This document shows, in pieces, positions 1 through 45,183 of a DNA stretch of 45,183 bases. Under the pieces are notes generated by a model. The model ran no database searches. It saw nothing but the letters and a program-made list of their open reading frames with translations, and was not told the origin of the DNA. Location of the stretch: NCBI GenBank assembly GCA_036399055.1, contig DASWNX010000013.1:1-45183 (forward strand), read 5' to 3'. Position numbers and translations under genes: made by a program. This stretch comes from Jatrophihabitans sp. GTDB lineage: Bacteria; Actinomycetota; Actinomycetes; Mycobacteriales; Jatrophihabitantaceae. How positions within the stretch are numbered: position 1 is the first letter of the stretch; each line of letters opens with the position of its first letter.

Positions 1-567
<567 letters not shown>

Positions 568-571
568 GGTC

Positions 572-1189
572 ATGACGGCCGAGACGCTGCCAGCGGTCAC
601 CGGCGTCGTGCTCGCCGCCGGGGCGGGGCGCCGGCTCGGCCGTCCCAAGGCCGATGTCGAGCTCGGCGGGCAACGGCTGGTCGAGCGAGCGGTCTCCACG
701 CTGCTCGCCGGCGGCTGCGCCGAGGTGCTGGCGGTGTTGCGTCCCGAGCAGGCCGGCGCCGCCGGCGCCCGGACGGTCGTCAACCCCGATCCGGACCGGG
801 GGATGGGCTCGTCGCTGCGGTGCGCGCTGGCAGAGCTGGTCTGCGATCAGCAGTCCCACGCCTGCGTGGTGCTGCTGGTGGACCTGGTGGGCGTGCGTCC
901 GGCGGAGGTGGCGGCGGTGATCGAGCGACACCGGGCAGGCGCCTCGATCGTCGCGGTCCGCCGGGCCGGTCAGCGTTCCCACCCGGTTCTGGTGAGCCGC
1001 CGCTGGTACCCCGAGCTCGCCGCCGCCGCGGTGGGCGACCAGGGCGGCCGGGACTTCTTCGCCCGGCGGATTGCCGACACCAGCTTCCTCGATTACCCCG
1101 ATCCGCTCGATGACATCGACACCGCCGATGACCTGCGCCGCGCGCTGGCCGCGCAGCCGTCGACGGGTCAGGCCGGCGGCGCCAGCTGA
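572..1189 (+). CDS. MocA/MobA-like molybdenum cofactor nucleotidyltransferase
   Basis: Nucleotidyltransferase of the MobA/MocA type, expected to attach CMP or GMP to molybdopterin. The 205 residues start with the nucleotide-binding VVLAAGAGRRLGRPK loop (residues 12-26) and carry a GMGSSLRCAL motif (about 77-86), typical of MocA/PucB-like enzymes that prepare cofactor for xanthine dehydrogenase-family hydroxylases. The usual aspartate-proline metal-binding block reads LLVDLVGVRP here, with Asp present. The C-terminus has the DIDTADDLRRAL segment common to the family. It starts 4 bp after ribH and converges with the DUF1116 gene, overlapping it by 22 bp. The molybdenum hydroxylase at 11761-15673 is the natural client; FAD- or sugar-nucleotidyltransferase activity cannot be excluded. 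Confidence 0.78.
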   Translation: MTAETLPAVTGVVLAAGAGRRLGRPKADVELGGQRLVERAVSTLLAGGCAEVLAVLRPEQAGAAGARTVVNPDPDRGMGSSLRCALAELVCDQQSHACVVLLVDLVGVRPAEVAAVIERHRAGASIVAVRRAGQRSHPVLVSRRWYPELAAAAVGDQGGRDFFARRIADTSFLDYPDPLDDIDTADDLRRALAAQPSTGQAGGAS

Positions 1190-2580
1190 GCCAGCCGGGC
1201 CAGCGCCTTGGGAAAGATCTCGGCCGGCGGGGTGACCAGGCCGGCGCCGACCTGCCCGACCCCGGCCAGCCGACCGGCCATGCCGGTGTTGATCTGAGGC
1301 AGGATCTCGGTCCGCACCACCTTGGTGACGTCGATCCCGGTCGGCGAGCCACGGAAGTCCAGCACCGGGATCGAGTACATCGGATGCTCGCCGACGGTGA
1401 TCTCATACATCCGCCGCGACGCCGCCAGCGCGTCGGACACCTCGCCGCCGACGAACCGGACGATCGCCGGGGCGGCCGCCATCGAGAAACCGCCGAGGCC
1501 GGCCGTCTCGGTGATAGCCGAGTCGCCGATGTCGGGGTTGGCGTCGGCTGGGCCGAAGCTGCCCAGGAACAACCCGTCGGCCAGCTGGGCGGGCCCGGTG
1601 AACCACTGGTCGCCTGCGCCGGAGACCTGGATGCCGAAGTCGGTCCCGTTGCGCGCCATCGCCACCACCACCGTCGAGCCGGGGATGTCGCGGGCGGCGT
1701 CCAGCGTCAGCTTGCAGGCAGGCATCGCGAGGTTGAGGAAGAAGTGGTCGTTGCCGGCCATGAACCGGACCGCCTCGGCGACGTCGGCCGACGGCGCCCC
1801 GGAGTCGATCAGCTCGGGCAGCAACTCGCGCAGCAGCATCAGGGTGCCGGCCCGGTTGCGGTTGTGGGCCTCATCGCCCATCTGCAGCATCTGGGCCAGG
1901 ATCGCCTTGAGGTCGACCGGGCCGTGCCGGCGCACCGCGGTCTGCAGCAGCGGGGCAAGCACCCGCGACATCCAGCGCAGCCGGGTCAGCACCTCCGGTG
2001 AGTAGGCGCCGTAGCGAAGCACCTTGCCCAGGCCCTCGTTGAGGGTGCAGTACGTCCGCCGGCCGGTGGCCGGGTCCTCGACCACGAACACCCACATCGA
2101 GGCCGACACCACGCCTGCCATCGGGCCGACCGCCGAGTGATGGTGGCACGGGTCCAGGGAGTGCCCCGCGCCGGAGGCGAACAGCTCCTCGGCGTCCTCC
2201 GGGCGCTCGACGACCCCTTCCAGCGCGGCGGCGCCCATCAGCGCCCCGCGCAGCGGGCCGGACGCGCGCGACCACTCGATCGGCGGGCCGGCGTGCAGGA
2301 AGTCCCGGTCGGCCAGGCCCAGCGTGGCGCCGGCGGGCAGCACGTCCACCAGGTGGGCCTCGGTGGCGAAGATCCGGCTCAGCGCCTCGGCGTTGGCCGG
2401 CCGGCGGCGAGGATCGGCCATCACCCGCGCCAGATCGGCCTCGGTGCCTGGCATCGGCGGCCGCCAGTCGACCTGGCTGACTCCGCCGCCCTGGGCGGCC
2501 ACCGAGTCGGCGAACAGGCCGACTCCAGCGGCGACGACCTGCGGCGCGGAGCCGGTGAACCGGTGGGTGTCGGTGCTCAT
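1168..2580 (-). CDS. DUF1116 family protein (AllG/YlbE-like oxamate carbamoyltransferase subunit)
   Basis: A 470-residue DUF1116 protein. The family is known from the E. coli allantoin region (YlbE/AllG), where FdrA, YlbE and YlbF have been reported to form an oxamate carbamoyltransferase that phosphorolyses oxalurate to oxamate and carbamoyl phosphate. The sequence has the family's long central block with SLDPCHHHSAVGPMAG (about residue 140), CTLNEGLGKVLRYG (about 178) and a conserved MARNGTDFGIQ stretch (about 310). The ATG at 2580 has GGAGG about 9 nt upstream and overlaps the fdrA stop (ATGA), so the two are translationally coupled. The usual third partner (DUF2877, AllH) is not found in the window. 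Confidence 0.82.
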   Translation of the reverse strand: MSTDTHRFTGSAPQVVAAGVGLFADSVAAQGGGVSQVDWRPPMPGTEADLARVMADPRRRPANAEALSRIFATEAHLVDVLPAGATLGLADRDFLHAGPPIEWSRASGPLRGALMGAAALEGVVERPEDAEELFASGAGHSLDPCHHHSAVGPMAGVVSASMWVFVVEDPATGRRTYCTLNEGLGKVLRYGAYSPEVLTRLRWMSRVLAPLLQTAVRRHGPVDLKAILAQMLQMGDEAHNRNRAGTLMLLRELLPELIDSGAPSADVAEAVRFMAGNDHFFLNLAMPACKLTLDAARDIPGSTVVVAMARNGTDFGIQVSGAGDQWFTGPAQLADGLFLGSFGPADANPDIGDSAITETAGLGGFSMAAAPAIVRFVGGEVSDALAASRRMYEITVGEHPMYSIPVLDFRGSPTGIDVTKVVRTEILPQINTGMAGRLAGVGQVGAGLVTPPAEIFPKALARLAQLAPPA

Positions 2581-4049
2581 GGCCGGCCTCCAGTGGCGAT
2601 CAGGCTGAGTGCGTGCCGGGTGGCGGCGGCGTTCGAGGTGAACACCGACGCTCCGGCCTGGTGCAACCGTCGCGCCGAGGCCTCCAGCGACTGGGGGTCG
2701 CGGCGGGCGCCGATCAGGCTCACCACCACTGGCGTCGTCGTGCCGGCCAGCAGCGGCAGCAATTCGGCCACCGGATCAGGGTGGCTGCCATGCCCGAGCA
2801 CGACGTCGAGCAGCACCACCGCGGTGTCGGGGTCCTCCAGCAGCTCGGCCAGGCGGCGGTCGCGTAGCGACGGGTCGATCATCGGGTGCGCCCGGCCCTG
2901 GGTGAGCGCGTCGTCGCCGAAGTCGATCATCAGATGCCCGGGCCAGCGCAAGGTGGCATCCAGCGCCCAGTCCGGGCGCAGCGGGATGTTCGAACGCACC
3001 TCGCCCAGTTCGGCGCTGGCGATCAGCATCGCCTCGTCGCACAGGGTGCCGCCGCAGAACAGCCCGCGCAGGGCGCCGGACCGGGCTTGGCCGCTCCCGG
3101 GAGGCTGCGCCACCCACGACGGCCAGGTCGGCGCCGGGGCGCCCAGCTCGGCCAGGACGGTCTCGGTCGCCTGGGTCAGGTCGGGCTGGCCGGGCCCCAG
3201 CAGCGCGAACCGGACCGGGGTGGCCAAGCCGTCGGCGACCTGCCGGACCCGCTCGGCCACCGAGGCCGCCGGAGGCTTGGACACCACCAGGATCAGCTCG
3301 GTGCCCGGGTCGGCGTCCAGCATTCGCAGCGCGGCCAGGGTAGAGCGCCCGGCGACCTCGGCGGACAGGTCCCGCCCGCCGACCCCGAGCGCGGCGCTGA
3401 CCCCGACCCCGGCCGCGTCCAGCAGGCACAGCACCTGCTGCGCTCCGGTTCCCGAGGCCGCGACCAGCCCGACCGGGCCACGCTCAAGGGTGTGGGAGAA
3501 CCCCAGGCCCAGGCCGCCGATGACCGCGGTGCCGCAGTCGGGCCCCATCACCAGCAGCCCTCGCTCGGCCGCGGCGTCCTTGAGCTGGATCTCCTGGGCG
3601 AGGCTGACATTGTCGGAGAACACCAGCACGTCACAGCCGGCTTCCAGGGCGTCCATCGCCTCGGTGAAGGCGTGCTGGCCAGGCACCGAGATGAGCGCCA
3701 GCCCGGCGCCGGTGGAGGCCGCGGCCGAGCCGATGGTGCGCGGCGGCTGCTCGGCGGCGGCAGCGCCGGTGGACCGGCTGGGTGCGCTGAGCAGCCGCTC
3801 GGCCAGCTGCGCGGCGTCCTCGACGGCCTGCTGGTCGCCGGCCCGGACGGCGATGAACAGCTCGTTCGGGGACTGGCTGGCGGGCGGCTCAAACCCCATC
3901 CCGGCCAACATCTCGAGGTTGAGCTCGGTGGCCATGCCGACCAGGGCGGCCTGAACCCCGGCGGCCTGGCCCACCTGGCGGCTGACCTGCAGCAGGGTCA
4001 CCGAGTCGGCGTAGAGCCCCCGGCGCAGCAGTACCTGTTCCGAACTCAT
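2577..4049 (-). CDS. fdrA: FdrA family protein (AllF-like carbamoyltransferase subunit)
   Basis: A 490-residue FdrA-type protein, related to the succinyl-CoA synthetase alpha/beta fold. The start at 4049 gives MSSEQVLLRRGLYADSV, the normal FdrA beginning, and has a GGAGG ribosome site 6 nt upstream; an in-frame ATG at 4085 would add 12 unlikely residues. Recognisable blocks are the VLVFSDNVSLAQEIQLKD segment, the GPDCGTAVIGGLGLGF loop and the GASGTGAQQVL-like glycine loop (AASGTGAQQ), which in the CoA-ligase fold bind nucleotide or phosphate. A late His-containing VLGHGSHPDPV motif is also present. It leads a two-gene unit with DUF1116, divergent from the PucR regulator. Oxamate/carbamoyl transfer is inferred from the family; the true substrate is unknown. 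Confidence 0.85.
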   Translation of the reverse strand: MSSEQVLLRRGLYADSVTLLQVSRQVGQAAGVQAALVGMATELNLEMLAGMGFEPPASQSPNELFIAVRAGDQQAVEDAAQLAERLLSAPSRSTGAAAAEQPPRTIGSAAASTGAGLALISVPGQHAFTEAMDALEAGCDVLVFSDNVSLAQEIQLKDAAAERGLLVMGPDCGTAVIGGLGLGFSHTLERGPVGLVAASGTGAQQVLCLLDAAGVGVSAALGVGGRDLSAEVAGRSTLAALRMLDADPGTELILVVSKPPAASVAERVRQVADGLATPVRFALLGPGQPDLTQATETVLAELGAPAPTWPSWVAQPPGSGQARSGALRGLFCGGTLCDEAMLIASAELGEVRSNIPLRPDWALDATLRWPGHLMIDFGDDALTQGRAHPMIDPSLRDRRLAELLEDPDTAVVLLDVVLGHGSHPDPVAELLPLLAGTTTPVVVSLIGARRDPQSLEASARRLHQAGASVFTSNAAATRHALSLIATGGRP

Positions 4050-4115
4050 GCGCGGCCTCCAGCCGGTGTCGGGTGCCCACTGCATGCGGCCCTGGCTGGA
4101 ACGTAATCAGTGAGC

Positions 4116-4148
4116 TACCTTCTGCCGATGGTTACAGTTGCCAACCAT
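4116..4148 (+). promoter_or_regulatory. Putative leaderless pucR promoter with overlapping inverted repeat
   Basis: TACCTT at 4116-4121 fits the actinobacterial -10 pattern TAnnnT and ends six bases before the ATG at 4128, the spacing expected if transcription starts on that A. ATGGTT (4128-4133) and AACCAT (4143-4148) form a 6-bp inverted repeat across the start, a possible operator. No convincing -35 hexamer is seen. This lies in the 4050-4127 divergent gap with fdrA. Confidence 0.35.
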
Positions 4149-5891
4149 CAAGCTCACAACCTACGCAATCTGCCAGCAGACGGCACGGACGGGCTCAGCG
4201 TGGCGGAGCTGCTGGAGGCGCCGAGGCTGGCCGGCGCCACGGTGCTGGCGGGTGGGTCGGGCCTGAATCGGGTGGTGCGAGGGGTCGGCGTGCTGGAAGT
4301 GCCCGACATCCTGCCGGGGGTCAAGGCCCACCAGCTGCTGCTCAGCACGGCTTTCGCCCTGGACCCGGCCTCGGCCGCGGCAGCCGGCTTGGCGACCGAC
4401 GCAGCCGGCGGCTTGGCGACCGACGCAGCCGCCGGTCAGCGCAGGCAGCTGCTGCGGCTGATCGAGGATCTCAACGCCCGGCAGCTGTCGGGTATCGCGG
4501 TCGAGTTGGGCGCGGCGCAGCTGCCCGCGCAGGTGATCGAGCTGGCGGACGAGCTCGGCTTTCCGGTGCTGCGGCTGGGCGACGGCGTGGTCTTCGACGA
4601 GGTGCTCACCGAGGTCTACGAGCTGTTGCTGGAGCGGCAGAGCCAGGTGCTGACCCAGTCCGACGCGCTGCACGCGGCCATCTCCAGCATCGTGCTCAAC
4701 GGCGGCGGACTGCCCCAGATCGCCGACGAGGTGTCCCAGCTGCTGGACTGCGCGCTGCTGATCACCACACCGGACGGCCGGGTGCAGGCCGACGAGGGCG
4801 GCGCTGGGCATCGTCAGGCGGTCGAGGCGGCCGGGCTGTGGGACAGCAGCGGCCGGTTGCTGGTGGAGCGGCTGCGCATCGGGCTGCTGGCGGCGGAGGA
4901 GGACGAGTACGGCGGGCAGGCCGCGATGACCTCGATCGTGGCCGGCGGCCTCGATCATGGCCGGATCGTGGCCTACCGGCAGCAGCCGCTGCCGCCGGGG
5001 ACCGTGCAAGCGCTGGAGCGGGTGGCGATCGTGGCGGCGCTGACCATCACCAAGGAGCTGGCAGTCTCGGCGGTCGAGGGAAAGTTCCGGGGCGACTACC
5101 TGCGCGACGTGCTGACCGGCCAGGTCGCGGTGGACGAGCCGGTCGTGCAGCACTGCCGCTCACTGGGCTGGGACATCGACCGCCCGATGGTGGTGCTGGT
5201 GGCGGAGTTGGACGCGGCCGAACCCAGCAAGCCGGGGGCGGCGCCGGCCGGGTCGGCGGTGGTGCAGCGGTCCCAGCACGAGCGCTTCGTCTCGGCCTGG
5301 CAGCAGGTGCTGCGGGCTCGTGACAAGACCGTGCCGGTGGTGGGCTTCAGCCACGAGGTCGTCGCGCTGCTTCCGGCGCGCTCCGGCGAGCAGGCTCGGA
5401 TGGTGGCCGAGCTGATCGCCGCGGTGTCCGGGGACCGTGGCGGGGGCCGGCAGTCCTTCAGCGCCGGGGTGTCGCGCCGGGTGCTCGAGCCGTCTGAGAT
5501 CGCCACCGGTTACGCCCAGGCCCGCAAGGCGGTCTCGGTCGGGCGGCGGGTGCACGGTCACGGCAGCGTGTCGCATTTCGACTCCCTAGGCGTGCACCGG
5601 TTGCTGTCGCTGGTGCCCGACACCGCTGAGTTGAAGTCCTTCGCCACTGAGGTGCTCGGCGTGCTGGCCTCAGACGCCGCCGACGCGGCCGATCTGCGGA
5701 TGACCCTGCAGACGTTGCTCGACACCAACCTCAACGTGGCTGAGACGGCCCGGCTGCTGCACTTTCACTACAACACGCTGCGGTACCGGATCAGCAAGCT
5801 GGAACGGATCGTGGGGCCGTTCACCACCGACCCGCATCTGCGGCTAGACGTCGCGCTGGCGCTGCAGGTCGTGCAGATGCGGGGCATCTGA
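4128..5891 (+). CDS. PucR family transcriptional regulator
   Basis: A 587-residue regulator of the purine-catabolism (PucR) class. Residues about 20-170 form the N-terminal PucR ligand-binding domain (LSVAELLEAPRLAG, then VLEVPDILPGVKAHQLLLST). A GGDEF-like/middle region follows, and the C-terminus (about 520-580) has the PucR helix-turn-helix: TNLNVAETARLLHFHYNTLR then YRISKLERIVG. ATG 4128 is chosen because a -10-like element sits at leaderless distance; GTG 4110 would add six residues. A 21-nt sequence is duplicated in frame (4386-4406 and 4410-4430), repeating GLATDAAG inside the PucR domain. Divergent from fdrA-DUF1116 and near permease and molybdenum hydroxylase genes, it probably controls this catabolic locus. 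Confidence 0.88.
   Translation: MVTVANHQAHNLRNLPADGTDGLSVAELLEAPRLAGATVLAGGSGLNRVVRGVGVLEVPDILPGVKAHQLLLSTAFALDPASAAAAGLATDAAGGLATDAAAGQRRQLLRLIEDLNARQLSGIAVELGAAQLPAQVIELADELGFPVLRLGDGVVFDEVLTEVYELLLERQSQVLTQSDALHAAISSIVLNGGGLPQIADEVSQLLDCALLITTPDGRVQADEGGAGHRQAVEAAGLWDSSGRLLVERLRIGLLAAEEDEYGGQAAMTSIVAGGLDHGRIVAYRQQPLPPGTVQALERVAIVAALTITKELAVSAVEGKFRGDYLRDVLTGQVAVDEPVVQHCRSLGWDIDRPMVVLVAELDAAEPSKPGAAPAGSAVVQRSQHERFVSAWQQVLRARDKTVPVVGFSHEVVALLPARSGEQARMVAELIAAVSGDRGGGRQSFSAGVSRRVLEPSEIATGYAQARKAVSVGRRVHGHGSVSHFDSLGVHRLLSLVPDTAELKSFATEVLGVLASDAADAADLRMTLQTLLDTNLNVAETARLLHFHYNTLRYRISKLERIVGPFTTDPHLRLDVALALQVVQMRGI
4386..4430 (+). repeat. In-frame 24-bp-period tandem duplication in pucR
   Basis: A 21-nt string beginning GGCTTGGCGACC occurs identically at 4386-4406 and 4410-4430, a period of 24 bp that keeps frame and duplicates eight residues. 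It is a recent-looking slippage or duplication event. Confidence 0.85.
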
Positions 5892-5995
5892 GGCGTTGCA
5901 TCATCAGGCTTCGTTCTACCTCGGATCAGTGGCCGCTGAGCAGGGTCCATACGGCGTGTCGCCGCTGCCGCGCGGCCAACGACGGGGACGTCGAG

Positions 5996-6865
5996 TCACT
6001 CAGTAAACGGCGTTGGAACTGCCCTATTCGAGGCTTGGGCTAAGCGGACGATAAGCGCGCCCACAACGTGGACCATCAACCATGCGTCGGAAAGGTCCGA
6101 CTCGGTGTAGTGATGTGCTTCGCCTTCGTTCCGCTCAGCCGCCGCCCATTGGGCGAATGCCGCGATTGCATCAGTCAGTCGGCTGTCGCGGGCGCTGAAC
6201 AGTCCGCGACGTTTTGCGCTCGCAATCAACGGACCCAGGGTGCGGCCCTCACAGCCTAACGCTTCCAGCGTCTCTTGTAGGGCCGTTGCTGCGTCCGTAA
6301 TGGCGTCACCGGCGTCGCCTACGCGAATTTCTTGGAGGGCCTTCATGTAGGCCTTCTCGCCGCTGGCGAATTCTGCATGGCCGTGTAGCAAGTACAGCGC
6401 GGGGAACACAACGGCAGCGTTCATCTCAAAAGATTCGACTGGAATAATCTGTCCTTCGACCAGGCGGAATGCCACTCGGTGAGCCTCGAAGATGCGGTTA
6501 ACCTCGCTGCGGAAGAACTGCTGAGCGCTGTCGCCTTCGAGCAACCCCTCTTCGTCAAACGCCATGTCCATCGCTTCAAGCACTGAGAGGACTTCAGGCG
6601 TGCTGTTGGCGAAGCGCAGGCGCGAGCCCGCATCGTCGAGACCATTGCTCTCTAGACCGAGCGACACTTCTAGGGCTTCCGCTATCAATGTGTTCGCGGA
6701 GGTGCCGTATTGGTTGGTGGGTATCACGTCTACGCAAGCGTTCTTCCACGCTCGCTTGAGCTTGACCAGGGCCTCGGGTGGTATCTCAGCGGTCCACAGC
6801 GACTCACCACGCGCCTCGGCATCCGCCTGGGCCGCCAGCCGTAGTCGCTCTGCGTACAGCTCCAT
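5996..6865 (-). CDS. Abi_C/HEPN-like protein, candidate abortive-infection RNase
   Basis: A 289-residue protein with no close household relative. Its C-terminal third resembles the abortive-infection C-terminal (Abi_C) fold of HEPN proteins: a helix leads to WAAAERNEGEAHH, whose R-N-x4-H (Arg about 245, His about 251) is the catalytic pattern of HEPN ribonucleases, followed by a hydrophobic helix DAWLMVHVVGALIVRLAQ. The middle FFRSEVNRIFEAHRVAFRLV (about 117-136) then GQIIPV resembles the vN-leader-dG segment preceding Abi_C domains. ATG 6865 and GTG 6871 are both possible; no clear ribosome site is visible. Base use is noticeably less G/C-rich than the neighbours, suggesting acquisition. No antitoxin or partner is adjacent. 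Function is inferred from motif only. Confidence 0.6.
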   Translation of the reverse strand: MELYAERLRLAAQADAEARGESLWTAEIPPEALVKLKRAWKNACVDVIPTNQYGTSANTLIAEALEVSLGLESNGLDDAGSRLRFANSTPEVLSVLEAMDMAFDEEGLLEGDSAQQFFRSEVNRIFEAHRVAFRLVEGQIIPVESFEMNAAVVFPALYLLHGHAEFASGEKAYMKALQEIRVGDAGDAITDAATALQETLEALGCEGRTLGPLIASAKRRGLFSARDSRLTDAIAAFAQWAAAERNEGEAHHYTESDLSDAWLMVHVVGALIVRLAQASNRAVPTPFTE

Positions 6866-7017
6866 CCGCACAGTTTCGCATCACGCTCTGCGGGTTGCAG
6901 GGATGCTCAGTGATGGAGAGGGTGGACACCGTTCGTTGCGGGCAGGGGAGATCGTATCGAGGGGTGGGATCCCGAGCCGATACTTGGGGGTGAACCTGCG
7001 GAAGGTTTGAAGGCATC

Positions 7018-7045
7018 TTGACATATTCCCATATAGGAATATGAT
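7018..7045 (+). promoter_or_regulatory. Promoter and ArsR-type operator of the arsR-SRPBCC pair
   Basis: TTGACA (7018-7023), 16 bp, TATGAT (7040-7045) is a near-consensus sigma-70/HrdB promoter. The -10 ends six bases before ATG 7052, predicting a leaderless mRNA. A perfect 8-bp inverted repeat, CATATTCC (7022-7029) and GGAATATG (7036-7043) with a 6-nt spacer, fills the core promoter; binding of the ArsR product there would block RNA polymerase, so autorepression is likely. Confidence 0.85.
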
Positions 7046-7051
7046 TTCGGC

Positions 7052-7435
7052 ATGGCGAGAGCGGCGACGACGGCGGACGCGTTCAACGCGATAGCCGAAG
7101 CGCGCCGCCGCGAGATCCTAGACGTGCTCGCCGACGGTGAGCGCGGCGTCAACGACCTCGTCACGCTGCTGGGCCTGGCTCAGCCACTGGTGTCCAAGCA
7201 CCTTCGGGTGCTGCGCGAGGTCGGCTTGGTCGACGTGCGTGAGGACGGCCGCCAGCGGGTGTACCGGCTCAATGCCCGGTCGCTCAAACCCGTACACGAC
7301 TGGGTCAGCGGCTACGAGCGGTTGTGGTCTGAGCGGCTGGACCGCCTCGACGCCGTGGTGCGGGAGCTCAAGGAACTCGAAGAACAGCAGGACATCACTG
7401 AGGAGGAGCACGGAGATGACAGCAGGAACCAGTAG
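7052..7435 (+). CDS. ArsR-family winged-helix repressor
   Basis: A 127-residue ArsR-type DNA-binding protein. The core runs from FNAIAEARRREILDVLADGE through NDLVTLLGLAQPLVSKHLRV (recognition helix, about residues 33-55) to the wing VDVREDGRQRVYRLN (about 61-77). It lacks the CxC metal-binding motif of classic ArsR/SmtB sensors and instead belongs to the stand-alone group paired with SRPBCC/AHSA1 proteins. The start codon lies directly at the predicted transcript 5' end. It overlaps the SRPBCC gene by 20 bp. The palindrome inside its own promoter makes it the probable autorepressor; the inducer is unknown. Confidence 0.92.
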   Translation: MARAATTADAFNAIAEARRREILDVLADGERGVNDLVTLLGLAQPLVSKHLRVLREVGLVDVREDGRQRVYRLNARSLKPVHDWVSGYERLWSERLDRLDAVVRELKELEEQQDITEEEHGDDSRNQ

Positions 7436-7904
7436 CGGCGCCGCCGTGATGACGCTGCCGAGCGACACCCAGATCCTGATCACCCGGGAGTTCAACGCCC
7501 CCAGGGCCCTGGTCTACCGGGCCTGGACGACGCCAGAGCTCATCAAGCGCTGGTGGGGCGCCGAGCGGGGCGAGGTCACCGAAGTCGAGGTCGACCTCCG
7601 GGTCGGCGGCCGCTGGCGCTACGTGTCGGTCACCCACGCCGGGTTCGAGTTCGCCTTCAGCGGGGAGTACCGCGAGATCGTGGAGAACGAGCGGCTGGTG
7701 TGGACCGAGGTCTATGAGCAGATGCCCGAGCACGAGGCGCTGAACACCCTCACCCTGACCGAGCAGGGGGGACGCGCCACGCTCACTATCCTGGTCGAGC
7801 ACGCCAGCAAGGAGTCCCGGGACGCCCACCTCGACTCCGGCATGGAACCCGGCATGCAGGACGCGCTGAGGCTGCTCGAGCAAGTCGCGGCGTCGCTGAG
7901 GTGA
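7416..7904 (+). CDS. SRPBCC (AHSA1/START-like) domain protein
   Basis: A 162-residue SRPBCC protein of the AHSA1 type, a small hydrophobic-pocket fold. Visible family landmarks are the opening ITREFNAPRALVYRAWTTPE, the LIKRWWG tryptophan pair, VGGRWRYVSV (about 64), GEYREIVENERLVWTE (about 83) and a C-terminal helix after DSGMEPGMQDALRLLEQ. ATG 7416 has AGGAGG about 10 nt upstream and lies inside the end of arsR, so the two are coupled; an alternative ATG is at 7449. ArsR-SRPBCC pairs are common in actinobacteria, where the SRPBCC partner is thought to bind a small hydrophobic ligand or handle the stress sensed by the repressor. The substrate is not predictable. Confidence 0.9.
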   Translation: MTAGTSSGAAVMTLPSDTQILITREFNAPRALVYRAWTTPELIKRWWGAERGEVTEVEVDLRVGGRWRYVSVTHAGFEFAFSGEYREIVENERLVWTEVYEQMPEHEALNTLTLTEQGGRATLTILVEHASKESRDAHLDSGMEPGMQDALRLLEQVAASLR

Positions 7905-7914
7905 ACCGCACGCC

Positions 7915-8514
7915 ATGAGCGCCGCGGACGAGGGGACCGCCGCACCGGCCGGCTCCGCGCCGGCCGGCTCCGCACCGGCTGGCTCCCTACCGGCTGGCTC
8001 CGTACCGGCTGGCTCGGCGCCGCGTGAGCAGGACCGCTACGTCGCGGTGATCGGGCCGCGGACGGCCGACGCAAGGCTCTACCAGCTGGCCTACGAGGTC
8101 GGGGCCGAGCTCGCCGGCCGGCACGCCGTCCTGCTCTGCGGCGGGCTCACCGGGGTGATGGAGGCGGCGGCCCGTGGCGCGCGTGAGGCGTCGCCGCCGG
8201 GACGTTCGATCGGCCTGCTGCCGGGAACCGACCGGCAGGAGGGCAACCCGTTCCTGGACTACACGCTGGCCACCGGCCTGGCCGAGGCCAGGGACGGGGC
8301 GCTGGTCACCAGCGCCGACGCCGTGATCGCGGTGGGCTGCAATCCGGGGACGCTGATCGAGATCGGCTATGCGCTCAAACGCCAACGCCCGCTGGCGGTG
8401 TTGGCCGGCTGGGCGGTGCTGGACGAGTCCGGCCAGCCGGTTCCCGGGTTCCGGGTGGCCCGGACTGCCGCCGAGGCGGTCACCATGGTGCTCGGCCAAG
8501 CCGGCGATGGCTGA
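7915..8514 (+). CDS. TIGR00725/LOG-like Rossmann protein
   Basis: A 199-residue Rossmann-fold protein of the TIGR00725 group, related to lysine-decarboxylase-like/LOG proteins. The folded part starts near residue 40 with YVAVIGPRTAD, followed by VLLCGGLTGVMEAAARGA (nucleotide-binding PGGxGT-like region), GRSIGLLPG and VGCNPGTLIEIGYALK, where the usual PGG is CNPG. The first ~38 residues are a low-complexity run of GSAPA-type pentads from a 15-bp tandem repeat and are not part of the family fold. It begins 10 bp after the SRPBCC stop, so may be cotranscribed. Family members bind nucleotides, but the biological role of TIGR00725 is not established. Confidence 0.82.
   Translation: MSAADEGTAAPAGSAPAGSAPAGSLPAGSVPAGSAPREQDRYVAVIGPRTADARLYQLAYEVGAELAGRHAVLLCGGLTGVMEAAARGAREASPPGRSIGLLPGTDRQEGNPFLDYTLATGLAEARDGALVTSADAVIAVGCNPGTLIEIGYALKRQRPLAVLAGWAVLDESGQPVPGFRVARTAAEAVTMVLGQAGDG
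7942..8022 (+). repeat. 15-bp in-frame tandem repeat (GSAPA pentads)
   Basis: About five copies of a GGCTCCGCACCGGCT-like unit encode successive G-S-(A/L/V)-P-A pentapeptides at the N-terminus of the LOG-like protein. Copies differ mainly at the residue after serine. Confidence 0.85.
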
Positions 8515-8532
8515 GCCCGTCTTGCTTCCGGT

Positions 8533-8609
8533 GCGTCATGCTCTCAGGTGGCCATGACCACCTGAGAGCATGACGCTGACGCCCGACCACCTGAGAGCAT
8601 GACGCTGAC
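8533..8609. repeat. 19-bp perfect inverted repeat plus a second direct copy of one arm
   Basis: Bases 8533-8551 pair perfectly with 8558-8576 across a 6-nt loop. The right-arm region (8556-8580, 25 nt) is repeated exactly at 8585-8609 after 4 nt. The element lies between the LOG-like stop and the agmatinase start. No T-run follows, so a simple intrinsic terminator is not obvious; it could be a terminator, an operator array or a small dispersed repeat. Confidence 0.9.
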
Positions 8610-8649
8610 CTGGCGAGGGCTGAGCCGTGGCCGGGGCGATACTGGGTCA

Positions 8650-9768
8650 ATGGCCACTGACGTTCCCGCTGCTGAGGATGACCGCGCCGCCGGCGCGAGC
8701 CCCTCAGCCGCCGGCGCGAGCCCCTCAGCCAGCGGCGCGAGCCCCTCAGCCGCCGGCGCGAGCCCCTCAGCCGCCGGCGCGAGCCCCTCAGCCAGCGGCG
8801 CGAGCCCCTCAGCCGCCGACGCTGCTGAAGTCAGCTCTGCGCCGGTCGGCCCGCTCGACGGCGCGGTGATCCCCAGGTACGCCGGGCTGCCGACCTTTGC
8901 GCGGCTGCCCCGCATCGAGGACGTGCCGCGATTCGACGTCGCCGTCCTAGGGATTCCCTTCGACAGCGGCGTGAGCTACCGCCCGGGCGCGCGGTTCGGC
9001 CCGGCGCACATCAGGCAGAGCTCACGGCTGCTGCGCCCGTACAACCCGGCGCTGGAGGTGGCGCCGTTCGGCGTCCAGCAGGTCGTCGACGCCGGCGACC
9101 TGGTCGTCAACCCGTTCGACATCGGCCAGGCCATCGGCCAGATCGAGGCCGGCGCCCGCCAGCTCAGCCAGAGCGGCAAGCTGCTCGTGCTGGGTGGTGA
9201 CCACACGATCGCCCTGCCGGTGCTGCGGGCGATGCACGCGTTGCACGGCGAGATCGCGGTGCTGCACTTCGACGCGCATCTGGACACCTGGGACACCTAT
9301 TTCGGCGAGCCCTACACGCACGGCACGCCGTTTCGCCGGGCGTCGGAGGAGGGTTTGCTGGACCGCGAGCACTGCCTGCACATCGGCATCCGCGGGCCGC
9401 TGTATGACCCCGCCGACCTGACCGACTCCTTCGACCTGGGTTTCGCCACCATTCACTGCGTGGAGCTGGAGACCCTTGGCGTGGCCGGCGTGATCGAGCG
9501 GATGCGCGCCCGGCTGGGGGACCGGCCGGTCTATGTCTCGATCGACATCGACGTGCTGGACCCGGCCCACGCGCCCGGCACCGGAACGCCCGAAGCCGGC
9601 GGGATGAGCTCCCGCGAGCTGCTCGCCGTGCTGCGCGGCCTGATGGGCGCCAACATCGTCTCCGCCGACATCGTCGAGGTGTCACCGGCCTATGACCACG
9701 CCGAGATCACCGGCATCGCGGCGGCCCATGTCGGCTTCGAGCTGCTCTCGGTGCTCGCCCTCGGCTGA
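8650..9768 (+). CDS. speB: Agmatinase-family ureohydrolase
   Basis: A binuclear-manganese ureohydrolase (arginase/agmatinase superfamily), removing urea from a guanidino substrate. The Mn ligands are present: VLGGDHT (about residue 180-186), [10 protein letters not shown] (about 206) and [14 protein letters not shown] (about 297), with a following TGTPEAGG segment typical of agmatinases and guanidinobutyrases. Length is 372 residues, longer than usual because residues 15-56 are six GASPSA(A/S) heptads. ATG 8650 is preferred to the in-frame ATG at 8599, which lies inside a DNA repeat. GATACT at 8638-8643 sits at leaderless distance. Guanidinobutyrate, guanidinopropionate or agmatine are all possible substrates; the symbol denotes the family. 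Confidence 0.87.
8692..8817 (+). repeat. 21-bp tandem repeat, six copies, in agmatinase N-terminus
   Basis: Six adjacent 21-bp units (GGCGCGAGCCCCTCAGCC plus GCC or AGC) encode GASPSAA or GASPSAS heptads. The variants alternate as A, S, A, A, S, A, which looks like duplication of a larger block followed by slippage. Confidence 0.95.
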
Positions 9769-9908
9769 GCGGGGGCCACCGGGCGAAGGCTGGTCACGCG
9801 GGGGTGACAGCTGCCGGCCAGGCATGGTTTTCACCGCCGCACCGGCCTACCGTTGAATCCAACGGCACGGCTGAGACGGGGTCCAGACGCCGGCCGGGGG
9901 GAGTCGTC

Positions 9909-10085
9909 ATGACAGTCCATCAATGTCCCAAGTGCGAGCTGCGGTTCACCTGGAAGACCGAACTCGACGATCACTGCAACAACGACCATCCGCAGTTCCG
10001 GCACGAGTACCCGGCGCGAAAGTCGACGTCGGCGCGTCAGCAGCCGGCTGAGGACGCCAGCGCGAAGAGCCCGACCCGGCCGTAG
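9909..10085 (+). CDS. Small C2H2 zinc-finger protein
   Basis: A 58-residue protein with one complete classical zinc finger: CPKC, 12 residues, His, 4 residues, His (C-x2-C-x12-H-x4-H, about residues 6-27), with the hydrophobic FTW and L positions of a finger fold. The C-terminus is basic and disordered. ATG 9909 follows a GGGGGAG ribosome site; an in-frame upstream ATG at 9804 would add an unsupported extension. Such tiny single-finger proteins occur in actinobacteria and their role (nucleic-acid or protein binding) is unknown. A CCGTTG-AATC-CAACGG inverted repeat at 9850-9865 lies in its upstream region. Confidence 0.65.
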   Translation: MTVHQCPKCELRFTWKTELDDHCNNDHPQFRHEYPARKSTSARQQPAEDASAKSPTRP

Positions 10086-10292
10086 CCCATCGCGGCGCTG
10101 CTCCTGGCGCCGAGTCAGCCGAGTCACTCGCGCCATAACGCCTCGACATCGAGGCCGCATACCTCGCATACGTCGCCCCGGCAGGCAACTGGGCTCTGCC
10201 GCCCCAGCCGCCGCGCGCTGCCGCCGCCGTGCTGCGGCGTGTCACAGCCGCCTGCCCGGCCTTTGGCTCAACACTGCACCGTGTAACGGGGC

Positions 10293-10315
10293 GCCGTGCG
10301 GTAATGCCGCGCGGC
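10293..10315 (+). promoter_or_regulatory. Leader hairpin upstream of the permease gene
   Basis: GCCGTGCGG (10293-10301) can pair with CCGCGCGGC (10307-10315), nine pairs including one G-U, around a TAATG loop, 23 nt before the permease start. There is no T-run. It might affect translation or mRNA stability. Nothing else is apparent in the 10086-10338 gap. Confidence 0.3.
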
Positions 10316-10338
10316 CGACGAAGCGCCTGGGAGGCCAG

Positions 10339-11754
10339 ATGTCTGCGTTCGGATGGAAGACGGTCTACGACGGCAAGACCCCGCCGCCGGGCGCGGTGGT
10401 GCGCCCGGGTGAGCGATTGTCCTGGCTGCGGATGGGCGGCCTGGGCGCCCAGCACGTGGTGGCGATGTTCGGCGCCACCTTCGTCTTCCCGGCGATCATG
10501 GGGCTGAACCCGAACCTCGCGGTGATGATGTCCGGCGTCGCCACGATCCTCTTCCTGCTGATCGTCAAGGGCAAGGTGCCCTCCTACCTGGGCACCTCGG
10601 CGTCGTTCGTGGCCGCGGTCGCGGCGATCCGGCAGCAGGGCGGGGACTCGGCCCAGGTCACCGGGGCGATCCTGATCGCCGGGCTGATGCTGGCCGCGAT
10701 CGGCGTGCTGGTGCACTTCGGCGGCAGCCGTTACGTCCGGGCGGTGCTGCCGCCTGCGGTGACCGGCGCCGTGGTGATGCTGATCGGCTTCAACCTGGCC
10801 GGTGTCGCCACCAGCACCTACTTCCCGTCGGGGCAGTGGATCGGCCTGCTCACCGCGGCGTTCGTGCTGGTCACCTCGGTGCTGATGCGCGGCTTCATCA
10901 GCCGGATCGCGATCTTCCTGGCGCTGATCTTCGGCTACCTCATCAGCTGGATCGCCGACCGGGTCAACGACGTGCCGGTCTGCTCCAAGACCGTCCTCGC
11001 CGGCTGCACCGCGACCGGCCACCGGATCGACTGGAGCGGGGTGCGCAGCGCCGACTGGATCGGCCTGCCCCAGGACATCGTCAGCCCCACCTTCGGAGAG
11101 CTGACCGGCCCGCACCTGCCCGGCTTCAACATCACCTTCATCCTGCTGGTGATCCCGTCGGTGATCGCGTTGCTGGCCGAGAACGCCGGGCACGTCAAGG
11201 CTGTCTCGGAGATGACCGGCGATGACCTGGACCCCTACCTCGGCCGGGCCTTCATCGGCGACGGCGTGGGCACGGCGGTGGCCTCCTTCGTCGGCGGCTC
11301 GCCCACCACCACCTACGCCGAGAACATCGGGGTGATGGCCGCGACCCGGATCTACTCGACGCTGGCCTACTACATCGCCGCGGTGGTGGCGATCCTGTTC
11401 GGGTTCTGCCCCAAGTTCGGGGCCGTGGTGGCAGCCACCCCGGGCGGGGTGCTCGGGGGCATCACGCTGGTGCTCTACGGCATGATCGGCCTGCTCGGCG
11501 CCAAGATCTGGGTCGAGAACCGCGTCGACTTCGGCAACCCGATCAACCTGGTCCCGCTGGCCGCTGGCATCATCGCCGGTATCGGCAATCTGAACATCAA
11601 GTTCAGCGACACCTTCTCCATCACCGGAATCGCGGCCGGCACGTTGATTGTGCTGATCGGCTACCACTTGGTGCATATCCTGGGACCCAGGTTCGGCGCC
11701 CTTCCGGTGACCGAAGCGACTGAGTCATCAGAGCGAGTCAAGCGGAGGTTCTAG
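10339..11754 (+). CDS. NCS2 (nucleobase:cation symporter-2) uracil/xanthine permease
   Basis: A 471-residue integral membrane transporter of the NCS2/UraA family, with about 12-14 hydrophobic segments beginning near residue 40. Signature elements include LGAQHVVAMFGATFVFPAIM in TM1 (Gln-His), the GTSASFVAAVAAI half-helix in TM3 and the FVGGSPTTTYAENIGVMAAT motif near residues 320-338, matching the conserved NCS2 NxG substrate/proton site region. A VPVCSKTVLAGC loop with two cysteines sits between TM segments. ATG 10339 has GGGAGG 8 nt upstream. Immediately upstream of a molybdenum hydroxylase operon, it probably imports the oxidised substrate, a purine or pyrimidine base, by proton symport. 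Confidence 0.92.
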   Translation: MSAFGWKTVYDGKTPPPGAVVRPGERLSWLRMGGLGAQHVVAMFGATFVFPAIMGLNPNLAVMMSGVATILFLLIVKGKVPSYLGTSASFVAAVAAIRQQGGDSAQVTGAILIAGLMLAAIGVLVHFGGSRYVRAVLPPAVTGAVVMLIGFNLAGVATSTYFPSGQWIGLLTAAFVLVTSVLMRGFISRIAIFLALIFGYLISWIADRVNDVPVCSKTVLAGCTATGHRIDWSGVRSADWIGLPQDIVSPTFGELTGPHLPGFNITFILLVIPSVIALLAENAGHVKAVSEMTGDDLDPYLGRAFIGDGVGTAVASFVGGSPTTTYAENIGVMAATRIYSTLAYYIAAVVAILFGFCPKFGAVVAATPGGVLGGITLVLYGMIGLLGAKIWVENRVDFGNPINLVPLAAGIIAGIGNLNIKFSDTFSITGIAAGTLIVLIGYHLVHILGPRFGALPVTEATESSERVKRRF

Positions 11755-11760
11755 GACACG

Positions 11761-12645
11761 GTGAAGCCGTCAGCGTTCGACTACAGCCGTCCGGAGTCCC
11801 TCGACGAGGCGTTGGGCCTGCTCGCCGAGTCCGGCCCGGACGCCAAAGTGCTCGCTGGCGGCCAGAGCCTGCTGCCGCTGCTGTCGATGCGGCTGATCGC
11901 GCCCGCCCGGTTGGTCGACGTGAATCGACTGGCCGAGCTGGCCTACATACGCTCCGGCCCGGACGGTGTCCGGGTCGGAGCCCTGGCACGGCACACCGCG
12001 GTGTTGCGCGACGCCGCCGCCAGGGACCGCCAGCCGCTGCTGGCCGAGGCGCTCGAGGTGGTCGCCCACCCGAGCATCCGCAACCGGGGGACCTCCGTCG
12101 GCAGCCTGGTGCACGCCGACCCCTCGGCTGAGCTGCCTGCCGTGCTGTGCCTGCTCAACGGGTCGGTGACCCTGGCCTCGGCCACCGGCCGACGCAGCGT
12201 GCCGGCGGCGCAGTTCTTCATCGGGCCGCTGGAATCGGCCGTCCGGCCGGACGAGCTGGCGATCGAGGCCACCTTTCCGGTGCTGCCGGCGGGCTCGGGT
12301 AGCGCGTTCACCGAGGTCTCCCGCCGGCACGGCGACTACGCGGTGTGCGGCGTCGCCGTGATGGTGCAGCTCGATGAGGATCTGCGGATCACCTCCGCCC
12401 GGGCCGGCTACCTCTCGGTCTCGGCCACGCCGCTGGTGCTCGACCTGAGCGAGGCGGTCGCCGGCCGCGGGCACGACGCCGACCTGTCGGCTGCGGCCGC
12501 TTTCGCCCGCGCCGCGGTGGACCCCGAGCCTGACATCCACGCCAGCGCGCAGTACCGCCGGCAGCTGGTCGGCGTCCTGACCGGACGGGCCCTGAGCCTG
12601 GCCGCGCGCCGGGCGGCTGCGAACCTCGCCGGGGTCGCCGCGTGA
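11761..12645 (+). CDS. FAD-binding subunit of molybdenum hydroxylase (CoxM/XdhB-like)
   Basis: The medium subunit of a three-subunit xanthine dehydrogenase/CO dehydrogenase-type hydroxylase (294 residues, normal). It carries FAD and relays electrons from the 2Fe-2S subunit. The two flavin loops are visible: KVLAGGQSLLPLLSMRL (about residues 29-45) and NRGTSVGSLVHADPSAELPA (about 112-131). The GTG start is 6 nt after the permease stop, with AGGA close upstream, and the stop overlaps the next gene as GTGA. Order M-S-L fits the bacterial cox/BMS arrangement. Together with the permease and PucR it suggests N-heterocycle rather than CO oxidation. Confidence 0.92.
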   Translation: MKPSAFDYSRPESLDEALGLLAESGPDAKVLAGGQSLLPLLSMRLIAPARLVDVNRLAELAYIRSGPDGVRVGALARHTAVLRDAAARDRQPLLAEALEVVAHPSIRNRGTSVGSLVHADPSAELPAVLCLLNGSVTLASATGRRSVPAAQFFIGPLESAVRPDELAIEATFPVLPAGSGSAFTEVSRRHGDYAVCGVAVMVQLDEDLRITSARAGYLSVSATPLVLDLSEAVAGRGHDADLSAAAAFARAAVDPEPDIHASAQYRRQLVGVLTGRALSLAARRAAANLAGVAA

Positions 12646-13274
12646 GAAAGGCTGCCCACTCCGAGACCCACTCCGAGACCCACCCCGAGGCTCACTTCGA
12701 GACCCACCCCGAGGCTCACTTTGAGACCCACCCCGAGGCTGACTTCGAGACCCACCCCGAGGCTCATCTTGAGACCAATCTTGAGACTCAGCACCAGATC
12801 GCCCTGACCGTCAACGGCGTCGAGCGGCGCGCGGAGGTGCCGGCCCGCCGGCTGCTGTCGGACTGCCTGCGCCATGACCTGGGTCTGACCGGCACCCACG
12901 TCGGGTGCGAGCACGGGGTGTGCGGCGCCTGCACGGTGCTGGTCGGCGGCGTGCCGATGCGGTCCTGCCTGCTGCTGGCAGTCAGCGTGGACGGCGAGCA
13001 GATCACCACCGTCGAAGGACTGGCCGGTCCCGACGGCGAGCTGTCACCGGTCCAGCAGGGCTTCGCCGACTGCCACGGCCTGCAGTGCGGGTTCTGCACG
13101 CCCGGTTTCCTCACCACCATCACCGCCGGCCTGGCCGACAACCCGGACCCGACGCCGCAGCAGGCCCGCGAGCTGATCAGCGGCAACCTGTGCCGGTGCA
13201 CCGGCTACCAGAACATCGTGGCGGCGGTGCTGCGAGCCGCCGAGCTCACCCGGCAGGCCGGTGAGCAGCGATGA
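12642..13274 (+). CDS. [2Fe-2S] subunit of molybdenum hydroxylase with repetitive His/Glu N-terminus
   Basis: The small iron-sulphur subunit (210 residues). The N-terminal plant-type 2Fe-2S cluster has Cys in GCEHGVCGACTVL with a fourth in MRSCL; the C-terminal helical cluster has GLQCGFCTPGF and NLCRCTGY. Typical members are about 160 residues. The extra ~45 residues before IALTVNG are two HSET units and four HPEA(H/D)(F/L)ET octads encoded by a 24-bp tandem repeat, giving an acidic, histidine-rich tail that might bind metal or simply be tolerated. The GTG start overlaps the upstream stop. It transfers electrons from the molybdenum site to FAD. Confidence 0.92.
   Translation: MRKAAHSETHSETHPEAHFETHPEAHFETHPEADFETHPEAHLETNLETQHQIALTVNGVERRAEVPARRLLSDCLRHDLGLTGTHVGCEHGVCGACTVLVGGVPMRSCLLLAVSVDGEQITTVEGLAGPDGELSPVQQGFADCHGLQCGFCTPGFLTTITAGLADNPDPTPQQARELISGNLCRCTGYQNIVAAVLRAAELTRQAGEQR
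12681..12776 (+). repeat. 24-bp tandem repeat, four copies, encoding HPEAHFET octads
   Basis: Four adjacent 24-bp units (CACCCCGAGGCTCACTTCGAG plus ACC) keep frame. One copy has Asp for His and the last has Leu for Phe. Two degenerate 12-bp half-units precede it. Confidence 0.93.
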
Positions 13275-15673
13275 CCACGCGGATGGTGGGCGAGCCGGTC
13301 CAGCGGGTCGAGGACCGCCGGTTGCTGCTCGGGGGCGGGCGTTACCTCGACGACCTGGGCGCCGACGCGGTCGAGGTGGCGCTGCTGCGCTCGCCGCACG
13401 CCCACGCGCGGATCCTCGACATCGACGTGACCGGCGCGTTGGAGGTCCCGGGCCTGCTGGCGATCTACACCTATGAGGACCTGACCGGCCCGCTGGCCGA
13501 TCCGCTGCCGCTGTTGATCCCGCATCCGGCGCTGACCCACGGGCGCACCCAGTACCCGCTGGCCCGCGACGAGGTCAACTACGTCGGCGAGGCGGTGGCG
13601 ATGGTGGTCGCCGAGAACCGCTACCTGGCCGAGGACGCCGTCGAGCGCATCGTGGTGACCTACCAGGCGCTGCCGCCGGTGGTGGGGATCGCCGCGGCCC
13701 GCGCCGCCGAGCAGCTGGTGCACCCGGACGTGCCCGGCAACGTGGCCGCCCACTTCGTCCAGGAGGTCGGCGACGCCGCCGCCGCGATCGCCGCCGCCCC
13801 GCACCGGCTGGAGCTGGAGCTGGACATCGAGCGTTCGGCCAGCACGCCGCTGGAGGGCCGGGGTGTGCTGGCCCGCTGGGACACCGACGCGCAGCGGCTG
13901 CGGATGTGGACCTCCACCCAGACCTCGACCGGGGTCCGGGCCGTCGTCGCGGTGAAGCTGGGCCTGGACCTGGGCAGCGTGGAGGTGATCACCCCGGACG
14001 TCGGCGGCGGCTTCGGCGTCAAGATCATGCACCCGTGGCCCGAAGAGGTCCTGGTGCCGATGGCGGCCCGGGCGCTGGGCCGTCCGGTGAAGTTCACCGA
14101 GGACCGCCGCGAGCATTTCATCTCATCGGCGCACGAGCGCGCCCAGCAGCAGCGGATCGAGGTCGGCTTCGACTCCGAGGGCCGGCTGCTGGGGTTGTCG
14201 GTGCGGTTCTGGCATGACCACGGCGCCTACATCCCGTACGGCTTGATCGTGCCCATCATCACCTCGACCCAGCTGCTCGGGCCGTACAAGCCCGGCGCCT
14301 ACCGGGTCGAGTTCGAGTCCCTCTACACCAACACCGTGATCGTCACGCCCTACCGCGGCGCCGGCCGGCCGCAGGGCGTCTTCGCGATGGAGCGGACGAT
14401 GGACGCGATCGCGGCCGAGCTGGGCCTGGACCGGGCCGAGGTGCGTGCGCGCAACTTCATCCAGCCCGAGGAGATGCCCTATGACCACGGCCTGACCTTT
14501 CAGGACGGCCGGCCGTTGATCTATGACTCCGGTGACTTCCCGGCCTCGCTGGAGAAGCTGAAGAAGCTCGTCGGCTGGGACGAGTGGTCTGCCTACCAGG
14601 CCAACGCGCGGGCCGAGGGACGCCAGGTCGGTATCGGGCTGGCCTGCTACGTCGAAGGAACCGGGGTCGGCCCCTACGAGGGCGGTCACGTCCAGGTCGA
14701 GACCACCGGCAAGGTGAAGGTCGCCACCGGCTTGACCTCCCAAGGCCAGGGCCACCAGACCGCGTTCGCCCAGATCGTCGCCGACGAGCTCGGGGTGCCG
14801 ATGTCTGACATCGAGGTGGTCACCGGCGACACCCGGCGTTTTCCTTACGCCGTCGGCACATTCGCCTCCCGCGCGGCGGTGATGAGCGGGTCGGCGATCG
14901 CGCTGGCAGCCCGCGCGGCCCGCGCCAAGATCCTCAAGGTGGCGGCCGAGGCGTTGGAGGCCGAGGCCGGGGACCTGGAGATCGTCGAGGGAAAGGTGCG
15001 GGTCAAGGGCAGCCCCGGCGCGGAGATCTCGCTGGGCACCGTCGCGGTGCTGTCCAATCCGCTGCGCTACGCCTTCGACGAGGCGTCCAAGGCGGCGACC
15101 CAGTTCGCGGTGGGCCATCCGGAGCTGGCGCCGGTCGCCGAGGACGACGAGCCGGGGATCGAAGGCCGCGACTACTACTCGCCGCTGCGCTCCACCTTCG
15201 CCAACGGCATGCACGCGGTGATCGTGGAGACCGACCCCGACACCGCTGAGATCAAGATCCTGCGCTACTGCGTCGTGCACGACTGCGGCACCCTGATCAA
15301 CCCGATGATCGTGGCCGGCCAGGTGCACGGCGGTGTCGCCCAGGGCATCGGCGGCGCGCTCTACGAGCGGATGGCCTATGACGAGACCGGGCAGCTGCAG
15401 AACGCCTCGTTCATGGACTTCTTGATGCCCTACGCCTCCGAGATGCCCGACGAGATCGAGATCGACCACCTGCAGACTCCGTCGCCGTTGAACCCGCTGG
15501 GCATCAAGGGCGCCGGCGAGGCAGGGGTGATTCCCGGCGCGGCGGTGTTCGCCGCGGCCATCTCCGACGCCGAGGGCTTCGAGATCACCGCGATGCCGAT
15601 CTCACCCAGCGAGCTGTTCGAACTCCGGTCGGCGCGCCGCGCCGCCGGCCAGCAGAGAGGGGACCGGCCATGA
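13271..15673 (+). CDS. Molybdopterin-binding catalytic subunit of molybdenum hydroxylase (CoxL/XdhA-like, type II)
   Basis: The large catalytic subunit, 800 residues, normal length. It begins with the family motif GEPVQRVEDRRLLLGGGRYLDD and contains GGGFGVKIMH (about 246-255), PYRGAGRPQ (about 361-369) in place of the AYRCSFR loop of true aerobic CO dehydrogenase, TSQGQGHQTAFAQIVADELG in the cofactor region, and KGAGEAG near residue 745 holding the catalytic Glu. The missing Cys-containing loop argues against CO oxidation. ATG 13271 overlaps the small-subunit stop (ATGA), and its stop overlaps coxG. Hydroxylation of a purine or other N-heteroaromatic is inferred from neighbours. Confidence 0.93.
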   Translation: MTTRMVGEPVQRVEDRRLLLGGGRYLDDLGADAVEVALLRSPHAHARILDIDVTGALEVPGLLAIYTYEDLTGPLADPLPLLIPHPALTHGRTQYPLARDEVNYVGEAVAMVVAENRYLAEDAVERIVVTYQALPPVVGIAAARAAEQLVHPDVPGNVAAHFVQEVGDAAAAIAAAPHRLELELDIERSASTPLEGRGVLARWDTDAQRLRMWTSTQTSTGVRAVVAVKLGLDLGSVEVITPDVGGGFGVKIMHPWPEEVLVPMAARALGRPVKFTEDRREHFISSAHERAQQQRIEVGFDSEGRLLGLSVRFWHDHGAYIPYGLIVPIITSTQLLGPYKPGAYRVEFESLYTNTVIVTPYRGAGRPQGVFAMERTMDAIAAELGLDRAEVRARNFIQPEEMPYDHGLTFQDGRPLIYDSGDFPASLEKLKKLVGWDEWSAYQANARAEGRQVGIGLACYVEGTGVGPYEGGHVQVETTGKVKVATGLTSQGQGHQTAFAQIVADELGVPMSDIEVVTGDTRRFPYAVGTFASRAAVMSGSAIALAARAARAKILKVAAEALEAEAGDLEIVEGKVRVKGSPGAEISLGTVAVLSNPLRYAFDEASKAATQFAVGHPELAPVAEDDEPGIEGRDYYSPLRSTFANGMHAVIVETDPDTAEIKILRYCVVHDCGTLINPMIVAGQVHGGVAQGIGGALYERMAYDETGQLQNASFMDFLMPYASEMPDEIEIDHLQTPSPLNPLGIKGAGEAGVIPGAAVFAAAISDAEGFEITAMPISPSELFELRSARRAAGQQRGDRP

Positions 15674-16377
15674 AGCTGACAGGCGAGGCGGTGCTGCACG
15701 CGCCGGTGGACCGGGTGTGGGCGGCGCTGCGCGATCCGGCGGTCCTGGTGGCGACCATCCCGGGCTGCGAGCGGCTGGTCGCCACCGGCCCGGACAGCTA
15801 TGACATGACGGTCACCGCGGGAGTCGCCTCGATCAAGGGCAGCTACGCCGGCACCGTGTCGCTGACCGACCTGCCCGAGCCGCACACCTTCCTGATGAAG
15901 GCATCCGGCGCCGGCTCTCCCGGCACGGTCAGCGCCGACGTCCGGGTGAGCCTGGCCGAAGCAGGTGACGCCGGTGAGGGAACCCGGCTCTGTTATGACG
16001 CCGACGCCGTTATCGGCGGGGTGATCGGCGGCGTCGGGCAGCGAATGCTGATCGGGGTGGCCAAGAAGCTGGCCGGTGAGTTCTTCAGCGGGGTGGATGA
16101 CGTGCTGACCGGCGCCCGGCCGGCCGGCCCAGCCGCGGGCCGGCAGGTTCCTGGCCAGCGGGTGCCTGTCCTGGCCGCCGGTCAGGCGCCCGTCCTGGCC
16201 GCCGGTCAGCCCGGCCCGGCGGTCTTCACCGCGGCCGGCGCGGGTTCCAAGCCGGTCACCGAATCGTTCTTCGCCGGCGCGCTGTTCGGGGCGGTCACCG
16301 CCCTGCTCGGCGTGCTGGTGGGCGCCCGCACGGCGCGCGCCTCGCAGAACAGCCGAATTCCGAGGAGAATGGGCTGA
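15670..16377 (+). CDS. CoxG-like SRPBCC protein with C-terminal membrane anchor
   Basis: A 235-residue CoxG family protein. Residues 1-145 form the SRPBCC domain, with the typical MKLTGEAVLHAPVDRVWAAL start, LRDPAVLVATIPGCERL and a late VGQRMLIGVAKKLAGEFF helix. A low-complexity linker repeats VLAAGQ, then a hydrophobic helix (SFFAGALFGAVTALLGVLVG, about 200-220) with basic residues after it suggests membrane anchoring. In aerobic CO dehydrogenase systems CoxG tethers the enzyme to the membrane; here it may do the same for the hydroxylase. ATG overlaps the catalytic-subunit stop and its own stop shares TGATG with the next gene. Confidence 0.88.
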   Translation: MKLTGEAVLHAPVDRVWAALRDPAVLVATIPGCERLVATGPDSYDMTVTAGVASIKGSYAGTVSLTDLPEPHTFLMKASGAGSPGTVSADVRVSLAEAGDAGEGTRLCYDADAVIGGVIGGVGQRMLIGVAKKLAGEFFSGVDDVLTGARPAGPAAGRQVPGQRVPVLAAGQAPVLAAGQPGPAVFTAAGAGSKPVTESFFAGALFGAVTALLGVLVGARTARASQNSRIPRRMG

Positions 16378-17276
16378 TGCGTGAATTCGTAGCCGCCGCC
16401 GTCCAACTGGCGCCCAGTCCAGGCCCGCTGACCGCCGCCAGCATGGCTGCCAACACCGCTCGTGCGATCGAGCTGACCAGGCAATGCCATGGCGCCACCG
16501 GCGCGGAGCTGATCGTGTTGCCCGAGTCGGTCACCACCGGCTTCACCCCCGGAATCGACACCGCTGCGCTGTGGGATCTGGTCAGCGAGCTGCCGGGCCC
16601 GGTGCTGCAGCCGTTCGCCGACCTGGCTGCCGAGCTGGGCGTCCACCTGGTGCTGGGCACCTACGAGCGCGGTCCCGAGCGCGGCGTGGTCTACAACGCG
16701 GCGGTCGTGCTGGACTCGGCCGGTGAGCTGCTGGGCGTCTACCGAAAGACCCATCCGTTCGGCGGCGAGCGGGCCGACCGGGGCGGCTGGGTGACCCCTG
16801 GTGAGGACGTCCTGGTGGTCGACACCTCGCTGGGCCGGATCGGGGTGATCATCTGTTTCGACGGCGACTACCCGGAGCTGTCCCGGATCACCGCGCTGGC
16901 CGGGGCCGAGCTGATCTGCCGGCCCTCGGCGCTGCTGCGTTCGGCTGACATCTGGGAGCTGACCAACCGGGCCCGGGCCTATGACAACCACGTCTACGTC
17001 GTCGGCTCGAACGCCACCGGCGTCGATCCTGGCGGGGTGATCTACTTCGGCAACTCGATGATCGTCACACCGATCGCCGAGGTGATCGCCCGCGCCTCGT
17101 CGCACGAGTGCTGGGTCTCGGCCAGGCTTGATCCCGACACCGCGATGCGCTCACTGACCCCGGGCTCGTCGGTGCCCCAGTCCTTCGATCACCTGGCCGA
17201 CCGCAACCTGGCGCTGATCCGCAAGAACGCCGAGCTGCTGATGAGCGAGGCTCGGACGTCGTTCAAGCTCGGCTGA
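16377..17276 (+). CDS. Carbon-nitrogen hydrolase (nitrilase superfamily)
   Basis: A 299-residue nitrilase-fold amidohydrolase. The Glu-Lys-Cys triad is present: LIVLPES (Glu about 50), YRKTHPF (Lys about 125) and IICFDGDYPE (Cys about 161). The second Glu position and the NRARAYDNHVYVVGSNATG segment are conserved. Its start shares TGATG with coxG, so it is the last gene of the permease-hydroxylase operon. Nitrilase-superfamily enzymes of branches like this hydrolyse N-carbamoyl amines or acids or omega-amides; after a ring-opening path an N-carbamoyl or ureido intermediate would be a sensible substrate. The exact branch cannot be fixed by eye. Confidence 0.88.
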   Translation: MREFVAAAVQLAPSPGPLTAASMAANTARAIELTRQCHGATGAELIVLPESVTTGFTPGIDTAALWDLVSELPGPVLQPFADLAAELGVHLVLGTYERGPERGVVYNAAVVLDSAGELLGVYRKTHPFGGERADRGGWVTPGEDVLVVDTSLGRIGVIICFDGDYPELSRITALAGAELICRPSALLRSADIWELTNRARAYDNHVYVVGSNATGVDPGGVIYFGNSMIVTPIAEVIARASSHECWVSARLDPDTAMRSLTPGSSVPQSFDHLADRNLALIRKNAELLMSEARTSFKLG

Positions 17277-17287
17277 GCTCGCGCGAG

Positions 17288-17340
17288 GCCGCCCCCGCCG
17301 CCGGCTGTCCTGGCGGGGGGGCGGCGCTCGCTCCGAGCGC
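17288..17340. terminator. Convergent GC-rich hairpins (possible bidirectional terminator)
   Basis: Between the stops of the nitrilase-like gene and KASII, GCCGCCCCCGCC (17288-17299) pairs imperfectly with GGCGGGGGGGCGGC (17312-17325), followed by a perfect GCGCTCG-CTC-CGAGCGC stem (17324-17340). No T-run is present, as is common for high-GC actinobacterial terminators. Confidence 0.5.
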
Positions 17341-17351
17341 TGCCGCAGCGG

Positions 17352-18575
17352 TCAGGCAGCGCTGAAGACCAGCACCGAGTTCTGGCCGCCGAAGCCGAAC
17401 GAGGTGCTCACGGCGACGTCGATCCGCTGGCTCCGGGGCGCCCCGCTGACGACGTCGAGGTCGATGGAGGGGTCCTGGTTCTCCAGGTTGGCAGTCGGCG
17501 GAATCGTCGCGTGGCACATCGACAGCACCGTCAGCGCGGCCTCGACCGCTCCGGTCGCGCCCAGACTGTGGCCCAGCACGCCCTTGGTCGAGGTGACCGT
17601 GATGCCGCTGCCCAGCACCTTGTGCAGGATCCGCGCCTCGGCCGCGTCGTTGAGCGGCGTGGAGGTGCCGTGGGCGTTGACGTGGTCCACTTCGCCGGCG
17701 CTCACACCCGCGTCAACGAGTGCGGAGTCCAGGGCCTTCAGCACCCCCGCGCCGTCCGGGTCCGGCGCCGTCATGTGATGAGCGTCCGCTGATGCCCCGT
17801 GGCCTGCCAGTCGGGCAAGCACGGTGGCGCCTCGGGCGTGGGCGTGTGACTCGCGTTCGAGCACCAGGATGCCGCTGCCTTCGCCGATGACGAAACCGTC
17901 CCTGGCCAGATCGAAGGGACGTGATGCGGCCGCCGGCTCGTCCAGCCGTCTGGAAAGCGCTCCCATCTGCGCGAACCCGGTGACGATCAGCGGAGTGACG
18001 CCCGCTTCGCTGCCACCGGCTATCACGATGTCGCAGGTTCCGTTGCGCAGTAGCTCTGAGGCGCTGGTGATGGCGGTGGCGCCGGAGGCGCAGGCGGTCG
18101 CGGTGACGAAGTTCGGGCCGGTCGCGCCGAACTCCATCGCCAGATGCCCGGCCACCATGTTCGGCACCAGCATCGGGATCAGCAACGCCGACACCGCGGT
18201 CGGCCCCTTCTCACGCATGACGTTGTGCTGACGCTCCCAGGTGGTCACCCCGCCCAGGCCGCACCCGATGACCACGCCCACCCGCGCGCCGTCCCAGCTG
18301 CGCGGGTCGAGCCCGGCGTTGGCGACCGCTTCTCGCGCGGCCACGATCGCCAGCTGCACGAACCGGTCGTGGACGAGATTGCTGCGCCGTCCGACGTGCG
18401 TGGCGGGATGGAAATCAGGCACGGTGCAGGAGATGTCCACCGGCAGGCCGGCGAGTGTGGGGTCGCGCCGTGCCGTCGACACGCCGGCGCACACGCCGTC
18501 CCAGGTCTGCTGAACTCCGATTCCCGCCGGAGTGACCAAACCCAGGCCGGTGACGACCACCCCGTGGGAACTCAT
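17352..18575 (-). CDS. Beta-ketoacyl-ACP synthase II (KASII/FabF-like)
   Basis: A 407-residue condensing enzyme with an intact Cys-His-His active site: VTATACASGATAI (Cys about 164), VNAHGTSTPLND (His about 304) and LGHSLGATGAVEA (His about 340), with the final FGFGGQNS loop. It elongates an ACP-bound acyl chain with malonyl-ACP. The ATG overlaps the ACP stop (ATGA), so it is translationally coupled to that dedicated carrier. It lies last in a KASIII-ACP-KASII set with no ketoreductase, dehydratase or enoyl reductase nearby, so either house enzymes supply these or the product is a short keto/polyketide-like acyl chain. It is probably not the primary FabF. Confidence 0.9.
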   Translation of the reverse strand: MSSHGVVVTGLGLVTPAGIGVQQTWDGVCAGVSTARRDPTLAGLPVDISCTVPDFHPATHVGRRSNLVHDRFVQLAIVAAREAVANAGLDPRSWDGARVGVVIGCGLGGVTTWERQHNVMREKGPTAVSALLIPMLVPNMVAGHLAMEFGATGPNFVTATACASGATAITSASELLRNGTCDIVIAGGSEAGVTPLIVTGFAQMGALSRRLDEPAAASRPFDLARDGFVIGEGSGILVLERESHAHARGATVLARLAGHGASADAHHMTAPDPDGAGVLKALDSALVDAGVSAGEVDHVNAHGTSTPLNDAAEARILHKVLGSGITVTSTKGVLGHSLGATGAVEAALTVLSMCHATIPPTANLENQDPSIDLDVVSGAPRSQRIDVAVSTSFGFGGQNSVLVFSAA

Positions 18576-18823
18576 GAGGGCGCTGCCGCGGCGGCCACTT
18601 GCTTGTCGATCGACTCGGCCGCGTGGCCGATGGTGTCCCCGGGAGCGGCGACGTCCTCGCTGATCTGCACACCGAGTTCGGTCTGCAAGATCAACAGCAT
18701 CTCCACCATGAAGAGGGAGTCCACGCCCAGGTCGTCGAAGGTGACGTCCGGGCTGAGCTCTGAACGGTCTACCTCGAAGTGCTCGACCAGAAGATCGGCG
18801 ATCCTGTCATACATCATTGTCAT
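18572..18823 (-). CDS. Acyl carrier protein
   Basis: An 83-residue carrier with the phosphopantetheine site LGVDSLFMVEM (Ser about 37) in the expected helix II position and an acidic profile. ATG 18823 has AAGGAG six bases upstream. Compared with primary AcpP the DSL is followed by Phe-Met rather than Asp-x-Val-Glu, consistent with a specialised carrier. It sits between KASIII and KASII and overlaps the latter, so the three act on the same acyl chain. Confidence 0.9.
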   Translation of the reverse strand: MTMMYDRIADLLVEHFEVDRSELSPDVTFDDLGVDSLFMVEMLLILQTELGVQISEDVAAPGDTIGHAAESIDKQVAAAAAPS

Positions 18824-18889
18824 GTCATGCTCCTTTGAGATGCTCCTGCTGAATGAAGCGGCCTATCGGCTGACGACACGTGATCGCGG

Positions 18890-19888
18890 TCAGAGAGGCA
18901 GCACGGGCCACCGCAGTAAGGTCGACCCCCAGGACAGCCCGCCTCCGAAAGCGGTGAGCAGGACCCGATCTCCGGCTTTCAGCACACCTGTCGAGTGCGC
19001 CTGGTCCAGCGCGAGCGGGACGGACGCGGCGGCGGTGTTGCCGACCTCGGCGATGTTGCTGAAGACGTGCCCACGAGAGATGGTGAGCACATCGGCGAGG
19101 CTGTGCTGGATACGAAGGTTGGCCTGATGGCTGAAGAGCCAGTCGACGTCGTCGCTGCTCCATCCGGCCTGAGCCAGGACGGCCTTCGTCGACTCGGCCA
19201 TGCGTTGCACTGCTCGCCAGAAGACTTCTTTGCCTTCCATGTAGAAGTACTGATCTCGCGGCTCCGCGGGGACACCGGAGAGCCGCTGTCGCGAGCCGGG
19301 GGCGCGAACGGTGATCATGTGGCTTCCTTCACCGTCGCTGCCGAGGTCGAAGGGGCCCAGGGCGCCTGGTTCCTCGGCGTCACCGGCCCGCAGCACCACC
19401 GCTCCCGCGCCGTCACCGAAGATCACCGAAGTCGTGCGGTCCTGAAAGTCAAGGACGCTCGAGTAGGTGTCTGCGCCGATGACCAGCACTCGGTCCGCCG
19501 CGCCGATCGCGATCATTCCGGCTGCCGAGGCCAGAGCGTAGACAAAGCCACTGCAGACCGCGGCGAGATCATAAGCGCCGACCCCGGTGAGCCCGAGCTT
19601 GGTCGCGATCAGCGGCGCGGTCGCCGGCGAGGGGTGATCGGGAGTGGCGGTCGCCAGCACCACGGAATCGACCGAGGAGTCCCCGGATGACTTCAGCGCC
19701 CGCGCGCCGGCCTCCACCGCAAGGTCAGAGGTCGCCATGCCGGTGGTGGCGAAGTACCGCTGGGTGATGCCGGTGCGCGAGCGGATCCACTCGTCTGAAC
19801 TGCCGACGCGGGCAGCCAGTTCTTCGTTACTGACAAGATTCGGCGGTAGATAGCTTCCTACCCCACATACGACAGCTGCCCGGCTCAC
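18890..19888 (-). CDS. Beta-ketoacyl-ACP synthase III (KASIII/FabH-like)
   Basis: A 332-residue initiating condensing enzyme with the thiolase-fold triad: LAAVCSGFVYAL (Cys about 113), FSHQANLRI (His about 245) and VGNTAAAS (Asn about 275). The N-terminal SSDEWIRSRTGITQR motif is standard FabH. It condenses an acyl-CoA starter with malonyl-ACP. The GTG start overlaps the stop of a 35-codon ORF (GTGA). It leads the ACP and KASII genes; a 66-bp gap with its own ribosome site separates it from ACP. Such a KASIII-ACP-KASII trio suggests a dedicated acyl starter for a secondary metabolite or lipid; the product is unknown. Confidence 0.9.
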   Translation of the reverse strand: MSRAAVVCGVGSYLPPNLVSNEELAARVGSSDEWIRSRTGITQRYFATTGMATSDLAVEAGARALKSSGDSSVDSVVLATATPDHPSPATAPLIATKLGLTGVGAYDLAAVCSGFVYALASAAGMIAIGAADRVLVIGADTYSSVLDFQDRTTSVIFGDGAGAVVLRAGDAEEPGALGPFDLGSDGEGSHMITVRAPGSRQRLSGVPAEPRDQYFYMEGKEVFWRAVQRMAESTKAVLAQAGWSSDDVDWLFSHQANLRIQHSLADVLTISRGHVFSNIAEVGNTAAASVPLALDQAHSTGVLKAGDRVLLTAFGGGLSWGSTLLRWPVLPL

Positions 19889-19992
19889 CCCGCGACGCCG
19901 TTATAGCCAGAGGCCAGTGGATCTCTCACCACGAGCGACTGCTCGACGATCTGTCTGCCAACCGGGACCACGGCAAGAATATCGATGTGCAT
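19885..19992 (-). CDS. 35-residue small ORF coupled to KASIII
   Basis: On the minus strand an ATG at 19992, with AGGAG about 4 nt upstream, opens a 35-codon frame whose TGA overlaps the KASIII GTG (GTGA). The peptide starts MHIDILAVVPVG and ends near DPLASGYNGVAG; it has no Cys, no signal peptide and no family I recognise. The good ribosome site and coupling suggest real translation, either as a leader ensuring KASIII translation or as a small peptide product. It could also be chance in the AT-richer leader. Confidence 0.5.
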   Translation of the reverse strand: MHIDILAVVPVGRQIVEQSLVVRDPLASGYNGVAG

Positions 19993-20060
19993 GATGCTCC
20001 TGAATCCGATCAAGTGGCCGGTCCTGAGTTCATAACGCCACCAGATTGTCCTTTATAAAT

Positions 20061-20089
20061 AGATTAACAGAGTGTGCGAGTGTAGCCAA
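20061..20089 (-). promoter_or_regulatory. Putative promoter for the KASIII-ACP-KASII operon
   Basis: On the minus strand TTGGCT (20089-20084), 17 bp, TAATCT (20066-20061) gives a plausible sigma-70-type promoter about 60 bp before the 35-codon ORF. It lies in a markedly AT-richer stretch (about 19993-20200) unlike its surroundings. That stretch holds no gene that I can support; it includes small dyads such as the CAGCTG pair near 20157-20172. Confidence 0.45.
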
Positions 20090-20211
20090 TGGGTTTTGAG
20101 CACCCAGTGTGATCGGCCGATTGCGCTGAGCAGACAAAATTGACTAATTCGTACACAGCTGCAGTCAGCTGATTTGTTGACAGCATGCTCAGTTGCGGCG
20201 TGAGGCCCTGA

Positions 20212-23200
20212 TCAGCCCGGGATGTCATAGACCAGCTGGTCAAAGGCCAGCAGCGGCGGCTCGCCGGGTGTCGACAGCAGGGCCAGCCGCACGCGCCACT
20301 GGGCGCCGGCTGCCGCTGGCTGATTCTCCTGCCGCCATGCCTCCAGCGTGGCGGCGAGGGTCGTCGCCGAGTCCGGCGCCAGCAGCAGCTCAGGCGCCAT
20401 CAGCACCGGCAGCACCAAGGTCGACCCGCCGGCCTCGCCTGCCGGGGCACTGGCCTGGATCGGAGCCGCGTAGCTCACCTCGATGCTCACCCGATAACCG
20501 TCGGGCTGCTCGCCGAAGAGGGCGTCGAAGCCGTTCTGCAGCGCCTGGGCGACGTCGACGCCGGTCAGCGGCAGCTGCTCGGTCCACCGCAGGCTCGGGC
20601 GGGCCACGTCGAGCTGGCTCACTGGCGACCTGAGCACCAGCGCCGGCGAGGTCACCGTCCCAGCCCGCAGCTCGGCGTTGCGCTCGACCCTGACGCTGAC
20701 TCGAGCGTCAGGACGAGGCGCCGCGCGGACACCCGGCCACTCCAGCCGCAACGTCATCGGACCCGGCGCTGCCGGGCGGTCGGCAGCGGTGTACTCGCGA
20801 CTTCCCGCGGTGACCGGTCCCGGCGTGAGCGGCGCCTGCTCGTCCCCGTCGACCAGGGTGATCACCGGCCAGCCGTCCTCGACGCCGTCTCGGCGCACCA
20901 CCAGCCGGTCAAGCAGCCGCCGTCCGTCGAGGTCGGTGGCATAGACCGCGCGCAGCAGGCAGCAATCGGTCGGCTCGGCGCTGGCCGGTTCGGCGCTGAC
21001 CGGGTACCCGGTCCCATGCCCGGTCCAGGCCGCGGCCACCGCTGCGGCGAGTTCGACGAGCGAGGCCGCGGCGTTACCGCGCAGGACCTCGACGGCGGCA
21101 ACCGCAGGCTGGACGCCGGCGCCGATCAGCGCGGCCAGGTCGCAGGCGGCGGCGGTGTAGGCCGCGAGCGCTTCAGCCAGCGCTGTGCCGCCCACCGCTG
21201 TGCTGCCGCCCACCGCTGTGCCCGCCCCTGGCGCTGGGGGCGCGTGCGGAACCGACACCCGCACCACGTCCTGAGCGGCGTGCTCATGGGTGTAGCAGAG
21301 TCCCGCCGTCCACTGGGTCGCCGCGTCCAGCGTGGGCTGTCCCGGGCCTGAGAACGTCGGCGTGGCGGTCATGGCCCGCAGCGACGGCGGGCTCGGGTGC
21401 GCGCGCAGCGGCACCGGCACGTCGACCGGCGGCAGTAGCGCAGAGACGGCGGCCTCGGGGTGGTAGCCGCCGGTCAGCGGGCGGAGGAACCGAAGCAGAA
21501 CCGGTTCGGCGCCCGACCCACCCAGGCCGGGGGAGTCGAGCTCGAAGGCGTCGAAGACGTGGTCAGGGCGCACCGACGTGGTGCTGGCGCCGGTCGCGTC
21601 GGCGCTGGTCAGCGCGAAGACGCACCAGCCTTCAGAGGGCCCCAGCCCGGTCCGACTCCGACTGAGCTCAAGGTCAGCCCGGCCAGGCGCGGCCACCGTG
21701 CCATGCAGCCAGGCCGCAGGCAGGCCGTCACGGCCGTACGGCGAAACCACCACGGCTCGGTGCTGGGCGGTCACCGTGGCGTACGCCGAGGCCAGGCTGC
21801 TCCGGCCTATCCCGGTCAGCGCGGCCCGAGCGCTCAGCAGTCCCGGGTCAGCCGCCGGGCTCTCCGGCTCGCCTGGCGTCAGCGGCGTCAAGCCGCCGGC
21901 GACGGCAGCGGCCAGACGCCGTCGGATGCCCGACAGCTCCGCGCCAGCGGCGTCGGGCACTCGGGCGCTGAGCGGCTGGCAGAGATAGCGGTCAAGGTCG
22001 GTGAGCAACGACCGCGCCCAGGACTCGACGTCCACCTGGTGAAATCTCTGCAGGACCGGCACGCCGAGGCTGCCGAGCTCGGTGACCGGTCTGATCTCGG
22101 CGCTGAAGTCGATGAGATCGGGGTAGAGCGGGCGCAACGCGAACACGCGCGGGCCGCGGGCCTCCGGCGCTGCGGCGTCCGGCAGCGGCGCCTCGATGCG
22201 CACGCTGGAGATGCCCTGGCTGCCGAAGGACACAGCCCACAGCTGGTTGCCGGCGTCGGTGGCAAGCCGGATGGTCGGTAGGGCCAGCAGGCAGGCGTCG
22301 ATGAAGGCGTCGAAGCCCGCGCCGTCCAGGCCGGGTTCGTGAGGGGGGACCACCGTGTCAGCCCGTTCGAGCGTCGGCGTCGCGCCGGGTTCTGCGACCG
22401 GAGCCGATGACGCAGCCGGAACCTCGGAGGCCGCCGGCCGCTCCAGCCGCAGGGTCACCGCCAGCTCGAAGGCTGGTGCGGCCGTCGTCCCCGCGACCTG
22501 CCCGGACGCGCTGAGCACGACCGGTGGTGGCGGCAGCAGCGCCCGCGCGCCGGACCTGAACAGTGACGCGGAGGCGTTGTCGGCCATCAGCTGTGCGATC
22601 GAGGGGGTGAGCCCTGCCTCGGCGAACCGGCCGAGCACCGCGTTGAGAGTGTCGTGCTGCGCCGTGGTGACAGTGGCGCCGCCGCTCAGGCTGAGCTGGA
22701 CTCCCGGCTGCAGGACGCCGAGCACCGCGGCGTTGGCGGCGGCGAACGAGGCGGGCGAGCAGCCGTACTCGGCCTGGATCTGGGCGGCTGTCAACGCGGC
22801 GGCGCCGTCCACACCCGAATCGCCGCCCTGGTCGAGATCGCTGTCCTGACCGCTCCCCAGCACAGCGAGCGGGCAGCTGAGCACCGTGCCGGCGGCGAGC
22901 GGGGCGCCCAGCCGGTCAAGGGCGTCGGCGACCGCGTCTAGCGTGATGTCGGCGTTCTGCGCGGCCAGCCTTGCGCGCACGGCCTCGAAGGAGTCGCCCT
23001 CGATCGTGACGGTGCTCGCCGCGGCGACCTCGTCCGGCGCCTCGTCCGCGGCAGCCTCGTCCGGCGCCTCATCCGGCGCCTCGACCGGCGCCTCGACCTG
23101 AATCCCCGGCGGCAAGGCGGCGCTGCGGGTGGCGTTGTCGGCGACGATCGCCCGCGGCGTGCTGGCGAATCGCCGCGCCAGCGTCGCCAAGGTGTCACCG

Positions 23201-23991
23201 GCGCGCACCTGGTACGGCGTGCGGGCGGCCTCAGGCAGCGCTGCGACCCCTGGCAGCGCGAAGGCCGGCTCAGCGGCTAGCCGTAGGCCGCGGTTGTCCT
23301 GCAGCAGCCGTTCCGGCGTGCTGGACAGTCGGCCTGCCACCTCGGCCAAGGTGGCCGTGCCGGCCGGAGTCTCTGCCGGCCCGGTCTGATCTGCAGACGC
23401 GGCCAGGGTTTGGCCGGCCGCCAGCAGGCTGCTCAGCGGCAGCTCGGCGTTGGCCGGGGCGAGGTGCTGGGGGAGCAGGCCGTAGCAGTCCAGCAACTGG
23501 CCAAGGGTCGTGATTCCGGTGAGCTTCGGTGGCGTGGCCGTCGCCGCAGCCGCCGCGAACAGCTCGGCGGCCGCGGCGTGGCGCCTCAGCGACGGCGCCC
23601 CGTCGAGGACCGGCAGGGCCAGGCCCGAGTTGAGCGTGCTCTGCAGCCAGACGCTGAGCCCTGGGCTATCGAGCTGGGAGCGGATCAGCTGGTACCGCTC
23701 AGCCTGCGCGGCGGCCTGGGGCGCGGTGATGCCCGCCAAGCCGGCACGACCGGGCAGCCAGTGCCCACCCTGAGTCGACAGCGTGACGGCGAGCGTCAGC
23801 AGCCCCTCGGGGGCGCTGGAATCGCGGGCGTCGGGTCCGCTGGCGCTGGGCTCACTGGCGCTGGGCTCGCTGGCGCTGAGCAGGTAGGAGGTGACGGCGT
23901 CTGGCCACGCTCCGACGCCGATCAGCGACTCCTGCCCTACGGAAGGGGGTTCTTCAGCGTCACTGGACGGCGTTTTCCACTCCGCTTTCAC
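20212..23991 (-). CDS. Large multi-LysM-like repeat protein of unknown function
   Basis: A protein of about 1259 residues. The N-terminal third has several LysM-like modules: TLGQLLDCYGL (about 164), TLAEVAGRLSSTPERLLQDN (about 220), a clear LysM YQVRAGDTLATLARRFASTP (about 255), a VTIEGDSFEAVRARL unit (about 335) and AAQIQAEYGCSPASFAAANA (about 405). The remaining ~800 residues are beta-rich and unrecognised, ending FDQLVYDIPG. No signal peptide or membrane helix is seen. The frame stays open to 24255 but that part overlaps the divergent TerD gene; GTG 23991 is my guess at the start and is uncertain. A structural or scaffold role is only a guess. Confidence 0.7.
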   Translation of the reverse strand: MKAEWKTPSSDAEEPPSVGQESLIGVGAWPDAVTSYLLSASEPSASEPSASGPDARDSSAPEGLLTLAVTLSTQGGHWLPGRAGLAGITAPQAAAQAERYQLIRSQLDSPGLSVWLQSTLNSGLALPVLDGAPSLRRHAAAAELFAAAAATATPPKLTGITTLGQLLDCYGLLPQHLAPANAELPLSSLLAAGQTLAASADQTGPAETPAGTATLAEVAGRLSSTPERLLQDNRGLRLAAEPAFALPGVAALPEAARTPYQVRAGDTLATLARRFASTPRAIVADNATRSAALPPGIQVEAPVEAPDEAPDEAAADEAPDEVAAASTVTIEGDSFEAVRARLAAQNADITLDAVADALDRLGAPLAAGTVLSCPLAVLGSGQDSDLDQGGDSGVDGAAALTAAQIQAEYGCSPASFAAANAAVLGVLQPGVQLSLSGGATVTTAQHDTLNAVLGRFAEAGLTPSIAQLMADNASASLFRSGARALLPPPPVVLSASGQVAGTTAAPAFELAVTLRLERPAASEVPAASSAPVAEPGATPTLERADTVVPPHEPGLDGAGFDAFIDACLLALPTIRLATDAGNQLWAVSFGSQGISSVRIEAPLPDAAAPEARGPRVFALRPLYPDLIDFSAEIRPVTELGSLGVPVLQRFHQVDVESWARSLLTDLDRYLCQPLSARVPDAAGAELSGIRRRLAAAVAGGLTPLTPGEPESPAADPGLLSARAALTGIGRSSLASAYATVTAQHRAVVVSPYGRDGLPAAWLHGTVAAPGRADLELSRSRTGLGPSEGWCVFALTSADATGASTTSVRPDHVFDAFELDSPGLGGSGAEPVLLRFLRPLTGGYHPEAAVSALLPPVDVPVPLRAHPSPPSLRAMTATPTFSGPGQPTLDAATQWTAGLCYTHEHAAQDVVRVSVPHAPPAPGAGTAVGGSTAVGGTALAEALAAYTAAACDLAALIGAGVQPAVAAVEVLRGNAAASLVELAAAVAAAWTGHGTGYPVSAEPASAEPTDCCLLRAVYATDLDGRRLLDRLVVRRDGVEDGWPVITLVDGDEQAPLTPGPVTAGSREYTAADRPAAPGPMTLRLEWPGVRAAPRPDARVSVRVERNAELRAGTVTSPALVLRSPVSQLDVARPSLRWTEQLPLTGVDVAQALQNGFDALFGEQPDGYRVSIEVSYAAPIQASAPAGEAGGSTLVLPVLMAPELLLAPDSATTLAATLEAWRQENQPAAAGAQWRVRLALLSTPGEPPLLAFDQLVYDIPG

Positions 23992-24124
23992 GGACCGAAC
24001 GATAGCCCGGCCCACCCGCGTCAGGCTGCCGAATGGCCGCACGCGTAGGCCGACGTCGGCTTGCGTCCGGGCGCGCACCTGCGCATGCGACCGGGTCGAG
24101 AAGCTCGTGTGACAGCATCTGCCC

Positions 24125-25243
24125 GTGACCGAGATGCAGATGGGCAGCAACATCCCGGTGGACGCCCCCGCCGTGGAGCTGACGTTGCGCTGGTCGCACG
24201 CCCCAGGGGCGGCCGATCTGGACCTCTCCGCTCTGCTGCTGCGGGCCGATGGCAAGGTCGGCGCAGATGAAGACTTCGTCTTCTACAACCAGCGCCGGCA
24301 TCCGTCCGGCGCCGTGGTGCACCTTGCCAGGTCGCAGACGGGCCAGGAGTTCGACCGGATCGACGTCCAGCTGGACCAGGTGCCTGCCGATGTCGCCCGG
24401 GTCATGATCACCGCTTCAGTCACCGGGGCGACCTTCGGGCAGATCTCTGGTCTGGAGCTGTCCATGGCCGCTGCGCTGACTGGTCAGCGCTTGGCGCGCT
24501 TTCGGATGCGGGCAAACGCCGAGACCGCCTTCATCTGCGGCGAGCTCTACCGCCGAGCCGGCACGTGGAAGTTCCGTGCGGTGGGCCAGGGATACCGGGC
24601 AGGCCTGGCCGGGATAGCGACCGATTTCGGCATCACCGTCGAGGAGGCGCCCGCGCCGCCACCCCCACCGCCCCCGGCGCCCACGCGGCCACCGCCGCCC
24701 GCGCCGTCGGCTGAGCCGACGCCGACGCCGATGCCGCCGCCTCCTCCGTCGACGCGGCGCGAGGCGCCAGTGCTCGATGACTCCGCAGCCACCGGCCAGC
24801 GGACCGGGGACATCACCAGTCAGGTGCGGCAGGCGTTCCAGCCGCCTCCGCCGCAGCAGAAGTCGCAGCGACGATCAGCTGAGCGCGACTTCGGCAAGGA
24901 GGCCCAGGCGATCGGCAGAATCCTGGCGGCCCGTGGAGAAGTTCCTCTGGCCATCGCTCAGGACACCGCCTTCAACACCCGCGTCGTGGTCGTCACCGAC
25001 AAGAGGACGTTCCAGATAAAGGGCGGAAAGATCCGCATGGAGCTGGCGCACAGCCAGGTGCAGCTCACGCGGCTTCGCCCTCTCTTCGACGGTGTTCTCG
25101 TGATCGTCGAATCCTTTACGGCCAATCAGGATTTCCAGCCGGCCGACCCTCGACGCGACGAGCACATCCTGCAGGCGAAGGTGGCTACGCCAGACCTCGC
25201 GGACCTCATCCGCGGTCAGATCGACCGCATGATCGGCGCCTGA
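24125..25243 (+). CDS. TerD domain protein fused to a C-terminal PH-like domain
   Basis: A 372-residue protein. Residues 1-176 are a TerD (tellurium-resistance/stress) domain with LDLSALLLRADGKVGADEDF and VFYNQ, and later GELYRRAGTWKFRAVGQGY; the acidic LDLS and ADEDF positions are those that bind calcium in TerD proteins. A proline-rich linker (about 178-215) leads to a C-terminal domain (about 255-372) whose VVVVTDKRTFQIKGGKI strand pair resembles bacterial PH (YokE-like) domains. GTG 24125 is supported by the paralogue at 33737, which starts with the same MT-x-M-x-MGSN pattern. It is divergent from the LysM-like giant gene. A membrane- or envelope-stress role is inferred. Confidence 0.87.
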   Translation: MTEMQMGSNIPVDAPAVELTLRWSHAPGAADLDLSALLLRADGKVGADEDFVFYNQRRHPSGAVVHLARSQTGQEFDRIDVQLDQVPADVARVMITASVTGATFGQISGLELSMAAALTGQRLARFRMRANAETAFICGELYRRAGTWKFRAVGQGYRAGLAGIATDFGITVEEAPAPPPPPPPAPTRPPPPAPSAEPTPTPMPPPPPSTRREAPVLDDSAATGQRTGDITSQVRQAFQPPPPQQKSQRRSAERDFGKEAQAIGRILAARGEVPLAIAQDTAFNTRVVVVTDKRTFQIKGGKIRMELAHSQVQLTRLRPLFDGVLVIVESFTANQDFQPADPRRDEHILQAKVATPDLADLIRGQIDRMIGA

Positions 25244-25289
25244 GCTTTCGGTGGCGTGGCCGGCCGATGCTTATCCTTCAGGGAATCTT

Positions 25290-25310
25290 CCGCGACACTG
25301 GGCCTCGCGG
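25290..25310. terminator. Small hairpin between convergent genes
   Basis: CCGCGA (25290-25295) and TCGCGG (25305-25310) form a 6-bp stem between the TerD-PH stop and the stop of the secreted protein. It is a weak candidate terminator with no T-run. Confidence 0.3.
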
Positions 25311-25319
25311 CATTGAGAG

Positions 25320-26408
25320 TCAGTTGCGAGAATTGGCGCTGATCAGAAATCCGGTGTTGACGGCAGCGCCGGCGTTGGTGAAGCAGTTGACGTTACGCAC
25401 GATGACGTCGGCGCCGCTGTGGAACCAGACCCCACTCAGGCCGCAGAACTCCGAGCCCGATCCGGCTGCGGTCACCTCGACGTTGTCCGGCGGAGCGGCC
25501 AGCATCGGGAATTGGACGAGAGACAATCCGACACCGCCGCTGGAGATCGTGTTGGCGCCCGGACCGACTTGGCTGTTGAAGTCAGTTGACGGCGGTCCCA
25601 GTGGCGGGGTGTTCCACAGGTAACCGAAGTACTTCGGTGGCGCGACTGCCCCATACAGGGATCGCTGGTACTGGTAGGTCAGGGTGAACTGGGTGTCCAG
25701 CGGCGCGCCGCCGGCGTTGAAACAGCTCACCTTGACCGTTTGACCGCTGAGGGAAGAGGACCAGGCGGCCACCTTGCAGCGGGCCGGTGTCTGAGGGTTG
25801 ACCGCGGTGCTCTGCAGGCTGCCGTCGACTGGGCCGGGGGTGGCCAAGCCGGGGAACTTGACCAGCCATTGCCCGACGGCGGTGTGGCTCACGGTGTTAC
25901 CGGCTCCTGCCGAGTTGTACTGGCTGACCAGGGCGCCGCTGGGCTGGGAGTCGACGTAGCCGAACCGCCCGATCGAAGACGCCGGGCCGCCGGAGCTGCT
26001 GCTGAAGACAGCGCTGAACGCAGAAGCGTCGAGCGCGCCGCCGACCCGGTAGCAACTGATCAGCGCCTTCTCATCGGAGCCCGACGGGCCGAAGCTGTCC
26101 ACCTGGCACCAGTGCGGGGCGGGATTGACCGCCGTCACATGGACTACCCCGCCGGCGGCAGCCTGTCCGGGAAATATCACCGCGTACCGGCCCACTGAAA
26201 GGACGGTCACCGTGGTCGCCGCAGGCGAGGTGCCAGAAGCCACCGGCGCGCTGCCATTCCACAGCACGAAGCCATACCTGTCGGGGACGGCAGCCTGGGC
26301 TGGGCCCCCTGGGCTGGCTACGGCCAGGCCGGCCGCCAGGACGGCGAGGGCAGCTCCACCCGCCCACCACCGTCGTGCTGCCAACCGGGTGAGTTCTTCA
26401 CTGATCAT
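25320..26408 (-). CDS. Secreted protein with three paired-cysteine repeats
   Basis: A 362-residue exported protein. ATG 26408 is chosen because GGAGGA lies just upstream; the frame extends to 26519 without support. Residues 1-40 are a Sec-type signal: basic start (RRWW), hydrophobic AALAVLAAGLAVA, cleavage after AQA. The mature part has three ~100-residue modules, each opening with an aromatic (Y/F)GF/YV-L-W strand and ending with a cysteine pair: WCQV...SCYR, RCKV...SCFN, FCGL...NCFT. The pairs likely form one disulphide per module. No enzyme motif is recognised; a cell-surface or binding role is possible. It is divergent from the small peptide gene. Confidence 0.78.
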   Translation of the reverse strand: MISEELTRLAARRWWAGGAALAVLAAGLAVASPGGPAQAAVPDRYGFVLWNGSAPVASGTSPAATTVTVLSVGRYAVIFPGQAAAGGVVHVTAVNPAPHWCQVDSFGPSGSDEKALISCYRVGGALDASAFSAVFSSSSGGPASSIGRFGYVDSQPSGALVSQYNSAGAGNTVSHTAVGQWLVKFPGLATPGPVDGSLQSTAVNPQTPARCKVAAWSSSLSGQTVKVSCFNAGGAPLDTQFTLTYQYQRSLYGAVAPPKYFGYLWNTPPLGPPSTDFNSQVGPGANTISSGGVGLSLVQFPMLAAPPDNVEVTAAGSGSEFCGLSGVWFHSGADVIVRNVNCFTNAGAAVNTGFLISANSRN

Positions 26409-26501
26409 CTGTTCCTCCGGCCAATGCGGGCGAGTAATGCTTAAAGCACAGAATGGCATGAAAACGTCCTTTAACCCACTAGTCAGACAGTGCGATCTAG
26501 G

Positions 26502-26507
26502 TATAAC
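26502..26507 (+). promoter_or_regulatory. Possible -10 element for the small peptide gene
   Basis: TATAAC lies 45 bp before ATG 26552 in the AT-richer 26409-26551 divergent gap. The -35 match is poor (TAGTCA at 26480-26485, 16-bp spacing). Nothing else is seen in the gap. Confidence 0.3.
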
Positions 26508-26551
26508 TTCGTGTTCCACCTCAAACCTTGTAAATGCCCCAAGGAGACGCG

Positions 26552-26779
26552 ATGAACACTCGGAAAGCCGTCGTCGGAGCCGCAGCCGTCCTGGCTGCCG
26601 GGGTGGGCGGGGTGGCGACGGCCAGCACTGTCACCGCCCAGCCGCAGAGCAGTGAGCGGATCACCTCGATCGAGCAGTTGAAGACACACCTCCACCACGC
26701 GGTAGTGATCGAAGCGCAGAACACCAGCGCCATCTCTTGCTGCCCCGCGGGTGAGGCCATCGACCAGGCGAGCGTCTGA
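26552..26779 (+). CDS. 75-residue exported peptide with C-terminal CC motif
   Basis: A small protein with a signal-like N-terminus (MNTRKAVVGAAAVLAAGVGG then VATAS, cleavage probably near TAQ). The mature ~45 residues contain ITSIEQLKTHLHHAVVIEAQ, which looks like the first helix of VioB-like ferritin-like domains, but the four-helix remainder is absent. The end carries ISCCPAGEA. ATG 26552 follows AAGGAGA. It is followed after ~38 bp by a cysteine-rich protein gene, so the two may form a unit. It could be a peptide precursor, a redox- or metal-binding peptide, or a truncated ferritin-like relic. Confidence 0.6.
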   Translation: MNTRKAVVGAAAVLAAGVGGVATASTVTAQPQSSERITSIEQLKTHLHHAVVIEAQNTSAISCCPAGEAIDQASV

Positions 26780-26817
26780 GCGCTGAGACAGCCTTGTCTC
26801 CGACGAACAGCACTGAG

Positions 26818-27291
26818 ATGAGCGAACCGGAGGCCGGCAAGCCGGTCCAGACCTGGTGTCCGAGCGGTGTGGCGAAGGCTCCTGAGTCGGTCGTGCTCGG
26901 CGTGCGGTCAGCGGCGACCGGAGGACTGGCCTATCTGGCCGAGCCGGTGCCAGCCGGTGAGGTGCTCGGCGAGATACCCGAGGGCATTGAACCGACCCGG
27001 GTGCTCCGATTCGCCGCGCACTGCAGCACCAGTTGCCACAACCGCCGAGGTGCGGACTGCAGTCTGGTCGAGCGGGTGGTCCTCGCGGTCCCGACGCTCG
27101 ACACGGCCGCGGTCCCGCGCTGCCACCTCAGGGCTAAATGCCAGTGGTGGCACCAGAAGGGCGTCGAGGCCTGCCGTCGATGCCCGGCCGTGTCCACCGC
27201 GTTCGAGGCGGACGACGCGCTGACCTCGTTGGTGGCCGACCCCTCGACCAGCCTGGCCCAGCTCGAGGCATGGATCGCCGCCTCAGCCTGA
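26818..27291 (+). CDS. Cysteine-rich putative metal/Fe-S-binding protein
   Basis: A 157-residue protein with at least eight cysteines: QTWCPSG, HCSTSCHNRRGADC (C-x3-C-x7-C) and RCHLRAKCQWWHQKGVEACR followed by RC (C-x5-C-x10-C-x2-C). The last block resembles ligand sets of 4Fe-4S or zinc sites. No signal peptide is seen, so it is probably cytosolic. ATG 26818 is preferred; a TTG at 26794 would add eight residues. It sits directly after the exported CC-peptide gene on the same strand, suggesting joint function such as maturation or redox handling of the peptide. The family is not recognised. The 27292-27493 gap to hyuA shows nothing definite. Confidence 0.6.
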   Translation: MSEPEAGKPVQTWCPSGVAKAPESVVLGVRSAATGGLAYLAEPVPAGEVLGEIPEGIEPTRVLRFAAHCSTSCHNRRGADCSLVERVVLAVPTLDTAAVPRCHLRAKCQWWHQKGVEACRRCPAVSTAFEADDALTSLVADPSTSLAQLEAWIAASA

Positions 27292-27493
27292 GCCGGCCGT
27301 CACTCCTGAGCGGGCCGTCTCGCCTTGTCCTGGCCGTCTCGCCTTGCCCTGGCCACGCGGCCGTCCTCGGGTGCGCGGCCAGCGCAGGCCGCAGACGCAT
27401 CGGGCTGCGCCGGGGGACACGTGCCAACGGATCAGTCAGTTATAGGCAGAATGCGCCGAAGCAACGGGCAGGCCGGCACAGTTGACTTCAGGC

Positions 27494-29662
27494 ATGTCTG
27501 GGCAGCGGAGTATCCGGGTCGGCATCGACACCGGAGGCACGTTCACCGACGTGGTGGCCTTCGACGAGGAGTCCGGCGAGCTGGTCAGCACCAAGGTCGC
27601 CTCCACCCCGGCCGATCCGGCGCAGGGCTTTCTGGCCGGCATCGACAAGGTGCTCGACATCCTCGGCATCCCGCGTGAGCAGGCCAGCCGAGCGCTCAGC
27701 GCGGTCTGCCATGGCACCACGGTGGCCACCAACCAACTGCTCGAAGGCAAGGTGGGGGTGCTCGGCTTCATCGCCTCCGAGGGTTATGAGTTCATTCTCG
27801 AGATCGCCCGGCAGTCGGTGCCCGACGGCTACGGCAACAGTTACTTCTGGGTCAAGCCCGAGCGGATCGTCCCGGCCGACCGGGTCAAGACCGTCGGCGG
27901 CCGGCTCGACCACACCGGCGTGGAGGTCCGGCCCTTCGATGAGGCCGGCGCGGTCGAGATCGCCCGATGGTTCAAAGGCAAAGGCATCGACACGATCGGG
28001 GTCTGCCTCCTGCACTCCTACGCTGACCCCGCGCACGAGCAGCGGATGCGCGACATCCTCGCCGCCGAGCACCCCGCCGCCGTCGTCTCGATCTCCTCAG
28101 AGGTGCTGCGTGAGTACCGGGAGTACGAGCGGTCGATGACCACGCTGGTGGACGCGGCGGTCAAGCCTAAGGTGGCCGGTTATGTCGGCGCCATCAAGCG
28201 GCGCCTGGACGCCCTCACCGACGGGCGTGAAGTCCCGTTCTACGTCATGAAGTCCAACGGCGGGGTGTTGTCGGCGGCCGAGGTGGTGCACCAGCCCATC
28301 ACCACGGTGCTGTCCGGCCCGGCCGCCGGCGCGCTGGGCGCGGCGATGATCGCCCGCAACGCCGGCTTCGCCCAGGTGCTCACCTGTGACGGCGGCGGCA
28401 CCTCGACCGACGTCTCGGTGGTGCTGGACGGCGAGCCGACCCTGACCACCGAGGGCGCCGTGGGCGCCTACCCGTCCAAGATCCCGATGATCGATGTGGT
28501 GACGGTCGGCGCCGGCGGCGGCTCGATCGCCTGGATCTCACCGGAGGGCGCGCTGAAGGTCGGCCCGAAGTCGGCCGGCGCCGATCCGGGCCCGCTGTGC
28601 TACGGCGCCGGGGGCGCCGACGTCACCATCACCGACGCGCATCTGGTGCTGGGCCGGATACCGCCGCACCTGCTGGGCGGCGAGATCCCGCTCGACACCG
28701 CTGCCGCCCAGGCCGGGCTCACCAAGCTGGCCGCCGAGCTGGGGCTGGAGCTGGCGGCCTGCGCCAACGGGGTCCTGGAGATCTCGGCCTGGAACCAGGC
28801 CAACGCGCTGCGGCAGATCACCGTCCAGCGAGGGTTGGACGTCCGCGAGTTCACCCTGACCACCTTCGGCGGGTCCGGCTCGCTGCTGCTCTGCCGGCTG
28901 ATCGACATCCTCAACCTGCGCGGTGTGCTGGTGCCACCTGATCCGGGCAACGTCTCGGCGTTCGGGCTGCTCACCGTGGACGTCAAGAACGACTACGTGC
29001 AGACCGCGGTCGCCAAGCACGCCGAGCTCGACCCGGCCGAGGTCAGCGCCAGCTTCGCCGCGCTCACCGGCCAGGCCGCCGCCGCGCTGGAGCGTGAGGG
29101 CTTCGCCCAGCCGCAGCACCGGTTCCTCCGCTCGGCCGACCTGCGCTACTTCGGCCAGGCCTTCGAGGTCCGGGTTCCGGTGGAAGAGGGCGAGCTGACC
29201 GACCAGGCGCTGGCAGGCGTCGCGGCGGCCTTCCACGACGCGCACCGCGGCCTGTACGGCTATGACTTCCGTGGACAGGCCAGCCAGCAGGTGGAGTGGG
29301 TCAACCTGCGGGTCTCAGGCATCGGGCCGATCCGGCGTCCCGAGCTGCGCCGGCACGCCGCGCCGGCCGGCGACGTCGAGCGGGCCCGCACCGGCACCCG
29401 CGACGTCTGCTTCGACGGACGGGACTACCTGCCGACGCCGCTGTACTGGCGCGCGGACCTCGGGCCCGGCGACGTGCTGGCCGGTCCGGCGGTGATCGAG
29501 GAGTTCGGCTCGACGGTGCCCCTGCATCCTGGGTTCAGCGCCAGGCTGGACGACTACGCCAACCTGCTGATCACCCGCGAGGCGACAGCGAGTGAGCATC
29601 GCGGGGCCGTCAGCGCCGAGCGGCCGAGCGAGCGCGGAGCTGGCACGGAGCCGACCGCATGA
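27494..29662 (+). CDS. hyuA: Hydantoinase/oxoprolinase subunit A
   Basis: A 722-residue HyuA-type protein of the ATP-dependent N-methylhydantoinase / 5-oxoprolinase / acetone-carboxylase family. The N-terminal ASKHA nucleotide site IRVGIDTGGTFTDVVAFDEE (about residues 7-26), AVCHGTTVATNQLLEGKVGV (about 75) and the central TCDGGGTSTDVSVV phosphate loop (about 297) are intact. ATG 27494 is chosen over TTG 27482. With HyuB it hydrolyses a cyclic amide at the cost of ATP. Hydantoin-type rings arise in purine and creatinine breakdown, so it may extend the catabolic locus at 10339-17276. Substrate cannot be read from sequence. Confidence 0.9.
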   Translation: MSGQRSIRVGIDTGGTFTDVVAFDEESGELVSTKVASTPADPAQGFLAGIDKVLDILGIPREQASRALSAVCHGTTVATNQLLEGKVGVLGFIASEGYEFILEIARQSVPDGYGNSYFWVKPERIVPADRVKTVGGRLDHTGVEVRPFDEAGAVEIARWFKGKGIDTIGVCLLHSYADPAHEQRMRDILAAEHPAAVVSISSEVLREYREYERSMTTLVDAAVKPKVAGYVGAIKRRLDALTDGREVPFYVMKSNGGVLSAAEVVHQPITTVLSGPAAGALGAAMIARNAGFAQVLTCDGGGTSTDVSVVLDGEPTLTTEGAVGAYPSKIPMIDVVTVGAGGGSIAWISPEGALKVGPKSAGADPGPLCYGAGGADVTITDAHLVLGRIPPHLLGGEIPLDTAAAQAGLTKLAAELGLELAACANGVLEISAWNQANALRQITVQRGLDVREFTLTTFGGSGSLLLCRLIDILNLRGVLVPPDPGNVSAFGLLTVDVKNDYVQTAVAKHAELDPAEVSASFAALTGQAAAALEREGFAQPQHRFLRSADLRYFGQAFEVRVPVEEGELTDQALAGVAAAFHDAHRGLYGYDFRGQASQQVEWVNLRVSGIGPIRRPELRRHAAPAGDVERARTGTRDVCFDGRDYLPTPLYWRADLGPGDVLAGPAVIEEFGSTVPLHPGFSARLDDYANLLITREATASEHRGAVSAERPSERGAGTEPTA

Positions 29663-29681
29663 CCCGGACGGAGCAGCCAGT

Positions 29682-31652
29682 ATGAGCGCAGCAGGCACGA
29701 ACGCGGCGAGCGTCAGCTCGGCTGTGCCAGCCGCCGACTCGCTGACCGCTGACCGCGGCGCGACGGTGGACCCGATCGTCCTGGAGATCGTGCAGGGCAG
29801 CCTGGCCGCAGTCGAGCAGGAGGTCGAGACGGCCATCGGGCGCACCTCGCGCTCGCCGATGATCCGCGACGCGCACGACTTCCGGGCCGGCATCCATGAC
29901 CGGTTGCTGCGCAAGCTGACCGGGCGCAGTTACTCCGCGCTGGTGCACCCGATCGCCAGGGACTTCCCGCTTGCCCAGATGCGCCCGGGTGACGTGTTCT
30001 TCCACAACGACGTCTACCTATCCGAAGGCGGCATCGGCCACCTGCCCGACCTGTGCGTGACGGTTCCGGTGTTCGTGCAAGGCGAAACGGGGCCCGAGGT
30101 GGTGGCGTTCGTGCAGGCATTCGGTCACCACGACGACATCGGCGGCGCGGTTCCCGGGTCGATGCCCAGCTCTGCCACCAGTGTCTTCGAAGAGGGCTTG
30201 ATGGTGCCGCCGATCAAGCTCTGGGACGCAGGCGTGCCCAACCGCGCCGCGCTGGCCATCATGACCCGCAACTCGCGGATGCCGGACTCGCTGGCGGCCG
30301 ACCTGGACGCCGAGTGCTCGGCGTGCCTGATGGGCTCGCGCCGGCTGTCGGAGCTGTTCGAGCGTTATGGCCGCGACACCGTCGAGGCGTGCTTCGACCA
30401 GATCGTCGACCGCACCACCGAGACCTACCGGCGCGAGATCCTCACCAAGATCCCGGTCGGCAGCTGGACCTGGGAGGACTACGCCGAGCATGACGGCGTG
30501 GAGCCGCCGAAGCTGCACACCCAGCGCATCACGCTCACCCGGACCGGCGCGCAAGACTCCGGCGGGGAAAGGCTGATCCTGGACTTCAACGGCACCGCGC
30601 CGCAGGCCAAGGGCCCGATCAACCACTGCGGCGACTACGCCGACGGCAACTTCTTGAAGAAGTGGTTGGCGCCGGTGCTGCGCAATCTCGCCGACAGCCC
30701 CGAGCGGATGGCCGAGCTCGACGTCAACGAGGGGGTGGTGCCGCTGATCGAGATGCGGTTCCCGCCTCCGGGCACGCTGCTCACCCCGGTGTTCCCGGCG
30801 CCGACGAACGCCCGGACGTTCGTCATCCTGCGGCTGCTGGGAGTGCTGGCCGGGGTGCTGGCCAAGGCGGTCGACGGCCGGATGCCGGCCGACCAGGAGA
30901 CGATCCGCTACACCGGGGTCTACGGCGAGGACTTCGACGGCCAGCCCTACCTGATGCGCGAGGTGCTCGGCGGCGGTTCGGGCGGGCGGTACTACGCCGA
31001 CGGCGAAGACACGATCCATGTGGTGCCGGACTCGCGCAACCTGCCGACCGAGTTCACCGAAGCCCGATTCCCTTTCCTGGTCGAGCGACTGGGCTTGGCG
31101 GTGGACTCCGGCGGCCCGGGTGAGTTCCGCGGCGGCCTCGGCTACGACAAGCACATCCGGATGCTCAAGGACGGCCATTTCATGTCGATCGCGGACCGGT
31201 CGATCCTGGCCTGCTGGGGAGTCAAGGGCGGCAAGGCCGGTCAGCCGTTCTCGGTCCTGATCGACCCTGGCGGCCCCAACGAGCGGGTGGTGGACGCCCT
31301 GGCCGACGCCGAGCCGGTCCGCGCCGGTGAGGTGATCCGCATCCGCACCACCGGCGGCGGCGGATGGGGCGATCCGCTGCGGCGGGCGCCCGAGGCGGTG
31401 CTGCGTGACGTCCAGTGGGGCAAGGTCTCGGCAGCGGCGGCCCGGACGGATTACGGCGTGGTGCTGACCGGCGCGGACGGCGAGCTGGAGGATCTCGCCG
31501 TCGACGCCGCAGCCACCACCGAGCTGCGGGCTCAGCTGGCCGCGGCCAGGCCGGCCGACCCGCCGTTCTTCGACCGAGGTCCCGGCTACGCCACGCTGTC
31601 CGGCGGCGCGCAGTCCTCGGCCTATGACCACCTGGCTCCTGGAACCGTCTGA
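29682..31652 (+). CDS. hyuB: Hydantoinase/oxoprolinase subunit B
   Basis: A 656-residue HyuB-type protein, partner of HyuA. Family blocks are VDPIVLEIVQGSLAAVEQEV near residue 28, FFHNDVYLSEGGIGHLPDLC (about 107), FGHHDDIGGAVPGSMP (about 147, the metal-ligand His-His-Asp region), NHCGDYADGNFLKKW (about 315) and the C-terminal TTGGGGWGDPLRR glycine motif (about 560). ATG 29682 follows GGAG and lies 19 bp after the hyuA stop; a longer in-frame ATG at 29592 would overlap hyuA heavily. It carries the ring-opening or carboxylating site in characterised relatives. Confidence 0.9.
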   Translation: MSAAGTNAASVSSAVPAADSLTADRGATVDPIVLEIVQGSLAAVEQEVETAIGRTSRSPMIRDAHDFRAGIHDRLLRKLTGRSYSALVHPIARDFPLAQMRPGDVFFHNDVYLSEGGIGHLPDLCVTVPVFVQGETGPEVVAFVQAFGHHDDIGGAVPGSMPSSATSVFEEGLMVPPIKLWDAGVPNRAALAIMTRNSRMPDSLAADLDAECSACLMGSRRLSELFERYGRDTVEACFDQIVDRTTETYRREILTKIPVGSWTWEDYAEHDGVEPPKLHTQRITLTRTGAQDSGGERLILDFNGTAPQAKGPINHCGDYADGNFLKKWLAPVLRNLADSPERMAELDVNEGVVPLIEMRFPPPGTLLTPVFPAPTNARTFVILRLLGVLAGVLAKAVDGRMPADQETIRYTGVYGEDFDGQPYLMREVLGGGSGGRYYADGEDTIHVVPDSRNLPTEFTEARFPFLVERLGLAVDSGGPGEFRGGLGYDKHIRMLKDGHFMSIADRSILACWGVKGGKAGQPFSVLIDPGGPNERVVDALADAEPVRAGEVIRIRTTGGGGWGDPLRRAPEAVLRDVQWGKVSAAAARTDYGVVLTGADGELEDLAVDAAATTELRAQLAAARPADPPFFDRGPGYATLSGGAQSSAYDHLAPGTV

Positions 31653-31656
31653 GGAC

Positions 31657-32232
31657 CTACTCCGTCGGCGACGGCCACCCCTCACGAGGGGGGAGCCGCC
31701 ACCCCCACTGCCAGGGCCAGAGGAACCTGCGCCCGCGGTGCGCCAGCTCGTCGTAGGCGAAGGCGGCCACGCGTCGGTAGGCGTCAGCGAAGACAGCCTC
31801 GTACTGGGCGCGGTCGAAGACGAGGGGCTGGTCGAGGCGCTCCTCGCGGCGGGAGTCGGAGTAGCCGTCCTCCCACCGGAAGTCAGACCAGGAGACCTCC
31901 GCTGCCCCGATGTCGAGTAAAGCGGTGAGCTGTCCACACCAGAGGTCCCCGTCCATCGGGCAGACCAGCAACGCGATGCGCCCCGGCGCGAGGTCCTCGT
32001 CAGGACGGCGACCGAGGAACCTGTCCACCGTGTTGGCCACGTCGGCCAGCCAAGGCCGGTTCAGCTCTGTCACGAAGTCGTCAGCCGGCTGGGTGGCCAG
32101 TGAGCGCACCGACCGGCCGTCGACCACCAGGTCCAGAAAGGGCGACTCGGGGTACCGCGTTCTGTTGCCGTCGATGAAGACGCGGGCCATGACGGCGGGC
32201 TCGAGTCGCAGCGTCGCCCTGTCTGAGGTCAT
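31657..32232 (-). CDS. Hypothetical protein
   Basis: A 191-residue protein I do not recognise. It is acidic and aromatic-rich, with no signal peptide or membrane helix. Notable stretches are ELNRPWLADVANTVDRFLGR, ALLVCPMDGDLWCGQLTALL (Cys pair), EVSWSDFRWEDGY and a Trp-rich end FLWPWQWGWRLPP. The pattern of a central strand-rich part followed by helices recalls small immunity-type proteins, but no family can be named. ATG 32232 is the likely start (32262 possible). It converges on hyuB with a 4-bp gap. Confidence 0.6.
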   Translation of the reverse strand: MTSDRATLRLEPAVMARVFIDGNRTRYPESPFLDLVVDGRSVRSLATQPADDFVTELNRPWLADVANTVDRFLGRRPDEDLAPGRIALLVCPMDGDLWCGQLTALLDIGAAEVSWSDFRWEDGYSDSRREERLDQPLVFDRAQYEAVFADAYRRVAAFAYDELAHRGRRFLWPWQWGWRLPPREGWPSPTE

Positions 32233-32276
32233 GGCAGAAGTATGGCTGTGGCAGAAGGACATCTCGTCATGGCCGG

Positions 32277-32501
32277 CTAGCGCCGCCTGCCGCGCCCGGA
32301 GCCGCCTGGCGGCTGCCGCAGGAGGGCTTCGGTCTCTGCCGGGTCTACCCGAAGCAATAGGCCGCCCTTGCTGCTGACGCTGACGGCGAGATTGCCGTTG
32401 ACCAGGAACGCCAGGCCGCCGAACATGTGCTTCTCGGACACGCCATGCTCGCCTTGGACCTCCTGCCGGAGGCGGTCGGCCAGGTCCTCGTCGTAGGCCA
32501 C
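32277..32501 (-). pseudogene. C-terminally truncated TfoX N-terminal-domain protein
   Basis: A 74-residue protein whose first 60 residues are a TfoX/Sxy N-terminal domain: MAYDEDLADRLRQEV, KHMFGGLAFLVNGNLAVSV and GGLLLRVDPAETEALLRQP. Family members normally run to about 105-115 residues with a final YAxSLPPK-like helix; here the frame diverges after residue 62 into GGSGRGRRR and stops. The missing end is not found in the downstream 45 bp. It may still fold poorly or be non-functional. It lies among other decayed genes. Confidence 0.65.
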
Positions 32502-32531
32502 CGCAGAATTATGGCTCGCGCCGCAGACGGA

Positions 32532-33737
32532 TCACAGGCGTCGTAGCGCCGCTGTGGCTGGGTCCACCATGGCGCGCACTGTCTTGCCGTCACAGAATTC
32601 ACCCAACGCCTGCATGTCCCAGACGCCTGTCGGTGTGCGTGACAACGCCACCATCAACACGCCGGTGTTCGGCTGGGAGTCGGACAGGTCGAAGCGGACC
32701 AGTTCGGTGTTGGTCCGCTCCTCGACCAGGCGGCAGAAGGCCCGCTCGATCTCGGTGAACTTCTGCCCGAGGAAAGAGTTGATGGTGAACATCAGGTGCG
32801 TCACCGTCGACGGCAACTTGCCTAGGTTGATCTTGATCTGCTCATCGTCGCCTGCGCCCTGGCCGGTGAGGTTGTCGCCGGAGTGCTTTATCGCGCCGCC
32901 GAAGGCCTTCTTGTGGCTGAACCACACCATCTCCAGCGCCTGGAACTGCGAGTCGAACGCGATGACGGAGGCGTCGAGGTCGATGTTGCGCCGCCCGGGC
33001 GCCGGGTCCCAGCCCAAGCCCATGACGACCGAGCTCAGCGGCGGCGCGCCGGTCTTGACGAGGCTGACGCGCTGATTCTTGCGAAGGTCGACCCTGCCCT
33101 TGTCGAGGTTGACCGGGACGGCAGCGGCCGGCGGCGGCGCGGGGGGCGTAGGCGGGGCCGCAGGCCTGGTTGGCGCTGCTGGCGCTGCGGACGCGACAGG
33201 CGTGGGTGGCGCCGCGACCGGTGTGGGCTGGTCGTCGACCGTGATGCCGAAATCGGTGGCCAGGCCGGCGAGGCCGCTGGAGTAACCCTGCCCGATCGCC
33301 CGGAACTTCCACTGCCCGTTGCGGCGGTACAGCTCACCGCCGATGAACGCGGTCTCGGAGGTGGCGGTCATGGCGAACACGGCCAGCTCGGCGCCCGTGT
33401 CGGCGTCACTGAGCCGTAGCGCGAACTGCGGGACTTGCCCGAATGTGCCGCCGTCGGCGGAGGCGGCCAGGACGATCCGGTCGATGACGGTCTCGATGCC
33501 GGACAACCGGATCTCCAGGGTGTCGGCGCCGGGCGCCTTTCCGACGTGCCGAATCGCGGACGCGGCGTGCTGCGGCTGGTTGTAGAAGACGAAATCGGCG
33601 TCGGAGCGGACCTTGCCCGCTTGGGTCAACAGCAGCGCCGAGGCGTCAAGGTCGACCGGGCCGCCAGCCCAGGTGAGCGTCGCGCGGACAGCGGCGGCGC
33701 CGACCGCGATGTTGGAGCCCATGCTCATGTTCGTCAT
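32532..33737 (-). CDS. Double TerD domain protein
   Basis: A 401-residue protein with two TerD domains. The first (residues 1-180) has [20 protein letters not shown] and [19 protein letters not shown]; the second (about 220-400) has [20 protein letters not shown] then [20 protein letters not shown] and [14 protein letters not shown], the Asp-rich calcium-binding loops of TerD. A proline/alanine linker joins them. The N-terminus MTNMSMGSN matches the TerD-PH protein at 24125, showing that the first domains are paralogues, but the second domains differ. TerD proteins respond to tellurite, oxidative or envelope stress; no other ter genes (terC, terB) are in the window. Confidence 0.92.
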
Positions 33738-33765
33738 GAGTGCTCATGATGCCGTAGTCGTCTGC

Positions 33766-34031
33766 TCAGCGGCCGGTGACGCCGTCGATCAGCTCACGGA
33801 GGATGTCGGCGTGGCCGGCATGCCGGGTGGCCTCGCCGGTGGCGTGCGCGATCACCCAGCGCAGGCTGAGGTGTTCGCCGTCGATCGGCGCCACGACAGG
33901 CGATTCGGGATCACCGAGGCGGCGGATCAGCTCGTTGCTCTCCTCGATCGCGGCGCGGTAGTCGGCGATGACCTCGGCCGCGCTGCTGGGGTCTCAAAGT
34001 CCGGCGGCAAGCTCGATGCGGTGTCGTCCAT
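33766..34031 (-). pseudogene. DinB/DUF664 family remnant with a frameshift
   Basis: Minus-strand reading gives a recognisable DUF664/DinB C-terminal half: YRAAIEESNELIRRLGDPES, then HLSLRWVIAHATGEATRHAG and HADILRELIDGVTGR, including the H-x3-H pattern (ATRHAGHAD). The frame hits TGA at 33994-33996, while the preceding codons MDDTASSLPPDFE (from 34031) are in another frame; a one-base indel near 33991-33998 would join them. The N-terminal half of the usual ~160-residue domain is also absent. It is therefore a broken relic unless a sequencing error is involved. Confidence 0.75.
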
Positions 34032-34122
34032 GCGGCCACGCTAACCGGAGATCGCCGCGGACTTGTCCTCGCCGGTGGGGGCTCGGCGCTCAGCCCGCGC
34101 GAAAGTCGCCCTTGATCATCTT

Positions 34123-34159
34123 CGCATTTTGATGCGTGACCATGCATAATTTTGCACAT
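34123..34159 (+). promoter_or_regulatory. Tandem ARG-box-like operators and leaderless argC promoter
   Basis: CGCAT-TTTG-ATGCG (34123-34136) and CCATGCATAATTTTGCACAT (34140-34159) are adjacent dyads. The second resembles the actinobacterial argC ARG box (CCATGCAT...TTGCA). CATAAT (34145-34150) inside it fits a -10 placed seven bases before ATG 34158. ArgR with arginine would cover the promoter. A -35 is not clear. Confidence 0.65.
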
Positions 34160-35174
34160 GGGGATCTCCGTCGCCGTCGCAGGCGCCAGTGGCTATGCCG
34201 GTGGTGAGCTGCTGCGGCTGCTTGCCGGCCATCCTGACTTCGAGGTGGTCGCCGCCACCGCTCACGGCAACGCCGGCCAGCCGGTCACCGACATCCATCC
34301 GCAGCTGGTCAGCTACCGCGACCTGGTCTTCACCGGCACCTCGGCCGCGGTGCTGGCCGATGCGGATCTGATCTTCCTGGCGTTGCCGCACGGCGCCTCG
34401 GCCGCGCTGGTCGCCCAGCTGCCCAGCCAGTCCAAGGTGCTCGACCTGGGCGCCGATTTTCGGCTGGCCGACGCCGGTGCCTGGCAGCGGTACTACGGCG
34501 GCGCGCACGCCGGGACCTGGACCTACGGCCTGCCGGAACTGCCTGGTCAGCGAGCGGCGATCGCGGCCAGTGACCGGGTGGCCAACACCGGCTGCTACGC
34601 GGTCTCGGTCATCACAGCGCTGGCTCCGCTGATCGCCGCCGGCGTGGTCGAAGCCGACGACGTGGTGGTGGTGGCGGCCTCGGGCACCTCGGGCGCCGGT
34701 CGCTCGGCCAAGCTCGCGCTGCTGGGCAGCGAGGTGATGGCCGACCTGTCGGCCTACAAGGTCGGCGCGCACCAGCACGTGCCCGAGATGCTGCAGGCCA
34801 CCGGCGCCCGGACGCTGTCGATGACGCCGCTGCTGGCGCCGATGGCCCGGGGCATCCTGTCCACCGTGACCGCCCGGCCCAGCTCAACGGGGCTCGGGGT
34901 GGAGCAGGTGCGCGAGGTGCTGCGCCAGGCCTACGACGGCGAGCCGTTCGTGCACCTGCTGCCCGCCGACCGCCAGCCGCACACCGCCGCCACCCTCGGA
35001 TCGAACTCGGTGCAGCTACAGGCAGCGGTGGACCTCGACTCCGGACGGGTGATCATCACCAGCGCGCTGGACAACCTCGGCAAGGGCGCGGCCGGTCAGG
35101 CGATCCAGAACGCCAACCTGATGCTGGGCCTGGATGAGACCGCCGGCCTGTCCGCCAACGGGGTAGCTCCGTGA
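34158..35174 (+). CDS. argC: N-acetyl-gamma-glutamyl-phosphate reductase
   Basis: Third step of arginine synthesis: NADPH-dependent reduction of N-acetylglutamyl phosphate to the semialdehyde. The 338-residue protein opens with the Rossmann loop VAVAGASGYAGGELLRL and has the catalytic Cys in NTGCYAVSVITAL (about residue 148) and the late HLLPADRQPHTAATLGSN region. ATG 34158 follows a -10-like element directly, so the mRNA may be leaderless; TTG 34152 is an unlikely alternative. It starts the argCJBDFR gene run, with GTGA overlap to argJ. Confidence 0.95.
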   Translation: MGISVAVAGASGYAGGELLRLLAGHPDFEVVAATAHGNAGQPVTDIHPQLVSYRDLVFTGTSAAVLADADLIFLALPHGASAALVAQLPSQSKVLDLGADFRLADAGAWQRYYGGAHAGTWTYGLPELPGQRAAIAASDRVANTGCYAVSVITALAPLIAAGVVEADDVVVVAASGTSGAGRSAKLALLGSEVMADLSAYKVGAHQHVPEMLQATGARTLSMTPLLAPMARGILSTVTARPSSTGLGVEQVREVLRQAYDGEPFVHLLPADRQPHTAATLGSNSVQLQAAVDLDSGRVIITSALDNLGKGAAGQAIQNANLMLGLDETAGLSANGVAP

Positions 35175-36322
35175 GCGTCACCGCGGCCCGCGGTTTCCGG
35201 GCCGCCGGGATCGCGGCCGGCATCAAGGCCACCGGGCCCGACCTGGCGCTGGTGGTCAACGACGGCCCGCTGAGCACCGCCGCGGCGGTGTTCACCGCCA
35301 ACCGGGTCAAGGCCGCGCCGGTGCTCTGGTCGGCGCAGGTGGTCGGTGACGGCGCCGCCCGCGCGGTGCTGCTCAACTCCGGCGGCGCCAACGCCTGCAC
35401 CGGCCCGGCCGGAATGGCCGACACCCGGGTCAGCGCCGAGCGGGTCGCGCAGTTGCTGGACGGCGAGGCGGCCGACGTGCTGGTCTGCTCGACCGGCCTG
35501 ATCGGCGAGCGGCTGCCGATGGACAAGCTGCTGCCGGGCATCGAGCAGGCCGTCACCGCCTTGCGGCCTGCCGGTGGCTTGGACGCGGCCGAGGCGATCC
35601 GCACCACCGACTCGGTGGCCAAGACGGCGACCGCCCGGCACGCCGACGGCTGGACCGTCGGCGGAATGGCCAAGGGCGCTGGAATGCTGGCGCCGAGCCT
35701 GGCCACGATGCTGTGCGTCCTGACCACCGACGCCGCGGTGGACGCCGCGATGGCCGACGCCGCCCTGCGGGCCGCGGTCGCCGTCACCTTCGACCGGCTG
35801 GACGCCGACGGCTGCATGTCCACCAACGACACGGTGGTGCTGATGGCAAGCGGCGCCTCCGAGATGGCGCCGTCGCAGGCCGAGCTGGCACAGGCGGTGC
35901 GGGCCGTGTGCGCCGAGCTCGCCGGGCAGCTGCTGGCCGATGCCGAGGGCGCCACCAAGGAGATCGAGATCGTGGTCTCAGGGGCGGCCGACGAGGACGA
36001 CGCGGTGCAGGTGGGACGGGCGATCGCCCGCAACAACTTGCTCAAGTGCGCCCTGTTCGGCAACGACCCGAACTGGGGGCGGGTGCTCGCGGCGATCGGC
36101 GTCACCACCGCGGCGTTCGAGGCCGACCGGCTCGACGTCAGCATGAACGGCGTCGAAGTCTGCCGCGCCGGCGCGGCCGGCGAGAGTCGGGACAAGGTCG
36201 ATCTCAGCGGGCGCCTGATCCGAATCGACGTCGCGCTGCACGCGGGCGCGGCCAGCGCCACCATCTACACCAACGACCTCTCCCACGCCTACGTCGAAGA
36301 GAACTCGGCGTACTCCTCATGA
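35171..36322 (+). CDS. argJ: Bifunctional ornithine acetyltransferase/N-acetylglutamate synthase
   Basis: Recycles the acetyl group from N-acetylornithine to glutamate, and may also make N-acetylglutamate from acetyl-CoA. The 383-residue precursor has the self-cleavage site in [15 protein letters not shown], where cutting before the Thr of ATML gives alpha and beta chains with Thr as nucleophile. [26 protein letters not shown] and the C-terminal [10 protein letters not shown] are diagnostic. GTG 35171 overlaps the argC stop; the stop overlaps the argB start (ATGA). Confidence 0.95.
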
Positions 36323-37271
36323 GCCAGCCGTCACAGCCCTTCAAGCCGGCGGCGACTCATGAGGTGGCCGCACAGCAGGCCGCCACCCTGATCGACGCGC
36401 TGCCCTGGTTGCGGCGCTTCTCGGGCAAGGTCGTGGTGATCAAGTACGGCGGCAACGCCATGCTCACGCCGCAGTTGCAGCGCGGCTTCGCCGAGGATGT
36501 GACGTTCCTGCGCTACGCCGGAGTGCGGCCGGTAGTCGTGCACGGCGGTGGCCCGCAGATCACCGAGCACCTGCGGCTGCTGGGCATCCCGAGCGAGTTC
36601 CGAGGCGGCCTGCGGGTCACCACACCCGAGGCGATGCGGGTGGTGCGAATGGTGCTGGTCGGGCAGGTCAACGGCGACGTCGTGAATCTGATCAATGAGC
36701 ACGGCCCATTCGCCGTCGGGCTGTCCGGTGAGGACGCCGGCATGCTCAGAGCCGAGCGGCGGCCGGCTCTGGTCGACGGCGTGCCGGTGGACGTCGGACA
36801 GGTCGGCGATGTGGTGGCGGTCGATCCCAGCGCGGTGACCGCGCTGCTGGACGCCGGCCGGATCCCGGTGATCGCCAGCGTGGCGCGAGGTTCGGACGGG
36901 TTGTCCTACAACGTCAATGCCGACACCGCCGCCGCCTCGCTGGCAGCCGCGCTGGGCGCTGAGAAGTTGGTCGTGCTCACCGACGTCGCCGGGCTGTACG
37001 CGGACTGGCCGCACAGCAGCGAGGTCATCAGCCAGATCAGCGCCGGCCAGCTGAAGGCGCTGCTGCCCAGCCTGACCGCCGGGATGGCGCCGAAGATGGA
37101 GGCCTGCCTGCGGGCGGTCCAGGCCGGCGTGCCGGCGGCGACCGTCATGGACGGACGTACGCCGCACGCGTTGCTGTTGGAGATCTTCACCACCGAGGGG
37201 ACAGGAACCATGGTGCTGCCAGACTCGGCCCCGACCCGACCGGACGCCGTTGCCGCGGACCGGGCGCGCTC

Positions 37272-37275
<4 letters not shown>
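36319..37275 (+). CDS. argB: Acetylglutamate kinase
   Basis: Phosphorylates N-acetylglutamate, the usual arginine-feedback step. The 318-residue protein has the amino-acid kinase motifs [10 protein letters not shown] (about 36), [12 protein letters not shown] (about 74) and [20 protein letters not shown] then [11 protein letters not shown] (about 195-225), plus [16 protein letters not shown] near 255. ATG 36319 overlaps the argJ stop. The N-terminal ~25-residue extension resembles that of arginine-sensitive, hexameric enzymes. Its stop overlaps argD. Confidence 0.96.
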
Positions 37276-39447
<2,172 letters not shown>

Positions 39448-39448
<1 letters not shown>

Positions 39449-39990
39449 TGGCGCGCACCGCACGACGGGAGCGGGTGGCGGCTACCGGGCACCAGCATGA
39501 CCTGCCCAGCCGGGCGGTGCGGCATGCGCGGATCCTGAGACTGTTGTCGGAGCGGCCGGTTCGCTCGCAGAGTGAGCTCGCCGCACTGCTCGCCGCAGAC
39601 GGCGTGCCGGTCACTCAGGCGACTCTGAGCCGGGACCTCGACGAGCTCGGGGCAGTGAAGCTTCGCACCCCTGACGGTGGCCAACCGGTGTACGTGGTGC
39701 CGCAGGACGGCGCGCCGCTGGCGGCTCGCCAGGCGCATGACGCGCCGCCGCAGCGATTGGCGCGGTTGCTCGGTGAGCTGTTGGTCTCGGCAGAGGCCAG
39801 TGCCAACATGGTGGTGCTGCGCACGCCGCCGGGCGCTTCGAACTTCCTCGCCAGCGCGCTGGACCGGGCCGGCCTGCCCGCCGTGCTGGGCACCATCGCC
39901 GGCGACGACACGATCCTGGTGGTCAGCCGGGACCCTCTCGGCGGACCGGCGTTGGCCGCGCAGCTGCTCGAACTTTCTAATTCCAATTAA
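39448..39990 (+). CDS. argR: Arginine repressor
   Basis: A 180-residue arginine-responsive regulator. The N-terminal winged helix-turn-helix runs [20 protein letters not shown] then [17 protein letters not shown] (about 31-72), and the C-terminal hexamerisation/arginine-binding domain has [20 protein letters not shown] and [15 protein letters not shown] (GDDT arginine ligand, about 151). ATG 39448 is chosen within TGATG of the argF stop, removing a spurious 23-residue extension. It is expected to bind the dyads before argC. Confidence 0.95.
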
Positions 39991-40015
39991 CGCTTAACCA
40001 CAAGGGAGACATCGA

Positions 40016-42648
<2,633 letters not shown>

Positions 42649-42671
42649 CGCCGGTTGGCACACTGTCGGAC

Positions 42672-43301
42672 GTGGGCATCGATCGCGAACTGCTGGCCGG
42701 GCCAGCGCTGCAGGTGGCGCCGACGTTGCTGGGCGCGACGCTGCTCAGCAGGCTCGAGGGCGCTGAGGTGCTGGTCCGGGTCACCGAGGTCGAAGCCTAC
42801 GAGGGCGCCCTCGATCCCGCCTCGCACGCTTTTCGAGGCCCGACCAAGCGCAACGCGGTGATGTTCGGCGAGGCCGGCCGGTTGTACTGCTACTTCGTCT
42901 ACGGCATGCACTGGTGCGCCAACGTGACCTGTGGGCGGCCTGGCGCCGCCGCAGCCGTGTTGTTCCGGGCAGCGGAGATCCTTGACGGCGAATCGGTCGC
43001 ACAGGCTCGCACCACGACCCGGCTCAGCGCGGTGAAGCTGGCCAGCGGGCCGGCTCGGCTGGCCCGCGCGCTCGGGTTGACCGGCGAGTGCACGGGATTG
43101 GATCTGCTCGATCCCCGCTCGCCCGTCCAGCTCACCGCGCTCGGGCCGCCGGCTGACTACCTCAGCGGCCCACGGGTCGGGGTCGCGGCCGCCGCCGAGC
43201 ACCCTTGGCGGTTCTGGCTGCCCGACCAGCCCAGCGTGTCGTCTTACCGCCCGGGCGGTAAGAAAAGGATTACCGGCACCCGGCAGACTGAACCATTGTG
43301 A
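42672..43301 (+). CDS. DNA-3-methyladenine glycosylase (AAG/MPG type)
   Basis: A 209-residue base-excision repair glycosylase of the AAG/MPG family, removing alkylated purines. Characteristic blocks are LLGATLLSRLEGAEVLVRVT, EVEAYEGALDPASHAFRGPT with the catalytic Glu (about residue 40), RNAVMFGEAGRLYCYFVYGM and the product-site NVTCG. GTG 42672 is preferred; GTG 42636 would overlap argH and add 12 residues. It shares GTGA with tyrS, a common neighbour pair in actinobacteria. Confidence 0.9.
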   Translation: MGIDRELLAGPALQVAPTLLGATLLSRLEGAEVLVRVTEVEAYEGALDPASHAFRGPTKRNAVMFGEAGRLYCYFVYGMHWCANVTCGRPGAAAAVLFRAAEILDGESVAQARTTTRLSAVKLASGPARLARALGLTGECTGLDLLDPRSPVQLTALGPPADYLSGPRVGVAAAAEHPWRFWLPDQPSVSSYRPGGKKRITGTRQTEPL

Positions 43302-44560
43302 GCATCGAACCCGAAGAGTCGCTGATCGGCTCGCTGCCGCCCGAGTTGAGCGCGGCCCATGAGGTGCTCGCTGCCGGCGCCGCGCAGATCCTGCCCGCGA
43401 CCGGCTTGGCGGAGCGCCTACTGGCAGCCAGTAGGGAGCACCGGCCGTTGCGGGTGAAGCTGGGCATCGACCCCAGCGGAAGCGACCTCACCCTGGGCCA
43501 CGCGGTGGTGCTGCGCAAGCTGCGTCAGTTCCAGGATCTCGGGCATGTGGCCGTGCTGGTGGTCGGCGGCTTCACCGGCCAGGTCGGCGATCCGTCCGGC
43601 AAGACCGCGACCCGGTCGGCGCAGAGCGCCGCACAGGTGATCGCCAACTCCCAGAGCTACTTCGACCAGCTGATGAAGATCCTGGATCCCGATCGCACCG
43701 AAGTCTGCGACAACGCCGACTGGCTGGGCTCGATGAGCCTGACGGGACTGCTGGAGTACACCCGTCAGCTGACCGTGGCGCAGTTGCTCGAGCGCGACGA
43801 CTTCGCCAAACGGTTCGCCGCCAACACCCCGATCACGCTGTCGGAGTTCTTCTACCCGTTGCTGCAGGGGATCGACTCGGTAGAGGTCCGTGCCGACGTC
43901 GAACTCGGCGGCACCGATCAGACCTTCAACAACTTGGTGGGCAGGGTGCTGCAGAAGGCGGCGGGCCAGCCGCCGCAGGCAGTGCTCACGCTGCCGCTGC
44001 TGGTGGGGATCGACGGCGTGGAGAAGATGGGCAAGTCCCTCAACAACTTCGTGGCGATCGCCGAGCCGGCTACCGAGCAGTTCGGCAAGTTGATGCGCAT
44101 CCCGGACCCGGTCGTGGAGCTGTACGCGAGCCTGTGCACCGCGCTGCACCCGTCCGAGGTGCGCGGCGTCGCCGCCGAGGTCGCCGCCGGAGGGTCGCGG
44201 GCCAATCAGGCCAAGCGCCGGGTGGCACGCGAGATAGTCACGCTCTACCACGGCGCGCAGGCCGCTGACGACGCCGAGGAGCGCTTCAATTCGATCTTCC
44301 GCGACCATCAGCTGCCCACCGACGCGCCGGCTTTCACCACCCGCCTGGAGGACACGGTGCACCTGCCTGCCCTGCTGGCCGCCGCGGGCTTGGCCGACAG
44401 CACCTCGGCCGCGCGACGGCTCATCGACGCCGGCGCGGTCAAAATCGACGGCCTCCCGGTGGCGCGCGGCGGCTACGAGCTCCCGGCGGACACGTTGGCC
44501 GGCCGGCTGCTCGCTGTCGGCAAGCGAAAAGTGGTCCGGGTCACTCCCGAGTCGCACTGA
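43298..44560 (+). CDS. tyrS: Tyrosyl-tRNA synthetase
   Basis: A 420-residue class I aminoacyl-tRNA synthetase charging tRNA-Tyr. The active-site LGIDPSGSDLTLGHAVVLRK (HIGH-like LGHA, about 50-66), GGFTGQVGDPSGKTATR and ELGGTDQTFNNL lead to the KMGKS loop (about 248) and a C-terminal S4-type RNA-binding domain (about 355-420, ending VAVGKRKVVRV-like). GTG 43298 overlaps the glycosylase stop. It is the last protein gene before the rRNA operon. Confidence 0.96.
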   Translation: MSIEPEESLIGSLPPELSAAHEVLAAGAAQILPATGLAERLLAASREHRPLRVKLGIDPSGSDLTLGHAVVLRKLRQFQDLGHVAVLVVGGFTGQVGDPSGKTATRSAQSAAQVIANSQSYFDQLMKILDPDRTEVCDNADWLGSMSLTGLLEYTRQLTVAQLLERDDFAKRFAANTPITLSEFFYPLLQGIDSVEVRADVELGGTDQTFNNLVGRVLQKAAGQPPQAVLTLPLLVGIDGVEKMGKSLNNFVAIAEPATEQFGKLMRIPDPVVELYASLCTALHPSEVRGVAAEVAAGGSRANQAKRRVAREIVTLYHGAQAADDAEERFNSIFRDHQLPTDAPAFTTRLEDTVHLPALLAAAGLADSTSAARRLIDAGAVKIDGLPVARGGYELPADTLAGRLLAVGKRKVVRVTPESH

Positions 44561-44571
44561 ATCAAGGGCGG

Positions 44572-44618
44572 GTCAGGGGCTTGCAGAGCCGAACATATGG
44601 GGGTTTCAAGCCCCTGAC
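44572..44618 (+). terminator. Stem-loop after tyrS
   Basis: GTCAGGGGCTTG (44572-44583) pairs perfectly with CAAGCCCCTGAC (44607-44618), a 12-bp stem with a 23-nt loop, 11 bases after the tyrS stop. There is no T-run, but position and strength suggest it separates tyrS from the rRNA promoters. Confidence 0.6.
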
Positions 44619-44627
44619 ACCCGGGAT

Positions 44628-44656
44628 TTGACCAGCGTTTACCCGTGAGCTAATGT
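44628..44656 (+). promoter_or_regulatory. rRNA operon promoter P1
   Basis: TTGACC (44628-44633), 17 bp, TAATGT (44651-44656): good match to the HrdB-type consensus with ideal spacing, oriented to the 16S gene about 400 bp downstream. Confidence 0.75.
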
Positions 44657-44769
44657 TCCTTCTGCACGGCGAACGGAGCCCGAAAGCGGGGGCCGGCCGG
44701 GCAGGCCGCCAGGTAGCAGATCCTCGGATCGAAGGCTAGACTGGTTGGGCGCGGGACGAGCAGGTCGGT

Positions 44770-44798
44770 TTGACACTGCGAAACGGACCGTCTAACGT
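44770..44798 (+). promoter_or_regulatory. rRNA operon promoter P2
   Basis: TTGACA (44770-44775), 17 bp, TAACGT (44793-44798): consensus -35 and TAnnnT -10 with ideal spacing. It lies about 260 bp before 16S and 50 bp before the conserved leader box. Tandem rRNA promoters are normal in actinobacteria. Confidence 0.85.
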
Positions 44799-44849
44799 TA
44801 CATAGGTTGCCCCGGACAGAGCCGAAAGGTTCCCGAAGGTGTGCGTCCG

Positions 44850-44873
44850 CTCCTTGAGAACTCAACAGTGTGC
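44850..44873 (+). promoter_or_regulatory. Conserved actinobacterial rRNA leader box (boxA-like antitermination/processing site)
   Basis: CTCCTTGAGAACTCAACAGT and the following GTGC match the block typically found before actinobacterial 16S genes and linked to antitermination and processing. It shows that the transcript from both promoters is an rRNA leader. Confidence 0.8.
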
Positions 44874-44994
44874 CGAAAGTTAGTGCCATAAAAAGCATTA
44901 CCTCGTCCGTGTTCACCCGCTTCGGTTGGTGGCCATGTACGAATTTCTTTGATTGATTACGAGCAAGCTAGCTCGGATTGGTCAGCTATCAAAT

Positions 44995-45013
44995 GGCTAC
45001 TTCGGTAGCTTTT
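44995..45013 (+). terminator. Terminator-like UUCG hairpin inside the rRNA leader
   Basis: GGCTAC-TTCG-GTAGCT is a short stem (GCTAC/GTAGC plus a G-U pair) with a stable UUCG tetraloop followed directly by TTTC, about 42 bases before 16S. It looks like a weak intrinsic terminator or an RNase site. A second small hairpin, GCCGC-TAAA-GCGGC, follows at 45027-45040. Confidence 0.5.
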
Positions 45014-45054
45014 CTGTGTCGACAATGCCGCTAAAGCGGCGAAGTCATAAAACA

Positions 45055-45183
45055 TTCACGGAGAGTTTGATTCTGGCTCAGGACGAACGCTGGCGGCGTG
45101 CTTAACACATGCAAGTCGAGCGACGCTCCTCCTTCGGGAGGATGACGGAGCGGCGAACGGGTGAGTAACACGTGGGCAACCTG
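45055..45183 (+). rRNA. 16S ribosomal RNA, 5' part (runs off window)
   Basis: The conserved 5' end GAGAGTTTGATTCTGGCTCA (45061-45080), ACGAACGCTGGCGGCGTGCT, ACACATGCAAGTCGAG and GTGAGTAACACGTGGGCAAC identify 16S rRNA. The start near 45055 is inferred from alignment with known actinobacterial 5' ends. The universal forward-primer site has TTC instead of TCC/TCA after GA. The short V1 loop (CTCCTCCTTCGGGAGGA) is actinobacterial in style. Confidence 0.97.

Follow-up and report, generated by a model that had tools for sequence, protein, structure and literature searches.

Gene content of the locus

The window, the whole 45,183-nucleotide stretch of Jatrophihabitans sp. DNA analysed here, carries genes for a molybdenum hydroxylase, the FdrA and AllG subunits of an AllFGH-type carbamoyltransferase, a PucR-family regulator, a nucleobase permease, a nitrilase-fold amidase, and HyuAB (Table 1). 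Thirty open reading frames of the window were scanned with Pfam and 20 with NCBIfam, and every gene named in a first-pass annotation of this DNA is present at the position it gave. As that annotation had also said, there is no AllH, uricase, allantoinase or obvious carbamate kinase among the scanned frames. The single AA_kinase match in the window (35713-37275) lies within a run of arginine-biosynthesis genes, and because of this position we take it to be argB. Codon usage places the start of FdrA nearer 4049 and that of PucR nearer 4200; HyuA and HyuB may start at 27494 and 29724. The NCS2 permease scores 339 bits with the NCBIfam model for RutG, 255 with uracil permease and 149 with xanthine permease, all below their cut-offs. 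The MocA-like protein is likely involved in molybdenum-cofactor maturation for CoxL; a mocA match occurs in 6 of 44 locus groups and lies near the cluster in some relatives.

Within 572-31652, two parts fall outside the conserved cluster. The block between PucR and NCS2 also contains, on the plus strand, AHSA1, LOG and arginase family genes, which occur in 2 of the 44 locus groups, namely the window and the same-genus relative G058. The arginase-family gene, seen in these two only, was set aside as a pathway member. Between 17352 and 26779 lie genes for FabF, FabH and TerD and, besides small frames, one for a large LysM protein.

Table 1. Features of the locus, with positions in the window
Feature	Position	Strand	Support or remark
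MocA-like nucleotidyltransferase (MobA-like NTP transferase)	572..1189	+	Pfam E 1.5e-34
AllG (DUF1116)	1168..2580	-	PF06545 E 6.7e-100; PDB 3CLQ E 4e-107
FdrA (AllF)	2577..4085	-	NF004760 373 bits, below the model cut-off of 433; PDB 3DMY FdrA E 7e-65
Position between FdrA and PucR that AllH occupies in most relatives	4086..4109	.	gene absent here
PucR-family regulator, divergent from FdrA	4110..5891	+	PF07905 E 1e-23
Block between PucR and NCS2	5996..9768	mixed	outside conserved cluster
AbiJ-like gene in this block	5996-6871	-	
127-residue frame in this block	7052-7435	+	without family scan
NCS2 nucleobase permease	10339..11754	+	Pfam E 6e-68
CoxM-like FAD subunit of molybdenum hydroxylase	11761..12645	+	Pfam/NCBIfam
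CoxS-like [2Fe-2S] subunit	12642..13274	+	Pfam/NCBIfam
CoxL-like Mo subunit	13271..15673	+	NF040766 1509 bits
CoxG-like protein	15670..16377	+	PF06240 E 5e-20
Nitrilase-fold amidase	16377..17276	+	PF00795 E 1e-49
HyuA, ATP-dependent hydantoinase/oxoprolinase-family subunit	27482..29662	+	PF01968 E 6e-86
HyuB	29592..31652	+	PF02538 E 5.5e-136

Recurrence of the cluster in Actinobacteria

A neighbourhood comparison across actinobacteria, which the first-pass annotation had recommended, showed that the cluster recurs as AllG-FdrA(-AllH) / PucR-NCS2-CoxMSL-CoxG-nitrilase or amidase-HyuAB. It is found in Nocardioides, Phycicoccus, Terrabacter, Embleya, Microbispora, Geodermatophilus and others; its longer versions also include carbamate kinase together with an AtzD/TrzD enzyme of barbiturase type. 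Genes of the relatives were called by codon usage, with locus L073 read by tblastn instead. There are at least 80 named loci; the 23 among those listed with CoxL identity of at least 65% were annotated, and 10 of those under 65% were examined by tblastn. In 9 of the 23, the stretch with the cluster also bears carbamate kinase, AtzD or both; Rhodococcus provides a tenth such locus, with one or both on a neighbouring stretch. Across the 44 locus groups, PucR matches occur in 31, carbamate kinase in 19 and AtzD in 20. HyuA (24) and HyuB (21) are part of the same recurring cluster, so their earlier assignment to the locus holds. The nitrilase is found in 14 groups and an AS amidase in 11, with no overlap. 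Two clusters have pyrimidine nucleoside phosphorylase and cytidine deaminase beside AllG. Some clusters include a CoA-transferase, which could also fit oxalate.

The same genes co-occur at the genome level. In an order survey of 150 genomes, CoxL of this type is carried by 46, AtzD by 47 and AllG by 51, and the overlaps are 45 (CoxL and AtzD), 45 (AllG and CoxL) and 44 (AllG and AtzD). In a phylum sample of 296, AllG is present in 14 of 18 AtzD carriers versus 22 of 278 others; 22 of the 36 AllG carriers are without AtzD. The named genomes have AtzD in 21 of 22 and AllG in 19 of 22, and genomes with a distant CoxL have them in 4 and 2 of 18; L066 and L093 are outside these counts. L061 lies in the genome that the order survey lists as G100. 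Fisher tests on these counts are descriptive, as relatives are not independent and phylogeny was ignored.

In the AllG tree, 33 sequences from CoxL-bearing genomes and one from G050 form one clade (100/98), with E. coli AllG outside. G050 has FdrA, AllH and an amidase alongside its AllG and is without this CoxL or AtzD. In three genomes there is a second AllFGH next to an AllK-like kinase, and that AllG lies outside the cluster clade. Columns L339, R423, G436 and V444 are fixed in the clade and fixed otherwise in the four AllK-type rows; the count of all-invariant AllG columns leaves out row L179.

A barbiturase-type AtzD and a heterocycle-type hydroxylase

The host genome has an AtzD-family gene and a carbamate kinase, both on contigs other than the window's. 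The carbamate kinase adjoins AtzD on contig C25; it passes NF009007 (288 over 266) and scores 333 with TIGR00746, below 358. The G058 AtzD, 95% identical to the C25 copy, has the PDB entry 'Barbiturase' 5HWE as its best match at 654 bits, versus 309 for cyanuric acid hydrolase. It also passes the NCBIfam 'cyanuric acid amidohydrolase' equivalog NF052395 (473 over 360). An excerpt of PMC4051656 gives Arg188 in the second domain for cyanuric acid hydrolase and Gln for the barbiturase subgroup. In our alignments the equivalent residue is Asn in both the G058 AtzD and 5HWE, and Arg in 6BUM; the match is therefore inexact, since that excerpt has Gln where we see Asn. On these comparisons the AtzD of this genome appears to be of barbiturase type, closer to barbiturase than to cyanuric acid hydrolase, and it is the likely source of the ureido acid. 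The nitrilase had been put forward as a supplier of this compound, for which we found no support; AtzD on another contig is the likelier source. PDB matches of the nitrilase are non-diagnostic, and malonamidase E2, considered as a match of the AS amidase, is absent from the 30 PDB matches listed for it. We think it more likely that the nitrilase acts downstream, on the amide product, as a malonamate hydrolase.

CoxL has a PYRGAGR motif, invariant in nine aligned CoxL sequences, and the GAGE glutamate. Aerobic CO dehydrogenase of form I has a Cys-containing Cu-binding loop; this loop is not in CoxL in the nine-sequence alignment, where PYRGAGR stands instead. CoxL passes NF040766, a CO dehydrogenase model ('group 5'). 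Its best PDB match is quinoline 2-oxidoreductase at 460 bits, versus 425 or less for CO dehydrogenase, and its nearest solved relatives are N-heterocycle hydroxylases. We propose CoxMSL as a candidate uracil/thymine dehydrogenase, an enzyme for which we know of no gene.

Apparent loss of AllH

A Pfam search of the host genome for DUF2877, a check that the first-pass annotation had called for, found no AllH gene at significant score. A profile built from the AllH of relatives likewise gave no significant match genome-wide; its best, at 12.7 bits (E 0.127), was considered as an AllH hidden elsewhere and treated as chance. AllH was not found in G058 either. The gap between FdrA and PucR is 24 bases with the longest frames and 150 with codon-usage starts, and a remnant there was rejected, as was a fusion, of which the Pfam matches of FdrA and AllG have no trace. 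The same annotation had left it open whether the third subunit is encoded elsewhere or a two-subunit variant is at work. The former did not hold up in our genome-wide searches; with the subunit undetected anywhere in an assembly that is 99.5% complete, the latter is therefore plausible.

AllG alters 0 of 131 columns that are invariant in AllH-bearing relatives, and FdrA 1-2 of 95 (window copy: 1). This count covers 33 loci and leaves out fragments and partial genes (L040, L046, L049, L062, L086, L097, L189), L073, L186 and paralogues outside the cluster. The dN/dS ratio is 0.25 for FdrA and 0.17 for AllG, and somewhat lower in an AllH-bearing pair (0.17 and 0.11). In G080, FdrA and AllG are fused, likewise with no AllH detected. 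Because both genes are intact and constrained, FdrA-AllG here is probably a two-subunit variant that followed AllH loss. In E. coli, full activity of oxamic transcarbamylase requires all three subunits: allFG without allH gives ~7% of wild-type oxamate, with 1.2 of 17.7 mM in the allH deletion strain and 2.9 +/- 3.3 of 38.3 mM with allFG only, the latter with a large error, and allGH without allF gives 16% (PMC11326118).

A proposed pathway and its alternatives

We consider it likely, on gene content and context, that a large part of an oxidative pathway of actinobacteria for uracil and thymine via barbiturate is encoded in the window, with AllH lost and FdrA-AllG a two-subunit enzyme. We infer the substrates and reactions throughout. 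Uracil or thymine would be taken up by NCS2 and hydroxylated by CoxMSL, helped by CoxG and MocA, to barbiturate or 5-methylbarbiturate. Ring opening by AtzD would give ureidomalonate, an N-acylurea that exceeds oxalurate by one CH2. FdrA-AllG, an enzyme of oxamate-carbamoyltransferase type working as a pair after the presumed loss of AllH in this lineage, would convert ureidomalonate and phosphate to malonamate and carbamoyl phosphate, and carbamate kinase would make ATP from the latter. The nitrilase, or the AS amidase in other genera, would hydrolyse malonamate to malonate. HyuAB has no clear step. The earlier suggestion that the carbamoyl substrate of FdrA/AllG is something other than oxalurate is most likely right, judging from this context.

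More tentatively, FdrA-AllG could be an ATP-recovering ureidomalonate (N-malonylurea) transcarbamoylase that replaces ureidomalonase in many Actinobacteria and is an AllH-less two-subunit enzyme in this genus, and the 'CO dehydrogenase group 5' CoxL could be the missing uracil/thymine dehydrogenase gene. The large error on the E. coli allFG value and the G050 AllG without CoxL or AtzD lower our confidence, and we offer this as a serious possibility that may well prove wrong.

Among the alternatives, it is unlikely, if conceivable, that pyrimidine oxidation is right and FdrA-AllG is inactive or re-tasked in this lineage owing to the loss of AllH. The low oxamate of E. coli without AllH and our failure to find AllH in the host genome or G058 would fit, but the intact, constrained genes and the G080 fusion argue against it. 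A hydantoin route, in which CoxMSL converts hydantoin to parabanate, HyuAB yields oxalurate and FdrA-AllG cleaves it, would suit AllFGH chemistry unchanged, and it is favoured by the recurrence of HyuAB in the cluster and by HyuA, whose nearest PDB entry is N-methylhydantoinase 7HK5 (459 bits). It leaves unexplained, however, the barbiturase-type AtzD and the pyrimidine nucleoside phosphorylase and cytidine deaminase of two clusters, and no HyuAB appears in the stretches examined for G039, G057 and G016, which carry Cox genes, AtzD and AllG. We regard it as quite improbable.

The first-pass annotation had envisaged a route for a purine, hydantoin or other N-heterocycle. An N-heterocycle is very likely involved; the purine and allantoin part of that suggestion does not stand. 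In a purine route CoxMSL would be a xanthine dehydrogenase and FdrA-AllG would cleave allantoin-derived oxalurate, as might be read from the PucR and NCS2 families at the locus, from E. coli AllFGH being oxamic transcarbamylase, and from uricase, which, like carbamate kinase, a genome search proposed earlier did find outside the window. Uricase, however, belongs to a locus of its own on contig C26, where it is accompanied by xanthine dehydrogenase PucD (801 bits), HIUH, OHCU decarboxylase, allantoinase and allantoicase, whereas the window locus has no xanthine dehydrogenase, uricase or allantoinase of this pathway. AllG carriers in the order survey have uricase less often (31 of 51) than CoxL (45 of 51), and the second AllFGH beside an AllK-like kinase, with its AllG outside the cluster clade, also argues against it. 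We reject the purine reading as very improbable because of the separate locus and the weaker co-occurrence with uricase. Hardly credible is an aerobic CO dehydrogenase or a cyanurate pathway, as the names of NF040766 and NF052395, both passed, would have it: CoxL has PYRGAGR rather than the Cu-binding motif and scores higher with quinoline oxidoreductase, and AtzD is closer to barbiturase. A molybdenum hydroxylase and NCS2 are not expected in a cyanurate pathway. Riboflavin or lumichrome degradation was also considered and set aside; in the part of PMC12746152 consulted, the terms hydantoinase, carbamoyl, barbiturate, ureido and oxamate do not occur.

Comparison with known systems

Among the literature matches listed, given as titles and abstract starts and with subscription papers mostly outside their coverage, none links AllFGH or CoxMSL to barbiturate or uracil. 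To our knowledge, two steps of the pathway have no assigned genes, the uracil/thymine dehydrogenase step and the one that disposes of ureidomalonate, and the AllFGH-type carbamoyltransferase family has been assayed with oxalurate and oxamate only. The cluster offers candidate genes for both steps. If our reading is true, it would widen the role of the carbamoyltransferase family and provide a natural loss of a supposedly needed subunit. For such clusters, the database names CO dehydrogenase, cyanuric acid hydrolase and oxamate carbamoyltransferase may be misnomers.

An allantoin-breakdown enzyme seems to have been re-used in a pyrimidine pathway, with one of its three subunits apparently lost in this species. 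This genome resembles E. coli in encoding homologues of FdrA and AllG, with a carbamate kinase at another place in the genome, and in the N-acylurea substrate expected; unlike in E. coli, AllH was not found, AllG belongs to a separate clade, and there is a link to barbiturase and a molybdenum hydroxylase. The oxidative pyrimidine pathway of uracil oxidation, barbiturase and ureidomalonase was worked out in Rhodococcus. It was described in the 1950s, according to an excerpt of PMC3758960. The present system has in common with it an AtzD of barbiturase type and, as we infer, a molybdenum enzyme that oxidises uracil. Rhodococcus sp. 1168 likewise has an NCS2-CoxMSL-CoxG-HyuAB block and AtzD, but its genome has no AllG; AtzD there has two AS amidases in its vicinity, and the examined stretch has no carbamate kinase. 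Amidases without AllG or carbamate kinase fit a hydrolytic ureidomalonase there, whereas the step proposed here is phosphorolytic. With the CoxMSL of aerobic CO dehydrogenase, the locus shares a three-subunit molybdenum hydroxylase and a CoxG-like protein; it differs in its PYRGAGR active-site motif and in having N-heterocycle hydroxylases as nearest solved relatives.

Organization of the cluster

The window spans one entire contig. Its reading frames, re-examined, bear out the gene list of the first-pass annotation. NCS2 through the nitrilase-fold gene adjoin almost without gaps, and this near-zero spacing suggests one operon.

Features of the window
Feature	Position	Strand or remark
Frame at left flank	91-567	groups with relatives' DMRL synthase, last of a riboflavin-biosynthesis run
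AllG	1168-2580	minus
FdrA	2577-4085	minus
PucR	4110-5891	divergent from AllG and FdrA
Block of five frames		between PucR and NCS2
NCS2, CoxM, CoxS, CoxL, CoxG, nitrilase-fold gene, in order	10339 to 17276	same direction as PucR
HyuA, HyuB	27482-31652	beyond unrelated genes
Right flank		arginine-biosynthesis genes

AbiJ-like, AHSA1, LOG-like and agmatinase-like genes lie at 5996-9768, the last three also being found in the relative G058; this genome and the window's are the two of the genus having AllG without AllH. A 1300-residue LysM-containing protein adjoins a TerD-family gene (20212-25243), and another TerD gene lies past HyuB (32532-33737). The arginine-biosynthesis genes (34152-41218) include one of the ornithine-carbamoyltransferase family, which might draw on carbamoyl phosphate directly.

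Comparison of stretches around AllG in relatives with named loci found by CoxL alignment (at least 23 with CoxL at 65% identity or more, all annotated) shows that the arrangement recurs across actinobacteria, a comparison that the first-pass annotation had proposed. AllG-FdrA-AllH is divergent from PucR-NCS2-CoxM-CoxS-CoxL-CoxG and either a nitrilase or an AS amidase; many loci continue with HyuA-HyuB. Because many stretches are cut, counts over the 44 locus groups are lower bounds: AllG at least 33, FdrA 37, AllH 29, PucR 31, CoxL 42, CoxG 38, HyuA 24, HyuB 21, carbamate kinase 19, AtzD 20, nitrilase 14 and AS amidase 11, the last two together in none. An alphaproteobacterial MAG also has HyuA-HyuB-CoxM-CoxS-CoxL together (L082:4645-12310; CoxL 52%), in a stretch without AtzD; two AtzD matches lie elsewhere in its genome.

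Longer versions of the cluster also carry carbamate kinase and an AtzD/TrzD-family ring-opening enzyme, and in two Nocardioides loci AllG is adjoined by pyrimidine nucleoside phosphorylase and cytidine deaminase. These neighbors point to pyrimidines. A gene family, C3, occurs in eight stretches; the member tested is a class III CoA-transferase, which passed none of the specific models, its top scores being 310 for succinate-glutarate (cut-off 750) and 242 for oxalate (cut-off 522). HyuAB is under constraint (dN/dS about 0.1), and our guess is that it opens 5-methylbarbiturate.

Co-occurrence and alternative roles

We surveyed 150 genomes of the window's order, counting as CoxL of this type an NF040766 match at E 1e-250 or lower. 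Carriers number 51 for AllG, 47 for AllH, 47 for AtzD, 46 for CoxL and 65 for uricase; overlaps are 45 for CoxL with AtzD, 45 for AllG with CoxL, 44 for AllG with AtzD, 43 for AllG with AllH and 31 for AllG with uricase. (G150, the genome of locus L061, labelled 'Pseudonocardiales bacterium BP_200', is G100 of this survey, with identical AllG and AtzD coordinates, and so belongs to the window's genus.) Among 296 genomes across the phylum, AllG occurs in 14 of 18 AtzD carriers versus 22 of 278 others. AtzD is thus absent from 22 of 36 AllG carriers in that sample, so AllG also serves further roles. G050, a counter-example, has FdrA, AllG, AllH and the cluster-type amidase and lacks both AtzD and CoxL of this type. 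Among the matches listed, 22 searchable named genomes have CoxL of at least 65% identity; AtzD is present in 21 and AllG in 19 of them, versus 4/18 and 2/18 where CoxL is more distant (52% or less). The three of the 22 in which AllG was not found are an Aeromicrobium MAG, which also lacks AtzD; a Catenulispora MAG, with a stretch that starts at PucR; and Rhodococcus sp. 1168.

A purine route, one of the roles first entertained, is made unlikely by a separate gene set in the same genome: genes for xanthine dehydrogenase, urate oxidase, HIU hydrolase, OHCU decarboxylase, allantoinase and allantoicase cluster on contig C26. The allantoicase route is not known to require AllFGH. CO dehydrogenase, the name attached to NF040766, likewise looks unlikely for CoxL, since among solved relatives quinoline 2-oxidoreductase (460 bits) scores above CO dehydrogenase (425 and 377), with 6-hydroxypseudooxynicotine dehydrogenase at 454. 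PYRGAGR is the invariant loop of the nine CoxL aligned.

Probable loss of AllH

In 25 of 33 loci compared AllH sits immediately upstream of FdrA, and in five it is detached; for these, it was located elsewhere in all three genomes searched. A detached AllH adjoins a distant PucR-like gene (25-32% identity) in several genomes (L031, L032, L035, L036). In the window and G058 it is missing from its usual place, and neither Pfam nor a profile of relatives' AllH found it in the window's genome (99.5% complete) or G058 (98% complete). The profile recovered its own G017 row at 2e-70, as expected; Pfam gave that copy 1e-15. The same searches did not find AllH in G080 (best 14 bits), whose FdrA and AllG are fused in a single reading frame (L051:8221-11235). 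A Terrabacter locus with the same fusion (L071:721-3792) retains AllH.

Overall, 8 of 51 AllG carriers of the order lack AllH, including 4 of the 45 with CoxL (G000, G058, G080 and G093, the AllG of G093 being a contig-end fragment only), as do, in the phylum sample, 2/14 AllG carriers with AtzD versus 9/22 without. Against columns invariant in AllH-bearing rows, the window's AllG shows no departure at 131 and its FdrA one at 95; most AllH-bearing rows themselves show 0 to 3. Between the window and G058, dN/dS is 0.17 for AllG and 0.25 for FdrA; in an AllH-bearing pair the values are 0.11 and 0.17. In E. coli, allFG alone is reported to bring oxamate back to 7% of the wild-type level, the error on this value being large (2.9 +/- 3.3 mM), and allGH to 16% (PMC11326118). 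A putative two-subunit FdrA-AllG form may thus be compatible with known biochemistry. Two further genomes, G007 and G095, neither with a detectable AllH, bring together a BiuH-like cysteine hydrolase, FdrA, AllG and carbamate kinase (L052, L053), the kinase of L053 being fused to an allophanate-hydrolase C-terminal domain; this is possibly another two-subunit variant, of a biuret-type pathway.

Candidate substrate and comparison with known systems

Ureidomalonate, the product of barbiturase, is like oxalurate an N-acylurea, one CH2 longer. On these grounds it is a candidate substrate on which FdrA-AllG would act, by analogy with E. coli AllFGH, reported to yield oxamate plus carbamoyl phosphate by phosphorolytic cleavage of oxalurate (PMC11326118). 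One AllG clade (100/98) holds 33 sequences from CoxL-bearing genomes and that of G050, in a tree whose deeper forks are unsure and involve long branches. Outside it fall E. coli AllG and second copies near AllK-like kinases in G115, G129 and G157. At four AllG columns the clade has one fixed residue and the four AllK-type rows another. The second AllFGH copies (L187, L188, L183) adjoin an AllK-like carbamate kinase 51-53% identical to that of E. coli; in G115 and G157 a CoxL-linked copy was read besides. In nitrifiers, allFGHK beside biuret/triuret genes has been interpreted as oxalurate degradation (PMC12625717).

By sequence, AtzD is barbiturase-like: that of G058 scores 654 bits to PDB 5HWE ('Barbiturase') versus 309 to the best cyanuric acid hydrolase. 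It likewise passes the NCBIfam cyanuric acid equivalog (473 over a cut-off of 360). Barbiturases are described as differing from cyanuric acid hydrolases at Arg188, replaced by Gln (PMC4051656); the equivalent is Asn in G058 AtzD and 5HWE, so the distinction holds only as absence of Arg. In the window's genome, one AtzD lies beside carbamate kinase at the end of contig C25; another, sharing 77% identity with it, starts contig C31, and both are cut by the contig ends. These paralogues (L153 end, L154 start) may form a tandem pair at which the assembly broke.

The oxidative pyrimidine work of Soong and colleagues reportedly used Rhodococcus. In that breakdown, for which PMC3758960 cites them, barbiturase is followed by ureidomalonase, yielding malonate and urea. 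Like the clusters here, Rhodococcus sp. 1168 has an NCS2-CoxMSL-CoxG-HyuAB block and AtzD. Unlike the window, its genome gave no AllG when searched; carbamate kinase was not seen in the stretch read, and two AS amidases lie near AtzD. This one genome fits AllFGH with carbamate kinase and a hydrolytic ureidomalonase as alternatives for one step.
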